64,000 nucleotides of DNA from Comamonadaceae bacterium (GTDB lineage Bacteria; Pseudomonadota; Gammaproteobacteria; Burkholderiales; Burkholderiaceae_C). Below the pieces are notes generated by a model that saw only the letters and a program-made list of their open reading frames with translations, ran no database searches and was not told the origin of the DNA. This document shows, in pieces, positions 1 through 64,000 of this stretch. The translations under genes were made by a program, and so were the position numbers. Within the stretch, counting starts at the first letter, position 1, and every line of letters starts with the position of its first letter. Location of the stretch: contig CANFLU010000011.1 in NCBI GenBank assembly GCA_947447975.1, positions 1-64,000 of the forward strand. Reading direction: 5' to 3'.

Positions 1-235
1 CCGCCGACAAAATACCCGTAGCCAGTGCTATCTGCAGGGACAGCCAAAAGCCCTCCACGAGCTTGGTGTCCGTGACTAGGGCCTCATACCAGCGCAGGGA
101 AAAACCAGTAAAGACTGCGTCCTGGCGGCTACTGTTGAACGAGAACACCACCATGAACAAGAGTGGCAGGTAGAGGAACAGGAAGATCAAGGCCATCCAT
201 GCCCGGCTGAAGTAACGTTGCACAAAGCGGTACAT
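1..235 (-). CDS. potI: Polyamine ABC transporter permease PotI-like (3' part outside window)
   Basis: This is an ORF too short for the track, read from an ATG at 235 and open to the left edge; 78 codons are visible. The N-terminus (MYRFVQRYFSRAWM) is followed by a first membrane segment rich in Leu and Phe, then a periplasmic stretch with FSNFNSS-like residues and RWYEAL, typical of PotC/PotI permeases of putrescine/spermidine importers. It starts 8 bases after the stop of the PotH-like gene, so both are surely cotranscribed. The family inserts as the second membrane subunit next to PotH. The rest of the gene, and probably the ATPase, lie beyond the window. Confidence 0.85.
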   Translation of the reverse strand, partial: MYRFVQRYFSRAWMALIFLFLYLPLLFMVVFSFNSSRQDAVFTGFSLRWYEALVTDTKLVEGFWLSLQIALATGILSA

Positions 236-243
236 CAAGCTTC

Positions 244-1200
244 CTAGGCGTTGCCGGGCGCAGACTGCGCTGCAGAGCGGTAGTACAAAGCCAGCGGCAC
301 GACGATAAGCGCGATCATGCTCACCGCCAGAGCGCTTGCGCGTGGCCAGTTGTTGCTGGTAAACATTTCGTCCCAGACCACGCGCCCCACCATGATGTTT
401 TCTGGGCCACCCAACAGCGATGGGATCACAAATTCGCCCACCGCCGGAATAAACACCAGCATAAAGCCGGCGATGATGCCGGCGCGGGACAGGGGTACTG
501 TCACCAACCAAAAAGCTTTGAAGGGCGACGCACCCAAGTCGTACGCGGCCTCCAGCAAGCGCATGTCCAACTTAACCAGCGTGGCGTACAACGGCAAGAC
601 CATGAAGGGCAAATAGACATAGGTCATACCCACCAACATCGACACATCGGTATAGAGCATCTGCACCGGTTCTTGCACCAGTCCTAGCGCCATGAACAGA
701 CGGTTGAGCACGCCTTGGTCCGCCAATATGCCCTTCCACGCATATACACGTAGCAAAAACGACGTCCAAAAGGGCAGCATCACCATCATGAGCAGCGCAG
801 GGCGCACCGCTTGCGAAGAGCGGGCAATGGCATAGGCAAAAGGGTAGCCCAGTAACAGGCAGAGGACGGCCGTACACATGGCATACGCCAAAGAGCGTAT
901 ATAGGCCTCCACATAAATGGTCTGCACCAGGCCCGCTCCCTCGGCACTGGTAAATATGCTGCTGTAGTTCTCGTATTTCAGGCGCAGCACCCCCGCCTGT
1001 GCATCCCAAAGCGGCTTGAAGGGATGGATGTCATTGCCCATGTCCACAAAGCTGATGTAGAGCAACACCAGAAAGGGCAGCATGAAGAAAAACAATAACC
1101 AAGCCATGGGCACGCCAATGACAAAGCGCCGCCCTGGCGAGGGCAGGCCTTGGAGCAAGCGGGCGAAAAAATGCATGGCGGAGCAGTTAGGTACAGGCAA
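244..1200 (-). CDS. potH: Putrescine ABC transporter permease PotH-like
   Basis: The 318-residue protein has about six membrane segments and the inner-membrane permease signature of the binding-protein-dependent family (DLGASPFKAFWLVTVPLSRAGIIAG, the EAA loop that contacts the ATPase). The pairing with a PotF-like lipoprotein upstream and PotI downstream marks it as the first permease of a polyamine importer. Two starts are possible: the track ATG at 1200 or the ATG at 1176 (MHFFARL). The context of putrescine catabolic genes supports putrescine as the substrate over spermidine, though this is inferred from neighbours and not from a binding site. Confidence 0.88.
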   Translation of the reverse strand: MPVPNCSAMHFFARLLQGLPSPGRRFVIGVPMAWLLFFFMLPFLVLLYISFVDMGNDIHPFKPLWDAQAGVLRLKYENYSSIFTSAEGAGLVQTIYVEAYIRSLAYAMCTAVLCLLLGYPFAYAIARSSQAVRPALLMMVMLPFWTSFLLRVYAWKGILADQGVLNRLFMALGLVQEPVQMLYTDVSMLVGMTYVYLPFMVLPLYATLVKLDMRLLEAAYDLGASPFKAFWLVTVPLSRAGIIAGFMLVFIPAVGEFVIPSLLGGPENIMVGRVVWDEMFTSNNWPRASALAVSMIALIVVPLALYYRSAAQSAPGNA

Positions 1201-1258
1201 TGAAAAAGGACTGTTTACGCCCTGCGTGAAACAGTCCTTGCGCCCAGGGCGTGCCTAA

Positions 1259-2395
1259 TTACTTGCCTTTTTTGAAGCTGGTAAATGCGTTGGCCATGCC
1301 CTCGCGGCCCTCATTGGTGAATTTGCCTGGCTTGACCATTTTGGCGGCCACTGCTGGCTCGATAAAAATGGTCTTGTTACCCGACACTTCTGGCTTCATT
1401 TTTTCCATGGCCGCTTTGTTGCCGGTGGGGTAGCTCATTTCATTGGACACCTGGGCACCGCTTTCCGCGCGCAGGTAGAAGTCGATAAAGGCGTGGGCGT
1501 TGTCAGGGTGCTTGGCGTCTTTGGTGATCGCCATCGCGTCAAAGAAGATCAGGCCACCGGTGCTGGGCAGAAGCGCTTCGATAACGTCTTTGGAGCCGTT
1601 TTCCTTGGCGCGACCGGCAGCGATATTGACGTCGCCCGACCAACCTACCACCACACAGGCTTTGCCGCCGGCGATGTCGTCGATCATGGTCGAGCTAAAG
1701 ATGCGAATGTCTTTGCGCACTTTGGCCAACATATCGACTGCGGCTTTGTGGTCCGCCGGGTCGTTGGAATACGCATCTTTGCCGATGTAATGCAAAGCGG
1801 GAGGAATGATCTCGGTGGGCGAATCCAGGTAGGCGATGCCGCAGGATTTGAGTTTGGAGGTGTATTCAGGCTTGAAAACCAGATCCCATGCGTTTTCGGG
1901 CATAGGCATCTTGCCCAGCGCTTTTTCCACTTTGGTGCGGTTGATACCGACGGTGGTAAAACCCCAAGCCCATGGCACCAGGTGCTTGTTGCCGGGGTCC
2001 GCGTTGGCCAGCGCAGCCATGATGTCGCTATCCAAATTGCCGTAGTTTTTCAGCTTGGCACGGTCCAATGGCTGAAAGAAACCGGCCTCCACCTGGGCGG
2101 GACTGAAGGCAGTGCCCGGCACCACGATGTCGTAGCCCGTATTGCCGGCCACCAATTTGGCATTGAGCGCCTCGTTGGTTTCAAAGGTGTCGTAATTCAC
2201 CTTGATGCCGGTTTCCTTCTCAAAGGCGGCGATCATGCCCTCTGGGATGTAGTCCGGCCAGTTGTAAATATTGAGGACTTTTTCCTCCGCCGCAACGGTG
2301 GCAGCGGGCGCCGCCGCAGGTGCTGCTGCTTCTTTTTTACCGCAAGCGGCAAGCGCCAGCGCTACCAGGGTCAGGCTAAAAACGTATTTGGACAT
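1259..2395 (-). CDS. potF: Polyamine-binding lipoprotein PotF-like
   Basis: This 378-residue substrate-binding protein starts with a lipoprotein signal peptide ending in ALAAC, with Cys18 as the lipidated residue, followed by a low-complexity Ala/Pro linker. The mature part opens with EKVLNIYNWPDYIPEGMIAAFEKETGIKVNYDTFETNEA, the classic PotD/PotF start. The ATG at 2395 follows a good GGAGG site. It captures putrescine in the periplasm for PotHI. Being lipid-anchored in a Gram-negative is a little unusual, because E. coli PotF is soluble. It sits between the aminotransferase gene and potH in one minus-strand operon. Confidence 0.9.
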   Translation of the reverse strand: MSKYVFSLTLVALALAACGKKEAAAPAAAPAATVAAEEKVLNIYNWPDYIPEGMIAAFEKETGIKVNYDTFETNEALNAKLVAGNTGYDIVVPGTAFSPAQVEAGFFQPLDRAKLKNYGNLDSDIMAALANADPGNKHLVPWAWGFTTVGINRTKVEKALGKMPMPENAWDLVFKPEYTSKLKSCGIAYLDSPTEIIPPALHYIGKDAYSNDPADHKAAVDMLAKVRKDIRIFSSTMIDDIAGGKACVVVGWSGDVNIAAGRAKENGSKDVIEALLPSTGGLIFFDAMAITKDAKHPDNAHAFIDFYLRAESGAQVSNEMSYPTGNKAAMEKMKPEVSGNKTIFIEPAVAAKMVKPGKFTNEGREGMANAFTSFKKGK

Positions 2396-2476
2396 CCAGA
2401 AAACCTCCAGGAAAAGGCCGTTAAACAGCAGGGGGAAACAAACGCGCTTGGCGTTTGCGCAATAGGTGAGCAGAAA

Positions 2477-3883
2477 TTATAGGTTTAGCTGGAGCCAGCC
2501 CGATCGGAGGGCATCGGTCAGCGTTTTATCCAGTGCCAGCCGGATCAAAGCCATCATTTCATCGATTTGCGCATGGGTTATGGTCAAGGGCGGCGCAATA
2601 ATCATGCGGTCACCGACGGCGCGCATGATCAAACCATTGCCAAAGCAATGCCCGCGGCACACCATCCCAAGCGAAAGCTCCGGGGGGAACATGGCATTGG
2701 TGGCCTTGTCCTTGACGAGTACCAATCCCGCCATCAGGCCGCAGGTTTCGGCCTGTCCGACCAAGGGATGGTCTAGCAGCGTGGCGAACTGCGCTGCGAG
2801 ATAAGGACCTACATCCTCGCGCACGCGGCCCACCAGGTTTTCAGCTTCCATGATGTCCAGGTTGGCCAGCGCCACCGCGCAGGCCACCGGATGGCCGCTG
2901 TAGGTATACCCGTGATTGAACTCGCCGCCCTGCTCTATCAATACTTTGGCTACACGGTCGCCCACCATCACGCCGCCCAAGGGGATATAGCCACTGGTTA
3001 CCGCTTTGGCAAAGGTGATCAGGTCGGGCCGGTAGCCAAATTTTTCATAGGCAAACCAATGGCCCAGACGGCCAAAGGCGCAAATGACTTCATCGCTGAT
3101 CAGCAAAATGCCGTACTTGTCCACAATGCGCTGGATCTCAGGCCAGTAGCTAGCCGGCGGGATGATCACGCCGCCAGCGCCCTGTACCGGCTCGGCAATG
3201 AAAGCGGCCACCTTGTGCGCACCCAGGGCCAGGATGCGCTCTTCCAACCAAGCTGCCGCCCGAATGCCGAAATCATCGGACGACTCGCCGGGCTGCGCAT
3301 GCTCGAAAAAATAGGGCTGGCCGATATGGCTGATGTTGGGGATGGGCAAGTCGCCTTGCGCATGCATGCCGCTCATGCCGCCTAAGGACGCGCCGGCCAT
3401 GGTGCTGCCGTGGTAGGCATTGGTGCGGCTGATGATGATCTTGCGCTCTGGCTGCCCCAGCAAGTCCCAGTAGCGACGCACCATGCGCACATTGGAGTCA
3501 TTGCTCTCGCTGCCGCTAGAGGAATAAAACACATGGGCAAAACTACGCCCACCGACCGTGGGCGCAAGCGAGGCCAGGCGCGCTGCGAGCGTGGCAGCGG
3601 GCACATTGGTCGTCTGAAAAAAACTGTTGTAGTAAGGCAGTTTGAGCATTTGCGCGTGGGCTGCATCGGCCAATGCTTGACGGCCATAGCCTACGTTGAC
3701 GCACCATAAACCGCTCATCGCATCCAAGACGCGATGGCCTTCGGAGTCCCAGACATAAATGTCTTTGGCCTCAGTCATCACCCGGGCGCCCCGCGTATTG
3801 AGGTCTTTGAAATCGGTGAAAGGATGCAAAAAATGCGCGCTGTCTAGCGCCTGGATGTGGCTGGTATCGACGAGTGAATTCAT
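2477..3883 (-). CDS. Class III aminotransferase, putrescine-pyruvate type (SpuC-like)
   Basis: A 468-residue PLP-dependent omega-aminotransferase. The N-terminal FTDFKDLNTRGARV and FYSSSGSESNDSN (phosphate-binding turn), the DEVICAFGRLG stretch with the cofactor Asp, and TFAKAVTSGYIPLGG with the Schiff-base Lys are all present. This subfamily moves an amino group from putrescine or related diamines to pyruvate, giving 4-aminobutanal. Together with the neighbouring gamma-glutamylation genes it suggests two parallel routes for putrescine. No clear Shine-Dalgarno site precedes the ATG at 3883; translation may be coupled to the upstream glutamine-synthetase-like gene 68 bases away. Beta-alanine or other omega-amino acids remain possible substrates. 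Confidence 0.82.
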   Translation of the reverse strand: MNSLVDTSHIQALDSAHFLHPFTDFKDLNTRGARVMTEAKDIYVWDSEGHRVLDAMSGLWCVNVGYGRQALADAAHAQMLKLPYYNSFFQTTNVPAATLAARLASLAPTVGGRSFAHVFYSSSGSESNDSNVRMVRRYWDLLGQPERKIIISRTNAYHGSTMAGASLGGMSGMHAQGDLPIPNISHIGQPYFFEHAQPGESSDDFGIRAAAWLEERILALGAHKVAAFIAEPVQGAGGVIIPPASYWPEIQRIVDKYGILLISDEVICAFGRLGHWFAYEKFGYRPDLITFAKAVTSGYIPLGGVMVGDRVAKVLIEQGGEFNHGYTYSGHPVACAVALANLDIMEAENLVGRVREDVGPYLAAQFATLLDHPLVGQAETCGLMAGLVLVKDKATNAMFPPELSLGMVCRGHCFGNGLIMRAVGDRMIIAPPLTITHAQIDEMMALIRLALDKTLTDALRSGWLQLNL

Positions 3884-3951
3884 ATCAGGCAGGAGGTACA
3901 GAATTAAATCAGGGTGACATATCCGTCAGCGCGTTAAGCGCCGGCAATGGG

Positions 3952-5319
3952 CTAGACGTGTAAAAGCAAATGCTCCCGCTCCCATGGGGAAATCACTTTC
4001 ATAAACTCTTCAAATTCCAATTCTTTAATTTCGGAATACACCGTGATGAACTCTTTACCCAATACCTCGTGTAAGTCCGATTCACGGCGCAGCCAGTCCA
4101 GTGCCTCGCCCAGGCTACGCGGCAACGCGTAAGGCGACAAGTAGGCATCACCCTTCATCTCGGGTTTGGGGGCAATCTTGTTCTTGATGCCCAGGTAGCC
4201 GCAAGCGAGGGTCATGGCCATGGCGACATAGGGATTGGCATCCGATCCGATCACCCGGTTTTCCACTCGGCGCGCCGACGGCTCGGAAATCGGTGAGCGT
4301 ATCCCCACCGAGCGGTTGTCATATCCCCATTCAATATTGATGGGCGCTGCCGAATGACGGGTTAAGCGGCGATAGCTGTTGACATAGGGGGCGACCAGTG
4401 CCATCGCCGCCGGAATATAGCGCTGCAGGCCACCGATGTAATGCATAAATAATTCGGAGGCGCTGCCATCGTCTTTACTAAATACATTTTTGCCGGTTTG
4501 ACTGTCCACCAAGCTTTGGTGCACATGCATGGCGCTGCCAGGCTCTCCGGCAATGGGTTTGGCCATAAAGGTGGCATACATGTCGTGACGCAAAGCGGCC
4601 TCGCGCACAGTGCGCTTGAAGAAAAATACCTCGTCGGCCAGACCTAAGGGCTCGTTATGGAAAAAATTGATTTCCATTTGACCGGCGCCGACTTCATGGA
4701 TCAAGGTGTCAACATTGAGCTCCATCTTGTCGCAGTAGTCGTAAATTTCTTCGAACAAGGGATCGAACTCATTGACCGCGTCGATGCTATAGGCCTGGCG
4801 CGAGGTCTCAGCGCGGCCACTGCGCCCAATGGGCGCCTTGAGCAAGGTGTTGGGGTCGGTATTGCGTGCGGTCAGGTAAAACTCCAACTCCGGCGCCACG
4901 ATGGGCTTGAGGCCTTCGGCGGCAAACAAATCACACACTTTACGCAATACGCTGCGCGGCGCAAAAGGCACCAACTTGCCCTGGTGGTCAAAACAGTCAT
5001 GGATGACCTGCGCGGTTGGGTCGGTTGCCCAGGGGACGATGCGCACCGTAGAAGGATCGGGGCGCAACTGCATATCCCGGTCGGTTGGTTCAATCACATC
5101 GTAGTAGGGCCCGCTTTGCGGAAACTCGCCGGTCACACCCATGGCGACAATGGCCTGGGGAAGGCGCATGCCCCGATCTTCCGTGAACTTGGCACGGGGC
5201 AAAATTTTGCCGCGCGCGACGCCGGTTAAATCTGGGACTAGGCATTCGACCTCGGTAACGCGCCGCTCGTTGAGCCACTGTTCCAGGTCATTGAACGACA
5301 TGGTTTTTGCATCAGACAT
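3952..5319 (-). CDS. puuA: Gamma-glutamylputrescine synthetase (glutamine synthetase family)
   Basis: A glutamine-synthetase-fold protein of 455 residues from the ATG at 5319. That start has GGAGGG nine bases upstream; the track start at 5367 adds 16 residues without a good site. Visible motifs are VEVEC-LVPDLTGVARGK, the catalytic-domain stretch PELEFYL, EVGAGQMEINFFH, the ATP-loop region AMHVHQS and the RHSAAPINIEWGYDNRSVGIRSP segment. The family ligates glutamate to putrescine with ATP in the first step of the Puu pathway. Its neighbours (oxidase upstream, transporter downstream) support this over true glutamine synthetase, which would be about 470 residues with an adenylylation loop. Confidence 0.87.
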   Translation of the reverse strand: MSDAKTMSFNDLEQWLNERRVTEVECLVPDLTGVARGKILPRAKFTEDRGMRLPQAIVAMGVTGEFPQSGPYYDVIEPTDRDMQLRPDPSTVRIVPWATDPTAQVIHDCFDHQGKLVPFAPRSVLRKVCDLFAAEGLKPIVAPELEFYLTARNTDPNTLLKAPIGRSGRAETSRQAYSIDAVNEFDPLFEEIYDYCDKMELNVDTLIHEVGAGQMEINFFHNEPLGLADEVFFFKRTVREAALRHDMYATFMAKPIAGEPGSAMHVHQSLVDSQTGKNVFSKDDGSASELFMHYIGGLQRYIPAAMALVAPYVNSYRRLTRHSAAPINIEWGYDNRSVGIRSPISEPSARRVENRVIGSDANPYVAMAMTLACGYLGIKNKIAPKPEMKGDAYLSPYALPRSLGEALDWLRRESDLHEVLGKEFITVYSEIKELEFEEFMKVISPWEREHLLLHV

Positions 5320-5413
5320 GGTGTTTTCCCTCCGCTGCCAGCGGCCCTGCAGCGCCACTTTGCACACTATAGTTATGAAATTGGGGTCTATTTTGCACCA
5401 GTTTGACGCGCCC

Positions 5414-6721
5414 TCACAAATAGTCCCTGAGGCGGTGGTACAGCATGCCCAGCACTAAACTGGGCGTGCGCAGCAGGGCCCCGCCCGGAAAATCGCGGTG
5501 TCGGAGCCGGGAAAACAGCTCAAAGCGCGAGGCCTCCCCCGCCATGGCCTGGGCTACCAGTTGACCGGCCAGCCCTGTGAGCGCCACGCCATGGCCACTA
5601 AAGCCTTGGAGGTAATAGACGTTGTGACCCAGGCGCCCAAAATCAGGCGCGCGGTTCATGCTGATATCCACAAAACCGCCCCAGGTAAATGCAATCGGTG
5701 TATTGCGTAACTGAGGAAACACTGCGGCCATACGCGCGGCCATGCGTTGCTGCAAGCGCGCGGGCTTGCGGCTCGAATAGCTGACGCGCCCACCAAAGAG
5801 CAGACGCGCGTCTTGGCTAAAGCGGAAATAGTCAAGGACCACGTTGTTGTCACAAGCGGCCGCACCGCTAGGAATCATTGCCTGCACCTGGGACGGGGCT
5901 AATGGAGCAGTCGCGACGATATAGGTGCCTACTGGCATGATGCGCCCCGCAATCGACGGAGCCAATTGCGGCCCATAGGCGGGCAATGTGCAATTGCCGG
6001 CCAGTAATGCGTAACGCGCGCGCACCTTGCCCTGCGCAGTGCGCAATTGCACGGTCGTGCCCGGCTCCAAAGCAAGGGCCGCCGTACCTTCATAAATGTC
6101 CACACCCAAGGTCAAGGCGGCGCGCGCCAGTCCCAAGCCATATTTCAGGGGATGCACATGGCCCGAACGCTGTTCATAGGCGCATGCCACATAGCGCGGG
6201 CTGTCGATCATGGCGCGTACACCAGCGCCATAAGCACGGTCCGTGGGCAGGCCATAGGCTTTGTCCATGGCGTCCATGTCAGCATCCAGGGCGCGCGCTT
6301 TACGCGCACTATCGGCTACGTACAAGTAGCCGTATTTGCGCTCGCATTCGATGCCCCATTGTGCAATGCGTGCATCCATCAAGTCTATGGCTGCTAGCGA
6401 CATGTCCCACACCTGGCGCGCTGCGGGCAAGCCCAGTTGCCGCTCAAACTCGGACTGCCCGCTGGCATAGCCCACGATGACCTGCCCGCCATTGCGCCCC
6501 GATGCACCACTGCACACCCGGTCGGCCTCGAGCACCACTACCTTGAAGCCACGCTGGGCTAATTCGATAGCAGCCGACAATCCGGCAAATCCGCCACCTA
6601 CCACCACCACGTCGGCATACACATCACCAGCCAGAGGGCCTAAGGGCGCAGGCCGCGTGAGGCTAGCCTCGTAGTAACTGTGGTCCTTGAGTTGGGTGTC
6701 TGAATGCAGCAGTGAGCCCAT
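5414..6721 (-). CDS. puuB: Gamma-glutamylputrescine oxidase (FAD, DAO family)
   Basis: A 435-residue flavoprotein. The Rossmann GxGxxG motif appears as VVVGGGFAGLSAAIELAQRG near residue 40, followed by VVVLEADRVCSGASGRNGGQV, the FAD-binding signature of PuuB/OrdL oxidases. The C-terminal FGRLGHNVYYLQGFSGHGVALTG binds the flavin ribityl/diphosphate. It would oxidise gamma-glutamylputrescine to the aldehyde, releasing ammonia and peroxide. It lies 94 bases upstream of puuA and 38 bases downstream of the agmatinase gene in the same operon. No puuC (aldehyde dehydrogenase) or puuD (gamma-glutamyl-GABA hydrolase) is present in the window. Confidence 0.87.
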   Translation of the reverse strand: MGSLLHSDTQLKDHSYYEASLTRPAPLGPLAGDVYADVVVVGGGFAGLSAAIELAQRGFKVVVLEADRVCSGASGRNGGQVIVGYASGQSEFERQLGLPAARQVWDMSLAAIDLMDARIAQWGIECERKYGYLYVADSARKARALDADMDAMDKAYGLPTDRAYGAGVRAMIDSPRYVACAYEQRSGHVHPLKYGLGLARAALTLGVDIYEGTAALALEPGTTVQLRTAQGKVRARYALLAGNCTLPAYGPQLAPSIAGRIMPVGTYIVATAPLAPSQVQAMIPSGAAACDNNVVLDYFRFSQDARLLFGGRVSYSSRKPARLQQRMAARMAAVFPQLRNTPIAFTWGGFVDISMNRAPDFGRLGHNVYYLQGFSGHGVALTGLAGQLVAQAMAGEASRFELFSRLRHRDFPGGALLRTPSLVLGMLYHRLRDYL

Positions 6722-6759
6722 AAATTCGCATCGTTTGGCGGGGATACACGGAAGACGAT

Positions 6760-7686
6760 TTAGACCATAGCCAAGCGCTTGGCCACTTGTCCGGACAAAT
6801 ATGTCCAGACCATGGTAGCGGCCGCATGGCTCGTCAATTCGGCGTGGTCATAGGCGGGCGCCACTTCCACACAATCCATGGCCACACATTGCAGGCTTGC
6901 GAGGGCTTCTAGCCAGGTCAATAACTGGCTGCTGGTCAAACCGCCGGGTTCGGGGGTGCCGGTGCCAGGCGCAAAGGCCGGGTCCAGGCAATCAATATCT
7001 AGCGTTAGATACACCGGCATAGTACCCACGCGTTCGCGTACTTGCCTAATAAAGGGCTCTAAGTGCGGTCCGTCCATTCCGCGTAGTTGGCGGGCAGTCA
7101 AGATCAGGCCGCCCTGGTCCGCTACATACTCCCGTGCGGCCCGCTCGCCGGAGGAGCGCAAGCCAATTTGCACTGTGTGGTGCGGGCTGACTAGGCCTTC
7201 CTGTATCGCTTCATAAGTCCATGTCCCGTGGCCCGATGGCTCGCCGAAATGATCGCTCCAGGTGTCGCAATGCGCATCGAAATGCACCAGCGCCAATGGC
7301 CCAAAGTGCGCCTTGGCGGCGCGCAAGAGCGGTAAGGTCACCGAGTGGTCGCCACCCAGAAAAACGCAATGGTGCTTCGAAAAAAGTGGCGCCGCCAGCG
7401 CTTCGATGCTGCGACGTACTTCGGTTAACGACGAAGCATTGGGCAGGGCCATGTCGCCTGCATCGCCCACCAAGCCCAATGGCGACACCTCAAAATACGG
7501 ATGCATGCCGTCACACAACATCAAGCTGGCCCGGCGGATTTCCTGGGGTCCAAATCGCGCGCCCGGGCGATTGGTGACCGCGCCATCGAAGGGGACACCC
7601 ACAATCGCAAAGGGTTGCACATTGAGTGCTTCACTGGCCAGAAAAAAGTTCGTATTGCTGGCGTATGCAAACTTAGCCGTGCTCAT
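6760..7686 (-). CDS. speB: Agmatinase / ureohydrolase family
   Basis: A 308-residue ureohydrolase. All binuclear manganese motifs are present: GGDHSVTLPLL near residue 115, HFDAHCDTW near 138, and LTLDIDCLDPAFAPGTGTPEPGG near 225. The ATG at 7686 follows GGAGGTTAACCG, a strong ribosome binding site, so this is the first gene of the putrescine operon. Agmatinase converts agmatine to putrescine and urea, feeding the Puu genes that follow. Guanidinobutyrase or another guanidino-hydrolase activity cannot be excluded, but the downstream polyamine genes favour agmatine. Confidence 0.87.
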   Translation of the reverse strand: MSTAKFAYASNTNFFLASEALNVQPFAIVGVPFDGAVTNRPGARFGPQEIRRASLMLCDGMHPYFEVSPLGLVGDAGDMALPNASSLTEVRRSIEALAAPLFSKHHCVFLGGDHSVTLPLLRAAKAHFGPLALVHFDAHCDTWSDHFGEPSGHGTWTYEAIQEGLVSPHHTVQIGLRSSGERAAREYVADQGGLILTARQLRGMDGPHLEPFIRQVRERVGTMPVYLTLDIDCLDPAFAPGTGTPEPGGLTSSQLLTWLEALASLQCVAMDCVEVAPAYDHAELTSHAAATMVWTYLSGQVAKRLAMV

Positions 7687-7708
7687 CGGTTAACCTCCAT
7701 GAGTTGGC

Positions 7709-8737
7709 ATGGTAACCGCCTTAGGCCCCAGCGCCTGCGGTCCGCTACGCCCGTGCTACTTGGCCCCATTTATCCATGCTGCTTACCGCGTGACCCATCG
7801 ACTTCAAAAACCCCTGGCCTACCTCAGCCTGGCGCTGAGCATGGCGCTGGTCGGAAGCTATGTGGCTCTGTCTAAGCCGCTGGTGACGATCCTGCCGGTG
7901 TTCTTATTGGCCTGGTTGCGCTTTGGCATTGCCGCGATCGCCATGCTTGCGTGGCTGAAAAAGCCGGCGCAAGAAGGCCCCTTGGACCGCCGCACCTGGG
8001 GCTTTTTGTTTCTCGAGTCTTTCCTTGGCAACTTCCTGTTTTCTGTATGTATGTTGTTTGGCGTGAGCATGACCAGCACGCTTTCAGCGGGCGTCATCCT
8101 GTCTGCGATTCCTGCGGCTTCGGCACTCATGGGCTGGTACTTCCTTAAGGAGCGCATTGGCTGGCGCATTTGGGCCGCCGTGGCGCTAGCGGTGGTCGGG
8201 ATCGCGCTGCTGGCTTTGGCCCGTTCGGCCCCTCCATCCGCGATCCAGGGGCTCGCGCAAACCCCTCAGGACCATCCGCAGGCACTGTGGGGAAACCTGC
8301 TGTTGTTTGGTGCCGTGTTGTGTGAAGCCGCCTATGTGGTGATCGGCAAACGCCTATCGGCCACGGTCAGTCCCAAACGCATTGCGGCGCTGATCAACCT
8401 CAATGGATTTGCGCTCTCCACACCAGCGGGCCTGTACCTCGCTTGGCACTTTGACTTTACTGCGGTACAGGTGCAATGGTGGTTGCTGCTGATTTTTTAT
8501 GCGCTTGCGGCCAGCGTTTGGGTCGTATGGCTATGGATGACGGGACTCAAAACCATCCCAGCGACCCAAGCGGGCGTCTTTACGGTGATGTTGCCCTTAG
8601 CCACTGCCGCCATCGGCATCCTTGGCTTCGGCGAGCAATTCACCCAAGTGCAAGCTGCAGCGTTCGCCCTGGCCCTGCTTAGCCTTCTTTTGGCCACCCT
8701 GCCCGAGCGCAAGCTCGCTCAATCCCACCAAGCATGA
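7709..8737 (+). CDS. DMT-superfamily (EamA) membrane transporter
   Basis: An inner-membrane protein with ten predicted membrane segments in two EamA repeats, the first starting near LAYLSLALSMALVGSYVALSKPLV and the second near GNLLLFGAVLCEAAYVVIGKRLS. Family members export amino acids or metabolites. The track start at 7709 gives 342 residues, but its first 27 residues are not conserved-looking; a GTG at 7790 (VTHRLQKPLAYL) is an equally good start. It is divergent from the putrescine operon (22 bases between starts), which hints at shared control. The 3' end overlaps the convergent RraA gene by 19 bases. Substrate unknown. Confidence 0.8.
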   Translation: MVTALGPSACGPLRPCYLAPFIHAAYRVTHRLQKPLAYLSLALSMALVGSYVALSKPLVTILPVFLLAWLRFGIAAIAMLAWLKKPAQEGPLDRRTWGFLFLESFLGNFLFSVCMLFGVSMTSTLSAGVILSAIPAASALMGWYFLKERIGWRIWAAVALAVVGIALLALARSAPPSAIQGLAQTPQDHPQALWGNLLLFGAVLCEAAYVVIGKRLSATVSPKRIAALINLNGFALSTPAGLYLAWHFDFTAVQVQWWLLLIFYALAASVWVVWLWMTGLKTIPATQAGVFTVMLPLATAAIGILGFGEQFTQVQAAAFALALLSLLLATLPERKLAQSHQA

Positions 8738-9243
8738 GGGCACACCACAACGCCATCTTCATCGGCTACCAGCCAATGCCCTGGTGCGATGCGCACACCT
8801 TGAACCTGGACCACCGTATCACGTTGACCCATTTGACGCTTTTCGGTCGGTAAAGGCATCAGCCCTAACGCACATATGCCGAGGTCGCAGGCAGCCAATT
8901 CATGCACATCGCGCACACAACCATCGACCAGAACACCAGCCCAACCATTGCGCGCGGCTAGCGCCGCGATATTGCCGCCGACCAGCGCGCGGCGCAGCGA
9001 TGCACCGCCATCAACCACCAGTACCTGGGACACGCGGCCCTGCAAGGTATCGACGTAGCCGGACTCTTCAAGCGCGGTCTTGACCAAGGAATTGTCCTCA
9101 AAACACTTCACCGTGCGCACCGGTCCGGCAAAGGCCTTGCGGCCTCCGAAATGCTTAAACACAGGCGGCAAGACGTTAATTTCGCCCTGTCCTTTGCGCA
9201 TGAATAGGTCGCACAAGTCCGTCGTGGAAATGGTTTTAGGCAT
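8719..9243 (-). CDS. RraA-family protein (aldolase/RNase E inhibitor fold)
   Basis: A 174-residue protein of the RraA/HMG-aldolase family. The core motifs are KTALEESGYVDTLQGRVSQVLVVDGGASLRRALVGGNIAALAARNGWAGVLVDGCVRDVHEL, where the GGN and DGxxRD turns bind the phosphate or Mg2+ and substrate carbonyl. Members act as 4-hydroxy-4-methyl-2-oxoglutarate/oxaloacetate lyases or as RNase E regulators; sequence alone does not separate them. The ATG at 9243 has AGGA upstream. The 3' end overlaps the DMT transporter on the other strand. The C-terminus (CPHAWWD) is shorter than in many homologues. Confidence 0.8.
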   Translation of the reverse strand: MPKTISTTDLCDLFMRKGQGEINVLPPVFKHFGGRKAFAGPVRTVKCFEDNSLVKTALEESGYVDTLQGRVSQVLVVDGGASLRRALVGGNIAALAARNGWAGVLVDGCVRDVHELAACDLGICALGLMPLPTEKRQMGQRDTVVQVQGVRIAPGHWLVADEDGVVVCPHAWWD

Positions 9244-9429
9244 GCAATTCCTGTTTTAACAGCCCCCAAAAAGGCTGCGTGGTGTCAAAAAATAGGGCGA
9301 AAAAAAGTGTACGACCGCAAAAAATTCGTTTTTTCCCTTGGAAAGCACCAATTTCTCCAGTAGCATCCGTCTGCCGGACGTAAAGTTTATCGTTGGCAAT
9401 CAACTAACCCCCTGAAGGACCACCTCACA

Positions 9430-9780
9430 ATGGCAACTGCAAAAAAAGCGCCCGCTAAAAAAGCGGCTCCCGCAAAAAAAGCAACTACAAAATCCGCTCC
9501 AGCCGCAAAGAAAGCGGCTCCGGCTAAAAAGCGCGCTGTAAACGCCGCATTCATGAAACCCCTGACCCCCAGCGCCGCATTGGCTGCCGTGGTCGGTGCC
9601 AAGCCTCTGGCACGTACCGAAGTGGTCAAACAGCTGTGGGTGTACATCAAGAAGCAAAAGCTGCAAGATGCAACCAACAAGCGCAACATCAATGCAGATG
9701 CCAAACTCAAAGAAGTATTCGGCAAAGCGCAAGTCACGATGTTCGAAATGGCAGGCTTGATTGGTAAGCACCTTTCGTGA
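9430..9780 (+). CDS. Histone H1-like N-tail plus SWIB/MDM2 domain protein
   Basis: A 116-residue protein with two parts. Residues 1-40 are a Lys/Ala/Pro repeat tail (AKKAPAKKAAPAKK and copies), as in bacterial H1-like DNA-binding proteins. Residues 42-116 form a SWIB domain (MKPLTPSAALAAVVG near the start, then EVVKQLWVYIKKQKLQD). SWIB proteins of this size are frequent in Burkholderiales and Chlamydiales and are thought to act on nucleoid structure. An AAGGACC site precedes the ATG and a strong terminator follows 43 bases after the stop, so it is a stand-alone highly expressed transcript. Exact role unknown. Confidence 0.9.
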   Translation: MATAKKAPAKKAAPAKKATTKSAPAAKKAAPAKKRAVNAAFMKPLTPSAALAAVVGAKPLARTEVVKQLWVYIKKQKLQDATNKRNINADAKLKEVFGKAQVTMFEMAGLIGKHLS

Positions 9781-9822
9781 TGTAAGCGGCGCGAAGTGAT
9801 TCGCGCTTGGCTTGCTTCCCTC

Positions 9823-9852
9823 CAAAAAAGGCCGGTTGAACCGGCCTTTTTT
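9823..9852. terminator. Rho-independent, bidirectional terminator
   Basis: A GGCCGG stem, a TTGAA loop and a CCGGCC stem are flanked by six A before and six T after. The symmetry allows it to stop both the SWIB transcript on the plus strand and the convergent FAD-oxidoreductase transcript ending at 9881. Confidence 0.93.
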
Positions 9853-9880
9853 GCGTTTTATCGTTACCTAGGAAGCGTGA

Positions 9881-11392
9881 TTAATGCAGACGCACACCCT
9901 GGCGCTGTAGCTCCGCCTGTACCCCGTCCATGTCTACCTGCGCGGTGCTCTTGTCCTGCTGAATCGACACCGCCGCCGCTACACCGGCGCCTTGTCCGGT
10001 CACGGTACAGGCCATCATATTACGCATGGCCGCATGCGACACCATGTCACCTGCCACGCAACGCCCTGCCACCAACAGGTTGTCTACTTCCAGGGGCACC
10101 ATGCAGCCATACGGCACCTCAAAATAGCGCCCGGTGGTCGGCAGAATGAGTATGTTGTAGCCATCAATGAACTCGGGAAAAATGCCTACGCTGTCGGCGA
10201 ACTTGGCTTGGCTGCGTACGTCTTCACTACACAGGTTGTAGCGGCCAATGATTTTGCGTGAATCACGTATACCCAGGGTCATTCCAAAATTGCGCAACTT
10301 CGCGTTTTCAAAACCGGGCACCACTTTTTTCAGCGCTGTCAACGCATGCAGCGCTTCCTGTCGACCTTGCATTTCGGCGCGCGTCAAGTCCATCACATCT
10401 GTGGGGTCAAACCCGTACATGTGCGCAAGATTCAAATTGGTGGCCTCGCCGGCAGGCGTGAGTGCCGACCAGGACCCTCCAATATTGGTGCTGTTCGCAG
10501 GGATCACACCCAATTCGCGGGCGGTGTCGAATTCTTTGTCCAGATAAGGGCTGCGCAGCGCGTCCTCTTTGCCCGTAGTCTCTTGCGCCCAGGTGCGGCT
10601 CCAGTCGGCATAGGTGGCGGGCTGGCTTTCGGTGTAGTTCAAAAAGGCCTGCGTATTCACACCCGAGGCGTTAAATACGGTGGTCATGCCCAGCATCTTG
10701 TCCTTGGGTGTTTTACGGTAGCTGGCACCGGCCAGGTGGGCAATGTCAGCGTCGCCTGAACAATCCACAATGCGCTTGGCCAGCACCACTTGTCGGCCCG
10801 ATTTGCTCTCGGTGACGATACCCCGCAAGCGTTTGCCGTCCGCCTCAAAAATCACGTCCACCGCCATGCAATGCAATATCGGCCGCACGCCGGCCTCGCT
10901 GATCAGGCGGTCCGCCACCAACTTAAAAAAATCTGCGTCCAGGCACTGGCTGTCGTTGTAGGGCCACTTAATCGCGCCACCCATTTGCGCGGCGATGCGT
11001 TCCATTTCAATACCTATACCCTCGCCTTCCACCGTACCCTCGTAGCGGTACCAGGCCAGGGTTTCCATCCCCACGGTGGTAATCACGCCGCCTAGGCAGC
11101 CAAAGCGCTCCAGCAGCACGGTGTCGGCACCTGCACGGCGCGCGGCCAATGCGGCCGAAATGCCCGCAGGCCCTGCCCCCACCACCAGTACATCGCACTG
11201 CGTGAGTACCGGTAGCGCTTTGGCAGGTTCATGGTAGACCTGCTGCTCTGCATCGAACGCACCCGCAGCAGGTGGCGCATGGCGCAGCACCTCGCCCTCG
11301 GCCGTTTCACGCCGACTAACGGCCATGCGTTGCCCAGCCCAGCGGGTGAGCATGCGCTGGGCGCGCGCGGCGTATTTATCCTCGTCCGTCAT
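9881..11392 (-). CDS. FAD-dependent oxidoreductase (FAD_oxidored family)
   Basis: A 503-residue flavoprotein from the ATG at 11392, which has GGAG seven bases upstream; the longer track start (11458) lacks a site. The FAD motif CDVLVVGAGPAGISAALAARRAGADTVLLERFGCLGG is near residue 60, then the SKSGRQVVLAKRIVDCSGDADIAHLAGASY segment, where the flavin ring is expected, and a C-terminal VAGRCVAGDMVSHAAMRNMMACTVTGQGAGVAAA. The family includes xanthan lyase-associated and other poorly known flavin oxidoreductases. It is divergent from the methylamine operon, with the common intergenic region at 11393-11770, so a role in C1/methylamine metabolism is possible but unproven. Confidence 0.78.
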   Translation of the reverse strand: MTDEDKYAARAQRMLTRWAGQRMAVSRRETAEGEVLRHAPPAAGAFDAEQQVYHEPAKALPVLTQCDVLVVGAGPAGISAALAARRAGADTVLLERFGCLGGVITTVGMETLAWYRYEGTVEGEGIGIEMERIAAQMGGAIKWPYNDSQCLDADFFKLVADRLISEAGVRPILHCMAVDVIFEADGKRLRGIVTESKSGRQVVLAKRIVDCSGDADIAHLAGASYRKTPKDKMLGMTTVFNASGVNTQAFLNYTESQPATYADWSRTWAQETTGKEDALRSPYLDKEFDTARELGVIPANSTNIGGSWSALTPAGEATNLNLAHMYGFDPTDVMDLTRAEMQGRQEALHALTALKKVVPGFENAKLRNFGMTLGIRDSRKIIGRYNLCSEDVRSQAKFADSVGIFPEFIDGYNILILPTTGRYFEVPYGCMVPLEVDNLLVAGRCVAGDMVSHAAMRNMMACTVTGQGAGVAAAVSIQQDKSTAQVDMDGVQAELQRQGVRLH

Positions 11393-11770
11393 CGGGGCAC
11401 TCCAATCTTGAGGCAGCAAGCACACTGCGCGCATTGTGAAAGCGCAGCCTTCGGGCAATTTATTAAATTGCGCCTCCTAATGGCGCAGTCGCGGCAGAAA
11501 ATGCAGAGCCAGCAAAGCCCGGCGGCTAGCACTTCGCGCATTTTCACTCGGTACCCACTTCCGCCCCGGGGCGCACAAGCCATGTTACGACCAGCGGCAA
11601 GCAGGTTTTTTCGCGTTGCGCGTTAGCGCTTAAGCGGCTGCACCACCACCCTACGACAGGGGGAACTGCATAGAATTACGCCGCACGCTCAATGCGATGG
11701 CCCTTGGGGCATCGCGGACACGGCGTGTAAACGCACATTCCTGCATCGGTACTACGCGGAGACACCCCAC
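11393..11770. other. 378-base divergent intergenic region
   Basis: The stretch separates the FAD-oxidoreductase (minus) and the MttB-type gene (plus) and must hold both promoters. I see no conserved riboswitch, tRNA or protein in it. Short repeats (GCGTTGCGCGTTAGCGC near 11612) are too weak to name as an operator. The open frames there have shadow-like composition. Confidence 0.5.
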
Positions 11771-13330
11771 ATGACAGCAGAAGCAACAGCGCCCAGCTCG
11801 CCGGCACGACGTCGCGCGGGCCGCGGCAGCGGCACCATCCGCGTTGCACCCCCCACCACCAAATACCGCAATCTCAAGCATCGCCTGCCGCCAACACCTA
11901 TTGTGTCAGAAGATGAATTGGAAGCGATCCATAACGCCTCGCTGACGATCCTTGAAGAAATGGGTATGGATTTCATGCACCCGGGCGCGCGAGAAATTTT
12001 GAAAAAGGCCGGTGCCGATGTGCGCGAAGGTTCGGAGCGTGTGCGCTTTGACCGCAATTTGATTTTGCAGAGCATCAAAACCTGCCCCTCCGAATTCACG
12101 CTGCATGCGCGCAACCCGGAGCGCAACATCCGCATCGGCGGCAAGAACTTGGCCTTTGCGCAAGTGGCCAGCCCGCCCAATTGTTCGGACATGCAAGGCG
12201 GACGGCGCGCAGGCAACCAACAGGACTTCCGCAACCTGGTGAAACTAGCGCAGCGCTACGACATCATCCACTGCACCGGTGGCTATCCGGTGGAACCGGT
12301 CGATTTGCATGCCTCGGTGCGGCACTTGGACTGTTTGTCCGACATCGCCAAACTCACCGACAAAGCTTTTCACGCCTACTCGCTGGGCAAAGAGCGCAAC
12401 CAAGATGCGCTGGAAATCGTGCGCATTGTGCGTGGCATCAGCCATGAACAGCTCGAGCGCGAACCTTCGCTGTTCTCCATCATCAACAGTTCTTCGCCGC
12501 TGCGCCTGGACACGCCGATGCTGCAAGGCATCATGGAAATGTCTTCTCGTAACCAGATCATCATGCTCACGCCTTTCACACTGGCCGGGGCGATGGCGCC
12601 GGTAACGATTGCCGGTGCGCTGGCGCAGCAAAATGCAGAGGCGCTAGCCGGAATTACCCTGACCCAATTGGTGCGCCCTGGCGCACCGGTGGTCTACGGC
12701 GGCTTTACCTCCAATGTCGATATGAAAAGTGGCGCGCCCGCTTTTGGCACGCCCGAGTACATGAAAGCTGTACTGGTAGGCGGACAACTGTGCCGCAAAT
12801 ACGGTATTCCTTACCGCACCTCGAATGTGAACGCCGCCAATACCGTGGACGCACAGGCGGCCTATGAATCGGTGTTTTCTTTGTGGGCGCTGACGCAAGC
12901 CGGTGGCAATTTCATCATGCACAGCGCCGGGTGGATGGAAGGCGGGCTGACCGCCTCGTTTGAAAAATTTATCCTCGACTGCGACCTCTTGCAAATGGTG
13001 GCCGAGTTCCTGACACCGCTGGATGTCAGCCCTGCCGGACTGGCGCTCGATGCGATACGCGACGTGGGCCCCGGCGGCCACTACTTTGGCACAGCGCATA
13101 CGCTGGAGCGTTTTGAGACGGCGTTTTATTCGCCGATTATTTCGGACTGGCGCAACTTCGAATCCTGGGACGAAGGCGGTCGGCCCACGGCTTATCAAAA
13201 AGCCAACACGATTTGGCAAAAAGAGCTGGAAGCCTACGAACGTCCGCCTATGGATGCGGCCATCGAAGAAGAGCTCGACGCCTTTGTCAGTCTGCGCAAG
13301 TCCCAGGGCGGCGCACCCACCGATTTTTAA
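11771..13330 (+). CDS. MttB-superfamily methyltransferase without pyrrolysine
   Basis: A 519-residue member of the trimethylamine methyltransferase (MttB) superfamily (COG5598-like). It is read from an ATG with GGAG nine bases upstream. The motif block IHNASLTILEEMGMDFMHPGAREILKKAGADV and the central RASNVNAANTVDAQAAYESV-type barrel segments identify it. The frame runs through without an in-frame amber codon, so no pyrrolysine is needed; like MtgB, it may use quaternary amines such as glycine betaine rather than trimethylamine. No corrinoid protein gene lies nearby. It is the first gene of an operon with a GcvT-fused dehydrogenase and sarcosine oxidase. A methyl transfer from a betaine-like compound is inferred from that context. 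Confidence 0.82.
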   Translation: MTAEATAPSSPARRRAGRGSGTIRVAPPTTKYRNLKHRLPPTPIVSEDELEAIHNASLTILEEMGMDFMHPGAREILKKAGADVREGSERVRFDRNLILQSIKTCPSEFTLHARNPERNIRIGGKNLAFAQVASPPNCSDMQGGRRAGNQQDFRNLVKLAQRYDIIHCTGGYPVEPVDLHASVRHLDCLSDIAKLTDKAFHAYSLGKERNQDALEIVRIVRGISHEQLEREPSLFSIINSSSPLRLDTPMLQGIMEMSSRNQIIMLTPFTLAGAMAPVTIAGALAQQNAEALAGITLTQLVRPGAPVVYGGFTSNVDMKSGAPAFGTPEYMKAVLVGGQLCRKYGIPYRTSNVNAANTVDAQAAYESVFSLWALTQAGGNFIMHSAGWMEGGLTASFEKFILDCDLLQMVAEFLTPLDVSPAGLALDAIRDVGPGGHYFGTAHTLERFETAFYSPIISDWRNFESWDEGGRPTAYQKANTIWQKELEAYERPPMDAAIEEELDAFVSLRKSQGGAPTDF

Positions 13331-13365
13331 TTTTTTGTTTTTCTCTGGTAGAAGGATTTGAAAGT

Positions 13366-15795
13366 ATGAAAACAAGCGCACGGGTAGTCATCATCGGCGG
13401 CGGTGTCGTCGGATGTTCGGTGCTTTACCACCTGACCAAAAAAGGCTGGAGCGATGTGATGCTGCTCGAGCGCGACCAACTCACCTCGGGCTCCACCTGG
13501 CACGCAGCCGGAGGCTTTCACACGCTCAACGGCGACCCCAATGTGGCCATGCTGCAAAGCTACACGGTCAGCCTGTATGAAGAGTTGGAGCGTATCTCCG
13601 GCCAGTCCTGCGGTATGCACAAATCGCCCGGCATCATGCTGGCCGATACGCCCGAGCGCATGGAGTTTTTGAAGATGACGGTGGCGCGCGGCCGCTACCT
13701 GGGCATGGAGACCGAAATCATCTCCATCAAAGAAGCACTGAACTACTTCCCCTTCATCGAAGAAAAATATTTTCTGGGGGCGCTGCTAGACCCTAATGAA
13801 GGCCACCTGGATCCCAGCGGCACCACCTATGCCTATGCCAAGGCGGCCCGCCTTGGGGGTGCCACCATTGAAGTGCAAACCAAGGTGGAAAGTTTGGAGC
13901 AAAAGCCCGACGGTACCTGGCGCGTGATCACCAACAAAGGCGTGGTCGAGTGCGAACATGTGGTGAACGCCGGCGGCCTGTGGGCACGCGAAGTGGGCCG
14001 CATGGTCGGCATTGAACTGCCAGTGCTGGCCATGGAGCACATGTATTTGGTTACTGACGACATTCCTGAAGTGGAAGCCTTTAACAAGAGCGCGGGCAAA
14101 GAGATCGGCCATGTGATCGACTTCGGCGCCGAAAGCTATTTGCGCCAAGAGGGCAAAGGCATGGTGCTAGGCGTATACGAGCAGGCAGGCAAGCCCTGGT
14201 CGACGAAAACTACGCCCTGGAGCTTTGGCCAAGAGCTGCTGCAGCCTGACCTGGACCGCATTGCACCATCATTAGAAATCGCCTTCAAGCATTTCCCCAC
14301 GCTCGAGCATGCAGGTATCAAGCGCGTGATCAACGGGCCATTTACTTTCGCGCCCGACGGCAACCCCTTGGTCGGCCCGGTGCAAGGGCGCACCAATTTT
14401 TGGTCTGCCTGCGGCGTGATGGCTGGCTTTAGCCAAGGCGGCGGCGTGGGCCTTGCCCTCTCCAACTGGATGGTCGATGGCGACCCCGGCTTTGATATCT
14501 GGGGCATGGATGTCGCGCGCTACGGTGACTGGGCGACGCGCACCTATACCAATGCCAAAGTGCGCGAAAACTATTCACGCCGATTCCGTATCCGCTTCCC
14601 CAACGAAGAGCTACCCGCAGGCCGTCCATTGCAAACCACGCCTTTGTACGACAAATTCATCGAACAAGGTGCTGTCATGGGCGACTCCTGGGGCATGGAA
14701 ACGCCGCTGTGGTTTGCGCCCAAAGGTTCCGAAGCCAAAGACATCGTGTCTTTCCACCGCTCCAACGACTTTGCGCCTATCAAAGCAGAGTGCAAAGCGG
14801 TACGGGAAGCCGTCGGTGTGACGGAAGTAGCCAATTTCGCTAAGTATGAAATCACCGGCCCCGGCGCCGAGACTTGGCTGCAGGGCCTGATGACCAACAC
14901 CTTGCCCAAGACGGGCCGTTTGCAGCTCTGCCCCATGCTCAACCACCAAGGCAAGATCATTGGCGACTTCACCATCGCCAAGGCCGACGAAGGCCGCTTC
15001 ATGATGTGGGGCTCCAGCCAGGCGCAGGTCTACCACATGCGCTGGTTTGAGCAGACCTTGCCCAAAGACGGCTCGGTGCACATCACGCCTTACGGCATGA
15101 AGCTGATCGGCCTATCGATTGCTGGCCCCAAGTCGCGCGAACTGCTGCAACGCCTGACCGACGAAGACGTGTCCAACGAGGCGTTCAAGTTCATGGACTA
15201 CCGCGAAATGGAAATTGCCACCGTGCAAGCCAAGATCAACCGCGTCACCTACACCGGCGACCTGGGCTACGAGATCTGGGTAGCGCCCGAGTACCAGCGC
15301 CGCTTGTACGAAAGCATCATGGCTGCGGGCGCTGATTTGGGCATTCAAAACTTCGGCATGCGTGCGCTGTTGTGCCTGCGTCTGGAGAAAAACTTCGGTA
15401 CCTGGTTCCGCGAATTCCGTCCCATCTACGGTCCCTTCGAAGCCGGCCTGGACCGCTTTGTCAAACTCGACAAGCACGAGTACATCGGCAAAGCCGCCGC
15501 CATAAAAGAGAAACAAGAAGGCCCCAAAAAGACGCGCATCTTCATGGTGGTCGACGCGCTGGATTGCGACGTGATGGGCGACGAGCCGATCTGGGTCGAT
15601 GGCAAAGTGGTAGGCTGGGTCACCTCAGGCGGCTTTGGCCACTATGTGAACCAATCGCTGGCGCAAGGCTATATCCCCACCGAATGCTTCAAGCCGGACA
15701 TGGCACTGGAGATTGAAATCCTGGGCGAGCGTCGTCCTGCCCGCCTGCAAATGGACCCGCCTTTTGACCCTGAAGCCAAACGCATGCGCATGTAA
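13366..15795 (+). CDS. Dimethylglycine/sarcosine dehydrogenase-type FAD protein with GcvT domain
   Basis: An 809-residue protein from the ATG at 13366 (51 codons inside the track ORF, with GAAGGA upstream). Residues 1-400 are a DAO-type FAD domain (VVIIGGGVVGCSVLYHL) with TSGSTWHAAGG, where the His is the covalent flavin site of dimethylglycine and sarcosine dehydrogenases. Residues about 470-800 are a GcvT-like folate-binding module (KYEITGPGAETWLQGLMTNTL to GGFGHYVNQSLAQGYIP). It would demethylate an N-methylglycine and pass the carbon to tetrahydrofolate. It follows the MttB gene by 35 bases and precedes soxB by 12, so it belongs to the same operon. Substrate (dimethylglycine, sarcosine or another) is not fixed by sequence. 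Confidence 0.87.
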   Translation: MKTSARVVIIGGGVVGCSVLYHLTKKGWSDVMLLERDQLTSGSTWHAAGGFHTLNGDPNVAMLQSYTVSLYEELERISGQSCGMHKSPGIMLADTPERMEFLKMTVARGRYLGMETEIISIKEALNYFPFIEEKYFLGALLDPNEGHLDPSGTTYAYAKAARLGGATIEVQTKVESLEQKPDGTWRVITNKGVVECEHVVNAGGLWAREVGRMVGIELPVLAMEHMYLVTDDIPEVEAFNKSAGKEIGHVIDFGAESYLRQEGKGMVLGVYEQAGKPWSTKTTPWSFGQELLQPDLDRIAPSLEIAFKHFPTLEHAGIKRVINGPFTFAPDGNPLVGPVQGRTNFWSACGVMAGFSQGGGVGLALSNWMVDGDPGFDIWGMDVARYGDWATRTYTNAKVRENYSRRFRIRFPNEELPAGRPLQTTPLYDKFIEQGAVMGDSWGMETPLWFAPKGSEAKDIVSFHRSNDFAPIKAECKAVREAVGVTEVANFAKYEITGPGAETWLQGLMTNTLPKTGRLQLCPMLNHQGKIIGDFTIAKADEGRFMMWGSSQAQVYHMRWFEQTLPKDGSVHITPYGMKLIGLSIAGPKSRELLQRLTDEDVSNEAFKFMDYREMEIATVQAKINRVTYTGDLGYEIWVAPEYQRRLYESIMAAGADLGIQNFGMRALLCLRLEKNFGTWFREFRPIYGPFEAGLDRFVKLDKHEYIGKAAAIKEKQEGPKKTRIFMVVDALDCDVMGDEPIWVDGKVVGWVTSGGFGHYVNQSLAQGYIPTECFKPDMALEIEILGERRPARLQMDPPFDPEAKRMRM

Positions 15796-15807
15796 GGAGC
15801 CCACCCG

Positions 15808-17064
15808 ATGACGCACTACTCGGCCTGGTCGCTGCTGCGCAACGCCCTTGGCGGCCATCAACATTGGGATCGCGCCTGGCGCGACCCCGAGCCGCGCAAA
15901 AGCTACGACGTCATCATCATTGGCGGGGGTGGCCACGGTTTAGCTACGGCCTATTACCTGGCTAAAAACCATGGCGTCAAAAATATTGCGGTGCTGGAAA
16001 AAGGCTATATCGGTTCGGGCAATGCGGGGCGCAACACCACTATCGTGCGCTCTAACTACATGATGCAGGACAACACCGCGTTTTACGAGCATTCCATGTC
16101 CTTATGGCGCGGCATGTCGCAAGAGCTCAACTACAACGTGATGTTCTCGCCGCGCGGTTATTTGTACGTCACCATGTCGCCCAGTGGGCACGATGCACAA
16201 ATTCGCCGCGCCAACATCATGCGCCTGAACGGCATTCGCGCCGATATCTTGACCCGCGAAGACGTGATGAAAGAAGCCCCCTATCTCGATTTTTCAGACG
16301 AGGCGCGCTTTCCCATTTATGGCGCCATGCTGCAACCGGACGCGGGCACGGCGCGCCACGATGCGGTCGTCTGGGGCTATGCGCGTGCGGCCAATGCCCT
16401 GGGCGTGGACATCATCCAAAACTGCGAAGTACGCGACTTTGAATGGACGGGTGAGCGCATCACCGGCGTGCATACGTCGCGCGGCACCATCAGCGCCGGC
16501 AAGGTGGGCATGGCGGTAGCGGGGAACACCTCGCCACTTGCGCAAAAAGCAGGGCTGCAATTGCCCATCGACAGCCACGTGCTGCAAGCCTATGTCACCG
16601 AGTCCATCAAACCTATCGTCAACCATGTGGTGGTGTGGTCGGCCTCCTATTTCTATTTCTCGCAGTCGGACAAAGGCGGCCTGGTGTTTGGCGGCCATAT
16701 TGACCGCTATAACTCCTATGCCCAGCGCGGTAACCTGGCCAATGTCAGCGAGGTCACGCAAGCCTTGGTCAGCGCCATGCCCAGCGCAGCCCGACTGCGC
16801 GTGCTGCGCCACTGGGGCGGCATCATGGACATGACGCCTGATGGCAGCCCCATCATCACCAAAACGCCAGTCGATGGGCTCTACCTCAATACCGGTTGGT
16901 GCTACGGCGGCTTTAAAGCCACGCCGGCCTCGGGCTGGTGTTTTGCGCACACGATTGCCCACGATGCGCCCCACGCCTACAACGCCGGCTTCACGCTAGA
17001 TCGCTTTGCCCAGGGCCGCTACATCGACGAAGCAGGCACTGGGCCTTACAACCATTTGCAATAG
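15808..17064 (+). CDS. soxB: Sarcosine oxidase beta subunit
   Basis: A 418-residue protein with SYDVIIIGGGGHGLATAYYLAKNHGVKNIAVLEKGYIGSGNAGRNTTIVRSNY, the FAD fold and the RNTTIVRSNY stretch characteristic of SoxB. In the heterotetramer this subunit carries the covalent FMN and noncovalent FAD and oxidises sarcosine to glycine, forming formaldehyde or methylene-THF. The gene is followed after 16 bases by soxD. The full gene set soxB-D-A-G is present, so the complex is likely functional. Confidence 0.93.
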   Translation: MTHYSAWSLLRNALGGHQHWDRAWRDPEPRKSYDVIIIGGGGHGLATAYYLAKNHGVKNIAVLEKGYIGSGNAGRNTTIVRSNYMMQDNTAFYEHSMSLWRGMSQELNYNVMFSPRGYLYVTMSPSGHDAQIRRANIMRLNGIRADILTREDVMKEAPYLDFSDEARFPIYGAMLQPDAGTARHDAVVWGYARAANALGVDIIQNCEVRDFEWTGERITGVHTSRGTISAGKVGMAVAGNTSPLAQKAGLQLPIDSHVLQAYVTESIKPIVNHVVVWSASYFYFSQSDKGGLVFGGHIDRYNSYAQRGNLANVSEVTQALVSAMPSAARLRVLRHWGGIMDMTPDGSPIITKTPVDGLYLNTGWCYGGFKATPASGWCFAHTIAHDAPHAYNAGFTLDRFAQGRYIDEAGTGPYNHLQ

Positions 17065-17080
17065 AAAGGGCAGACCCACC

Positions 17081-17350
17081 ATGCTACGCATCGCCTGCCC
17101 CTACTGCGGCACCCGTGACCACGAAGAGTTCAGCTACTTTGGTGACGCCACCCAGGCCTACCCCGACCTCGGTGTTGAAAACCATGCGGCCTGGGTGGAA
17201 ACCGTTTACACCCGCCCCAACCCGCGCGGCATGCACAGCGAGTTTTGGCAGCACACGCTAGGCTGCCGCCGCTGGTTAGTCGTCAAGCGCCATACGGTGA
17301 CGCACGACATCGAATCGGTGGTCCCTGCTGCGCAAAGGACTTTGCCATGA
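17081..17350 (+). CDS. soxD: Sarcosine oxidase delta subunit
   Basis: An 89-residue protein from the ATG at 17081 (25 codons inside the track ORF), with GAAAGGG upstream. It begins MLRIACPYCGTRDHEEFSYFGDA, the zinc-binding CxxC of SoxD, and a second pair HTLGCRRW later in the chain. SoxD is a small structural zinc subunit of heterotetrameric sarcosine oxidase. Its stop codon overlaps the soxA start (ATGA), indicating coupled translation. Confidence 0.92.
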   Translation: MLRIACPYCGTRDHEEFSYFGDATQAYPDLGVENHAAWVETVYTRPNPRGMHSEFWQHTLGCRRWLVVKRHTVTHDIESVVPAAQRTLP

Positions 17351-20300
17351 ACCAGCCCCCATCCGCCCAAGGCGGCAAGCAGCGCTTGGCCAGCGGTGGC
17401 CGCATAGACCGCAGCAAGCCATTGAGCTTCACGCTGGACGGCTCGCCCTACCAGGGCTTTGCCGGTGATACCCTGGCCTCGACGCTGCTGGCGCATAACG
17501 TGCATTTGGTAGGCCGGTCTTTCAAATACCATCGGCCGCGCGGTATTGTGGGCTCGGGCGTGGAAGAGCCTAATGCCTTGTTCACCCTAGGCGATGGCAG
17601 CACGCGCGAGCCCAATATCGCAGCCACCACCACCGAGCTGGAGCAAGGCCTGCGCGCCCGCACGCAAAACGCCTGGCCCTCGGTCAGCCTAGATTTCATG
17701 GCCATTAACTCCCTGCTCTCGCCGGTGTTTGTGGCCGGGTTTTATTACAAAACCTTTATGGGGCCCACGCGCAAGGCCTGGATGTTTTACGAGCACTTCA
17801 TACGCAAGGCCGCAGGCCTAGGCGCATCGGTGGCGGACTTTGACATCCACCGCTACGACTACCACAACGACTATGTCGATGTGCTGGTGATTGGCTCGGG
17901 TCCTGCCGGTCTGGCCGCCGCGCTGCAAGCGGCGCGCGCCGGTACGGATGTGATGTTGGTCGAGCAAGACTTTGAACTCGGTGGTGCCTTGCTCAATTGC
18001 CCTGCTAGCAGCGCCCAAGCACAGTGGCTGGCGCATATGCTGCAAGAAATCAAGGCGACGGGGCGGGTGCGACTGCTGACCCGCAGCACTTCCTTTGGCA
18101 TCTACGACGGCAACACCGTGGGCGTCATTGAACGCAGCGCGCCTGGCCTTGCCGACCCCGATTTTGGTGTGCCGCGCCAGCGCATGCGCACGGTGCGCGC
18201 CAACGCCATCGTCATGGCCTGCGGTGCTATCGAGCGGCCTTTGGTGTTTGGCGGCAACGACAAACCCGCTGTCATGCTCAGCAGCGCAGTGGGCGCCTAT
18301 GTCAACCGCTATGCAGTGGCTCCGGGTCGGCGTGCGCTGTTTTGCGTGAACAACGACGCCGCTTATGCAGACGCCATTTGCCTGGCCCAGGCCGGTGCGC
18401 AAGTGCAGCTGGTCGACCTGCGCCCCACCACCAACCCAGCGCTTTTGGGCGCGGCTAATAACGTAGGCATCACTGTCCACCACGGCAGCGCGGTTACGCA
18501 AGTGCGCGGATTTCAGCGCGCCAACACCGTGCGCATCGAAGGCTTTGATAGCAACACCGGCCGCGTCATGGGCGGCGCCGCGCACCATGAGGTGGACCTG
18601 GTCGCCATGTCCGGCGGTTGGACGCCTACGGTGCACCTGAGCTCGCACCGCAATGTCAAGCCGGTGTACCGCAGCGATATCGCCTGCTTTGTGCCCGGTG
18701 CTTTTGACCGCGCGCAGTTTGGTGCTGGCAGCATGGTGGGCGAACAAAGCTGGGATGGCGCCATCGCCTCGGGCTGGGCAGCAGGCGCGTACGCGGCCGG
18801 CGTGCTTAGCCTGCACAGCGCGGGCGAGGCGCCCTCGCTGCAAGACGCCTATGGCATGGCCTTTGTGCCGGCCGGGCCGCTGCGTTCGCAACAATCAGGT
18901 GGTAAATCCTTTGTCGATTTCCAGCACGATGTCACCGTCGACGATGTGCAACTCGCACACCGCGAAGGCTATGTGTCGGTAGAGCATCTCAAGCGCTACA
19001 CCACGCTGGGCATGGGCACCGACCAGGGCAAGACCTCCAACCTCAATGGCATGGGCGTGATGGCCACCGCACGCGGAATAGACGTGTCCCTGGCCGGTAC
19101 CACCACTTTCCGCCCGCCCTACACCCCGGCAGCATTAGGGGCTCTGGCCGGGCGCAATGTGCGCAGCCACTTCCAACCCGAGCGCCTGACCGCCATGCAC
19201 GACTGGCATCTGGCCCACGGCGGCGTCAAGATGGAAGCGGGCTACTGGTTACGCCCCCTGTGGTACCGCACGCACGGCGCTAGCTTGTCCGAGGCCTATA
19301 AAGCCGAGATGGATTTTGTGCGCGAGAGCGTGGGCATTGCCGATACCTCCACGCTGGGGAAAATCGACGTGCAAGGCCCGGATGCTGCGGAGTTTTTGGA
19401 CCGGGTGTATGTCAATGGCTACTCCAAACTGGCCGTAGGCAAAGCGCGCTATGGCTTTATGTTGCGCGAGGATGGCATCGTCATGGACGACGGCACCACC
19501 ACGCGCATCAGCGATACCCAGTTTTTCATGACCACCACCACCGCGCAAGCGGCCAAGGTGATGAGCCACCTGGAATTTTTGCTGCAAGTGGTCTGGCCCG
19601 AGTTGCGCGTCACCGTGGCTTCGGTTACCGACCAATGGGCGGCCATGAGTATTGCGGGGCCGCGCACGCGCGAAGTGCTGCAAGCGGCCTTCCCGCACCT
19701 GGACTTTGCCGATGCCGCCCTGCCCTTTATGGGTATCTTGGATACCCTAGGCCAAGGCCCCCTGGCAGGCGTTGCGCTGCGCATTCTGCGCCTGACTTTT
19801 TCGGGCGAACTGGCCTACGAAATCTTTGTGCCCACGCACCACGGCCTGGCGGTGTGGGAGCACCTGATGGAAGCGGGCAAGCCTTGGCAACTGCGGCCCT
19901 ACGGCCTCGAAGCACTGGGTTCGCTGCGCATCGAAAAAGGCCATGTCGTGGGCTCAGAGATGGATGGCCGAACCACCTTGGGCGATATGGGCGCAGGCCG
20001 CATGGCCAGCCAGACCAAAGACTTTTGGGGCAAGGCGCTCAGCCATAGCCCGCATTTGCAAAAATCAGACCGGCCCACCTTGGTCGGCCTGGAAGCCGTG
20101 GACCCGGCGCAGCCGCCCAGCAATGGCGCAATCTTGTTTTTTGCCGATGACGAGATACGCGGCCACGGACGCGGCCACATCACTTCCACCACCTTTAGCA
20201 AAACCGTGGGCAAGGCCATTGGCCTGGGCCTGCTGCAAGGCGGCACCGCGCATGTGGGCCAGGAAGTCGTCGCAGCATCACCTGCAACCGGTCGCCAATA

Positions 20301-20361
20301 CCGACTGCGCGTGGTCGAGCCCTGCTTTATCGACCCGCAAGGAGTGCGTTACCGTGTCTGA
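17347..20361 (+). CDS. soxA: Sarcosine oxidase alpha subunit
   Basis: A 1004-residue protein from the ATG at 17347 in the ATGA overlap with soxD; the longer track start is rejected. The N-terminal SFTLDGSPYQGFAGDTLASTLLAHNVHLVGRSFKYHRPRGIVGSG is the ferredoxin-like/HcnA-type start. A Rossmann NAD motif (VDVLVIGSGPAGLAAALQAARAG) begins near residue 180, and the last 400 residues form a GcvT-like folate-binding domain (GYLAYEIFVPTHHGLAVWEHLMEAG). The length is typical of SoxA. Oxidation of sarcosine here is coupled to formation of 5,10-methylene-THF. Confidence 0.93.
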   Translation: MNQPPSAQGGKQRLASGGRIDRSKPLSFTLDGSPYQGFAGDTLASTLLAHNVHLVGRSFKYHRPRGIVGSGVEEPNALFTLGDGSTREPNIAATTTELEQGLRARTQNAWPSVSLDFMAINSLLSPVFVAGFYYKTFMGPTRKAWMFYEHFIRKAAGLGASVADFDIHRYDYHNDYVDVLVIGSGPAGLAAALQAARAGTDVMLVEQDFELGGALLNCPASSAQAQWLAHMLQEIKATGRVRLLTRSTSFGIYDGNTVGVIERSAPGLADPDFGVPRQRMRTVRANAIVMACGAIERPLVFGGNDKPAVMLSSAVGAYVNRYAVAPGRRALFCVNNDAAYADAICLAQAGAQVQLVDLRPTTNPALLGAANNVGITVHHGSAVTQVRGFQRANTVRIEGFDSNTGRVMGGAAHHEVDLVAMSGGWTPTVHLSSHRNVKPVYRSDIACFVPGAFDRAQFGAGSMVGEQSWDGAIASGWAAGAYAAGVLSLHSAGEAPSLQDAYGMAFVPAGPLRSQQSGGKSFVDFQHDVTVDDVQLAHREGYVSVEHLKRYTTLGMGTDQGKTSNLNGMGVMATARGIDVSLAGTTTFRPPYTPAALGALAGRNVRSHFQPERLTAMHDWHLAHGGVKMEAGYWLRPLWYRTHGASLSEAYKAEMDFVRESVGIADTSTLGKIDVQGPDAAEFLDRVYVNGYSKLAVGKARYGFMLREDGIVMDDGTTTRISDTQFFMTTTTAQAAKVMSHLEFLLQVVWPELRVTVASVTDQWAAMSIAGPRTREVLQAAFPHLDFADAALPFMGILDTLGQGPLAGVALRILRLTFSGELAYEIFVPTHHGLAVWEHLMEAGKPWQLRPYGLEALGSLRIEKGHVVGSEMDGRTTLGDMGAGRMASQTKDFWGKALSHSPHLQKSDRPTLVGLEAVDPAQPPSNGAILFFADDEIRGHGRGHITSTTFSKTVGKAIGLGLLQGGTAHVGQEVVAASPATGRQYRLRVVEPCFIDPQGVRYRV

Positions 20362-20953
20362 TTCCAACACCACAGCTCCCGCCACCCGCAGCCAACCGAC
20401 GCGCAGCGGCCAGTTGCAAGTGCATTTGCGCGTACAAAAGCTGTCTAACTTGACCCAAATTAGCACTTGGTCCAGCAACATAGGCGCCCTAAGTAGCGCG
20501 CTGCATCGTGCTTTGGACTGCGCGCCCCCGCTGCATACGGGCCAATTGGTATCGTGCGCGCTAGGCACGCTGATGCGCAGCGGTCCGTATGAATTTTTGC
20601 TGGTAGGAGACACCGGCCAGCCCGCAAGTGACCGGGTCAGTCTGCTACGCCAGCACGTCAGTGCTGACACCGGTGCCGTGCTGGACCTGAGCCACGCCCG
20701 CGTGCGTGTGAGCGTGCATGGTGACAAAGCGGTGGAGGCCCTCTCCAAACTCTATGCCATAGACTTTAGGCCCGCCGCTTTTGCCAGCGATAGCGTCGCC
20801 CTCACCGGTCACCACCACATCCCCTGCCTGCTGCACCGTTTGGATGCGCAGCATTTCCATGCCTATTACTTCACCACCTATGCACGCGGGCAAATCGATG
20901 CATTAGCGGATGCGGCGCGGGAGTTCGGCGTCGATGTGACGCAGGCCGATTAG
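20354..20953 (+). CDS. soxG: Sarcosine oxidase gamma subunit
   Basis: A 199-residue protein starting at a GTG (20354) that overlaps the end of soxA by eight bases; AAGGAG lies nine bases upstream. The track start is far inside soxA and is wrong. The sequence from SGQLQVHLRVQKLSNLTQISTWSSN on has the weak GcvT-like character of SoxG, which contacts the alpha and beta subunits. Sequence conservation in this subunit is low in general, so the call leans on operon order and length (around 200 residues). Confidence 0.85.
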   Translation: MSDSNTTAPATRSQPTRSGQLQVHLRVQKLSNLTQISTWSSNIGALSSALHRALDCAPPLHTGQLVSCALGTLMRSGPYEFLLVGDTGQPASDRVSLLRQHVSADTGAVLDLSHARVRVSVHGDKAVEALSKLYAIDFRPAAFASDSVALTGHHHIPCLLHRLDAQHFHAYYFTTYARGQIDALADAAREFGVDVTQAD

Positions 20954-20988
20954 GCGTTTACGGCATGGTTTGGGTCTTGTTGGTCACC

Positions 20989-21008
20989 CGTGTAAAACCC
21001 CTTACACG
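20989..21008. terminator. Hairpin after soxG, weak terminator
   Basis: A seven-base stem CGTGTAA/TTACACG with a six-base loop lies 36 bases after the soxG stop and before the convergent LuxR gene. There is no T tract on either strand, so factor-independent termination is uncertain; it may instead be a 3' stabilising hairpin. Confidence 0.4.
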
Positions 21009-21054
21009 CTAGTTGCAGGGCCCTCGCAGCTGCGGCCATAGTGGTCTAAAGCAA

Positions 21055-21720
21055 CTAGGCTAGCGCCTGTGTCTGGGCGCCTAGCAAGTAACGCTTGGTG
21101 GCTTGGGTTCGGTTTCGCACACCCAAACGTCTAAATATTCCCGCCAAATGCGTCCTAACCGTCTCGTCGCTCAGATTGAGGCTTCTGGCGATTTCTTTAT
21201 TGCTATAGCCTTGGGCTAACTCCGCGAGCACCGAGTTTTGTTTGGCAGTCAATTGTTCAAGCTTATAAGGCGCTTGTATGGCCGATCCCATCGGGGGCGG
21301 CGTGAGCCGCTTTGACTCCGATGCGTCAGACGGCAAAGGAACCGGCTGCCGCGTGACGACAAGTGCTTTCGGTGTGGCTGCAATCGAGGCATCCGAGCCA
21401 CCCACATATTTGCAAGCTTCGATGCGTTCTGATTTTTCATCCAAAGTCAGTACTATGACAGGCGTCGGTTGACTGCCACGGTTGAGTGAACCTAAATCAA
21501 TAAGCCCTTGTGCATTGGAAAAATTGTGGCCGACCACGATCATGAGGTATTGGGTTTCAAGCGGCTTCCTATCGCCTAGCAAACCCATGGCCTGAAAAAG
21601 ATTTTTCACTTGTTCAAACCTGGCCCCTTGGCTCTGCACACCTGCCGCGCTGCCAGTGGCCTGCGCCGCGATAAATTGTTTTTCAACGATGGATTCTTTT
21701 TTGCTAATTACGGAATTCAT
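21055..21720 (-). CDS. LuxR-type response regulator with degenerate receiver
   Basis: A 221-residue protein. The last 65 residues are a LuxR HTH: LTAKQNSVLAELAQGYSNKEIARSLNLSDETVRTHLAGIFRRLGVRNRTQATKRY. The first 150 residues look like a degenerate receiver (PVIVLTLDEKSERIEACKYVGGSDASI resembles the late strand/helix of CheY-like domains), with no clear phosphorylatable Asp at the usual place. A Pro/Ser-rich linker joins the two. No histidine kinase gene is adjacent. Its signal and targets are unknown. Confidence 0.72.
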   Translation of the reverse strand: MNSVISKKESIVEKQFIAAQATGSAAGVQSQGARFEQVKNLFQAMGLLGDRKPLETQYLMIVVGHNFSNAQGLIDLGSLNRGSQPTPVIVLTLDEKSERIEACKYVGGSDASIAATPKALVVTRQPVPLPSDASESKRLTPPPMGSAIQAPYKLEQLTAKQNSVLAELAQGYSNKEIARSLNLSDETVRTHLAGIFRRLGVRNRTQATKRYLLGAQTQALA

Positions 21721-22310
21721 AACAACACTGCCTGATGAGGGAGTCAGCCCAATTCACCGCTTAATGCGTGTCAAGCCCAAAGTGGATACTTTGGTGATTT
21801 AGGCGCTTGGTGTGAAGTAAGTTAACGCGGTGAGCGGGGGCCTATAAGGCCTTTGACCCTAGGCCTGGACGGGTAGCAAACTGCACCGCCCCGTAGCCAA
21901 GGTTCTGCCACGGCAGGCGCTATAGGGCTGCCTTGCCGGTTTTCCAAACGGTTTGTAGTTTTTTGATACACAACATTTCCTTATTGCATTTAGCAAGTTC
22001 AGGAAAAAGACTGACAGACAGCATGTGTCCGTCCCATCTAGCGGCCCCGCTGACCTTGCGCCAGTAATTAGCGCTTTAGTTCGGTGGCTTTGCGTCGCCG
22101 GTTTTCACCGGGTTTGCCCTTCAATTCTCTTTTTCATCGGCCAAGGGCTGTACCGACACCGTAGTATATCCCATGGTAAATAATGCCGGCCAACCCCCAA
22201 GGCTTTTGCCGATGGTCGCTTGTCCACGGTAAATATCGGCTCCGAGACTTGGGCCCTCATCTGCCTAGTTTTCGCGCATTGATTGAGGTGACTACGTTTT
22301 GCGAGGTGAG
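21721..22310. other. 590-base intergenic region
   Basis: Between the LuxR gene (minus) and the deacetylase gene (plus). It is more AT-rich in parts than its neighbours. I see no tRNA, riboswitch or gene here. The hairpin around 22099 (GCCGGTTTTCACCGG) is short. It presumably carries the promoters of both divergent genes. Confidence 0.5.
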
Positions 22311-23240
22311 ATGCAGGCTTTCTATAGCGATCAATTTGTGCTTCCCCTACCTCAGGGGCACCGATTTCCCATGGCCAAGTACGCCATGCTGCGCGATGCA
22401 TTGGTGGGGCATTTCCCGGATATCCAGTTGCTGCAAGCACCGCGCGCCAGTGATGCGGAGCTGCTGCGCGTCCATGCGCCGGTCTATGTGTCCGGCATTG
22501 CCGATGGCACGGTACCAGCGGCCGTCATGCGCGAGATAGGTTTTCCGTGGAGCCAGGCCATGGCGGAGCGGGCACGCAGATCGGTCGGTGCGACCGTCGC
22601 GGCCGCGCGCTCGGCATTGCGCCAAGGTATCAGCGCCAACCTAGCGGGCGGAACGCACCACGCTTATGCGGACAAGGGCGGCGGCTTTTGTGTCTTTAAC
22701 GACGTGGCAGTGGCCGCCCGCGTGATGCAAGCGGCACAGCGCCGTAAGGGCCGCGAACTGCAAGTCGCGGTGATAGACCTGGATGTACACCAAGGCAATG
22801 GCACGGCGCGGATTTTTCAAGACGATACCTCGGTGTTCACTTTGTCAATGCATGGTGAAAAGAACTTCCCCTTTCGAAAGGAAACCGGCGACCTGGATGT
22901 GGGTCTGCCAGACGGAACCGGTGACGGGGATTACCTTGCGGCGCTGGACAATGCACTGCAGGCCTTAGCGCGACACTGCACGCCGCAACTGGTTTTTTAC
23001 CTGGCAGGCGCCGATGCCCATGAAGGGGATCGCCTGGGACGCCTAAAGCTGAGTTACCTGGGTATGCAGGCGCGGGATCAGCGGGTACTGGACTGGTGCT
23101 TAGCGCGACGCATTCCCTTGGTGCTGCTCATGGCTGGGGGGTATGGCGTACAGATAGAAACCACGGTACAGGTGCAGTTGGCCACTTACGGCTTGGCCTA
23201 CGCGCATTGGCAGCAATGGCAGGCCCAGTGCGCACGATAG
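22311..23240 (+). CDS. Histone deacetylase family / acetylpolyamine amidohydrolase-like
   Basis: A 309-residue zinc hydrolase of the arginase-like HDAC fold. It starts at the ATG at 22311 with GAGG upstream. Zinc and catalytic motifs are visible: NLAGGTHHAYADKGGGFCVFNDVAVA (His-His pair and the substrate loop), VAVIDLDVHQGNGTARIF (Asp and His zinc ligands) and VFYLAGADAHEGDRLGRLKLS (the third Asp). Bacterial family members deacetylate small acetylated amines such as acetylpolyamines or acetylated proteins such as acetyl-CoA synthetase. The window also contains a putrescine operon, so an acetylpolyamine substrate is plausible but the two are 15 kb apart. Confidence 0.83.
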   Translation: MQAFYSDQFVLPLPQGHRFPMAKYAMLRDALVGHFPDIQLLQAPRASDAELLRVHAPVYVSGIADGTVPAAVMREIGFPWSQAMAERARRSVGATVAAARSALRQGISANLAGGTHHAYADKGGGFCVFNDVAVAARVMQAAQRRKGRELQVAVIDLDVHQGNGTARIFQDDTSVFTLSMHGEKNFPFRKETGDLDVGLPDGTGDGDYLAALDNALQALARHCTPQLVFYLAGADAHEGDRLGRLKLSYLGMQARDQRVLDWCLARRIPLVLLMAGGYGVQIETTVQVQLATYGLAYAHWQQWQAQCAR

Positions 23241-23335
23241 CGCCAACCCAGCAGCACCGCAACCGTGCAGCCCCTTGCGCCACCAGAAATTTCGGGTGCT
23301 GCAGATGCCACGGCACAGCAGGGGCGCGACCCCAC

Positions 23336-24382
23336 CTAAGCTAACGTCGCCATATCGATCACAAAGCGGTATTTCACGTCGTTCTTTTGCATCCGCCCAT
23401 AGGCCGCATTGATGTCAGCGACCTTGATCAGTTCGATGTCCGAAACAATGCCGTGCGCGGCACAAAACGCCAGCATTTCCTGGGTTTCCTGGATGCCCCC
23501 CACCAGCGAGCCGGCGATGTTGCGGCGCCCCAGAATCAGGGGGCGGGTATTGAGCTGGGCGTTAGGCCCGATAGCACCTACGATGCACATGGTGCCGTCG
23601 ACTTTGAGCAGACCCATATACGAGTTGAAGTCATGCGGCACCGGAATGGTGTTGAGCAGAAAATCAAACTGATTGGCCATAGCCAGCATGGCCTGGGCGT
23701 CTGTGGAAAGAAGTACCTCATTGGCACCCAGGCGCATAGCATCGGCCGCTTTGCCGGGAGAGGTCGTGATCATCACGGTCTTGGCGCCCATCGCATGCGC
23801 CAGTTTGATGCCCATATGACCCAATCCACCCAGGCCAATGACGCCGACGGTCATGCCCGGTCCGATGCCCCAATGGCGTAGCGGCGAATAGCTCGTGATC
23901 CCGGCGCACAGCAGCGGAGCGGCGGCTGCCGCATCAAGGCCTTCCGGCAGGGAAAGCACAAAGTCTTGGCCCACAACAATGCTTTTGGAATACCCGCCTT
24001 GGGTGTAGCCGCCAGGGTCTGCGCTAGGGCTCCCATAGGTGAGGGTATAGCCACTGAGGCAATACTGCTCCATATGGTCTGCGCATGATGAACAGGTACC
24101 GCAGGCGCCGACAAAGCAACCTACGGCCACGGCCTGGCCGGGTGCAAAGCGTGTGACCTGCGTCCCCACGGCGCGCACGCGCCCCACAATTTCATGCCCT
24201 GGAACGATGGGGTACACGCTGCGGCCCCAATCATTTTTAGCGATATGTAAATCGGTATGGCAAATTCCGCAATAGTCAATGTCAATGTGGACATCCTGCG
24301 GGCCGACCGCGCGGCGCTCAATCAGTAACGGCGCCAATGGCGTAGTGGCACTGTGGGCTGCGATGCTAGGTGTAGGGAGCAA
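23336..24382 (-). CDS. Zinc alcohol dehydrogenase, YahK/cinnamyl type
   Basis: A 348-residue zinc-dependent MDR dehydrogenase. The catalytic zinc site (DYCGICHTDLHIAKND and GHEIVGRVRAVG), a structural zinc loop (GTCSSCADHMEQYC) and the NADP Rossmann motif VIGLGGLGHMGIKLAHAMG are present. The usual length of this family is 350. The track start at 24382 is a TTG with AAGGA seven bases before it; the first ATG downstream is inside the conserved fold. Such enzymes reduce aldehydes to alcohols with NADPH. No neighbour fixes a physiological substrate. Confidence 0.87.
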   Translation of the reverse strand: MLPTPSIAAHSATTPLAPLLIERRAVGPQDVHIDIDYCGICHTDLHIAKNDWGRSVYPIVPGHEIVGRVRAVGTQVTRFAPGQAVAVGCFVGACGTCSSCADHMEQYCLSGYTLTYGSPSADPGGYTQGGYSKSIVVGQDFVLSLPEGLDAAAAAPLLCAGITSYSPLRHWGIGPGMTVGVIGLGGLGHMGIKLAHAMGAKTVMITTSPGKAADAMRLGANEVLLSTDAQAMLAMANQFDFLLNTIPVPHDFNSYMGLLKVDGTMCIVGAIGPNAQLNTRPLILGRRNIAGSLVGGIQETQEMLAFCAAHGIVSDIELIKVADINAAYGRMQKNDVKYRFVIDMATLA

Positions 24383-24481
24383 GGACCATCCTTCAAGACA
24401 CTGTTGTATGGAAAGCTGGTAATGTACCGGTAGAAAGCACGCGATTACCGGCAGATAAGCCTTTGGCCGTACATTTATTCG

Positions 24482-25276
24482 CTAGGGTGCAGGAAACAAT
24501 TCGTCAATACGGCCCGTTTGGTAATACACCCAGAGTCCTACGTATTCATGGACTGCTGACTCGATGTTGGACAGCGCCGTACCGGCCGTGCGCGGGACAT
24601 ACCACTGCCGGTTTTTGCCGGTGGACTTAAATGCCACGGGGTAAGGAATCACGTCAAAGCCGGCTTTGCGAAACAGACCCATGGAGCGCGGCATGTGCGC
24701 GGCCGAGGTCACTAGCAGCCATTTTTCGCCCGGCTTAGGGTGCACCAGGTCCCGGGTAAAAACCGCGTTTTCATGCGTATTGCGCGAGGCTTCTTCGTAC
24801 AGCACCTGACCGCGATCGATGTTGGCATCACGCCACAGTAAACGCACTTTGTCACTTTCCTTGAGCGGCCCGGCTTGGAGCGAACCACTTCCGCCGGTAA
24901 AAACCAGGCGCGCGCCGGGGTAGCGCCGCACCAGGTTGACCGGTGCCAGCAGGCGCTCCGCTTCACCATTGATGGAGAGATAACCCTGCCCCCCGCTGAA
25001 GACTTCATCCACCGCACCGCCCAAAACAATGATGCCATCGACGCGGCTGGGCAGCTTTGTCGGTGCGGGAAAACGGGTTTCAAGGGGAACCAGTAGCTCG
25101 TTGCCGACGGGAAAAACCAACATCGACAACAAAATGCCCAGCAACAGTTGGATCACGCGTAAAGGCCAGTGGCGCTTGCCTGCCTGGGGCCAAAACGTCA
25201 GGGCGAAGCCCCCTACCACCAGCATATGTACTGGCGAAGCCAAGTAGCCGGCGATCTTGGAAAGTTCAAAAAACAT
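24482..25276 (-). CDS. YdcF/ElyC-type DUF218 protein
   Basis: A 264-residue protein (ATG at 25276; the track TTG adds one residue). Two N-terminal membrane segments (ASPVHMLVVGGFALTF and VIQLLLGILLSMLVFPVG) precede a DUF218 domain: VDGIIVLGGAV near residue 81, then VFTGGSGS, EEASRNTHENAV and LLVTSAAHMPRSMGLFRKAGFDVIPYPV. In E. coli ElyC this family affects peptidoglycan precursor flux. A role in envelope synthesis is inferred from the family. Confidence 0.85.
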   Translation of the reverse strand: MFFELSKIAGYLASPVHMLVVGGFALTFWPQAGKRHWPLRVIQLLLGILLSMLVFPVGNELLVPLETRFPAPTKLPSRVDGIIVLGGAVDEVFSGGQGYLSINGEAERLLAPVNLVRRYPGARLVFTGGSGSLQAGPLKESDKVRLLWRDANIDRGQVLYEEASRNTHENAVFTRDLVHPKPGEKWLLVTSAAHMPRSMGLFRKAGFDVIPYPVAFKSTGKNRQWYVPRTAGTALSNIESAVHEYVGLWVYYQTGRIDELFPAP

Positions 25277-25363
25277 CAATAACTCACATTCTTTTTATTA
25301 CGAAAAGCACCTGTGTAAACTCACGAAAAAACACGCAAACTCGCATAAATCGGTGAAAGCACC

Positions 25364-25993
25364 ATGAAAAACGCATTTACGGCCACGTTCTTTTGTCTAT
25401 TGGCCGCCCAATCGAGTTTCGCCATCGATAACGAAACCCTTAAATCCACAGTCGTGGCTGCAGGTATTTTGACCAATTCGTTTGCGATACTGAATAGAAA
25501 TGCTTTGGATTGTAAAAATAATTTCCAAATTGGTTATCAGGCTGCCAAGGACGAGGAGCTGTCCTCGCACTCGGTGAATTTCTCGTCTATGGATTGCAAA
25601 CTGGGCGCTACCACCCTGCTGCCGCAGTCCCTGTCTTTTGACATACTTCCAACGCTCTCGGGGTCCGTCTGGAATGCGGATGCGGGGCCTTATGCCAAAC
25701 AGGCGTTTTCGCTCGCTTTGATCCCCATGGGGCGCTACGGACTCCAAGTGGGCTCGGCGATCGTAGATTTCAGCGTCGGCCTGGGGCCTACCCTCGTGAG
25801 CGAAACGGATATTGGCACGCGCCAAAAATCTACCAATTTCCAATTTACCGATGAAATGGGCTTCGGTATTTCAGACCTGAACCAACGCGCACGCCTGGCC
25901 TTTACTTATCGCCACGTCAGCAATGCCGATATCAAATTGCCCAATAACGGCGTGAATTTCCTGGGCCTGGGGCTGACGCTGAAGGTCGATTAA
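25364..25993 (+). CDS. PagL-like lipid A 3-O-deacylase
   Basis: A 209-residue outer-membrane beta-barrel-like protein with a signal peptide ending near SSFA. Its C-terminal block AFTYRHVSNADIKLPNNGVNFLGLGLTL matches the catalytic region of PagL, where a His and Ser two residues apart (HVS here) form the active site and an N-terminal-like Asn-Gly follows. PagL removes the 3-O acyl chain from lipid A in the outer membrane, lowering endotoxicity and altering membrane properties. The AAGCACC region before the ATG has no clear site. Overall identity to PagL over the first half looks low. Confidence 0.72.
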   Translation: MKNAFTATFFCLLAAQSSFAIDNETLKSTVVAAGILTNSFAILNRNALDCKNNFQIGYQAAKDEELSSHSVNFSSMDCKLGATTLLPQSLSFDILPTLSGSVWNADAGPYAKQAFSLALIPMGRYGLQVGSAIVDFSVGLGPTLVSETDIGTRQKSTNFQFTDEMGFGISDLNQRARLAFTYRHVSNADIKLPNNGVNFLGLGLTLKVD

Positions 25994-26013
25994 TCCGCAG
26001 GGCCGTCAGAGGC

Positions 26014-26061
26014 TAGGGCCCATGCCCTAAGGGCGTGTTCGCAGCCAGTCTGGGGGCGAAC
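26014..26061. repeat. Two hairpins after the pagL-like gene
   Basis: TAGGGC-CCAT-GCCCTA is followed by GTTCGC and GCGAAC arms around 13 bases. There is no T tract. They lie between the convergent ends of the PagL-like gene and the esterase and may act as a weak terminator. Confidence 0.4.
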
Positions 26062-26119
26062 GCAGGCAAGTTGTTCCCTGCGTCCTCGCGCAAGGCCCTC
26101 ACGGCCACACCGCGCCCCG

Positions 26120-27031
26120 CTAAAGCGCAGGCCACAGCCCTAGCGACTCTATAAAGGCCTGCATTTCGGCATAAATTGTCGCCAAGGCCTGCGCACCCCC
26201 CTGGCTTTGCGCGTAGAAGGTGTGCCCCCCTTCGCTAAAGGTGACCAAGGTGCAGCGGTTTTGCTGGGCACGCATCGCAGCGCAAAAAGCCTCGGAATTG
26301 GCATAGGGCACGGTTTTGTCTTGTACTGCATGGAACACCAAGGTGGGGGCCACGCCAGGGCCCAGGTGGTCGGTCACGGAGGCCGCTAGCGCGCGTGCAG
26401 GGCTGTCACCAAAACGGGCCGGCCCGCCGTAGCCCCCTGCCTTGGTATCGGTCACCGGGCTGACCAGCATGAGCGCAGCCGGCAGGGTGCTGCGCGGCTG
26501 CTCATCAGGCCAAGGCGCGCCTTGGGTCACGGCGGTCCAGGCCGCCACATGGGCACCGGCCGAAGAGCCCATGACCACGATTTTGTGCGGATCCACACCC
26601 AACTCAGCGGCATGCGCGGCCACCCAGGCCAATGCCGAACGGCCGTCGGAAATGCTGGCCTCAGGTGTCGTTTGAAAACGTTGGCGGGTGCGGTAATCGG
26701 CAGCGATACCCACCATGCCCTGTGATGCGGCCCAGCGGGCCCAGCCAATGGAGCGTTCGGGGGTCCCCGAGCTCCAGCCACCGCCAAAAAACGCCAGCAC
26801 GGCAGTACGCCGGTCGGTAGGCTGAAGTCCTGCCGGGCTGACCACGTGCAAACGCAGTTCCCAATCGGCTTGGGCCTTGTACAAAAAGGCTTGGGCGCCT
26901 GGCAAAGTCAGCGGTGCGACCTCGCTTGGTTCAGCAGCCCACACCACGGCGGGCCACAGACACAAGCCTGCCAGAACGCGCACCAAGGCGGTGGCCGCAT
27001 GTGCAAGGGAATGGCAGAAAAAGGGCTGCAT
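26120..27031 (-). CDS. Secreted carbohydrate acetyl esterase (alpha/beta hydrolase)
   Basis: A 303-residue protein with a signal peptide (LAGLCLWPAVVWAAEPS). The hydrolase core has an oxyanion-loop FFGGGWSSGTPERS, the nucleophile elbow VMGSSAGAHVAAW, then FHAVQDKTVPYANSEAFC with the acid and GGHTFYAQSQ with the catalytic His. This is the alpha/beta-fold acetylxylan or carbohydrate esterase type common in polysaccharide loci. It is divergent from the alginate-lyase-type gene and shares the operator at 27118-27129. It would remove acetyl groups from the glycan before lyase attack; which sugar carries the acetyl group is unknown. Confidence 0.75.
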   Translation of the reverse strand: MQPFFCHSLAHAATALVRVLAGLCLWPAVVWAAEPSEVAPLTLPGAQAFLYKAQADWELRLHVVSPAGLQPTDRRTAVLAFFGGGWSSGTPERSIGWARWAASQGMVGIAADYRTRQRFQTTPEASISDGRSALAWVAAHAAELGVDPHKIVVMGSSAGAHVAAWTAVTQGAPWPDEQPRSTLPAALMLVSPVTDTKAGGYGGPARFGDSPARALAASVTDHLGPGVAPTLVFHAVQDKTVPYANSEAFCAAMRAQQNRCTLVTFSEGGHTFYAQSQGGAQALATIYAEMQAFIESLGLWPAL

Positions 27032-27117
27032 AGGGTAAATCCAGAGGAGGAAAACGATTTCTCTAATATTTCAATAGTTGCGTGTCATTATGCCAAAGAC
27101 CATTATGCAAAAAGAGG

Positions 27118-27129
27118 TTAAACGTTTAC
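27118..27129. promoter_or_regulatory. LacI-type operator (TTAAACGTTTAC) with overlapping -10 box
   Basis: A palindrome centred on CG between the esterase and the lyase gene. On the plus strand the box TACAAT (27127-27132) overlaps its right half, so a bound repressor would block the lyase promoter. The core TAAACGTTTA recurs exactly at 34512 and 38468. Presumed ligand-dependent regulator: the LacI-family protein at 34683. Confidence 0.8.
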
Positions 27130-27190
27130 AATTTCTCGCATCTCAACCGCCGCGCCGCGGTATCTTGCACCTTAACAAGAGCTTTTTCTT

Positions 27191-28492
27191 ATGCGACTGA
27201 TGCACTCCTTGCTTACCTTGGTTCTGGCCGGGGGCCTTTGGGCCGCCCCATCTGCGAATGCGGCGTCTTCGCCCGCGCCCTACCCGCTGTGGACTTTGGA
27301 CTCGCAGTCCTTGTTGCAAACCCAGCAAAAAATCATTGCCGCCGACCCGTCCGTCCTGCCCGCCTACCGTGCGCTCCAAGATCGCGCCGCCACAGCACTG
27401 CTCGCGCCCTATCGCAGTGTGGTGAACAAGACACTCACACCCCCTTCGGGCAGCAAAAACGACTACATGAGCATGGGCCCGTATTGGTGGCCCAACCCCA
27501 GTACGCCCAATGGCCTGCCCTACGTGCAGCGCGACGGGCAGCGCAACCCGGAGTCGCACGGCAGTGCGCTCGATGCTGACAACCTACAAGGCATGGCCTC
27601 TGACAGCCTGGACCTGGCGCTGATGTACCGCTTTACCCAAGAAGCACGCTATGCCGAGAAGGCTGCTGCGGTGATTCGCGCTTGGTTCCTGACGCCCGCT
27701 ACCCGCATGAATCCGCACCTGCGCTATGCGCAGTCCATCCCAGGCATCGTCGACGGGCGCGGCATAGGCATTATTGACACGCGCGAGCTCTGGAAAGTGA
27801 TTGACGCGGCCGCACTGATCCAACCGGCACTCTCTCCCTCAGAGATGGATGCGCTGCGCGCCTGGTTTGTCCAATATGCGCAGTGGCTGAGCACCAGCGA
27901 GAACGGCAAAGAAGAGGCTGCTGCCAAGAACAACCACGGCATGTTCTTTGATGTGCAGTTGGCCCTGTATTGGCTCTACACCGGCGAGACTGCCCGCGCG
28001 CGCCAATTGGTGTTTGATGCCCAAACCAAGCGCTTTGCGGCACAGTTCGACAAGCGCGGTTGGATGCCTTTGGAGCTCGCCCGCACCAAGCCTTACCACT
28101 ACCACACCTTCACCCTGGAAGCCGTCACGCGCCTGGCGCTGTATGGCCAGCGTGTGCAGGCCCTGGTGCCCGCGGGACAGGGCTTGTCGGCCAGCGATGT
28201 GCGCTGTAGTGCTGCGGCCCTAGACATCAGCTGCCCATTGGACTTGTGGCACCGAGAAATCGATGGGAAATCATTGCAATCGGTGCTGCAGCGCGTGGCC
28301 GAGGTAGTGGTCAATCCCGCAGGCTGGACCTTTGCAACCAGTCTGGAACCAAAGCCCGATTTGCCACCGGCCATCTACGCCTTGGCGCTGGCCCGCGCAG
28401 CCTACCCCCCTGAGATGATGGCCCAAGCACTGGCACTGCTGCACAAAGAGAAGCCCGACAGCATTTACTGGCTGCTCTGGCCTGCGCCTTGA
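27191..28492 (+). CDS. Alginate-lyase-superfamily polysaccharide lyase (secreted)
   Basis: A 433-residue protein with a signal peptide (LLTLVLAGGLWAAPSANAA). The motif block GPYWWPNPSTPNGLPYVQRDGQRNPES is the signature of the Alginate_lyase family (PF05426-like), and NNHGMFFDVQLALYWLYTG with the conserved Asn-His is the catalytic centre found in PL5-fold enzymes. Homologues act on poly-uronates such as alginate or glucuronan; the exact bond is unknown. A paralogue lies at 43911-45185. The gene stands alone on the plus strand just after an operator and ends 16 bases before the convergent ABC operon end. Confidence 0.8.
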   Translation: MRLMHSLLTLVLAGGLWAAPSANAASSPAPYPLWTLDSQSLLQTQQKIIAADPSVLPAYRALQDRAATALLAPYRSVVNKTLTPPSGSKNDYMSMGPYWWPNPSTPNGLPYVQRDGQRNPESHGSALDADNLQGMASDSLDLALMYRFTQEARYAEKAAAVIRAWFLTPATRMNPHLRYAQSIPGIVDGRGIGIIDTRELWKVIDAAALIQPALSPSEMDALRAWFVQYAQWLSTSENGKEEAAAKNNHGMFFDVQLALYWLYTGETARARQLVFDAQTKRFAAQFDKRGWMPLELARTKPYHYHTFTLEAVTRLALYGQRVQALVPAGQGLSASDVRCSAAALDISCPLDLWHREIDGKSLQSVLQRVAEVVVNPAGWTFATSLEPKPDLPPAIYALALARAAYPPEMMAQALALLHKEKPDSIYWLLWPAP

Positions 28493-28508
28493 GCGACGGG
28501 CCCAAACG

Positions 28509-30320
28509 CTATTGGTAAGTGAGTGTCCACTGCACCGTAAATGGTGCGCTGGCGCTAAAACTGTCGCGCCGGTATTTGACGAGAGAACGCATGGGCCCAT
28601 TCGGTGAGCGCAGGCTGGTATGGCCGTCTAAGGCCACCAGCTGGCAGTGCTCTACACCAGTAGCCTGAAAGCTTTTGGCACTGCCTTTATGGAACACCAC
28701 GCCGCCGCCGGCTTGCAAGGCATTGGACGAAAAACTTAGGAATTCCAGGCTCAGTGCACGCACCTGTACGTTCTGGCGTGGCACAAAGCGCTCGGTGCGG
28801 GTAATGCGTCCAGACTCAAACACATATTCCACCTCTGCACTAAAGCGGTCGTCCTCGACCGGGGCGGGGCCGCCCACGCGGCTCAAGTTGTCCAGGCGGT
28901 AGCGCACCCGCTGGATACCTCCTGCAGTGTCACATTCGATATGCTTGAAAAACGCGGTACCCATGAGTTCGGTACCGTCCTCCAAGGTAATTTTGGGCAT
29001 GAGCTGGGGGTGCTCGATCCCGCTGTCTGCGATGCCTTCAATAATCCCGCGCGCAAAGGGCAAGGGGTAATACGGGCTGTTCATATGCTGGCTGCTACCG
29101 CCATTGACCATCAGCAAACTAAACACATGCTGGCGGTCCCGGTAGATGGCCAGGGCCCGGTGGTACTGGGCGTCTGCAAAGGGTACCAATTGCAAGGGAG
29201 CGTGCTTCGCAATCAGCCAGTTTTGCAAAGCAAACGGGCTGCAGGGTTTGGTCGCAACAAAACCGGAGGCTTTCCACAAATTTTCGGCACCGATGAGCTG
29301 GTGAATCAGCGAGAGGTTTTCACCCAATATTCTGGATTTGCCGCGGTAAGTATCCACCCGCCGACCCTGACCCCACATATCGACGCTGCCAATATCGGAA
29401 TTGAACCAAAAATCAATATACCGGCGCACCACGGCAGCGCACAAACTGTAGGCATACAGTTTTTCTTCGGAAGTCAGCACATTCAAATAGGCTGCCACGG
29501 ACAAAATTTGCAATATCGCGGTATCGCCGTACGGCCCCAGACTGCGCCCAAAACAAAAGCCATCGCCCTGCGCGCTGGCCAATTTCAGCGTGACATTGGT
29601 CGAGCTGCGCAACAAGGCGCGCAGCTTGGGTGTGACTTCCAGTCCCGTTTCAATAAAGCGCTCGCAAATTTCGGCTACCAGCAAAATGCTGTAGCGGTCA
29701 AAGCGCCCTTCGCCATCGGAATCGTCGCAAAACCCATATTCGCCAGAGTGGGTGTCGTAATGCTCCAGGGTTCTTTCCAACAAGGCATCGCTGGCGCTGG
29801 CGTCCTCCCAGCCCAAGAGCATGCGCAGGCGGGCAATACTGAAGGCCACGCCGTAATAATTGGTAGGTAAATCAATCAGCGAATAATCTTCGGTGCGCAC
29901 AAAGCGGCGCCAGTCTGCGCTTTGGCGCATGGTGGCCATGGCCGATTCGCTGACCGCAGCCTCCAGCAAGCCCGCTTTCTTCAAGGCATACAGCCCGGCG
30001 CAGGCGTAGTAAATACCCCAGGTATCGTTGCGCATGGCGCAGGTCAGGTCGACCATGGCCCGAAAGTCTTGGATCAATGTCTCGCGCTCTGCCGCTTCGG
30101 CCTCCAACAGCAAGTGGGCAAAGCCGGCGCATATTTTCCCGGGCAGAAACTTATCCCCCACCTCAAAGACCTGAACGCCGTCCAAACGGTATTGAAGGCC
30201 CTGCTCCGTCAAGTCAGAAAAGAGCGTGCGTAACTGCCTAAAAATCTCTCCCTGGATCACGGCGTGCAAAGACTTGTCGACAGGTGCCTCGCGCACCTTG
30301 GCTAGCTCCGGTGACTTCAT
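28509..30320 (-). CDS. Unrecognised 603-residue enzyme in a sugar ABC operon
   Basis: I do not recognise a named family with certainty. The protein has no signal peptide, so it is probably cytoplasmic. The ATG at 30320 overlaps the ABC ATPase stop as ATGA; the track start three codons earlier is less likely. The N-terminal two-thirds is helical and repetitive (NYYGVAFSIARLRMLLGW; FDRYSILLVAEICERF; GDTAILQILSVAAYLN), like an alpha/alpha toroid, and the last 200 residues are beta-rich, a plan shared with heparinase II/III- and PL-type enzymes. It is the last gene of the operon carrying the ABC importer. An intracellular lyase or hydrolase acting on imported sulfated or uronic oligosaccharides is my inference. 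Confidence 0.5.
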   Translation of the reverse strand: MKSPELAKVREAPVDKSLHAVIQGEIFRQLRTLFSDLTEQGLQYRLDGVQVFEVGDKFLPGKICAGFAHLLLEAEAAERETLIQDFRAMVDLTCAMRNDTWGIYYACAGLYALKKAGLLEAAVSESAMATMRQSADWRRFVRTEDYSLIDLPTNYYGVAFSIARLRMLLGWEDASASDALLERTLEHYDTHSGEYGFCDDSDGEGRFDRYSILLVAEICERFIETGLEVTPKLRALLRSSTNVTLKLASAQGDGFCFGRSLGPYGDTAILQILSVAAYLNVLTSEEKLYAYSLCAAVVRRYIDFWFNSDIGSVDMWGQGRRVDTYRGKSRILGENLSLIHQLIGAENLWKASGFVATKPCSPFALQNWLIAKHAPLQLVPFADAQYHRALAIYRDRQHVFSLLMVNGGSSQHMNSPYYPLPFARGIIEGIADSGIEHPQLMPKITLEDGTELMGTAFFKHIECDTAGGIQRVRYRLDNLSRVGGPAPVEDDRFSAEVEYVFESGRITRTERFVPRQNVQVRALSLEFLSFSSNALQAGGGVVFHKGSAKSFQATGVEHCQLVALDGHTSLRSPNGPMRSLVKYRRDSFSASAPFTVQWTLTYQ

Positions 30321-31426
30321 GCACCCCATCCCGTCAAGGCAAGACGCTGCTCGGCCGCGTCAAAAACATGCAAGCGGTCCATGCTGCACAGCAAAGTCGC
30401 CGCGTTACCGGCACGCCAGGCGGCGCGATCATCGCACTTCACCAGCACCGATCCGAGGGAGGTTTGCACGGTCACATAGGTATCTGCGCCCGTAAATTCC
30501 AAGGACTGCACCTGACAACTCAGCGCAAACGCGGCCGCAGGCGCCACCGTACCGGCTGCCACCAAGGTGCCGTGCTCGGGCCGCAAGCCCAAGGTACATG
30601 CGCCCACTTGCACACTGTGGCCCGCCACCGGCAGTTGTACCTGGCCACTGGCGTTGCTGAAAGTCAGCTGGCCTTGGGCATCCGGGGCCACGCGGCCTTG
30701 CAAAAAATTCATGGCAGGCGTACCAATAAAGCTGGCGACAAAACGGTTGACCGGCGCGTGGTACAGCGATTGCGGGGTACCGCTTTGTTCAACCGCGCCA
30801 TTGCGCAGCACCACGATGCGATCGCCCAGCGTCATCGCCTCCGTTTGGTCATGGGTGACGTAGACCGACGTGGTTTTGCTGCGCGCATGCATCGCGCGGA
30901 TTTCGGCCCGCACACTCGAACGCAGCGAAGCGTCCAGATTGGAGAGCGGCTCGTCAAACAAAAATACGGCAGGCGCGCGCACCATGGCCCGCCCCATGGC
31001 CACGCGCTGGCGTTGGCCGCCCGAGAGCTGGCGCGGAAAGCGGTCTAGCAATTCGCTCAGGCCCAGCGACTGGGCCGCAGCATCGACTTTGGCGGCAATC
31101 GTGGCTTTGGGCTGACCGGCCAGGCGCAGGCCAAAGCCCATGTTGTCCCGCACGCTGAGCTGCGGGTAGAGCGCATAACTTTGGAACACCATCGCCACGT
31201 CGCGCGCCTTCGGGGGCAGATCGGTGACATCACGTGTGCCTATATGCACCCGTCCGGCGGTGGGCGGCTCCAGACCGGCGATCACCCGCAGCAGCGTCGA
31301 TTTGCCAGAGCCGCTGGGGCCGACCAGGACACAAAATTCGCCGTCGGCAATATCGACCGATACATCGCGCAGCACCGGTACGCCGGCAAAACTTTTACTG
31401 ACTTTGTCTAATATCACTTGTGGCAT
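30317..31426 (-). CDS. Sugar ABC transporter ATP-binding protein (UgpC/MsmK-like)
   Basis: A 369-residue ATPase. Walker A (GPSGSGKSTLL), the Q-loop, the signature LSGGQRQRVAMGRAM and Walker B (PAVFLFDEPLSNLDA), then the H-loop (TSVYVTHDQTEAM) are complete. The C-terminal 130 residues form the regulatory beta-barrel (MalK-type) with SLYHAPVNRFVASFIGTPAMNFL. It energises the two permeases encoded upstream in the transcript. Its stop codon overlaps the start of the 603-residue gene. Confidence 0.92.
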   Translation of the reverse strand: MPQVILDKVSKSFAGVPVLRDVSVDIADGEFCVLVGPSGSGKSTLLRVIAGLEPPTAGRVHIGTRDVTDLPPKARDVAMVFQSYALYPQLSVRDNMGFGLRLAGQPKATIAAKVDAAAQSLGLSELLDRFPRQLSGGQRQRVAMGRAMVRAPAVFLFDEPLSNLDASLRSSVRAEIRAMHARSKTTSVYVTHDQTEAMTLGDRIVVLRNGAVEQSGTPQSLYHAPVNRFVASFIGTPAMNFLQGRVAPDAQGQLTFSNASGQVQLPVAGHSVQVGACTLGLRPEHGTLVAAGTVAPAAAFALSCQVQSLEFTGADTYVTVQTSLGSVLVKCDDRAAWRAGNAATLLCSMDRLHVFDAAEQRLALTGWGA

Positions 31427-31429
31427 GGT

Positions 31430-32284
31430 CTAGCCCTTGACGGCGCCTGCCAGCAGGCCCCGGTTAAATGCCTTTTGCATGGCGAGGTAAATAACAATCG
31501 AGGGCAGCATGGCGATCAAAGTAATCGCGACAAAAACCGCTGGCGGCATGGCCTCGTCCGCGCGCACCGAGGCCAGCGCCACGGGCAGGGTGTACAGGTC
31601 TTCACGGTTGGCCACGATCAGCGGCAACAAATACTGGTCCCAAATCATGATGAAGCCAAACACGGTGACGGTACCCAAGGCCGGCTTGATCAGCGGCAAG
31701 ATGACCAGCCAAAATATTTGCCACTCGCTGGCGCCGTCCATGCGGGCGGCCTCCTCCAGTTCGAGGGGCACTTTCTTCATAAACTCGGTGAGCATGAAGA
31801 TAGAAAAGGCCCAGCCGATCAGCGGCAAAATCATGCCCAAGTGGGTATTGAGCAAACTCACTTTGAATAATGGAATATTGCCCAGCACCAAATACAAGGG
31901 GATGGCAATCACCTCTTCGGGCAGCATCATGGTGCTCAGTATCAGCATGGAAACCACCGCCGAGCCCACAAACTTTTTGCGCGCCAGCGCATAGGCGGCC
32001 AAAGAACTGATGCTGACTTGCAATATCAAGCCAAAGGTCACGATCAGCATGGAATTGAGCAAGTAGCGCCACACCCGGGTTTTGAACCAGGCGTAATGAA
32101 AGTTGTCCATCGTGGGTGACTTGGGCCAAAACACCAACTCGCCTGGTTGCAACGTCACGCCGCTAAAGGCCGTCATGGCAAAGGCCCAAAACGGCCCGAC
32201 AAACACCACCAGCAGCAGCGCATAAAAGGCCCAGCGCGGCAACGCAGCACCCAACTTGGCCCAGGTAAAGCCGTCTTGCATCAT
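31430..32284 (-). CDS. Sugar ABC permease, inner-membrane subunit 2
   Basis: A 284-residue permease from the ATG at 32284, which overlaps the upstream permease stop as ATGA. The first segment (WAFYALLLVVFVGPFWAFAM) is followed by a large periplasmic loop and the EAA loop EEAARMDGASEWQIFWLVILPLIKPALG. It is the MalG/UgpE-type partner in carbohydrate uptake transporter-1 systems. The ATPase follows three bases after its stop. Confidence 0.9.
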   Translation of the reverse strand: MMQDGFTWAKLGAALPRWAFYALLLVVFVGPFWAFAMTAFSGVTLQPGELVFWPKSPTMDNFHYAWFKTRVWRYLLNSMLIVTFGLILQVSISSLAAYALARKKFVGSAVVSMLILSTMMLPEEVIAIPLYLVLGNIPLFKVSLLNTHLGMILPLIGWAFSIFMLTEFMKKVPLELEEAARMDGASEWQIFWLVILPLIKPALGTVTVFGFIMIWDQYLLPLIVANREDLYTLPVALASVRADEAMPPAVFVAITLIAMLPSIVIYLAMQKAFNRGLLAGAVKG

Positions 32285-33153
32285 GCCTCCAGCCTTTTGT
32301 GCCATTGCAAATACAGCATGGTGCACAACGCGGTAAATACAAACAAGACCACCGATGCGGCCGAGGCGTAGCCATAATCAAACTGCACAAAACCCAGTTT
32401 GTAAATCCGCGTCATGATGACCTCGGTGGCCCCGGCTGGCCCCCCGCCGGTGGTGGCCTGGATTTCGGCAAATACCCTAAAGCCGCGAATCATGCCCAGC
32501 ACGATCACAATCGTGATGGCATGCGTGAGGCCTGGTATGGTGACAAAGCGCAGGCGCTGCCAGGCCGTGGCGCCGTCGACGCGGGCCGCCTCGTACAACT
32601 CTTGGTTGATGGTGGCCATGCCGGCGACAAATATCACCATGTCGTAGGGCACGCTTTTCCATAAATGCATGAGCATGAGCCATTGCAATGCCCAGTCGGG
32701 GTCATTCAAATACCCCTGGGCCGTGATGCCAAAAAGTGCGGCGATGGAATTCATAATGCCGTCCGGGGTAGGCGCATACAGAATGCGCCACACCTCGGCC
32801 AATACCGCAGCACTGGTGATCGCAGGCAAAAACAAGGCGGTGCGAATCATCCGAATATGGCGCGTAACGCCTTGCATGGAAAGCGCCAACAACAGGGCCA
32901 GCACCACCGACAAGCTCACGGTGCAAGAGACATACAAGAAGGTGTTCCAGGCGGCCGCACCGAGCGCCTCGTCTTGCAGCACACGTTCGAAATTTTCCAG
33001 GCCAATCCACTCGTTGGGCGCACCAAAATTGACTTTATAAAAACTCATGCGCAGGCCCAGGGCCATGGGTATGAACTTAAACCAGGTAAAGACCATCAAC
33101 GCGGGCGCTAAAAATAGCGCCGGTACCAGCCATTGACGCCAGGTGCGCATCAT
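32281..33153 (-). CDS. Sugar ABC permease, inner-membrane subunit 1
   Basis: A 290-residue MalF/UgpA-type permease. Six membrane segments are evident, starting with WLVPALFLAPALMVFTWFKF, and the EAA loop reads YEAARVDGATAWQRLRFVTIPGLTHAI. It overlaps the stop of the binding-protein gene by four bases (ATGA), and its own stop overlaps the next permease start, showing tight coupling. Confidence 0.9.
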   Translation of the reverse strand: MMRTWRQWLVPALFLAPALMVFTWFKFIPMALGLRMSFYKVNFGAPNEWIGLENFERVLQDEALGAAAWNTFLYVSCTVSLSVVLALLLALSMQGVTRHIRMIRTALFLPAITSAAVLAEVWRILYAPTPDGIMNSIAALFGITAQGYLNDPDWALQWLMLMHLWKSVPYDMVIFVAGMATINQELYEAARVDGATAWQRLRFVTIPGLTHAITIVIVLGMIRGFRVFAEIQATTGGGPAGATEVIMTRIYKLGFVQFDYGYASAASVVLFVFTALCTMLYLQWHKRLEA

Positions 33154-34475
33154 TTGGCCAACACCCTTTGCGCCGAGAGCTCTTGGTTGACGTGCACATT
33201 GAGCTTTTTCAAATCCGAGGCGACGTCTTTGCTACAGCGCGACAAGATGGCATTGAGGCCTTCGCCAATCACTTGTTGCATACGCGTCCAATTGGGAATA
33301 GCGGGCATGGTGTGGGCGTTTTTTTCGTATTCCTGGGCCACCATTTTCCAGCGCTCGTCGTTATTGACTAGCGCGGGATCGACTTTGCGGTTCACAGGCA
33401 AACGCACCACGGCAATACCGCCAGCGCTGGCTTTCATACCCAAGGTCTGGCCTTCGGGCGATATCAAAAACTCCACAAACTTCAGTGCGCCGGCCTTGTT
33501 TTTCGCGGCCTTGGGGAAATAGGCTAATTCGCCCCCGCCCAACACGCCGCGCCCAGCGGGCCCGGCCGGTGCGGGGATGGCTTCGACCTTGTCTCGGCCC
33601 GGCTCCCGGTCAAACAAGGCGATATGGTAGGGACCGGAAATATAAATACCGGCCTGCCCGGAAATGAACGCTTTATTGGCCTCTTGCGTGGGCGCATTCA
33701 TAGCGCCCGGTTGCGTGACTTTGAGTTCGCACTGCATCTTGCGCATCCAGGAGACGGCTGCAACTGCGGCCGGTTCGTCCATGGCGCCCTTGAACTGGCC
33801 GCCGCCCACCGGGCGCACAAACTCTGCGCCTGCTTGCCATAGGAAGGAGCTCATGTACCAGGCGGCGTAGCCGCGCTGCGCGGAGCCAGGAAAAATCAGG
33901 CCATAGGTATTGGCTTTGCCATCGCCATCCGGGTCACCCGCGGTGAAAGCTTTGGCTAGTGCCTCCAATTCATCCCAGGTTTGGGGCACCGGTAATTGGA
34001 GTTTGGTACGCCAGTCTTTGCGCACATACATGACCATCGCCTGTGCCGAGGTGGGGACGCCATAGTATTTGCCGTCATAGCCCTTGGCCGTGGCCCACGC
34101 CCGCTCTTGCAGGTCCTGGCCGCCGGCAACGGCTTGGCGGTCCACCGCCTCGAGCATGCCCATTTGCACAAACTGGCCGGTCGCGCCGCTATCGTTAATG
34201 ATCAGGTCGGGCAAATCACCGCCGATGGCAGCGCGTGCAATGCGCTGCTCAAAGTCGGTCCAGGCGTTGAAATACTCGACCTTGATTCCGGTTTTCGCCG
34301 TAAATGCCTTCGCGATGGACTCGTAGGTCTTGCGTCCCTCGGCCGAGGAGCGGGTCCACACCTGAATGCTTTCCTGGGACCACACCGCCCCGCTGGCCAG
34401 CACGGTGGAAAAGGCCAGGACGGCACCGGCCAGGCGGCGAGGCGTCGATAAGGCAAGGCGTTCACAGAGTTTCAC
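33150..34475 (-). CDS. Extracellular sugar-binding protein of the ABC importer
   Basis: A SBP_bac_1-type protein with QESIQVWTRSSAEGRKTYESIAKAFTAKTGIKVEYFNAWTDFEQRIARAAIGGDLPDLI after a signal peptide ending AVWSQ. I choose the GTG at 34475, giving 441 residues, because the -10 box (34525-34530) and the operator at 34511 lie inside the longer track ORF; transcription should start near 34518, downstream of the track ATG codons. It binds the oligosaccharide in the periplasm. The family is used for oligosaccharide uptake, so the enzyme set of this locus would present short sugars to it. Confidence 0.88.
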   Translation of the reverse strand: MKLCERLALSTPRRLAGAVLAFSTVLASGAVWSQESIQVWTRSSAEGRKTYESIAKAFTAKTGIKVEYFNAWTDFEQRIARAAIGGDLPDLIINDSGATGQFVQMGMLEAVDRQAVAGGQDLQERAWATAKGYDGKYYGVPTSAQAMVMYVRKDWRTKLQLPVPQTWDELEALAKAFTAGDPDGDGKANTYGLIFPGSAQRGYAAWYMSSFLWQAGAEFVRPVGGGQFKGAMDEPAAVAAVSWMRKMQCELKVTQPGAMNAPTQEANKAFISGQAGIYISGPYHIALFDREPGRDKVEAIPAPAGPAGRGVLGGGELAYFPKAAKNKAGALKFVEFLISPEGQTLGMKASAGGIAVVRLPVNRKVDPALVNNDERWKMVAQEYEKNAHTMPAIPNWTRMQQVIGEGLNAILSRCSKDVASDLKKLNVHVNQELSAQRVLAK

Positions 34476-34510
34476 AAAATTTCTCGGTTTGCTGGCGCTA
34501 GCATAGAGGG

Positions 34511-34522
34511 GTAAACGTTTAC
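34511..34522. promoter_or_regulatory. LacI-type operator GTAAACGTTTAC with -10 box TATACT
   Basis: This is the most perfect copy of the palindrome, 36 bases before the binding-protein start. On the minus strand TATACT (34525-34530) lies immediately upstream, so the operator covers the expected transcription start. It is the expected control site of the ABC operon by the LacI gene at 34683. Confidence 0.85.
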
Positions 34523-34592
34523 TTAGTATAGCCATGATTTGGCCCTGCAATGATGGGGAATACCCTTAGTTAACTTTGTAGGAAAAGAATGG

Positions 34593-34604
34593 GTAAACGA
34601 ATCC
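34593..34604. promoter_or_regulatory. Degenerate operator half-site near the LacI gene
   Basis: GTAAACGAATCC matches the left half (GTAAACG) of the operator, but the right half has decayed. It lies about 80 bases before the LacI start and may allow weak autoregulation. Confidence 0.4.
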
Positions 34605-34682
34605 CAAATTTTCACTGCTAACTGCGCTAGAGGGTTAACATTACGCTATGGGGAAACCTCTTTTTTTCTTGGTAGCTTGCAC

Positions 34683-35696
34683 ATGAGTACAAACACGGGG
34701 CGCGCTGCCACTATCAAAGATGTGGCAAGGGTAGCCGAGGTCTCTACCGCCACGGTGTCCAAGTTCATCAACGGCACCCAAAAATTCACCGAGGGCACGG
34801 AGGAGCGGCTGCGCCAAGCGATTGCCGAGTTGGGCTACCGCACCGACCCGCTGGCGCGCAGCATGATCACCGGGCGCACCAAGACGGTGGCGGTGGTGAT
34901 TTTGGATATTCGCAACCCGCACTTCACCGGCATTGTCAAAGGTGCCAACCGAAAAGCCATGGAGCATGGCTACAACCTGCTGTTTGTCGACACCGCCGAG
35001 CGCCTGAGCGGCGAGGCCAATATGCTGCGCGACCTGAGCCGGCGCGTGGACGGGCTGATCGTCAGTTCGCGTATGCCTGATGCCGACATTGCCGCCTTGC
35101 ACGATTTGCGCAAACCGGTGGTGTTTTTTGGCCGCTCAGTGGGTTCGGGCTTTCACAGCGTCAGCGCCGACGGCCGCTCGGCGGCGGGTATGCTGGGCCG
35201 CCACCTGCTAGACCTGGGGCACAAAAACATCGCCTATCTGGGTTACCCGCTAGCGCGCTGGGATTCTGAGCGCAAAGCCGGCCTGATGGAGGTGATTGGG
35301 GCGGCCGGGCAGACGGTGCAATGCTTTGTCGCGCAATCGCCTACGTTTGAAGCCGGTGAAAACGCTGTCAGCGAGATATTGATGCGCGGCGACCGGCCCG
35401 ATGCGGTGGTCTGTTACAACGATTTGCTGGCTATCGGGTTTATGAACCAGGCCCAAGTAGCCGGTGTCCATGTGCCCGAGCAAGTCTCCGTGGCCGGCTT
35501 TGACGACATCCCCTTTGCCCGGTACGCCATGCCCTCACTCACCACCGCGGACATGCAAAGCGAGTCCATGGGTGAGCTAGCGTTTATGCGCATGCTAGAG
35601 CTGATTGAAGGCAAATTAGAGGCCAGCGAAGAGACGCTGCGCCCGCGCCTGGTGATCCGCAACTCCACCGGCCGCAAGGGCCTGCCCACCGCCTAA
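34683..35696 (+). CDS. LacI-family transcriptional regulator
   Basis: A 337-residue regulator. The HTH TIKDVARVAEVSTATVSKFINGT near residue 11 is a canonical LacI reading head, and the periplasmic-binding-protein-like effector domain (VAVVILDIRNPHFTGIVKGANRKAMEHGYNLL onward) follows. The ATG at 34683 is preferred over a TTG two codons earlier. It is divergent from the ABC operon and convergent with the TonB receptor gene. The palindrome at 27118, 34511 and 38467 is the presumed binding site; ligand unknown, probably a sugar or uronate derived from the glycan. Confidence 0.9.
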   Translation: MSTNTGRAATIKDVARVAEVSTATVSKFINGTQKFTEGTEERLRQAIAELGYRTDPLARSMITGRTKTVAVVILDIRNPHFTGIVKGANRKAMEHGYNLLFVDTAERLSGEANMLRDLSRRVDGLIVSSRMPDADIAALHDLRKPVVFFGRSVGSGFHSVSADGRSAAGMLGRHLLDLGHKNIAYLGYPLARWDSERKAGLMEVIGAAGQTVQCFVAQSPTFEAGENAVSEILMRGDRPDAVVCYNDLLAIGFMNQAQVAGVHVPEQVSVAGFDDIPFARYAMPSLTTADMQSESMGELAFMRMLELIEGKLEASEETLRPRLVIRNSTGRKGLPTA

Positions 35697-35705
35697 GCAG
35701 GGCAG

Positions 35706-35729
35706 CGGCCCGGGCCCTGGGCAGGGCCG
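35706..35729. terminator. GC-rich hairpin between convergent genes
   Basis: CGGCCC and GGGCCG arms around a G/C-rich loop lie ten bases after the LacI stop and before the TonB receptor stop. There is no T tract, so its terminator function is only suggested by position. Confidence 0.4.
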
Positions 35730-35767
35730 GGGGGCAACCGGCGCTGAAGCAATCGCGCCAGGTCAGC

Positions 35768-38401
35768 TTAGAACTTGTAGCGCACACCCAGCGAGTAGCG
35801 GGTCTCGGAGAGGTAATAGCTGCTGAGCTGAATCGGGCCAGCCGCGCCATATTCCAAGGTCGCAGAATCTTTGGGACGCAGGTTCAAGGCCGAGAACTGG
35901 ACAGACATATTCTTGTCTACGTTGTAGCCCAATTGCAAATCGAGCTGCGAACGTGCGCCGATATAGTTGGGGCGCCCTTCATTGAAGAGGTACAGAGCCT
36001 GGTCGCGGGTGTTAAAGGCCAGGCGGGCGGAAAATGCCGCGTCCTCATACAAAGCCACCAAATTGCCACTGTGCTGGGACAAGCCAGGGTACTGGTACCC
36101 ATTGTCCAGCAAACCATCGGTGTAGGTGAAGTTGGCAATCATGCCAAAGTTACTAAAAGGTGCGGGCAAGAAGTCAAAGAAGCGCTGGACACCCAATTCA
36201 AAACCCTTGACTTTCGCGTTACCAATATTGTCTGGGCGGGTATAGGGAATCAGGCCATAGCCATCGAATTCTTTTTGTACCGTCGTAATGGTTTGGACAT
36301 CAGTAACGTCTTTATAAAAGACCGCGCCTGAAATCATGGAACTGCCTTTTCCGTACCACTCAAAAGACACATCAAAATTATTGGAAATGGTGGGCAATAA
36401 CTGCGCGTTGCCACCTGTGGCGGAATAGGCGGTGGTGCCGCTGATAAAAATCGTAGGCGCCAATTCCGCTATGCCAGCTTGCTGCATGGTCTTGGAGAGG
36501 CTGGTGCGGACTAAGAAATCAGGTGCCGCTGTAAATACAACATTGGCGCTGGGCAACACTTTGGTGTAGCTGCTGTCATCGTGCTTGAGCACGTAGCTAT
36601 TGACCGTTGCAGTTCCCACTTTAGACGCTTGGTAACTGTCTACACCCATTTGGGTATTGATAGCTCTAACACCGGCATTTGCGCGGTACGGCACCTTGGA
36701 CAACTCACCCTCAAAGTCGGCCATGCCATAGACCGCCGTAGAGCGCTCATCGAATACGTAGTTGCGCTGCAAGTTTTCAGTGCGCGGCGTCGTTTTTAGC
36801 ACCGTCTCGCGAATCCAGTTCGCATCGGGGTACAGCATCAGAATATTGCGGGTCAGCGTGGCGTCGACATCGTTCAGGAAATTGCCGCCCGTGGTTTGAA
36901 TAAAGGATGCGACATCATTGGTTCCGTTAGCCGCTTCGTAAGAATTTGCCTTCGCACCCAACTGGCGGACCCGGGCGCCGAAAAGTACCGAACGCATATC
37001 TCCCACCTCAATATCGTATCGACCATCGGCTTTGGCTGCTTTTTCGTTCATTTCCGAGAGGAGATTATTGGACGTCAGGTTGTTACCTGAGTTCACAGTC
37101 GCGTACTTTTGTAAAGCAACCGCAGGGTTGTAGATGCCCGGATCAAATCCACCATTGAATGTCAAACTGGGAATTACGCCCGTTCGGTAATCAAAATTGG
37201 CGGACACGGTTGGCGAGGTGATCGTCATGTGTTCGTTCATCTGGTTCTGCGTGCCACGGCTGGCGGACACCTCAGAATTGATACGCAATTTGTCGCTAGG
37301 CGTCCACTTGCTGCTTAAAGCAACAATGGAGCTCGTGCCCGGCTCAGAGCGTACTTGGCCTTGCTGGGTAATGGTTGCGGAAGATGTGCCTGCCACAATG
37401 GAATTGCCGATAAATACCGGATTGGTGATGGGGTTGGTGCCATATTTCCATTGGAACCAGCTCTGGCGACGCTCGGTATTGAGGTCAGCGTAAATTCCCT
37501 CAAGTTTCAATTCCACTTCAGGGGACAGTTTCCATTGCAATTCTCCAGTCACACCCAAGCGCGAGCGGTCTACCAAAACTTGCTCGTAGCGAATGATTTG
37601 GCCCGTTAAGTCGGTGACGCCGTCTTTGTTCACATCAATGTCGGTGACCGTCTTGGATGCAACGCGATTCAAAAAGTCGTTGCGGTCCATGCCTTGCAGC
37701 ATCGATTGGCGTTTTTGGTATTCAACAGCAATCAATCCTCCTATCTTTTTGTCCTCGGACTGGTTGGCAACAAAGAAGGTCAGACCGGGGCCATTCGTTT
37801 TGGCTGCCATCGAGTACTCGGTATTGGCTTTGACCGCCGCCGTGAAGCCGGGCAAATCCAGGGGATCAGGCGTGACCAAATTAACGGTACCGCTCAAACC
37901 ACCTTCGACCTGGGAGGCCAAAGGCGACTTGGTCACCTCCAGGCGCCCAAACAGACCGGAGGGAACCACGTCCAGACCAGAATTGCGCCCCAGTTGGTCG
38001 TTTTCCGGCGGTGACAGGCGGGTGGAATAACCCAGCACCGTGCGCCCGTCCACTTCCACACGCACCAAAGGCAGTCCGCGGATCGAAACGCCCTGGCCTT
38101 CGCCCCACACCCGGGTCACTTGCACACCGGTTACGCGCTGCAGCGCCTCTGCCACGTTGGCGTCGGGCAGCTTGCCCACGTCTTCCGCGGTGATGACGTC
38201 CATCACCTGGTCCGAGTCGCGCTTGACCTCCGAGGCGCGCTGCAATGCGGCGCGCACACCCGTCACCGTCACGCTGTCCAGCGGCTTATCTCCCGCTGCG
38301 GGCGCTTGTTGCGCCAGGGCGGCCTGGCCGATCAAGAGCGCGATAGCCACACTGATCGGGGTGCGATGAATGCTGAAGGTCTTGAAAATTGGATTGGCCA
38401 C
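35768..38401 (-). CDS. TonB-dependent oligosaccharide receptor
   Basis: An 877-residue outer-membrane receptor. After the signal peptide (ALLIGQAALAQQA), the plug domain reads VTVTGVRAALQRASEVKRDSDQVMDVITAEDVGKLPDANVAEALQRVTGVQ, typical of TonB-dependent carbohydrate receptors (Caulobacter type, TIGR01782-like). The barrel ends in an aromatic residue (RYKF). The start is a GTG with AAAGGA upstream. Unlike Bacteroidetes SusC there is no SusD. Its operator at 38467 places it in the LacI regulon. It is presumed to bring large oligosaccharides across the outer membrane before periplasmic desulfation. Confidence 0.9.
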   Translation of the reverse strand: MANPIFKTFSIHRTPISVAIALLIGQAALAQQAPAAGDKPLDSVTVTGVRAALQRASEVKRDSDQVMDVITAEDVGKLPDANVAEALQRVTGVQVTRVWGEGQGVSIRGLPLVRVEVDGRTVLGYSTRLSPPENDQLGRNSGLDVVPSGLFGRLEVTKSPLASQVEGGLSGTVNLVTPDPLDLPGFTAAVKANTEYSMAAKTNGPGLTFFVANQSEDKKIGGLIAVEYQKRQSMLQGMDRNDFLNRVASKTVTDIDVNKDGVTDLTGQIIRYEQVLVDRSRLGVTGELQWKLSPEVELKLEGIYADLNTERRQSWFQWKYGTNPITNPVFIGNSIVAGTSSATITQQGQVRSEPGTSSIVALSSKWTPSDKLRINSEVSASRGTQNQMNEHMTITSPTVSANFDYRTGVIPSLTFNGGFDPGIYNPAVALQKYATVNSGNNLTSNNLLSEMNEKAAKADGRYDIEVGDMRSVLFGARVRQLGAKANSYEAANGTNDVASFIQTTGGNFLNDVDATLTRNILMLYPDANWIRETVLKTTPRTENLQRNYVFDERSTAVYGMADFEGELSKVPYRANAGVRAINTQMGVDSYQASKVGTATVNSYVLKHDDSSYTKVLPSANVVFTAAPDFLVRTSLSKTMQQAGIAELAPTIFISGTTAYSATGGNAQLLPTISNNFDVSFEWYGKGSSMISGAVFYKDVTDVQTITTVQKEFDGYGLIPYTRPDNIGNAKVKGFELGVQRFFDFLPAPFSNFGMIANFTYTDGLLDNGYQYPGLSQHSGNLVALYEDAAFSARLAFNTRDQALYLFNEGRPNYIGARSQLDLQLGYNVDKNMSVQFSALNLRPKDSATLEYGAAGPIQLSSYYLSETRYSLGVRYKF

Positions 38402-38466
38402 GTTGCGTCCTTTTGGTAAATCTGGGGTGAAAAAATGTATCTTGTAGGAATTGTCACACTATTGTG

Positions 38467-38478
38467 ATAAACGTTTAA
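38467..38478. promoter_or_regulatory. LacI-type operator (ATAAACGTTTAA) before TonB receptor
   Basis: The core TAAACGTTTA is identical to the sites at 27119 and 34512. It is about 66 bases upstream of the receptor start codon, so repressor binding should block its promoter. A second inverted repeat TCACA-CTAT-TGTGA lies directly next to it, unexplained. Confidence 0.75.
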
Positions 38479-38525
38479 TCAGTATTTACCCTTGGTATTC
38501 GTCGCTTGGCTTTCGCGGCGGCTTC

Positions 38526-40034
38526 TTACAGCTTAGGCAGAGCGCCCCGCCATCCAGCCGACCATTGGGCCATGAGCTTGCGCACCAAGTCTGCCTGTTC
38601 GGGTAGCTTGGCGAGGTTTACGTTTTCCTGTGGGTCACTCTGGTGGTCGTACAGCTCGACGGCATCAATTTGTTTGGTATCGGCGGTGTGCACCCACACC
38701 GTAAAGCGGTAACGGTCGGTGCGCATGGCGTAACCCATCAGGTCGGCCTTGTCTTTACCAGCTTTGGGGCGCGGGTATTGGCTGAACACGGCTGGCTTCC
38801 AGTTGCGGTTTGGATCGTCGAGGACGGGTTTGAAGCTGCTGCCCTCTAGATGCTTGGGCAGCGGCAGGCCGGCCAGTTCGCTCAGCGTGGGGTAAATATC
38901 GACGAACTCCACCAAGGCCTTGGTATGGGTGTTGGCCGTCTTCATACCGGGCACTGACACGATCAGCGGCGCGTTGGTGTCGTTTTCGGTGTTGCCATGC
39001 TTGGCCCAGCCATCGTGCTCACCGAGCTTCCAGCCATGGTCACCCCAGAGTACGACGATGGTGTTTTTGCGCAAACCCAGGCGGTCCAGTTCGGCCAGCA
39101 TGCGGCCGACCTGGGCGTCGGTGTAGCTCACTGACGCGTAGTAGCCGTGCTTGAGACGGCGCGCCAGATCGTCGGGTAAATGGCCGTCCGGGATATCCTG
39201 GTACATGCGCAACTCGCCACCGGTGACCAAGTTACGGATGGCATAGTCCGGCGCGTCTTTGGGCGGATAGCGGTTAGGCGCCATCGGGATCTTGGCCGGA
39301 TCGTATAAATCCCAGTATTTCTTGGGTGCGACAAACGGCAGGTGCGGCCGGATCAGGCCTACCGCTAAGAAAAACGGTTCTTTTTTAGCGCCCAATTGGC
39401 CCAGAGTCTGGATCGCCAGGTCGGTCACTTTGCCGTCCGTGAAGGTGTCATCGGGTACGTCGGCCCCTTCAAGTACGGGGCCACGTACCTTGGATTTGGC
39501 TTTGGCGCTGGTCTTGGTCTTTGCGGCGTCGGGGCCGCCATCCGGGTCCTCCTCGGCGTCGCTGGCCTGGCCGGCATTGGCGATATCGGTGGCGTATTTA
39601 GGCGCCTTGGGGGTTTGCCAAGGGACCGACCAGGTCGGCGCATCGTCAAAGCCACCGTGGTAAATCTTGCCCATGCCCTGCACAAAATAGCCGTTTTGTT
39701 TGAAGTGCTGTCCTAGGGTGACCACCTCGGGCATGGCGGTGCGAAAGTGGGTGACCAAGTCCCAGACCTTGGTGGTGTCGGGGCGCGCGCCAGTCATCAA
39801 ACTCGTGCGCGAGGGCGAGCAGACCGCCTGCTGAACAAAGGCTTTATCAAACACCATGCCGCTTTTGGCCAGTTGGTCGATATGGGGGCTTTTGACCTCT
39901 TTGATGCCATAAGCACCCAACTCGGGGCGCAGGTCGTCGACGGCAATAAATAGGACATTGGGGCGCTCAGCCGCGTGGACCATGCCAGTAAGCGTGAGGG
40001 CCAGGGCTGCGCCCAGGGCGGTACCAAGTTTCAT
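38526..40034 (-). CDS. Sulfatase, iduronate-2-sulfatase type (exported)
   Basis: A 502-residue protein from the ATG at 40034; the track ORF start (40142) has a non-signal-like extension. A signal peptide (ALGAALALTLTGMVHAAE) is followed by RPNVLFIAVDDLRPELGAYG and the formylglycine site CSPSRTSLMTG at about Cys72. The spacing and the flanking FVQQAVCSPSR, RPDTTKVWDLVTHFR resemble human iduronate-2-sulfatase, though bacterial homologues may act on other 2-O-sulfated uronates or on ulvan. It is the last of six genes of the sulfatase operon. Confidence 0.85.
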   Translation of the reverse strand: MKLGTALGAALALTLTGMVHAAERPNVLFIAVDDLRPELGAYGIKEVKSPHIDQLAKSGMVFDKAFVQQAVCSPSRTSLMTGARPDTTKVWDLVTHFRTAMPEVVTLGQHFKQNGYFVQGMGKIYHGGFDDAPTWSVPWQTPKAPKYATDIANAGQASDAEEDPDGGPDAAKTKTSAKAKSKVRGPVLEGADVPDDTFTDGKVTDLAIQTLGQLGAKKEPFFLAVGLIRPHLPFVAPKKYWDLYDPAKIPMAPNRYPPKDAPDYAIRNLVTGGELRMYQDIPDGHLPDDLARRLKHGYYASVSYTDAQVGRMLAELDRLGLRKNTIVVLWGDHGWKLGEHDGWAKHGNTENDTNAPLIVSVPGMKTANTHTKALVEFVDIYPTLSELAGLPLPKHLEGSSFKPVLDDPNRNWKPAVFSQYPRPKAGKDKADLMGYAMRTDRYRFTVWVHTADTKQIDAVELYDHQSDPQENVNLAKLPEQADLVRKLMAQWSAGWRGALPKL

Positions 40035-40057
40035 GGAATAGTTGCTTTCTTTCAAAA

Positions 40058-41455
40058 TCACTGTGGGGCGACCGCCGCAAGCGGGGGTTTTTCGATGGGT
40101 GCCCAGGAGGGCGGTTTCATCTGGGCGCTCCAGCCGTTCCACAGCGCGCGCAGTTGGTCTAATTTTTGGGGTTCGCTGGCGGCCATATCGCGCTGTTCAC
40201 CCAGGTCGGTGCGCAGGTCAAACAAGCGCCATTGTTCGGCGTCTTTGATGAGCTTCCAATCGCCTTGTCGCAGGGCGCCACGCTTGCCTTGGCGCCAGTA
40301 CAAAGCATCGTGTACCGGCGCACTGGATTTGCCGGTTATCCAAGGCATCAGATCGACACCGTCCAGGCCCTGCGCCGGCATGGCCCCGGCCAGCGTGAGC
40401 GCGGTCGCGGTCATGTCAAAACCGCTGCTCATGCCGTCAAAGCTGCCCCCTGCCGCAATCGTGCCGGGCCAATACAGGATCGCCGGAACGCGAATACCGC
40501 CCTCCCAAAAAGTGGCCTTCCCGCCGCTCAAGGGGTAATTGCTGGAGGTCGTTTGGTGCACCGGCCCGCCGTTATCACTGATAAACACCACCAAGGTGTC
40601 GCGCTCCAGGCCTTCGGTTTTCAGCGTTTGCAGTACCGCGCCGACCTGGTCGTCCAGCGCCTCGACCATAGCGAGGTGGATGCGGCGCTTCTCGTCAGCG
40701 ATGTGGGCAAATCGCTGGTAGTAGGCGCGCGTGGTTTGCATGGGCACATGCGGGGCGTTAAACGCGAGCATGACGAAAAATGGATCGCTTTTATGGGCTC
40801 GGATAAAGTTGCTGGCCTCGGCGCCTAGCGCCTCGGTCAGGTGAGCGGGCAGTTCCACTGGCGTGCTTTGGCGCTGCAGGCGGTTGGTCCTCGCATCGGC
40901 CGCATCGGTGGCGTTGTACTGGGTGACGCCGTCAGCGGTGTAGGGATGGGTGCCGCCCAGAAAACCATAAAACGTGTCAAAACCCCGGGCGTTGGGATGG
41001 TGCTCGGGCTTGTAGCCTTGGTGCCATTTGCCAAACAATGCTGTTGCGTAGCCCTGGGTTTTGAGGCGCTCGGCTACCGTGGGCGTGTCCACTGGCAGAC
41101 CGAAATTGGGCCCGGAGCCGCCGGGGTTGTACTCAAAGCCCATGCGCTGCTGGTACACGCCGGTGAGCAAGGCAGCACGGCTGGGCGCGCACTCCGGGTG
41201 GTTGGCGTAGTACTGGGTAAAGCGCAGGCCCGAGGTGGCCAATGCGTCGATATGCGGCGAGCGCACTTCTTTATCTCCCTGCACGCCTAAGTCACCATAA
41301 CCCATGTCGTCGGCGATCAGGAAAATGATATTGGGCTTGCGGCCCGGCGTGGGCCCCTTACCCGACGCGGATGCGGCAAAACTGCTTGCGACGCTGCACA
41401 GGCAGAACGCCAACCAGAGCTTTGCCATCGTCTTGAAGCGCGGCTTGTAAATCAT
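40058..41455 (-). CDS. Sulfatase, arylsulfatase A-like (exported)
   Basis: A 465-residue sulfatase from the ATG at 41455, eight bases after the FGE stop. The signal peptide is LWLAFCLCSVASSFAASA. Calcium-site residues (IADDMGYGDLG) precede the formylglycine motif ECAPSRAALLTG at about Cys89, then FGKWHQG, DNGG and a late sulfate-binding region (FISDNGGPVHQTTSSN). The sulfate position it attacks cannot be told from sequence. It is 23 bases from the next sulfatase gene. Confidence 0.86.
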   Translation of the reverse strand: MIYKPRFKTMAKLWLAFCLCSVASSFAASASGKGPTPGRKPNIIFLIADDMGYGDLGVQGDKEVRSPHIDALATSGLRFTQYYANHPECAPSRAALLTGVYQQRMGFEYNPGGSGPNFGLPVDTPTVAERLKTQGYATALFGKWHQGYKPEHHPNARGFDTFYGFLGGTHPYTADGVTQYNATDAADARTNRLQRQSTPVELPAHLTEALGAEASNFIRAHKSDPFFVMLAFNAPHVPMQTTRAYYQRFAHIADEKRRIHLAMVEALDDQVGAVLQTLKTEGLERDTLVVFISDNGGPVHQTTSSNYPLSGGKATFWEGGIRVPAILYWPGTIAAGGSFDGMSSGFDMTATALTLAGAMPAQGLDGVDLMPWITGKSSAPVHDALYWRQGKRGALRQGDWKLIKDAEQWRLFDLRTDLGEQRDMAASEPQKLDQLRALWNGWSAQMKPPSWAPIEKPPLAAVAPQ

Positions 41456-41463
41456 GCTGTGTC

Positions 41464-42492
41464 TTAAGGTTGTGGCTTGGCGGCCGGGGCCGGGGCATCG
41501 CCCACGGTACGAAAGCCGATGTGCGAGGCGCCCAGGGCCAGGTCCTGACCGTGCCGCGCGCCTGGGCGGTAGCGCATGCAGTAGCCCGGCGCACATAAAA
41601 AGCTGCCGCCTTTGATCGTCGCCACCGGAACGCCTTTTTGCATCGGGTCATCGCCTTTGGCGCCCGCTTTGAGGGTGCGCGGACGCTTCTCGTAATAGGG
41701 GTCGACCGTCCACTCCCAGACGTTGCCAATCATGTCGTGCAGTCCGATGCTATTGGGGGCAAAACAGCCCACCGGGGCCAGGCCGGCGTAGCCATCAATG
41801 GCAGCATCTTGAAGCGGAAATTTGCCCTGCCAGGTGTTGGCCTGGCTGGGCTGCTCGTGGTCGTTGACACTGGCCGGGTCGGCGCCACGGGCGGCCCACT
41901 CCCACTCGATTTCGGTGGGCAAGCGCCGGCCGGCCCAGCGGGCGTAGGCTTGGGCGTCGGCCAGCACCACATGCACCACCGGGTAGTTGTCGCGGCCCTC
42001 GATACCCGAGTTCGGCCCTTCGGGGGCACGCCAGTAGGCGCCTGGGACAAAACTCCACCATGCGCTAACGTCATTGGCCAGTGCACGCTCGGCGTTCTTG
42101 AGCTGGAAAACAGCCGAGCCCGGCACCAACTGGTCGGGCGGAATGTCGGGGTAGGCGCGCGGGTCGGGGCGCTGCTCGGCGACCGTGACGTAGCCAGTGG
42201 CGGCTACAAACCGGGCAAATTGTCCGTTGGTCACCTCAAAGGCGTCCATCCAAAAGCCCTTGCGCAACTGCTCTTTGCGCAGCGGTCCCTCTTCCGGGAA
42301 GCGGTCATCGCCCATGGTAAAGCTGCCAGGTGCGACATAGACCTGCGCCTCGGGCGTGTACTCCTTACAGACTTTGACCGGCCGGGGAGCCACTTGCGCC
42401 TGCGGTGGCTCGGCCTTTTGGCAGGCCGCCACGCCAGCGACGACCAACGACACCGCGAGTAAGCGGCGCATCCAACAGTGGGTACAGTCCAT
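41464..42492 (-). CDS. Formylglycine-generating enzyme (sulfatase-modifying factor), predicted lipoprotein
   Basis: A 342-residue FGE/SUMF1-type protein. The C-terminus shows [31 protein letters not shown] with both catalytic Cys (about 300 and 305, CxxxxC) as in human FGE, so it should convert sulfatase Cys to formylglycine using oxygen and copper. The N-terminus is a lipoprotein signal ([13 protein letters not shown]), placing it in the periplasm, whereas most bacterial sulfatase maturation occurs in the cytoplasm. It lies in the same operon as four sulfatase genes, just upstream of the second. The ATG at 42492 is used; an internal ATG at 42471 also gives a signal peptide. Confidence 0.85.
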   Translation of the reverse strand: [342 protein letters not shown]

Positions 42493-42505
42493 GGTTTACT
42501 GAGCC

Positions 42506-43852
42506 TTAGTCTGCGTCGGGCAGGCCGCTGGCACGTACCTTGGGTTTTTTGTTTTCATGGCGACCACTTTCGCCGCCCTTGTCCACGATGCCGCCGGCCG
42601 GGTTGAGCTGCTGCAATGCCAGTTGCAAACGGCCGCGGGCGGCCAGGGCCGCCGGGTCTTTGCTGTCTTTGGGAACCAGGGTTTCAGCAAAAGGCGCATC
42701 GACCATGTCAAACAATTCGCCGTCGTGGGTGAGCTTGAAGTTTGCCTCGCGCACATACCAATTCCTGGCCAGCTGGACAAATGCCCATTCGCGCGGCTTG
42801 CCTTGGCCGCCTTGCAACTGGGGCGCAAAGCTGCGCCCGTCGATAGTGACGCCAGACGGTAATTTGGCACCTGCCAATTCCGCAAAGGTGGGCAGCAGAT
42901 CGCTAGAGTCGATGAGCTCGCTGGTCACTTTGCCAGCCGGTACCACACCGGGCCAGTTGACGATCAAGGGCACCAAGGCCCCGCCCTCTTGCATCGAACC
43001 TTTGCTGCCAAAAATTGCGCGTCCGCCAATCTTGGCAAACCGACTGGGGCCGCCAGCGGTGCCGTTATCGCCCATAAACACCAGCACGGTTTTTTCTCGC
43101 AACTTCAAACGATCGAGTTCGGCTACCAACTGGCCTACCAATTTGTCCATATAGGCGACGTTGTCGGCATACAGCGTTTTGCTCTCAGGCACACTGTCAG
43201 GTGTGGGCAGTATTTCGCTGTGCACGTGCGACATGGAGTAATGCACGAAAAAAGGTTTATCGCGGTTTTGCGTGATGAAATCGATCAGGTGTTTGTGCAA
43301 CACATCCGGCATGTACTCTTTATCCCGAAGGGGAATGGTTTTGCCATTGACCAAATAATCTTTGCCCTTGACCTGGGTGTTCCAATAAATACCGCTGCCT
43401 TTGAATTGCAAATAGTCATCAAAACCAAAATCGCCAGCGGTCAGCGGCAGTTGACCCCATTTGCCAATCATGGAGCTCACATAACCTGCGGACTTCAACA
43501 CCTTGGGCGTGAGTTGTTCGGAGGGCGAAAACACGTCGCCGCTGGCATCCTGGCTGGTCGCGCCCGTGCGAAATGGGTAGCGGCCACTCAATATCATGGC
43601 CCGCGACGGACCGCACAAGGGAAGCGTGTAACTGCGGGTATAGCGTGTGCCACCCTGCGCTAGCGCGTCAATATGGGGGGTTTTGTAATGGTCCGCGCCG
43701 TAGGCGCTGACCTCACCAGTTCCATAGTCATCGGCCAATATAAAAATAATATTGGGCTTGGCCGGCGCTGCAGCCAGGGCCGATGCCAGGAGGCCTAGCG
43801 TCACACACAGGGCAATCCCTATTTGCTTGAATTTCAACATAAAAGGCCTCAT
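42506..43852 (-). CDS. Sulfatase with variant CGPSRAMILSG site (exported)
   Basis: A 448-residue protein from the ATG at 43852 (MRPFMLKFKQIGIAL is a good signal peptide; the track start at 43897 adds 15 charged residues). The formylglycine motif is CGPSRAMILSG at about Cys80, with SG in place of the usual TG. Calcium/active-site elements PNIIFILADDYGTGEVSAYG, MIGKWGQ, and MGDNGTAGGPSRF follow. It has no strong similarity to the other three sulfatases, so it probably removes a different sulfate. It is 14 bases upstream of the FGE gene. A half-operator (GTAAACGG, 43877) is close to its start. Confidence 0.83.
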   Translation of the reverse strand: MRPFMLKFKQIGIALCVTLGLLASALAAAPAKPNIIFILADDYGTGEVSAYGADHYKTPHIDALAQGGTRYTRSYTLPLCGPSRAMILSGRYPFRTGATSQDASGDVFSPSEQLTPKVLKSAGYVSSMIGKWGQLPLTAGDFGFDDYLQFKGSGIYWNTQVKGKDYLVNGKTIPLRDKEYMPDVLHKHLIDFITQNRDKPFFVHYSMSHVHSEILPTPDSVPESKTLYADNVAYMDKLVGQLVAELDRLKLREKTVLVFMGDNGTAGGPSRFAKIGGRAIFGSKGSMQEGGALVPLIVNWPGVVPAGKVTSELIDSSDLLPTFAELAGAKLPSGVTIDGRSFAPQLQGGQGKPREWAFVQLARNWYVREANFKLTHDGELFDMVDAPFAETLVPKDSKDPAALAARGRLQLALQQLNPAGGIVDKGGESGRHENKKPKVRASGLPDAD

Positions 43853-43910
43853 CAAACGAAAGAAATGGGTAGATCGGTAAACGGCCAAAAGCTTCACACG
43901 CGCGAGGCAT

Positions 43911-45185
43911 TCAACTACCGCTTGCCTGGATTTTCAGCCACAAGAGGGGCTGCGTAATGGCGATATTACGTTGCACCTCATCGTCGGCACAATCGGGCTG
44001 CAACTGGCTCCATAACTGGAGTAAATCGCTGCGAAAAAATGCATTGCCACCAAACAGCAATGCGCTTTGTCGCATCGGCCAATATTGCCAGGCCTGCACA
44101 TCGGGCGCATAAGGCCACTGGCTCTTTTTGGCAATATAGGGGGCCAGGTAAGCCAGTCCCTTTTCCATACACCGCCCATCGGACAGCGTGAAATTCCACA
44201 GGTTTTCCGCCGGCGTCGACAACACTTGGCACAAAGCTGCCATATTGTCCAACTGAAACAGCGAATAGGCATAGGGCTTGGTGCGCTTGAGCTCCTCTGG
44301 GAAACTCCCATCGAGCGCCATTTGCGTACCGATGAAATTACGCTTGAACTGCGCTGCGGCCTGCGCCATGCGCGCCGGATCTTGGGTGAACCGCGCAAAT
44401 ACGGCCACCTGCAACCAATAGGCCACCGAATGGTTATTGCGCTCCTTGGCTTCGTCCTGCCCATTGGCGCTGCTGATCAGCCATTGCAGATAAGCGCTAA
44501 ACCACTCCTGTACCGCCGTCGCAACGGACGCCGGGAAACCAGGCAGTTTGGCAATCGCCTCTAGGGCCACCGGGATTTCGATGAGGTGCAAGGTATCAAT
44601 AATCCCAATGCCCCTGCCCTGCGATACACCCGGTATGGCCTGGGCATATTGCAAGTGCGGATTCATGCGGGTATTGGGGTGCACAAAAAATACCGCAAGC
44701 AATTGCGCTATCTTGTCCAGGTACTTTCGGGCACCAGGGGCCGACGGGCTCATCAAGGCGGCTGCGGCCAAGGCAGCTACCGCATCGCGCAGCGCGCGCA
44801 CCGCTAAGCGGTGGTCATTGAAATTACCGGGATTGCTTTGCCCATCGCGCCTTACAAAAGGAAGCCCGTCCGCGCTGTCAGGGTTGGGCCACCAATAATC
44901 GCCATTGGAGTAATAGTCATTCACATTGCCCGGACTCAGCGGGCTGGCGGTTTTCACAATCGTGACGGGTGCCATCCCCAAGGCTGCTTCGGCCGCGCGC
45001 GCAATGCGCACCCGATCGAGCTGCCCTACGTCCTGCCACCCCAAGCGCGTAGGCGCAGGATCGGTGACCGCGGCTTGGGCCACCTGCCATCGCAACCACA
45101 CAGGCAAAGACAACAGCAAAAAGCCCAGGCGACGGCGGATATTCAAGCCTTGGGCATTCACAAATAGTCTGCCGCCACGGTGCAC
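43911..45185 (-). CDS. Alginate-lyase-superfamily enzyme, paralogue of 27191-28492
   Basis: A 424-residue protein. After a hydrophobic signal (LGFLLLSLPVWLRWQVAQA), the motif block YYSNGDYWWPNPDSADGLPFVRRDGQSNPGNFNDHR is the PF05426-type signature, and RNNHSVAYWLQVAVFARFT the catalytic Asn-His helix. It shares TRMNPHLQYAQAIPGVSQGRGIGIIDT with its paralogue, and the two may attack different linkages. The track start is a GTG at 45185, one base from the sulfatase stop; the GTG at 45161 is an equal choice. It lies inside the sulfatase operon, tying lyase and desulfation steps together. Confidence 0.78.
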   Translation of the reverse strand: MHRGGRLFVNAQGLNIRRRLGFLLLSLPVWLRWQVAQAAVTDPAPTRLGWQDVGQLDRVRIARAAEAALGMAPVTIVKTASPLSPGNVNDYYSNGDYWWPNPDSADGLPFVRRDGQSNPGNFNDHRLAVRALRDAVAALAAAALMSPSAPGARKYLDKIAQLLAVFFVHPNTRMNPHLQYAQAIPGVSQGRGIGIIDTLHLIEIPVALEAIAKLPGFPASVATAVQEWFSAYLQWLISSANGQDEAKERNNHSVAYWLQVAVFARFTQDPARMAQAAAQFKRNFIGTQMALDGSFPEELKRTKPYAYSLFQLDNMAALCQVLSTPAENLWNFTLSDGRCMEKGLAYLAPYIAKKSQWPYAPDVQAWQYWPMRQSALLFGGNAFFRSDLLQLWSQLQPDCADDEVQRNIAITQPLLWLKIQASGS

Positions 45186-46700
45186 TTACTGAACGACCGG
45201 CCTAGCCGCTTTCCATCCCGCGTTCAACTGCTCGCGCATGGATTTGACCAAAGCGGCGTGCTCCGGGCGCTGCGCGATGTTCAAGTTTTCGTCGGGGTCG
45301 GTCAGGTGGTCATAGAGTTCTAGGGCCACCACCTTGCTCAGGTCTGCGCGGTCTACCCACTGCACTATGCGGTAGCGATCATTAACCATGGCGTAGCCCA
45401 TCAGGGGGCTGCCGCCGGTCACATACGCGGTGCGGGGGTATTGGCTAAAGGCGACTTTTTTCCAGGGCATATCGGGTTTGTCCAGCAAGGGACGGAAACT
45501 GGTTCCCTCCAAATGCTTGGGCAGGGGCAAGCTGGCTAAATCCGACAAGGTCGGGAAAATATCCACCATTTCCACGATCGCGTTGCTTTTGGCACCCGTC
45601 GTTTTCATTCCCGGCGCCGAGATCAGCAAAGGCGCTTTGGTGTCGATTTCCATATTGGTGTGCTTGGTCCAGGCGTCATGCTCGCCGAGCTTCCAGCCAT
45701 GGTCACCCCACAAAACCACAATCGTGTTTTTGCGCAAATTGAGGCGGTCCAACTCGTCGAGCACCTTGCCCACCTGGGCGTCGGTATAGCTGATACCGGC
45801 GTAATAGCCATGCTTGAGCGAACGCGCCAAGTCCGGGGGAATGGAGGTTTCGGGAATACCGTGGTAATTGCGCAATTCGCCACCATACATGACCGCGTAT
45901 TCGGGCGCGCCGATGGGGCGGAAAGGGTTATGGGCCAACTCAATTTTGGCCGGATCGTACATATCCCAGTATTTTTTGGGCGAGACAAAAGGCAAATGCG
46001 GTTTCACAAACCCGACGGCGAGGAAAAAAGGCTCTTTTTTCTTGCTCATGTCACGCAGCGTTTGCGTCGCCAGTTCGGCCACCTTGCCGTCGGTGAAGGT
46101 GTTGTCCGGTACGTCGGCGCCTTCAAAGGCCGGGCCACGCATATTGACGCCGCTAGACGGACCGCCGTCCGCCGTTAAAGGCTCGGAGGCATTGCGCTTG
46201 GGTTTTTCCGTGGCTTTGAGTTGGTTCAGGCGTTCGTCTAAGGCGACGTTTTCAGGCAAGGCATATTTCACAGCCGGCGGGTTTTGCCAGGGCACGGACC
46301 AAGTGGGGGCATCGTCGTAGCCGCCATGAAAAATCTTGCCCATGCCCTGCACAAAGTAACCGTTATTTTTAAAGTGCTGGCCCAAGGTGACAATGTCCGG
46401 GGCGGCCTTGCGGAAGTGCGTGACCAAATCCCAGACTTTGGTGGTATCCGGGCGGGCGCCGGTCATCACGCTGGTGCGCGACGGTGAGCACACGGCCTGC
46501 TGCACGTAGGCGCGGTTGAAGGTTAGGCCCTCTTTGCCGATGCGGTCGATATTGGGGCTTTTTATGTAGTCTTTGCCGTAAATGCCGAGCTCCGGGCGCA
46601 GGTCGTCTACGACGATAAACACCACATTGGGACGCTCGGCCGCGAACGCCCAACTACTGGCTACACACAGGAAAGTAAAGGACAGGATGTGGCTCTTCAT
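45186..46700 (-). CDS. Sulfatase, iduronate-2-sulfatase type, first gene of operon (exported)
   Basis: A 504-residue protein from the ATG at 46700, with GGGAGTC upstream. Signal peptide ILSFTFLCVASSWAFAAE; formylglycine site CSPSRTSVMTG at about Cys71 in the context AERPNVVFIVVDDLRPELGIYGKDYIKSPN. It is a close paralogue of the 38526 sulfatase (same RPDTTKVWDLVTHFRK stretch and later TWSVPW, DERLN regions). Two S1-type paralogues suggest two 2-O-sulfo-uronate contexts. A degenerate operator lies at 46739-46750. Confidence 0.86.
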   Translation of the reverse strand: MKSHILSFTFLCVASSWAFAAERPNVVFIVVDDLRPELGIYGKDYIKSPNIDRIGKEGLTFNRAYVQQAVCSPSRTSVMTGARPDTTKVWDLVTHFRKAAPDIVTLGQHFKNNGYFVQGMGKIFHGGYDDAPTWSVPWQNPPAVKYALPENVALDERLNQLKATEKPKRNASEPLTADGGPSSGVNMRGPAFEGADVPDNTFTDGKVAELATQTLRDMSKKKEPFFLAVGFVKPHLPFVSPKKYWDMYDPAKIELAHNPFRPIGAPEYAVMYGGELRNYHGIPETSIPPDLARSLKHGYYAGISYTDAQVGKVLDELDRLNLRKNTIVVLWGDHGWKLGEHDAWTKHTNMEIDTKAPLLISAPGMKTTGAKSNAIVEMVDIFPTLSDLASLPLPKHLEGTSFRPLLDKPDMPWKKVAFSQYPRTAYVTGGSPLMGYAMVNDRYRIVQWVDRADLSKVVALELYDHLTDPDENLNIAQRPEHAALVKSMREQLNAGWKAARPVVQ

Positions 46701-46738
46701 GACAGACTCCCAACAAAACAAATGCGTTGAATGGGATG

Positions 46739-46750
46739 GTAATCGTTATC
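46739..46750. promoter_or_regulatory. Degenerate LacI-type operator before sulfatase operon
   Basis: GTAATCGTTATC matches 9 of 12 bases of GTAAACGTTTAC and keeps the central CG. It is about 40 bases before the first sulfatase start, in the expected place. It is less convincing than the three perfect copies. Confidence 0.5.
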
Positions 46751-46858
46751 CTTTGCAAAAATCTAGGTAATAACCCTCATAATTTGGTAAAGACTCAGTG
46801 AATTTGGGACTTTCAGATCAGAATTCACCTAAGCTGTAAGAAGCAATGGAATTTTTAG

Positions 46859-46870
46859 GAAAACGTTTTA
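46859..46870. promoter_or_regulatory. Operator-like palindrome GAAAACGTTTTA
   Basis: The core AAACGTTT is kept and 9 of 12 bases match. It overlaps the start region of the Sel1 gene (46874), so it would sit over or just after the promoter if translation starts at 46895. Confidence 0.45.
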
Positions 46871-46873
46871 TGA

Positions 46874-47395
46874 ATGCTTGCCAGCAGTTTTTGCATGGCT
46901 AGAACTGCTAGCCCAATAGCGCGACGATGGCTAGGGATCCTATTTTTCCTGGCCACTTGCCATGGCGCGGCGGCGCCCGCCGGGGACGGCCATCGCACCA
47001 CGCAGCATGCACAAGCACAAGCACAATATGCAAACGCATTGCGTTATGAGGAGGGCATAGGCACCGCCCCTGACCCGGCACAGGCCATGCAATGGTACGC
47101 GCGGGCCGCACGCGCGGGACATGCCGCCGCGCAAAATAATTTGGGCGCTCTGTATTTTGTCCAGGGCAGCTACAAGCAGGCCCTCTATTGGTACCGTCGT
47201 GCCGCCCACCATGGCAATGCCAACGCGCAATTCAATCTTGGCTTGGTGTACGAGCTGGGGCGAGTCCTTCCCCCTGACCGAGCAAAAGCGCAATATTGGT
47301 ACAAATTGGCCGCGGCCCAGGGGCATTGGGATGCCCAATACAACCTCGCCCGGCTCAATGACGACGACTTACCACCCCTGCCCCCTAGCCCATGA
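46874..47395 (+). CDS. Sel1/TPR-repeat exported protein
   Basis: A 173-residue protein with a signal peptide (LGILFFLATCHGAAA) and at least three Sel1 repeats, e.g. ALRYEEGIGTAPDPAQAMQWYARAARAGHAAAQNNLGALYF and NAQFNLGLVYELGRVLPPDRAKAQYWYKLAAAQGHWDAQYNLA. Sel1 proteins serve as scaffolds or regulators in the periplasm. It is divergent from the sulfatase operon; the operator-like palindrome near its start hints that it belongs to the same regulon. The ATG at 46895 is an alternative start. Its stop overlaps the next gene (ATGA). Confidence 0.8.
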   Translation: MLASSFCMARTASPIARRWLGILFFLATCHGAAAPAGDGHRTTQHAQAQAQYANALRYEEGIGTAPDPAQAMQWYARAARAGHAAAQNNLGALYFVQGSYKQALYWYRRAAHHGNANAQFNLGLVYELGRVLPPDRAKAQYWYKLAAAQGHWDAQYNLARLNDDDLPPLPPSP

Positions 47396-47805
47396 AAAAT
47401 GCATGCATGGCTTTGGCACTGATGCTCGCCTTTGCGGCAAGCTGGGCGCAGGACATAGCGTCGCAAGTCCCAGGCCTGCTGGTTCGCACCGCAGCGTGTG
47501 TGGGCCATGACGCGAACCATGTCGGGGGAACCGTATTCAACAAAACGGACGATACGATATACGGCTGGTATCAAATCCAGATTTACGACGAAGCCTCAAA
47601 CACACTCTTGACGAAAACCGAAGCATTTACCGCCTACGGTCGGCAATCGAAAAAATTTAATATCAAATTAGGTACCGTGACCTGTACCAAGCCCAACCGG
47701 TATGCGTTGCGCATCATTTGCAGCGACGCCAACGCATCCCATAACCTGCCTGCGGTTCACTGCAACGCCCCAGAAGACATGGAGACGCGCGGACGTGGCG
47801 CCTGA
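47392..47805 (+). CDS. Small exported hypothetical protein
   Basis: A 137-residue protein with a signal peptide (LALMLAFAASWAQD). The mature part has five Cys (TAACVGHD, VTCTKPN, RIICSDAN, VHCNAP) that could form disulfides. I recognise no family. It is coupled to the Sel1 gene (ATGA overlap), so the two probably act together. Confidence 0.55.
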   Translation: MKNACMALALMLAFAASWAQDIASQVPGLLVRTAACVGHDANHVGGTVFNKTDDTIYGWYQIQIYDEASNTLLTKTEAFTAYGRQSKKFNIKLGTVTCTKPNRYALRIICSDANASHNLPAVHCNAPEDMETRGRGA

Positions 47806-47840
47806 TTACTGCAGCCTAGCCCACGGTTTACTGACCATTC

Positions 47841-48368
47841 ATGAACGACGCGCTCCAGTACCTGTTTAACCCAGCCCAGCTTTTCGGTTATGCAGCCTTT
47901 GTTTTGGGCGTCATGTCATTTTTGCAAAAGGACGACCGCCGCTTCAAGCTCTATATGAGTGCCGAGTGTTTGGCCTATGTAGTGCACTTCGCGCTATTGG
48001 GCAACCCGACGGCGGTCGCCAGTTCGGTGATATCGGTAGCGCGCTCGGTGCTCTCGCTTTACACCAAAGCGCCTTGGGTCGCTTTCGCCTTGGTGGCGCT
48101 AAACCTTGCCTTGGGCTGGCACTTGGTCGAGGTGTGGTGGAACTGGCTGCCATTACTGGCCTCGTGCATCGGCACGCTGGCGCTTTTTCTGCTCTCGGGC
48201 ATACGCATGCGCTTGACCATGCTGCTGGGAACAGGGTGTTGGCTTGCCAATAACATCCTTAGTGGCTCTATTGGTGGCACGGCCCTGGAGCTCGTCATTC
48301 TGGCAACGAACTTGCGCACTATTTATGCGTTGTGGCGCCAACCAGCTGCCGCTTCCATTGCAGACTAG
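47841..48368 (+). CDS. YgjV-type inner-membrane protein
   Basis: A 175-residue protein with five to six membrane segments, beginning LFGYAAFVLGVMSFLQKDDRRFKLYMSAECLAYVVHF, the YgjV/Imp-YgjV signature. In E. coli the gene is of unknown function. It lies 35 bases after the exported hypothetical gene. Confidence 0.8.
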   Translation: MNDALQYLFNPAQLFGYAAFVLGVMSFLQKDDRRFKLYMSAECLAYVVHFALLGNPTAVASSVISVARSVLSLYTKAPWVAFALVALNLALGWHLVEVWWNWLPLLASCIGTLALFLLSGIRMRLTMLLGTGCWLANNILSGSIGGTALELVILATNLRTIYALWRQPAAASIAD

Positions 48369-48427
48369 CAAGCGCTCGGCAATCAGCATCCAATTTCGTT
48401 CCTCCACCGCAAATTCATCGTTAATCC

Positions 48428-49747
48428 ATGCTTTTCCCAAAGTTTCCTTTGCGGCTGCCTTGCACACTGGCTATCGCCTGCTTGGCCCTTTCTAGCGCGC
48501 ATACCAAAACAATAGGCCAGATTCAGCCCGCGCAAGCGATTACGACCCAACGTATCGCCGCACTGCCTGCGGCACAGGCCGATGCTTGGGCCCGGTACCT
48601 CGCGCGCTCGCAAACGGCCATGGCGAAAGACAAGGCCGCTTTGGCACAGGAACGTTCAGCGCTAAGCGAGATCCCACCCCTGCCAGAGGGGGGCGCCGGC
48701 GAAAAATCAATGCCCCTGGAACGAGACGCGAGTTGGTACGCGAGCGGCCCGGCCCTCGCCGTGGCGGCCCATATTCTGAGCTTTCAAACGCCTGCCGGCG
48801 GCTGGGGCAAAAACCAAGCGCGCGATGGTCCGCCACGGCGCCTAGGGCAATCCTATGTGGCCAATAACCGATCAAAATTTTTGACCCCCGGTGACTATGA
48901 CACCCCCGATAACGGGGGCTGGAACTATGTTGGCACGATTGACAACGACGCCACCATCACTGAAATTCGCTTTCTTGCCAAAGTCATTCATGCACTCGAG
49001 CCGGGCCCCACAGCGATATACCGTGACAGCGTAATCAAAGGTCTACGCTATTTGTTGGCCGCTCAATTTCCCAATGGCGGTTGGCCACAAGTCTGGCCTT
49101 TGCAAGGTGGCTACCACGACGCCTTCACGATCAATGACAACGCGGTAGTCGCGGTGGCGCAATTGCTTGGTGAGGTAGCGCAAGGCACCCCCGATTTTGC
49201 GTTTGTGCCCGCGGCCTTACGTCATGAAGCCCAATTGGCGAGCCAGCGGGCGATCGAAGCACTGCTTGCCAGCCAGTTGCTTATCCAAGGCCAACCTGCA
49301 CTGTGGGCCCAGCAATACGACGCCGTCACGCTAGAGCCCAGCTCGGCGCGCAACTACGAGCCTGCCGCCTTATGCAGCGCCGAGAGCGCCACCATCTTGG
49401 TATTTTTGATGCGCCTGCCCCAACCTGATGCGCAAGCGATCCGCGCGGTACATAACGGCGTGGCCCTGCTGCGTCGTTTAGCTATTGAGGGTAAAGCCTG
49501 GCGCAAGGTCAGCGAACAAGACGGAAGGCTGTTAGTCGAGGCTCCGGGCGCACCAACACTGTGGGCCCGTTATTACGATATCGCCACCCTGCGGCCGGTG
49601 TTTGGCGACCGGGACAAATCCCTGCACGATGATGTCGCCGATATCAGCCTGGAGCGTCGCAACGGATATGCTTGGTACAGCACCGTACCGCACCAGGCGT
49701 TAGAGCTATACGCTTTATGGAGTCGGCGCTACCCTGCTGCGCAATAA
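48428..49747 (+). CDS. pelA: Pectate lyase, PL10 family (exported)
   Basis: A 439-residue protein. A signal peptide (LAIACLALSSAHT) precedes the PL10 core: HILSFQTPAGGWGKNQAR (with the typical GGWGKN), FLTPGDYDTPDNGGWNYVGTIDNDATITEIRFLAKV (the DNDAT calcium-binding signature), and AAQFPNGGWPQVWPLQGGYHDAFTINDNAV. It cleaves polygalacturonate by beta-elimination to unsaturated oligogalacturonides, which match the downstream uronate genes. It is between the sulfatase locus and the uronate operon. Confidence 0.88.
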   Translation: MLFPKFPLRLPCTLAIACLALSSAHTKTIGQIQPAQAITTQRIAALPAAQADAWARYLARSQTAMAKDKAALAQERSALSEIPPLPEGGAGEKSMPLERDASWYASGPALAVAAHILSFQTPAGGWGKNQARDGPPRRLGQSYVANNRSKFLTPGDYDTPDNGGWNYVGTIDNDATITEIRFLAKVIHALEPGPTAIYRDSVIKGLRYLLAAQFPNGGWPQVWPLQGGYHDAFTINDNAVVAVAQLLGEVAQGTPDFAFVPAALRHEAQLASQRAIEALLASQLLIQGQPALWAQQYDAVTLEPSSARNYEPAALCSAESATILVFLMRLPQPDAQAIRAVHNGVALLRRLAIEGKAWRKVSEQDGRLLVEAPGAPTLWARYYDIATLRPVFGDRDKSLHDDVADISLERRNGYAWYSTVPHQALELYALWSRRYPAAQ

Positions 49748-49792
49748 ATGGAAATCAGGTGTCCACCCAAGGTGCTTAGCCATGGCAAGAAT

Positions 49793-51157
49793 TTATCGGA
49801 CCATGCACGGTGACTTGGGGTTGAATGTCCAGCCGGGAATCAGGTACTGCATGGCCAGTGCATCGTTGCGCGCCCCCAGGCCTTCTTGCAGGTAGAGCTG
49901 GTGGGCCTTGTCCACTTCCACCATGTCCAGTTCTACGCCTAGCCCAGCTTGCGTTGGCACGGTGATGCTGCCGTCCACAATGTGCAGCGGCGCTTTCGTT
50001 AAGCGCTGACCGTCCTGCCAAATCCAATGGGTGTCTATGGCCGTCACCTTACCGGGCGCCGCAGCTGCCACGTGCGTGAACATGGCCAGCGAGACATCAA
50101 AATGGTTGTTGCTGTGCGAGCCCCAGGTGAGGCCCCAGGTCTGGCAAGTTTGGGCGACGCGGACCGAGCCCTGCATGGTCCAAAAGTGCGGGTCGGCCAA
50201 AGGGATGTCCACCGATTGCAAGGCCAGGGAATGGGCCAACTCGCGCCAGTCGGTGGCCACCATATTGGTAGCCGTCATCAGTCCGGTGGCGCGGCGAAAT
50301 TCGGCCAGCACTTCGCGCCCGCTGAAGACACCCTCGGCGCCGCAAGGGTCTTCGGCATAAGCCAGCACCTCGCGCTGGTCGCGACACAAGCGCACCGCGT
50401 CTTTGAGCAGCCAGCCGCCGTTCGGATCGAGCGTGATGCGCGCCTTGGGAAATCGCGCATGGAGGGCTTGCACCGCTGCGATTTCTTCTTCTCCTGGCAG
50501 CACGCCTCCCTTGAGTTTGAAGTCCGTAAAGCCATAGCGCGCGTGCGCTGCCTCCGCCAGACGCACTACGGCATCGACGTCCATGGCTTTTTCGTGCCGT
50601 AGTCGCTTCCAATCGTCGGCCGCATCGGGCTCACTGTGGTAGGGTAAATCGGTGGCATGGCGGTCGCCCACATAAAACAAATAAGCCAGTACCGCCACCT
50701 TGTCGCGCTGCTGTCCTTCCCCTAGAAGGGCGGCTACCGGCACGTGCAGGAATTGGCCCAAGAGATCGAGCAATGCACTTTCCACGGCAGTGATGGCGTG
50801 GATGGCAATACGCAGATCAAATGTCTGTAGGCCACGACCTTCGCTATCGCGCGCGGCAAAGGCCTCGCGCATGCGATTGAGCACGGCGTTCCACTGGCCC
50901 AGGGGCTGACCGATCACCAGTGCCCGCGCGTCTTCCAAGGTCTGGCGGATTTTTTCACCGCCGGGTACTTCGCCTACCCCTGTGTTACCACTGCTATCGG
51001 TCAGTAAAACCAGATTGCGGGTAAAGAAGGGCGCGTGGGCACCACTGAGGTTGAGCAGCATGCCATCGCGCCCCGCCACCGGTATGACGCGCATAGCGGT
51101 GATGGCAGGCGTGGCACCTGCTGCGCCATAGGGGGCATGGGAAGCGGACTCGGGCAT
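49793..51157 (-). CDS. gudD: Glucarate dehydratase (enolase superfamily)
   Basis: A 454-residue enolase-superfamily enzyme from the ATG at 51157, with AGGAGAC upstream; the track start at 51205 is not favoured. The barrel shows the KxK base (DFKLKGG), metal ligands D/E/N ([37 protein letters not shown]) and a late His-containing segment ([22 protein letters not shown]), then the C-terminal block typical of GudD. It dehydrates D-glucarate to 5-keto-4-deoxyglucarate, which the GarL aldolase splits. Its control is probably the FadR-type gene just upstream. Confidence 0.88.
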
Positions 51158-51235
51158 GGATTTGTCTCCTGGTGTGGCGCGCACGCACGCTGACGTGGAC
51201 CTCAATGGTAAGTCATCATATAACTGAGACGCCGT

Positions 51236-51994
51236 TTATTGCGGTCTTTTGAGTCTGTCCTTGCTATTTGCCAGGTGGGTGCGCATGGCGGCGCGCGCGG
51301 CATCCGTGTCCTGGTTGCGGATGGCGCTGAAGATGCTCTCATGTTCGCCATGCACCCGGCGCAGGTAGATGAGGCGGCCCTCGGGCGCGCGGTTGGGCGT
51401 ATTGACCCGAGCCCGCGGAATGATCATGGTGCCCAGGTAATTCATCAGGTCGGCAAAGTGGCGGTTGCCAGTGGCACGGGCTACTTCCATGTGAAACTGA
51501 AAGTCTGAAGGCACAGCGTCCGACGCACCCTCAATGGCGGCCGCAAAGGCATCGAGCATGTCCTGCATGGCCACCAAGTTGTGTTCGGTGCGCCGCTGCG
51601 CGGCCAGACCAGCGGCCTCGGTTTCCAGGCTTATGCGCAGTTCGAGCAGCGCAATCACATCGGAAACGGTATCGAAATCCACTTCAGCAATCCGAAAGTT
51701 GCCATGGTCAGGCGCGGGAGCCAAGGCAAAGGTGCCCACGCCGTGGCGGGTTTCTACCAGCCGGTTGGCCTGCAAACGCGAAATGGCCTCGCGCACCACG
51801 GTGCGACTGACGTCAAAGCGGGCCACGATTTCAGATTCGGTGGGCAACTTGTCGCCAGGCTTGATGGCACCTTCACGGATACTGGTGGCCAAGCTTTCCA
51901 TGACTTCATTGACCAGGCCGCGCACACGCCGCGGACGCGCGACCTCGCCAGCGATCCCTGGTCGCACAGAACTAAGGGTTTCTACTAGGCTCAT
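51236..51994 (-). CDS. FadR/GntR-family transcriptional regulator
   Basis: A 252-residue regulator with a winged HTH (VMESLATSIREGAIKPGDKLPTESEIVARFDVSRTVVREAISRLQANRLVETRHGVGTF) and an FCD ligand domain (AALLELRISLETEAAGLAAQRR). The ATG at 51994 has AAGGA upstream. It is transcribed toward gudD (79-base gap) and divergent from udh, so it probably senses a uronate or aldarate and controls both directions. Confidence 0.87.
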   Translation of the reverse strand: MSLVETLSSVRPGIAGEVARPRRVRGLVNEVMESLATSIREGAIKPGDKLPTESEIVARFDVSRTVVREAISRLQANRLVETRHGVGTFALAPAPDHGNFRIAEVDFDTVSDVIALLELRISLETEAAGLAAQRRTEHNLVAMQDMLDAFAAAIEGASDAVPSDFQFHMEVARATGNRHFADLMNYLGTMIIPRARVNTPNRAPEGRLIYLRRVHGEHESIFSAIRNQDTDAARAAMRTHLANSKDRLKRPQ

Positions 51995-52076
51995 GGAAAA
52001 ATCCTTGACGCAAGCGAAGCGAATAGCGAGAATTTAACACATACGACATCAGACAACCTAAATAAATTTTCGGCAA

Positions 52077-52904
52077 ATGACCATCAAAGTGCACCATCGG
52101 CTACTTTTAACCGGCGCAGCAGGCGGACTGGGCACCGCATTGCGCGAACGACTAAAGGCCAATTGTGATGTGCTCCGGTTGTCCGATCGGGGTAAGCTGG
52201 GAACCGCTGGCCCCGCAGAAGAAGTATCGGTGGCAGATCTGGCCGACGCCCAAGCCATTTATCAGACCGTCCAAGGTTGCGACGCCATCGTCCATATGGG
52301 TGGCATGTCCCAAGAAGGGCCCTTCGAACCGATATTGCAAGGCAATATTGTGGGCGTCTACAACTTATACGAAGCGGCCCGCCAACATGGCGTCAAACGC
52401 GTCATTTTTGCGAGCTCCAACCACGTTACCGGCTTTTATCGCCAAGACGAGGTGATAACACCGGCGCATCCCGCGCGGCCCACCGGTTTGTATGGCGTCA
52501 GCAAGGCTTTTGGCGAAGACCTCTCGCGCATGTATTTTGACCGCTACGGGATCGAGACCGCATGCTTGCGCATCGGTTCGTCGTACGCCGAACCCACCGA
52601 CAGGCGCATGCTGGCCACCTGGCTGAGTTTTGACGATCTGCATCGTCTGATTACGGCCTGTCTGACTACGCCGGTGCTAGGCCACACCATCGTGTATGGG
52701 GTGTCGAACAACGCGGTATCGTGGTGGGATAACAGTACCGTGCGCCATGTGGGCTTTGTGCCACAAGATTCGTCCGATGGATTTCGCGAAGACCTGTACG
52801 CCCGCACGCAAGCGCCGGATCTCAATGACCCCACGGTACAGTTCCAGGGCGGTGTCTGGGTCATGGCAGGAATTCCCATGACCGCCCACCTGGGCGGTAA
52901 ATAA
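52077..52904 (+). CDS. udh: Uronate dehydrogenase
   Basis: A 275-residue short-chain NAD-dependent enzyme. The Rossmann glycines LLLTGAAGGLGTALRE, the catalytic YGVSKAFGEDL (YxxxK) and the substrate block SNNAVSWWDN near residue 210 match galacturonate/glucuronate dehydrogenase. It oxidises a uronate to the aldaro-lactone, which the next gene hydrolyses. It starts the long plus-strand operon to 60033. Confidence 0.88.
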   Translation: MTIKVHHRLLLTGAAGGLGTALRERLKANCDVLRLSDRGKLGTAGPAEEVSVADLADAQAIYQTVQGCDAIVHMGGMSQEGPFEPILQGNIVGVYNLYEAARQHGVKRVIFASSNHVTGFYRQDEVITPAHPARPTGLYGVSKAFGEDLSRMYFDRYGIETACLRIGSSYAEPTDRRMLATWLSFDDLHRLITACLTTPVLGHTIVYGVSNNAVSWWDNSTVRHVGFVPQDSSDGFREDLYARTQAPDLNDPTVQFQGGVWVMAGIPMTAHLGGK

Positions 52905-52906
52905 GC

Positions 52907-53848
52907 GTGCGGCAGGTGACCCATTGGCGCGCGGACCTGCTGCTGGACGTGCGTAACAGCACGGGGGAGTCACCAGTCTGGCACGCGCAGGAGCAGGCCT
53001 TGTACTGGGTGGATATCCCGGCCAAAACGCTGCACCGCTACCAGACGCAAAGCGGTCTCCACCAACAATGGCTCGCGCCCGAAATGCTGGCCTGCTTGGT
53101 CCGCGGCACCGGTGCATCGTCGTGGATTGCGGGCACCGAGTCCGGCATGTTCGCGCTTGATACACAGCTTGGCGATGCACTGGGCTTTACCCGCTTGGCC
53201 ACGGTAAGTCACGCCATGCCCGGCATGCGCTTTAACGACGGACGGTGCGACCGCCAGGGGCGCTTTCTGGCCGGCACCATGTTGATGGATATGGCGGCGG
53301 CAAAAGACGTAGGCAAGATTTACCAGCTACAGCCCGATGGCCTATTGCGCGAGTTACTACACGGCTTCATCACGCCCAATGGCATGGCCTTTAGCCCTGA
53401 TGGTGGCACGATGTATCTTTCGGACTCCCATCCCTCGGTACGCCAGGTATGGGCCTATGACTACGACATCGCGCAAGGCATGCCGTCTAGGCCGCGACCC
53501 TTCATCGACATGGCAGGGTTTGCTGGTCGCCCCGATGGCGCAGCCATGGATACCGATGGCTGTTATTGGATTTGCGGCAATGACGCGGGTCTGGTACACC
53601 GCTATACGCCGCTGGGCGTCTTGGATATGTCTATCCATGTGCCCGCTGCCAAGCCTGCTATGTGCGCATTTGGTGGTGCCGACCTGCGCACGCTGTACAT
53701 CACATCCATACGCCCTGCAGCAGTCATCGACACCAGCGCCCTCGATGGCGGTGTTTTTGCCATCCACCTTCCGCATGTGCAAGGCGTGCCAGAGCCGACC
53801 AATCGCCCCGCCCCCCTTCCCCTTTCACGTTCCGATCAACTTTGCTAG
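52907..53848 (+). CDS. SMP-30-family lactonase (gluconolactonase-like)
   Basis: A 313-residue beta-propeller starting at a GTG two bases after udh. The metal-binding residues of the SMP-30 family are visible: Glu in [43 protein letters not shown] and the Asp in [11 protein letters not shown]. It opens the galactaro- or glucaro-lactone made by Udh. Preceded by overlapping-type spacing, it is certainly cotranscribed. Confidence 0.85.
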
Positions 53849-53856
53849 GAGACAGC

Positions 53857-54825
53857 ATGAAACTTTCCTTGACCCTCATGGCGACCGCCTTGGCTACGTT
53901 TTGCTTGGCGGCCAATGCCACCGAATTTAAGTCTGCTGACATCCACAACTCGGATGATTACCCCACCGTCACGGCCGTCAAGTTTATGAGTGAGGAGCTC
54001 AAAAAATCTTCCGGCGGCAAGCACTCGATTAAGGTGTTCAACAAAGGTGCGCTGGGTACGGAAAAGGAAACCATTGACCAGGTAAAGATAGGCGCGCTAG
54101 ACATGGTGCGTGTAAACATCAGCCCCTTGAACTCGGTCTGCCCCAAGACCAATATCCCGGTGCTCCCTTTTTTATTCCGCTCGGTCGATCATCTGCACAA
54201 GGTGCTGGATGGCCCTGTCGGGGAAGAAATTGCCAGGGATTGCGAAGCACACGGCTTTGTGGTGCTGGCCTATTACGACTCTGGTACCCGCTCGATATAC
54301 AGCAAGCGGCCGGTTAAATCGATTGCAGACACCAAGGGCATGAAGATCCGCGTACAGCAATCGGACCTGTGGGTGGCGGTAACGGCTGCCATGGGTGCCA
54401 ACCCTACGCCCATGCCTTTTGGTGAGGTCATGACAGCTTTGAAAACGGGTATCGTCGACGCCGCAGAAAACAACTACCCCTCCTATGGCTCAGGCAGCCG
54501 CCACTTCGAAGCCGCGAAGTACTACAACAAAACCGAGCACTCCATGGCACCTGAGGTGCTCTTGTTCTCCAAAATGAATTGGGATAAGTTGTCCAAAGCG
54601 GAGCAGGACCAGATTCGTACAGCCGCCAAAGATTCCGTGCCCTTTAACCGGCAATCGTGGGCAGCCTATGAGAAGAAAGAATATGACCTGGTCAAGGCTG
54701 CAGGGACTGAATTTGTGGAAGTGGACAAAAAGTCATTCCAGGACGCCATGGTCCCGGTATACGAAAAGTTTGCCAACACCCCTGATCTGAAGCGGCTCGT
54801 CAAGGCTGTGCAGGACACGAAGTAA
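53857..54825 (+). CDS. dctP: TRAP transporter solute-binding protein
   Basis: A 322-residue DctP-type protein from the ATG at 53857, with AGGAGAC upstream. Signal peptide [15 protein letters not shown], then [63 protein letters not shown], the typical opening of a uronate/sugar acid TRAP receptor. The carboxylate-binding Arg is expected in the stretch [13 protein letters not shown]. It is the most abundant component, as the terminator that follows suggests. Confidence 0.9.
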
Positions 54826-54829
54826 TTCG

Positions 54830-54870
54830 CCTCGCCCTAAGTGCTCGCTGGGCAAGGGCGAGGTTTTTTT
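54830..54870 (+). terminator. Intra-operon terminator/attenuator after dctP
   Basis: An eight-base stem CCTCGCCC/GGGCGAGG with an 18-base loop is followed by seven T. It lies between dctP and dctQ, where partial termination would leave more receptor than membrane subunits, as in many SBP operons. Confidence 0.8.
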
Positions 54871-54888
54871 GTTTCACCGGAGTCCATC

Positions 54889-55377
54889 TTGTACACCCGA
54901 TTTTGTGCCATGCTTTCCAAACTCAGCTTGATGCTTGCGGTGGCGGGGCTTATGGTGCTGATCGGCTGCGTGCAATACCAGGTGGTGGGGCGCTATGTAT
55001 TTAACGACACCCCCACCTGGGCAGAGGCGGTGGCCTTGCTGCTGGTGCTCTACATAACAGCACTAGGCTTGGCCGTTGGCGTACGCGACGCCGGCCACAT
55101 AGGAATGGATTCGATAGTCAGCCTGCTGCCCGAGCGCCTTCGCCTGAAACTGGAAATCCTGATCCACCTGCTGGTAGGTGTTTTTGGCGCCCTGATGGCT
55201 TACAACGGTTACCTGTGGGCCGCACTCAAGTGGGACGACCAAAAACCGTTGTTGCCCATCCCCTCCAGCATGGACTACGTACCACTCATCATCGCCGGCG
55301 TGCTGGTCGTGCTCTTTACGATCGAACATGTTATCGCCCTGATCCAGGGTAAGGAAGTGGTGCCTGCATGGAACTGA
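54889..55377 (+). CDS. dctQ: TRAP transporter small permease
   Basis: A 162-residue protein with four membrane segments, from the TTG at 54889, in frame with the track ORF and six bases after GGAG; the GTG at 54841 would read through the terminator. SKLSLMLAVAGLMVLIGCVQYQVVGRYVFNDTPTWAEAVALLLVLYITALG is the DctQ-type first half. It overlaps dctM by ten bases. Confidence 0.85.
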   Translation: MYTRFCAMLSKLSLMLAVAGLMVLIGCVQYQVVGRYVFNDTPTWAEAVALLLVLYITALGLAVGVRDAGHIGMDSIVSLLPERLRLKLEILIHLLVGVFGALMAYNGYLWAALKWDDQKPLLPIPSSMDYVPLIIAGVLVVLFTIEHVIALIQGKEVVPAWN

Positions 55378-56660
55378 TCGTTTTGGGTGTGAGCTTCGGG
55401 TTGCTCTTGCTGATCGGTGTGCCGGTGGGATTTGCCGTCGGCTTGTCCTCGGTGGCCACCATCATGACTGCCGGTTTACCTGTCGCCGTCGTATTTCAGA
55501 AGATGGTCGGTGGCATGCAGGTGTTCTCTTTTCTGGCGATTCCCTTCTTTGTATTTGCCGGTGAGTTGATGCTGCACGGCGGCATCGCGCACCGTATCGT
55601 ACGTTTTGCCAACAGCCTGGTAGGCCATGTTCGTGGCGGCTTGGGCATGTCCAATGTGGTGGGCTGCACCTTGTTCGGCGGTGTCGCAGGTTCTCCGGTG
55701 GCGGACGTATCGGCCATGGGCTCGGTAATGATTCCTTTGATGAAGAAGGAAGGCTATGACACCGACTATGCGGTGAACGTGACGACCCACGCCTCCCTGG
55801 TCGGCGCCCTGATGCCCACCAGCCATAACTTGATCTTGTATACCTTGGCGACGGCGGGCATTGCGTCTGTCAGCGTTGTGGGCATGATGCTGGCCTGTTT
55901 GGTACCCGCGTTGTTGCTAACGGGCATGAACCTGTTGGCTGCCTATGGGGTGGCGATCCAGCGTGGCTACCCGACACGCGGCGCCTTCCGTGGCTGGAGT
56001 GAGGTCGGGAGCAGCTTTCTGGCAGCGCTGCCGGGCCTGCTGATTGTGGGCATCATTCTGGTGGGAATTTTGTCGGGCGTATTCACAGCAACCGAGTCGG
56101 CAGCCACGGCCGTGCTCTGGGCCCTGCTCATCACCACGGTAGCGTACCGTTCGCTGTCTTGGAATGACTTCATCACGTCTTGCGCCAAAGCCTGCAAGAC
56201 CACTGGCGTGGTCCTGTTCCTGATCGGGATTTCCAACGCCTTTGGCTATTTCCTGGCGATGTACTCAGTGCCTGAACGCACCGGGGATCTGATGGCCACC
56301 GTGACGCAGACCCCCTGGATGATCTTCTTGATGATCAACCTGGCCCTGTTCCTACTGGGCACGTTCTTGGACATGGCGCCTACGCTGCTGATCTGCACGC
56401 CGATTTTTTTGCCGATTGCACAGAAGTTCGGCATGGACCCCATGCAGTTCGGCGTGATGATGCTGCTCAACTGTGCCTTGGGCTTAAACACCCCTCCGGT
56501 GGGCACTACGCAGGCAGTGGGTTGTGCGATAGGCGGGATCTCCGTGGGAGAGGTGATGCGCTCCATATTGCCCTTCTACGGTGCACTGACCGCTTGCATG
56601 ATGCTGGTGACCTATGTGCCCGCGTTCTCGCTGTGGCTACCTCGCTTGATGTTGAATTAA
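55368..56660 (+). CDS. dctM: TRAP transporter large permease
   Basis: A 430-residue protein with about twelve membrane segments. The opening LLLLIGVPVGFAVGLSS and the GGVAGSPVADVSAMGSVMIP block are typical of DctM. It imports the uronate or aldarate caught by DctP with Na+. It is coupled to dctQ and followed after 12 bases by the Bug gene. Confidence 0.93.
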   Translation: MELIVLGVSFGLLLLIGVPVGFAVGLSSVATIMTAGLPVAVVFQKMVGGMQVFSFLAIPFFVFAGELMLHGGIAHRIVRFANSLVGHVRGGLGMSNVVGCTLFGGVAGSPVADVSAMGSVMIPLMKKEGYDTDYAVNVTTHASLVGALMPTSHNLILYTLATAGIASVSVVGMMLACLVPALLLTGMNLLAAYGVAIQRGYPTRGAFRGWSEVGSSFLAALPGLLIVGIILVGILSGVFTATESAATAVLWALLITTVAYRSLSWNDFITSCAKACKTTGVVLFLIGISNAFGYFLAMYSVPERTGDLMATVTQTPWMIFLMINLALFLLGTFLDMAPTLLICTPIFLPIAQKFGMDPMQFGVMMLLNCALGLNTPPVGTTQAVGCAIGGISVGEVMRSILPFYGALTACMMLVTYVPAFSLWLPRLMLN

Positions 56661-56672
56661 AAAGGAAAAACC

Positions 56673-57647
56673 ATGAAACGCAGACACCTCTTACAAGCTG
56701 GAATTGCACTGACAGCCACCAGTGCCCACCCGTCCTGGGCCGAGACCTGGCCCAGTAAACCCATCACCTTGGTTGTGCCCTTTCCGCCAGGAGGCTCTAC
56801 CGACCTGATAGCACGCACCCTGTCGGCCAAACTGGCTGAAAAAATAGGGGGGGGTGCGACCTTCGTCGTAGACAATCGCGCAGGAGCGACCGGCACGATT
56901 GGTGCATCCCAAGTGGCACATGCACCCGCCGATGGGTACACCTTGCTGGTGTCTTCGCTGGGTCCATTTGTCATAGCACCCCATCTGATCAAGGTGAATT
57001 ACGACGCGCTCAAAGACCTAGACCCGATTACCGTGGTGGTGCAGGCCCCCAACGTCTTGGTGGTACCGGTCGCATCGGCGCGCAAGTCCATTACAGAGCT
57101 CATTTCTTACCTGAAAGCCAATCCCGACAAGATGAGTTTTGCGTCCTCAGGCAATGGCAGCAGCGACCACCTGACCGCAGAACTTTTTTGGCAGCAGACG
57201 GGCACTTCTGGCATCCATGTGCCCTATAAAGGCGGTGGTCCTGTGATGACCGATTTACTGGGCAACCAGGTGGAATCGTCTTTCATGAACATCAATACCG
57301 CCCTGCCCCAAATTAAGGCCGGAAAATTACGCGCACTGGCCATCACGAGTGCCAAGCGGTCGCCGTTATTGCCCGACGTCCCGACCCTGGAAGAGAGTGG
57401 TGTCAAAGAGGTCAACGTCAACTCCTGGCAGGCGGTGGCTGCACCACGCGGACTACCCGCCGACATCAAGAAGCGCCTGCTGGAGGCCATTGTTTCCATC
57501 ATCAAAGAACCAGCGGTCACCGCCAACTTGCTAGCCCTGGGTTTTGAGGTGGTGCTCAATACGCCTGAGCAGTTTGCTGCCTACCAGGCTTCAGAATTCG
57601 CCCGCTGGCAGAAGCTCATCAGCGCGCGCAACATCAAAGCGGACTAA
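56673..57647 (+). CDS. Bug-family (TctC) periplasmic binding protein
   Basis: A 324-residue protein with a signal peptide (GIALTATSAHPSWAE) and the opening WPSKPITLVVPFPPGGSTDLIARTLSAKLAEKIGGGATFVVDNRAGATGTIGASQVAHAPADGYTLL, diagnostic of Bug proteins, which are abundant in Burkholderiales. No TctA/TctB genes are present, so it is an orphan receptor, possibly a sensor or a supplier of another transporter. Its presence in the TRAP operon is odd. Confidence 0.9.
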   Translation: MKRRHLLQAGIALTATSAHPSWAETWPSKPITLVVPFPPGGSTDLIARTLSAKLAEKIGGGATFVVDNRAGATGTIGASQVAHAPADGYTLLVSSLGPFVIAPHLIKVNYDALKDLDPITVVVQAPNVLVVPVASARKSITELISYLKANPDKMSFASSGNGSSDHLTAELFWQQTGTSGIHVPYKGGGPVMTDLLGNQVESSFMNINTALPQIKAGKLRALAITSAKRSPLLPDVPTLEESGVKEVNVNSWQAVAAPRGLPADIKKRLLEAIVSIIKEPAVTANLLALGFEVVLNTPEQFAAYQASEFARWQKLISARNIKAD

Positions 57648-57653
57648 GCACCT

Positions 57654-59195
57654 ATGCATGCGCCACTGACCATCCGCATGCATGCGGCCGATAACGTGGC
57701 CATCGTCGCCAACGATGGTGGACTGGCCGCAGGCACCGTACTGGCGGACGGACTCACGCTGGTAGACCGCGTGCCACAAGGCCACAAGGTGGCGCTGCGT
57801 GCCATTTCAAAAGACGCCGCGGTGCTGCGTTACAACGTACCCATTGGCTTTGCCATGAAAGACATTGCGGCGGGCACGTGGGTGCACGAGCGGCTTTTGC
57901 ACATGCCTGCTGCGCGCGCGCTCCATGACTTGCCGCAATCGACGGCTCCGGCCTGGGTCGATGAGCCGCTCACGGGCTATACGTTTGAAGGCTACCGCAA
58001 TGCCGATGGCTCGGTCGGTACGCGCAATATTTTGGCCATCACCACGACGGTACAGTGCGTCGCTGGTGTCGTGGAGTTTGCGGTTAAGCGCATCAAAGCC
58101 GAGTTGCTGCCGCGCTTTCCCCATGTCGACGATGTCGTGGGACTCGAACACAGCTACGGTTGCGGTGTGGCTATTGACGCGCCCGATGCCATCATCCCCA
58201 TCCGTACCCTGCGCAACATCAGCCGCAACCCCAACTTCGGTGGTGAGGTGATGGTGGTCAGCCTAGGCTGCGAGAAGCTGCAGCCCGAACGCCTGCTACC
58301 TCCTGGAAGTATTGCGCTGCAATCCGGTGAGGCGCTGGACGTCGTCTGTTTGCAGTCGCAATCCCACGTCGGTTTTATGTCTATGGTGGACTCCATCTTG
58401 GCCTCTGCCCAAAAGCATTTGGAACGACTCAATGCGCGACGCCGTGAGACCGTGCCGGCCAGCGAACTCCTGGTGGGTGTGCAGTGCGGGGGCAGCGACG
58501 CGTTTTCCGGCGTTACGGCCAACCCGGCAGTGGGTTTTTGCACCGACCTGCTAGTGCGCGCAGGCGCGACCGTCCTGTTTTCCGAAACCACCGAGGTGCG
58601 CGACGCCGTGGAGCAAATGACAGCGCGCGCCACCACGCCAGCAGTAGCCCAAGCCATGGCCCGTGAGATGGCCTGGTATGACGCCTACCTAGGGCGCGGC
58701 CAAGCCGATCGCAGTGCCAACACCACGCCCGGCAACAAGGCCGGTGGCCTATCCAATATCGTCGAAAAAGCCATGGGCTCCATCATCAAGTCCGGCACAG
58801 CGCCCATCAGCGCCGTGCTGTCGCCCGGTGAAAAAGCCAACAGCAAAGGGCTGATCTACGCCGCTACGCCTGCCAGTGATTTCATCTGCGGCACTTTGCA
58901 ACTGGCCGCTGGCATGAACATGCATGTGTTCACCACCGGCCGCGGCACGCCTTATGGCCTGGCCGAGTGTCCGGTCATCAAGGTGGCAACGCGTACCGAG
59001 TTAGCCACCCGTTGGCATGACCTGATGGACCTCAACGCCGGGCGTATCGCCGAGGGCAAGGCCACGATAGCCGAGGTGGGCTGGGAACTGTTTCACCTGT
59101 TGCTGGCAGTGGCCAGCGGCGAGAAAAAGACCTGGGCAGAGCACTGGAAATTGCATAACGCCCTGGTGCTTTTCAACCCCGCACCCATTACCTAA
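57654..59195 (+). CDS. garD: Galactarate dehydratase (GarD/UxaA family)
   Basis: A 513-residue protein. Residues 1-90 are an SAF domain ([23 protein letters not shown]); the rest is the altronate/galactarate dehydratase core: [72 protein letters not shown], and [20 protein letters not shown]. Fused SAF and core and the operon context favour galactarate over altronate dehydratase. It follows the Bug gene by six bases and makes 5-keto-4-deoxyglucarate. Confidence 0.82.
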
Positions 59196-59241
59196 TGCAC
59201 ACGGCAAGCCCGATTCCCACCAACACCACGCAGCAAACGCT

Positions 59242-60033
59242 ATGACACAAAAAACACCTTACCAGCCCTTTCCCAACACCTTTAAGCAGGCACTCCTGGC
59301 CGGTCAGCCGCTGATTGGCTGCTGGTGCTCTTTAGCCAATCCGATCAGCACCGAAGTCCTGGGCGTCGCGGGCTTTGACTGGATCCTGCTCGATGGGGAA
59401 CACTCACCCAATGACGTCATCAGCTTTGTTCCACAACTGATGGCGCTCAAGGACAGCCGCAGTGCGCCCGTGGTACGCCCGACCAGTAACAACGCGGTGG
59501 AAATCAAGCGTTTGCTCGACGCTGGCTTTTACAACTTCCTGATTCCCATGGTGCACAGTGCCGACGATGCCGCCGCGGCGGTAGCCGCCACGCGCTATCC
59601 ACCCCAGGGAATTCGCGGTGTGTCGGTAGCCCAGCGTAGCAATCGCTATGGCACCGTGCCCAACTACTTTCAGGAAATCAATCGGCACATTACCGTGGCG
59701 GTGCAAATTGAAAGCCCACAGGGGGTGGCGGCGGTAGAGGCGATCGCAAGCACGCCAGGCGTGGACTGCATTTTTGTTGGGCCGTCCGATCTGGCTGCCA
59801 CCTATGGCCATTTGGGCAACGCCGCGCACCCAGAGGTGCAGACCGCCATTGCGCACATCTTGGCAGCCTGCAAGCGCACCGGTGTTGCCAGCGGCATACT
59901 GGCCCCGGTGGAAGCCGATGCCCGCCGGTATATGGAACTGGGCGCCACGCTGGTCGCCGTGGGCAGTGATTTGGGGGTGTTCCGCAGCGCCACGCAAGCG
60001 CTCAAAGACCGCTACATCAACCAAAGCGCTTAA
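59242..60033 (+). CDS. garL: 2-keto-3-deoxyglucarate aldolase (GarL/HpaI family)
   Basis: A 263-residue HpaI-type aldolase. [17 protein letters not shown] (base and metal Glu/Asp), [45 protein letters not shown] and [36 protein letters not shown] are all present. It splits 5-keto-4-deoxyglucarate to pyruvate and tartronate semialdehyde. Last clear gene of the uronate operon. Confidence 0.88.
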
Positions 60034-60142
60034 ACTCCCTGCCCATTGGGCCTAACGCTTATCGCATTGGCTACCCTATCGACTGCAATCGAATGGCATA
60101 CACCTATTTATTTTTCGTTGAACATCACTGGGAACACTAGCA

Positions 60143-60475
60143 ATGAACTTTTTTAATGGCGCAGACACCCCTTGGCGTGAGTTGGGAGACGGCATTCGCC
60201 GCAAAGTGGTCGGACATACACCGCAACTGATGTCGGTAATTATGGAGTTTGACAAAGGTGCTGTCGGCACCCCCCACTCGCACGAAATACATGACCAAAT
60301 TGCCTATGTGGTCGCGGGCTCTTTTGAAGCCATCATCGACGGCCAAATACGGGTACTAAAGGTCGGAGACGCTTTTATCGCGCCGCACTTCACCAGCCAC
60401 GGTGTCACGGCCTTGGAGGACAAAAGCCGATTGCTGGACCAATTCTCTCCAGTCCGGGAGGACTACTTGGAATGA
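60143..60475 (+). CDS. kdgF: KdgF-like cupin (unsaturated uronate linearisation)
   Basis: A 110-residue single-domain cupin. The metal-binding motif is TPHSHEIHDQIAYVVAGSFEAIIDG, with GDAFIAPHFTSHGVTAL in the second half, as in KdgF. In this family it catalyses conversion of 4,5-unsaturated uronate to the linear ketouronate (DKI), the product of lyases. It lies 110 bases after garL. Confidence 0.88.
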   Translation: MNFFNGADTPWRELGDGIRRKVVGHTPQLMSVIMEFDKGAVGTPHSHEIHDQIAYVVAGSFEAIIDGQIRVLKVGDAFIAPHFTSHGVTALEDKSRLLDQFSPVREDYLE

Positions 60476-60557
60476 TGGCGCTGGCTGCTATGGGGAAACA
60501 TATATCGGCCGCTTCTTCGATCCGCTTGCAACCGGTGATGGGCCTTCGAAAGCATTG

Positions 60558-61457
60558 ATGGGTTTTGTTCGCGTCATCCCGGTTTGTTTTGCCTTGTTCG
60601 TGACATGGCCGCTTGCAAACGCCGCCGAACGTCCCAATGGCGTCTTCGGAAACACGCTATGCCTCAATGCGGATCCAAGCCATGCCCTAGGCACGTACGC
60701 GCTCATTGAAAAAGTGTTGGGCTCCGGCGCGATTGAGTCGCCCAGTGATGGCCTTAGCGATCCCAAACGCCCGCACATTATTTCTGTGCCAGGCGACCTT
60801 GTGGTGGGTCCCCATTTTTCGGTTCTGGCCAATGAGCCCAACGATGTGAACCTAGACCGGGTGCCCATGTCCATGGGAGGCGACAGATCACGAACGGAGA
60901 TCAAGCTTGCGCCCAGTTCTGGTGGAAACCAGGACGCTTTCAAAGCGCGCGAAGGCGATACTTTCGTATACGCATGGCGCTTCAAGATCAGCCCCGCCAT
61001 GAAGTTTTCAAGCAGCTTTACGCACCTGCATCAAATCAAAGCCTACGGTGGAGATTTTTCTGGCGCGCCGCTGATTACCTTTACGCCCGTGTCAAATGGC
61101 CAGATGGAAATTCGTTATGTCGGCGATCACCAATCTGATTCCTCGACGTCCCGCAAACTTCAGGCCATCGCATTGCAGGGACTCGCAGGTCAATGGTTAG
61201 ATGTACGCGAGCAGATTACCTATTCCAATACCGTAGGACGGTACCTTTTGAGCATCATCGACCAGCAAGGGCAAGAACGTGTCCATTTGGATCTATCGGG
61301 GCTTGCGCTATGGCGTCACGGTGCGGACCATATGCGGCCCAAATGGGGCATCTACAGGCGCCATCACCCCGCACTCAATCAGCATGCAGACGATGTGGTC
61401 GACTTTGCAAATTTTGCGATAACACGCGGTAGCGTTCCAGACACAAACTGCCGTTAG
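60558..61457 (+). CDS. Secreted lyase-like protein (PL13/PL20 jelly-roll type)
   Basis: A 299-residue protein from the ATG at 60558; the track start is inside kdgF. Signal peptide VIPVCFALFVTWPLANAAE. The core REGDTFVYAWRFKISPAMKFSSSFTHLHQIKAYGGDFSGAPLITFTPVSNGQMEIRY matches the beta-jelly-roll lyase fold of heparin lyase I and glucuronan lyases (PF14099-like). Activity on glucuronan or another polyuronide is inferred; I cannot tell the family from this alone. It is 82 bases after kdgF. Confidence 0.65.
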   Translation: MGFVRVIPVCFALFVTWPLANAAERPNGVFGNTLCLNADPSHALGTYALIEKVLGSGAIESPSDGLSDPKRPHIISVPGDLVVGPHFSVLANEPNDVNLDRVPMSMGGDRSRTEIKLAPSSGGNQDAFKAREGDTFVYAWRFKISPAMKFSSSFTHLHQIKAYGGDFSGAPLITFTPVSNGQMEIRYVGDHQSDSSTSRKLQAIALQGLAGQWLDVREQITYSNTVGRYLLSIIDQQGQERVHLDLSGLALWRHGADHMRPKWGIYRRHHPALNQHADDVVDFANFAITRGSVPDTNCR

Positions 61458-61495
61458 CGGCGGGGTGGCGCCCACTGCGGCCCGCCGGCCCTCCC

Positions 61496-62332
61496 TCAAG
61501 CGTCCAGTGGAAATTGGGTGCAGCCCAGGCGCGTAGAGATGTCGCGACTGGCATCTTTGAGCATTGCTACCACTTCGGACTTGCGTGCATCGTCGTAACG
61601 AAAGATCGGAAATGAGATGCTCATACCGGCCACGGGGTGGTTGAGCCGGTCAAAAATAGGTATGCCAATGCAGCGGATGTGGTCGTCAAACTCTTCTTGG
61701 TCTTCTGCAAAACCTTGGGCTTTTACTTTGCGCAGCTCTTCTTCATACTGGCTGATGGTGGTGATGGTTTTTTCTCGGTAGGGCATGAAATCGACGCCCT
61801 TGAGCACCAAGGCGCGCCGATCGGGGTGTTCCCAAGCCATCAGTACCTTGCCAATGGCGGTACAGTGCAGTGGCGCACGCCGCCCGATGCGCGAGTACAT
61901 GCCCAACGTATGGTTCGAATCCACCTTGTGGATGTAAATAATTTCGCTTTCTATCAAGGCACCCAGATGAATCGTCTCGCCGGTTTTGTCAGCCAGGATT
62001 TGCATATGGTGCTTGGCGAGGTCGACCACCTCCGGTTGCTGCAGGGCTTTCGTTCCCAACTCATACACCTTCATGGTCAGGCCATAGCGCTCGCTGTCGG
62101 GCTCCTGACGGACATAGCCGAGCATCATGATGGTTTGCAAAAACCGGTACACGGTGGCCTTGGGCATAGACAGGCGCACCGATAACTCAGAGATACCAGT
62201 CTCTGGGCGCTCTGAGAGCGCCTGCAAGATCCCAAAAACCTTGAGCACTGCAGCAACGGATTCAGGCTGCTTGTATTCGGACGTATCGTCTTCGATGGTG
62301 GACATTGTGGTGGTACGGGCTAAAGCGCGCAT
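61496..62332 (-). CDS. kdgR: IclR-family regulator (KdgR-like)
   Basis: A 278-residue IclR-type regulator. The winged HTH (GISELSVRLSMPKATVYRFLQTIMMLGYVRQEPDSERYGLTMKVYELG) is followed by the effector domain (ILADKTGETIHLGALIESEIIYIHKVDSNHTLGMYSRIGRRAPLHCTAIGKVLMA). In pectin-degrading bacteria KdgR binds KDG and represses pectinolysis genes; its place beside a pectate-lyase fusion and kdgF fits that. GGGGACA precedes the ATG at 62332. Confidence 0.85.
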   Translation of the reverse strand: MRALARTTTMSTIEDDTSEYKQPESVAAVLKVFGILQALSERPETGISELSVRLSMPKATVYRFLQTIMMLGYVRQEPDSERYGLTMKVYELGTKALQQPEVVDLAKHHMQILADKTGETIHLGALIESEIIYIHKVDSNHTLGMYSRIGRRAPLHCTAIGKVLMAWEHPDRRALVLKGVDFMPYREKTITTISQYEEELRKVKAQGFAEDQEEFDDHIRCIGIPIFDRLNHPVAGMSISFPIFRYDDARKSEVVAMLKDASRDISTRLGCTQFPLDA

Positions 62333-62344
62333 TGTCCCCTATTC

Positions 62345-64000
62345 CTAAGGGATGCGGCCGGCACCGGCACCTTGGCGGATGCGCGCCTCCAAGCCACTGG
62401 TTGCCTCCAGCGGCAAATGCAGGCTTGGATGCCAGCCAACGTTCGCCGACCACGGGACTTGCGGCACCATGGCCTGCAGCCCGGACAAAAGCGCCACGGA
62501 CTCTCCGTTGACCACAGAATCTCGGTCGAGGAAGCGCTCGCCTTTGAGGGGGCGGGCAATGCTAGCTACCGGTACGTCTGGGGCCAGCGACCAACTATTG
62601 CGTTCACTGACAATGGCTGAGCGGTAGCCCACGCGCAGCGAATAGCCAAATGGGTAAGGCCCAGTTTTGCTACCCGTAAACAAATTGTTGTACACATGAA
62701 CCTGGCCGTACCGTACGCGCGGCGTCCGTTCTTTGACCGCGTCATACCAGTTATGGTGAAAACTAACCCGGAGCTTGTCCTGGTCGAGTGATTGGCTGTC
62801 GCTGCTACCCACCAGCGTGACTTTGTCATGGTGGTGGAAATAGTTCCAGGATACCGTGATCCAGTTGGATTGCTGTGTGATGTCCAGGAGCCCGTCATGG
62901 CGTTGCACCGGACGCCCGAATACGGAGGGCTCGAGGTCATCGGTGCGGTCACCGTCGTCAAAGCTGCAATGGTCTACCCAAATATGGCTGGAGCGGCGGA
63001 TGGTGATGTTGTCGTACTCCGAGTTCCATTCGCCATCAGCGTTGTCTTTAGGGTCCCAGGCGGGAAAATAGTCGTACGCATCCGAAAAATGGATGTTGCG
63101 GATGATGACGTTGTCCACCCGATCCAGGCTCAGCGTGCCAAAGACGATCTGCGCATCGCTACCAAACCCGATGATGCTAGTGTTGGACGGGACATGGAGT
63201 ACCGTGTGTGCGGCTTGGTTACGCGCTGAGCGCTGGCGGGCGTCCTCCTGGGGGCCTTGGGGCAGTTTCTTTCCCCAAACGGCGGGGTCAAAAGCGGCCT
63301 GGAAGGCGGCCGGATCCCAAGCCGGGTCGCGGAAATCGTCCAGGCCCAAAGAACGACCCGATGCGTCGGCGCTGAGGTCGATGCGCCCGATGACGTGCAC
63401 AATTTTCGGCTTATCGCCAGCGCTAAAGGCGCGCAGCACATCGCCGCGGCTGCGGGCGATAAATACCGCGACAGGCGCCGCCGAGGCGCCGCCTTGGGTG
63501 CCGCCTTGGGCGCTGCCCCATCCGTCTTTTTCCGGGAGTATGGCAGTGGCCAAAGTGGCGAGCGCAGGAACTTTGGTATTGTTCCACTCACCCATACGAT
63601 TCGCCTCGGGGCCCATGTCACTAAAGGGGCGGCGCGAGGTAGACGGTCCCCAGCCGTGGAAATGGGGCCCGAGTTGGCTGTCGCGGATTAGGGCTTGCCC
63701 ATTGGGCGATACGCCGCTTTGCCAGGCGCCCTTGGGCACGCCGAAGTCCCAAGCCCGACCCAGCGAAATACTGGCATCGCGCACACCGCCTTCGGCGAGT
63801 AATCGACTGTTATGCACCAGCATGCCTAGGGTGCGTTGTGCCGCCGTGCTTGGTGCCAGGACATGGCCGCCCGAGCCGGGAGTGCGCCGGTGTGCACGAC
63901 TGAGAATCAGCGATTGCTCAATAACCAAAGTGGCCGGGCCGAAGATGAAATCGACATCGCCGGCGATCAGGCTGTTGCGCACATAGACGCGGTCGCCAGC
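62345..64000 (-). CDS. CE8-PL1 bifunctional pectinase (5' end outside window)
   Basis: The frame extends past the track start to the right edge (AGDRVYVRNSL precedes it). The N-terminal part has pectin-methylesterase motifs: GDVDFIFG and the GRAW of the CE8 fold, with GHVLAPSTAAQ and QALIRDSQLGPHF. The C-terminal part is PL1: IHFSDAYDYFPAWDPKDNADGEWNSEYDNITIRRSSHIWVDHCSFDDGD, then SFHHNWYDAVKERTPRVRYGQVHVYNNL. A methylesterase and a pectate lyase in one chain would demethylate and cut pectin together. The signal peptide and the first part of CE8 are missing. Confidence 0.85.
   Translation of the reverse strand, partial: AGDRVYVRNSLIAGDVDFIFGPATLVIEQSLILSRAHRRTPGSGGHVLAPSTAAQRTLGMLVHNSRLLAEGGVRDASISLGRAWDFGVPKGAWQSGVSPNGQALIRDSQLGPHFHGWGPSTSRRPFSDMGPEANRMGEWNNTKVPALATLATAILPEKDGWGSAQGGTQGGASAAPVAVFIARSRGDVLRAFSAGDKPKIVHVIGRIDLSADASGRSLGLDDFRDPAWDPAAFQAAFDPAVWGKKLPQGPQEDARQRSARNQAAHTVLHVPSNTSIIGFGSDAQIVFGTLSLDRVDNVIIRNIHFSDAYDYFPAWDPKDNADGEWNSEYDNITIRRSSHIWVDHCSFDDGDRTDDLEPSVFGRPVQRHDGLLDITQQSNWITVSWNYFHHHDKVTLVGSSDSQSLDQDKLRVSFHHNWYDAVKERTPRVRYGQVHVYNNLFTGSKTGPYPFGYSLRVGYRSAIVSERNSWSLAPDVPVASIARPLKGERFLDRDSVVNGESVALLSGLQAMVPQVPWSANVGWHPSLHLPLEATSGLEARIRQGAGAGRIP

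Follow-up and report, generated by a model that had tools for sequence, protein, structure and literature searches.

A candidate sulfated-polyuronan locus with a candidate polysaccharide-lyase family in a freshwater relative of Rhodoferax

Known systems and organization of the locus

The alginate system of Sphingomonas sp. A1 reportedly combines an ABC importer with a cytoplasmic PL15 exolyase, A1-IV. In Pseudomonadota, a TonB-dependent receptor is usually combined with an ABC importer, and SusD is absent. Polysaccharide lyases of family PL38, one of which is carried by Brevundimonas SH203 (PMC5477187), act on alginate, glucuronan, or hyaluronan/chondroitin (PMC13027841, PMC11790493): the PL38 of A. 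muciniphila cleaves HA, CSA, CSC, and DS (PMC11790493), RiPL38 cleaves HA/CS (PMC13027841), and two alginate lyases are also assigned to the family (PMC13027841).

The locus described here lies in a window of 64 kb (the whole stretch of DNA that was analysed) from a freshwater relative of Rhodoferax. A sequence-only reading had seen in it a betaproteobacterial locus for a sulfated glycan rich in uronates. This description is borne out: the nearest relative is a Comamonadaceae MAG, lyases, sulfatases, and a formylglycine-generating enzyme (FGE) apparently share one regulon, and the corresponding locus of genome G028 carries two inserted genes, one for a uronate dehydrogenase (Udh, E 6e-79 to 3rft) and one for a lactonase. 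Each gene named in that reading has a strong family match, and the four sulfatases, FGE, esterase, TonB receptor, ABC importer, and LacI regulator are all present between 26120 and 46721. The block had been drawn up to 46873; the genes stop at 46721, and 46722–46873 is a promoter region with two operator copies. The gene list also omitted the most unusual gene, a 606-aa ORF (u606). The TonB receptor with an ABC importer but no SusD, set there against the SusC/D loci of Bacteroidetes, is indeed present, but it is ordinary for the phylum.

The Pfam scan covered the locus ORFs other than the ABC ATPase and both permeases. Among the ORFs scanned, neither a glycoside hydrolase nor a SusD-like protein was found; the locus is thus not a PUL in the SusCD sense of Bacteroidota. 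The whole locus is also found in two other species of the genus (G028 and G433), syntenic and with 82–100% amino-acid identity. Since, in addition, four of the only seven sulfatases of the 3.03-Mb assembly sit in one operon of the locus, the gathering of these genes is not due to chance.

All four transcription units of the locus are preceded by a LacI-type operator. A search for perfect palindromes found none; the operators were revealed by reading the intergenic regions and by a position weight matrix (PWM) built on the G028 operators. When the whole 64 kb was scanned, six locus operators ranked top, with scores of 16.1–21.6 against a maximum of 16.5 over 20 Markov nulls. Similar sites are present in four other loci (L011, L012, L049, and L058). 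A single LacI regulon is the best explanation of this arrangement, judged from sequence.

From 48428, a neighboring block encodes pectate lyases and the glucarate/galactarate pathway, and supplies a glucarate route. It was considered as part of the same regulon and rejected: it contains no LacI operator and is not found beside the G028 locus.

Table 1. Genes and predicted operators of the locus, with positions in the window
Feature	Position	Strand	Evidence
Secreted esterase (BD-FAE/Abhydrolase_3), probable O-acyl esterase	26120..27031	-	PF20434 1e-22; conserved beside PL38a in G028 and G433
LacI-type operator	27047..27064	.	PWM 19.4
LacI-type operator	27115..27132	.	PWM 21.6, best in window
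PL38-type lyase a, secreted	27191..28492	+	PF05426 7e-74; 3nfv 5e-66, 8bdq 1e-48, no PL5 match
u606, candidate new polysaccharide-lyase family, predicted cytoplasmic oligouronide (exo-)lyase	28509..30329	-	AF2 model, Foldseek, conserved residues; without signal peptide
MalK-type ABC ATPase	30317..31426	-	Sequence; 90% identical in G028
ABC permease 2	31430..32326	-	Sequence; 96% identical in G028
ABC permease 1	32281..33153	-	Sequence; 97% identical in G028
ABC solute-binding protein	33150..34550	-	PF01547 1.5e-38; true start probably below 34508
LacI-type operator	34508..34525	.	PWM 19.7
LacI-type operator, weaker	34590..34607	.	PWM 14.3
LacI-family regulator	34677..35696	+	PF00356 and PF13377; 96% identical in G028
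TonB-dependent receptor (TonB-Xanth-Caul)	35768..38401	-	TIGR01782 567 bits, cut-off 310
LacI-type operator	38464..38481	.	PWM 17.1
Sulfatase A (S1_7-like), CSPSR	38526..40142	-	PF00884 4e-42; 61% identical to sulfatase D
Sulfatase B (S1_19-like), CAPSR	40058..41596	-	6prm 1e-99
Formylglycine-generating enzyme, probable lipoprotein	41464..42492	-	PF03781 8e-68; GGSFLCAPGYC
Sulfatase C, divergent, CGPSR	42506..43897	-	PF00884 3e-49; best PDB match only 2e-45
PL38-type lyase b	43911..45185	-	PF05426 1e-69; 3nfv 1e-57; 39% identical to lyase a
Sulfatase D (S1_7-like), CSPSR, first gene of sulfatase operon	45186..46721	-	6hhm 1.5e-106, IDS 5fql 1.6e-73
LacI-type operator	46736..46753	.	PWM 20.7
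LacI-type operator	46856..46873	.	PWM 16.1

Sulfatases, PL38-type lyases, and u606

All four sulfatases match PF00884 (E 4e-42 to 3e-62) and contain the C-x-P-S-R motif of S1 formylglycine sulfatases, and the FGE has its paired active-site cysteines. For sulfatases A and D, the closest characterized sequences belong to S1_7, with 5fql/6ioz among the best PDB matches of D. The earlier label, an iduronate-2-sulfatase-type pair, is therefore correct at the subfamily level. A 2-O-sulfo-uronate substrate does not follow, because S1_7 also holds xylose-2- and galactose-4-sulfatases: the nearest solved member, 6HHM, reportedly has 2-sulfo-xylose of ulvan as its substrate, and a further member has 4-sulfo-galactose (PMC9096561). 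The bacterial 2-O-sulfatases of glycosaminoglycan (GAG) loci belong to S1_9 (PMC6460246), and the S1_9 structure 5g2t matches sulfatase D weakly (1.9e-20). Sulfatase B is closest to S1_19 (6prm, 6bia, 6b0j, and 9hh3, each at 1e-86 or better, with family labels taken from PMC9096561 and PDB titles), nearest to the galactose-4-sulfatases of carrageenan. Three more sulfatases are encoded elsewhere in the genome.

The two enzymes previously called alginate-lyase-type are PF05426 proteins, as stated, but of PL38 rather than PL5 type. Only 3nfv and 8bdq, the latter with its variants, match them in the PDB at E ≤ 0.001, no PL5 structure being among the matches, and both contain the PL38 active-site motifs KNNHG/RNNHS and RTKPYxY, aligned to 8bdq. 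The earlier remark that no chondroitin lyase is present does not exclude GAGs, because HA/CS is among the substrates of PL38 (PMC11790493). The ABC solute-binding protein matches only generic sugar binders in the PDB.

No sequence match to u606 was found in Pfam, NCBIfam, or the PDB, and a 50-member profile detected no homology in PDB/Pfam; hence, u606 shows no sequence homology to the known (alpha/alpha)-toroid lyase families (8, 12, 15, 17, 21, 33, 35, 39). Its AlphaFold (AF2) model (pLDDT 92.6) consists of an (alpha/alpha)-toroid and an antiparallel beta-sandwich, a polysaccharide-lyase fold. Foldseek matched it to PL35 (8e-12), PL33 (2e-11), PL12, PL17 (exo-oligoalginate lyase, 5e-10), and PL8, and nearly all of its best PDB matches are lyases of the toroid/beta-sandwich type. 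N157 and Y213 are conserved in 50 of the 50 members and H415 in 47; the Asn-Tyr spacing is 56 residues, compared to 54 in PL35 and 57 in PL17 (PMC12088678). The catalytic positions are taken from residue order and spacing rather than from residue-level superposition. The PL35, PL33, PL17, and PL8 structures (8khv, 8r6z, 4nei, 1egu) have the same fold and the same order of Asn, Tyr, and His, but only ~10% identity to u606. Based on the model, u606 is a candidate for a new polysaccharide-lyase family, unnamed in these databases.

At least 131 loci, mostly in Pseudomonadota, encode u606. Its neighbors are often PL38, uronate dehydrogenase, or mannonate dehydratase (ManD, in Sphingomonas), and PL38 or Udh adjoins it in 60 of 80 loci; in the Halomonas loci, neither of these two was found nearby. 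A signal peptide is absent in all five loci with an ABC importer and present in 67 of the 75 without one. Because the localization varies, the idea that all members act in the cytoplasm, or that all are secreted, was rejected. In two Brevundimonas genomes (L071 and L073), u606 has a signal peptide and lies near a PL38 gene. Duganella loci carry both u606 and GH105, so that u606 is not always a substitute for the latter.

Candidate substrates

The reading preferred here, given even chances, is that the locus serves a polyuronan that is sulfated and probably O-acylated, that most likely resembles beta-1,4-glucuronan, and that is depolymerized by lyases only, u606 included. A polyuronan backbone, rather than a GAG or ulvan, is indicated by the lack of a glycoside hydrolase in the locus and of GH88/105 in the genome: PF07470 is absent from G000, G028, and G283, these absences resting on one 90%-complete and one 96%-complete genome. 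Outside the cytoplasm, the polymer would be stripped by the esterase and by the sulfatases, for whose maturation the local FGE would serve, and the two PL38 lyases would cut it into unsaturated oligouronides, entering through the TonB receptor and the ABC importer. In the cytoplasm, u606 would release unsaturated monouronate by beta-elimination, to be converted to KDG by KduI and KduD, while the last saturated glucuronate would be oxidized to glucarate by uronate dehydrogenase. KduI (432 bits) and KduD (448 bits) are both above cut-off in the genome, on another contig without a LacI operator; UxaC was not found in the genome.

Against glucuronan, only O-2 and O-3 are free in the chain, and four sulfatases of three types look many. 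The further substrates of PL38, HA/CS and alginate, count against glucuronan as well. No mention of sulfated glucuronan was found in the literature searched.

Three sulfatase types for one polymer would suit a sulfated heteropolysaccharide from the mucilage of algae or cyanobacteria, with uronate stretches and sulfated neutral sugars in alternation; this locus would handle the uronate part and other loci the rest. The affinities of sulfatase B (carrageenan) and of 6HHM (ulvan; PMC9096561), as well as the three sulfatases outside the locus, point in this direction, as does a sulfatase-bearing relative (L012) in which a PL6-type lyase and DUF1961 accompany homologues of these enzymes (sulfatases A and B), with no PL38 in the stretch examined. 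However, the regulon contains no glycoside hydrolase, rhamnose, or fucose gene, and this substrate is possible but rather less likely.

Chondroitin/dermatan sulfate or hyaluronan would suit the PL38 enzymes of A. muciniphila (PMC11790493) and RiPL38 (PMC13027841), which would yield unsaturated disaccharides; S1_7, containing human iduronate-2-sulfatase, would remove the 2-O-sulfate, and the S1_19-type enzyme and sulfatase C the hexosamine sulfates. A GAG is nevertheless improbable: G000 and G028 lack the GH88/105 unsaturated uronyl hydrolase, the locus has no hexosaminidase, the 2-O-sulfatases of GAG loci are of S1_9 type (PMC6460246), and in loci that lack sulfatases, u606 goes together with GlcA catabolism.

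u606 need not be a lyase, because its fold includes the uronyl epimerase 6hzn (dermatan sulfate epimerase, TM 0.55) and, more weakly, the glucuronate dehydratase 9o4u. As a C5-epimerase or 4,5-dehydratase, it would prepare ends for another enzyme; dehydratases of the 9o4u type work with GH88/105 (PMC12269599), and GH105 lies beside u606 in Duganella. This is unlikely, as the product of a dehydratase would be a dead end in G000, G028, and G283, the best fold matches are lyases, and the Asn-Tyr-His pattern fits lyases. Ordinary alginate utilization with hitch-hiking sulfatases would account for the PF05426 name, the two known PL38 alginate lyases, and an ABC importer with a cytoplasmic exolyase, resembling the system of Sphingomonas sp. 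A1, but is very unlikely, given that no PL15/PL17-type exolyase exists in the genome (Hepar_II_III was not found), that the association with Udh and ManD is indicative of D-glucuronate, and that sulfatases and lyases have a common operator.

Comparison with known systems

The sulfated-polyuronan reading can be extended, tentatively, to a joint proposal: u606 would found a Pseudomonadota-wide lyase family comprising the missing oligoglucuronan (exo-)lyase, CUL-II included, to which freshwater bacteria would have added sulfatases in order to feed on a natural, chemically undescribed sulfated glucuronan. Through u606, a lyase family that the searched databases do not name can be traced by sequence, and the long-known orphan activity of CUL-II, an exo-type cellouronate lyase, becomes directly testable. 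The locus also suggests a sulfated polyuronan in freshwater, where the turnover of sulfated polysaccharides is less studied than in the sea.

Brevundimonas SH203 (PMC5477187) shares a PL38 lyase with this locus, but lacks sulfatases. Because u606 lies near PL38 in Brevundimonas, it is, as a predicted cytoplasmic oligouronide lyase, a candidate for CUL-II, a link drawn from gene neighborhood. The ulvan and chondroitin sulfate PULs of Bacteroidota likewise gather sulfatases, lyases, and a TonB receptor under one regulator, with S1_7 in ulvan degradation; the present locus, on the contrary, has no SusD, glycoside hydrolase, or GH88/105, and uses LacI and an ABC importer instead. With Sphingomonas sp. 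A1, it has in common the ABC importer and a cytoplasmic lyase that would finish the oligouronides. The lyase family is nevertheless different, and the locus has, in addition, PL38 endolyases, sulfatases, FGE, and a TonB receptor.

Gene content and predicted regulon

The gene list proposed for the locus by the sequence-only reading was recovered in full with Pfam and NCBIfam, the two permeases and the MalK-type ATPase of the ABC importer being named from sequence only. Besides this importer, with its SBP, the locus comprises four sulfatases, all carrying the C-x-P-S-R motif, an FGE with the catalytic cysteine pair, two PF05426 lyases (PL38a and PL38b), a BD-FAE/Abhydrolase_3 esterase, a TonB-Xanth-Caul receptor and a LacI regulator. 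The sulfatase operon holds four of the seven sulfatases of the genome (G000). Absent from the earlier list was the ORF immediately 3' of the ABC ATPase gene, encoding u606, a candidate polysaccharide lyase of 606 aa.

Features of the window and of related genomes
Position	Strand	Feature	Remark
25364-25993		PagL-like lipid A deacylase	Flanks the locus in G000 and G433
26120-46721		Sulfatase locus
27191..28492	+	PL38a
28509-30329	-	u606
38526..40142	-	Sulfatase A	S1_7-like
40058..41596	-	Sulfatase B	S1_19-like
42506..43897	-	Sulfatase C	Divergent
43911..45185	-	PL38b
45186..46721	-	Sulfatase D	S1_7-like
48428-63982		Neighbouring block	PL10 and PL1 pectate lyases, glucarate dehydratase (GudD), Udh, lactonase, TRAP, GarD, GarL, GntR, TctC parts, IclR
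60402-61457		PF14099 'Polysacc_lyase' match	Weak (6e-8)
L012:4516-6691		PF14592 (chondroitinase-B/PL6) protein and DUF1961	Adjoin sulfatase A/B homologues and u606
L012:11857-12222		CHMI-family tautomerase	Adjoins u606
L008:9782-12484, L008:12697-15783, L009:275-2662		Three large PF05426 proteins of G283	Around distant u606 relative (~40%)
L094:1357-2565 (G000:C44)		Third PL38-type gene of G000
C2:233932		Third PL38-type gene of G028

Sought in relatives, as the same reading had proposed, the gene set was found in two further genomes. In G028 (L010, Comamonadaceae MAG Jr-7aug17-221, another species of the same genus), the gene order is identical, with 82-97% aa identity. There, the TonB receptor and LacI genes are separated by two inserted genes, for a uronate dehydrogenase (Udh; 3rft as top match, E 6e-79) and a lactonase. 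In G433, the locus is spread over two contigs, with 90-100% identity. The locus is accessory, as sulfatase C occurs in just 3 of the 103 genomes sampled from the genus.

Each of the four transcription units (esterase with PL38a; SBP-to-u606 with LacI; TonB receptor; sulfatase operon) is preceded by an 18-bp LacI-type operator, approximately GGNTAAACGTTTANCC. A matrix derived from the G028 sites only, then run over the 64-kb window, returned six of the locus operators as its top six sites (scores 16.1-21.6); the maximum in 20 Markov-simulated 64-kb sequences was 16.5. Good sites are also found in the relatives L011, L012, L049 and L058. The locus genes form one unit sharing these predicted operators.

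The relative L012 (Oxalobacteraceae MAG JR-MC-D-240519-52) encodes homologues of sulfatases A and B, u606, Udh, LacI, a PL6-type lyase and DUF1961, which may be a carbohydrate-active domain. The MAGs are probably of freshwater origin: the isolate prefix fits Jiricka pond, the sampling of which has been described (PMC9166423).

Fold and genomic context of u606

The u606 sequence has no match in Pfam, NCBIfam or the PDB, and a 50-member alignment retrieved no relative from the PDB or Pfam. Relatives are encoded at no fewer than 131 loci on GTDB contigs, 80 of which were kept (Massilia, Duganella, Rugamonas, Halomonas, Caulobacter, Brevundimonas, Sphingomonas, Roseateles, Rhodoferax). The AlphaFold model (pLDDT 92.6, pTM 0.91) displays an (alpha/alpha) toroid (~20-375) and, C-terminal to it, an antiparallel beta-sandwich (379-605). 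Polysaccharide lyases with the same architecture make up nearly all of its best Foldseek matches in the PDB: PL35 GAGase II (8.4e-12), PL33 (2e-11), PL17 Alg17c (5e-10) and, also, PL12 and PL8. In PL35, PL17 and PL39, 53-57 residues separate the catalytic Asn from the catalytic Tyr, and a His lies in the sheet domain (PMC12088678). The putative counterparts in u606, assigned from order and spacing alone, are N157 and Y213 (50/50 sequences) and H415 (47/50). N157 and Y213 lie 56 residues apart; from Y213 to H415 it is 202 residues, more than the 155-166 of those families, which makes H415 the weakest of the three assignments. Human dermatan sulfate epimerase shares this fold, as does, with a weaker match, 9o4u, a glucuronate dehydratase (PMC12269599). 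Because an epimerase and a dehydratase have the same fold, lyase chemistry is likely, short of proof; u606 is quite probably a lyase. Judged against Pfam, NCBIfam and the PDB, it represents a new sequence family, predicted to adopt a lyase fold.

PL38 or Udh lies within 10 kb of u606 in 60 of the 80 loci. Those of Sphingomonas contain a ManD-type mannonate dehydratase (735 bits, cut-off 550) and those of Duganella contain Udh, GH105, GH2 and GH3. Udh and ManD both catalyze steps of D-glucuronate catabolism. By a simple hydrophobicity rule, u606 has no recognizable signal peptide in 5/5 loci with the ABC importer and has one in 67 of the 75 others (Fisher p = 5e-5, for loci related by descent). 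From this split, u606 seems placed where the oligosaccharides are: cytoplasmic where the importer exists, elsewhere outside the cytoplasm.

In Halomonas-type genomes (L043-L045, L051-L053, L059), most u606 homologues bear a signal peptide; neither PL38 nor Udh was found near these homologues. The G283 group adjoins a GT2 glycosyltransferase and an ABC transporter and is perhaps a polyuronate biosynthesis cluster. A small protein adjoins u606 in Oxalobacteraceae (L012; Duganella, e.g., L046 and L024) and may have the unsaturated uronate product as its substrate.

Substrate and degradation route

Gene content points, with moderate confidence, to a glucuronan-like polyuronan. Glucuronan fits the glucuronate genes and the PL38 record, which includes CUL-I and TpPL38A (PMC13027841). 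A GAG is possible, as PL38 also contains HA/CS lyases, besides enzymes cleaving alginate (PMC11790493, PMC13027841). However, a heteropolymer, whether GAG or ulvan, needs hydrolases to finish; no glycoside hydrolase was found among the scanned locus ORFs and no GH88/105 in the drafts of G000 (90% complete) and G028 (96% complete), which argues for the polyuronan. Hepar_II_III-type lyases and the uronate isomerase UxaC were not found in these two genomes either. Both encode KduI, directly followed by KduD in G000. With a uronate-only polymer, lyases alone would reach monomers; each chain would then leave a single saturated residue to Udh.

Sulfatases A and D are closest to 6hhm, then to human IDS. 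Reported S1_7 targets differ (ulvan 2-sulfo-xylose, carrageenan 4-sulfo-galactose; PMC9096561), and several sulfate positions are therefore possible. The phrase "sulfated glucuronan" was not found in the literature searched.

Sequence and model establish the genes, the regulon and the fold; the catalytic steps below we infer. Outside the cytoplasm, the polymer would be desulfated and de-esterified, the two PL38 lyases would endo-cleave it, and the products would be taken up by the TonB receptor and then the ABC importer. In the cytoplasm, u606 would cut the oligouronides to the unsaturated monomer for KduI and KduD, the saturated end residue passing to Udh.

The third PL38-type genes of G000 and G028 have no LacI operator nearby and, hence, lie outside the regulon; G442 also has one PL38-type gene.

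Neighboring block and known systems

The neighboring block is a pectin/aldarate system separate from the sulfatase locus, and the matrix found no strong operator of that locus across it. At the window end, it contains a PF00544 pectate lyase together with a weak pectinesterase stretch. The PF14099-matching product, without a match in the PDB, is possibly a further uncharacterized lyase; a 55% identical homologue is encoded near u606 in Undibacterium (L064).

The layout of the sulfatase locus is a known type of polysaccharide-utilization locus, newly varied, with u606 as the new element. Brevundimonas sp. SH203 produces two cellouronate lyases, CUL-I and the exo-type CUL-II, and has only one PF05426 gene in its genome (PMC5477187). 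The Brevundimonas genomes L071 and L073 carry a PL38 gene with u606 nearby, and u606 is a natural candidate for the orphan CUL-II.
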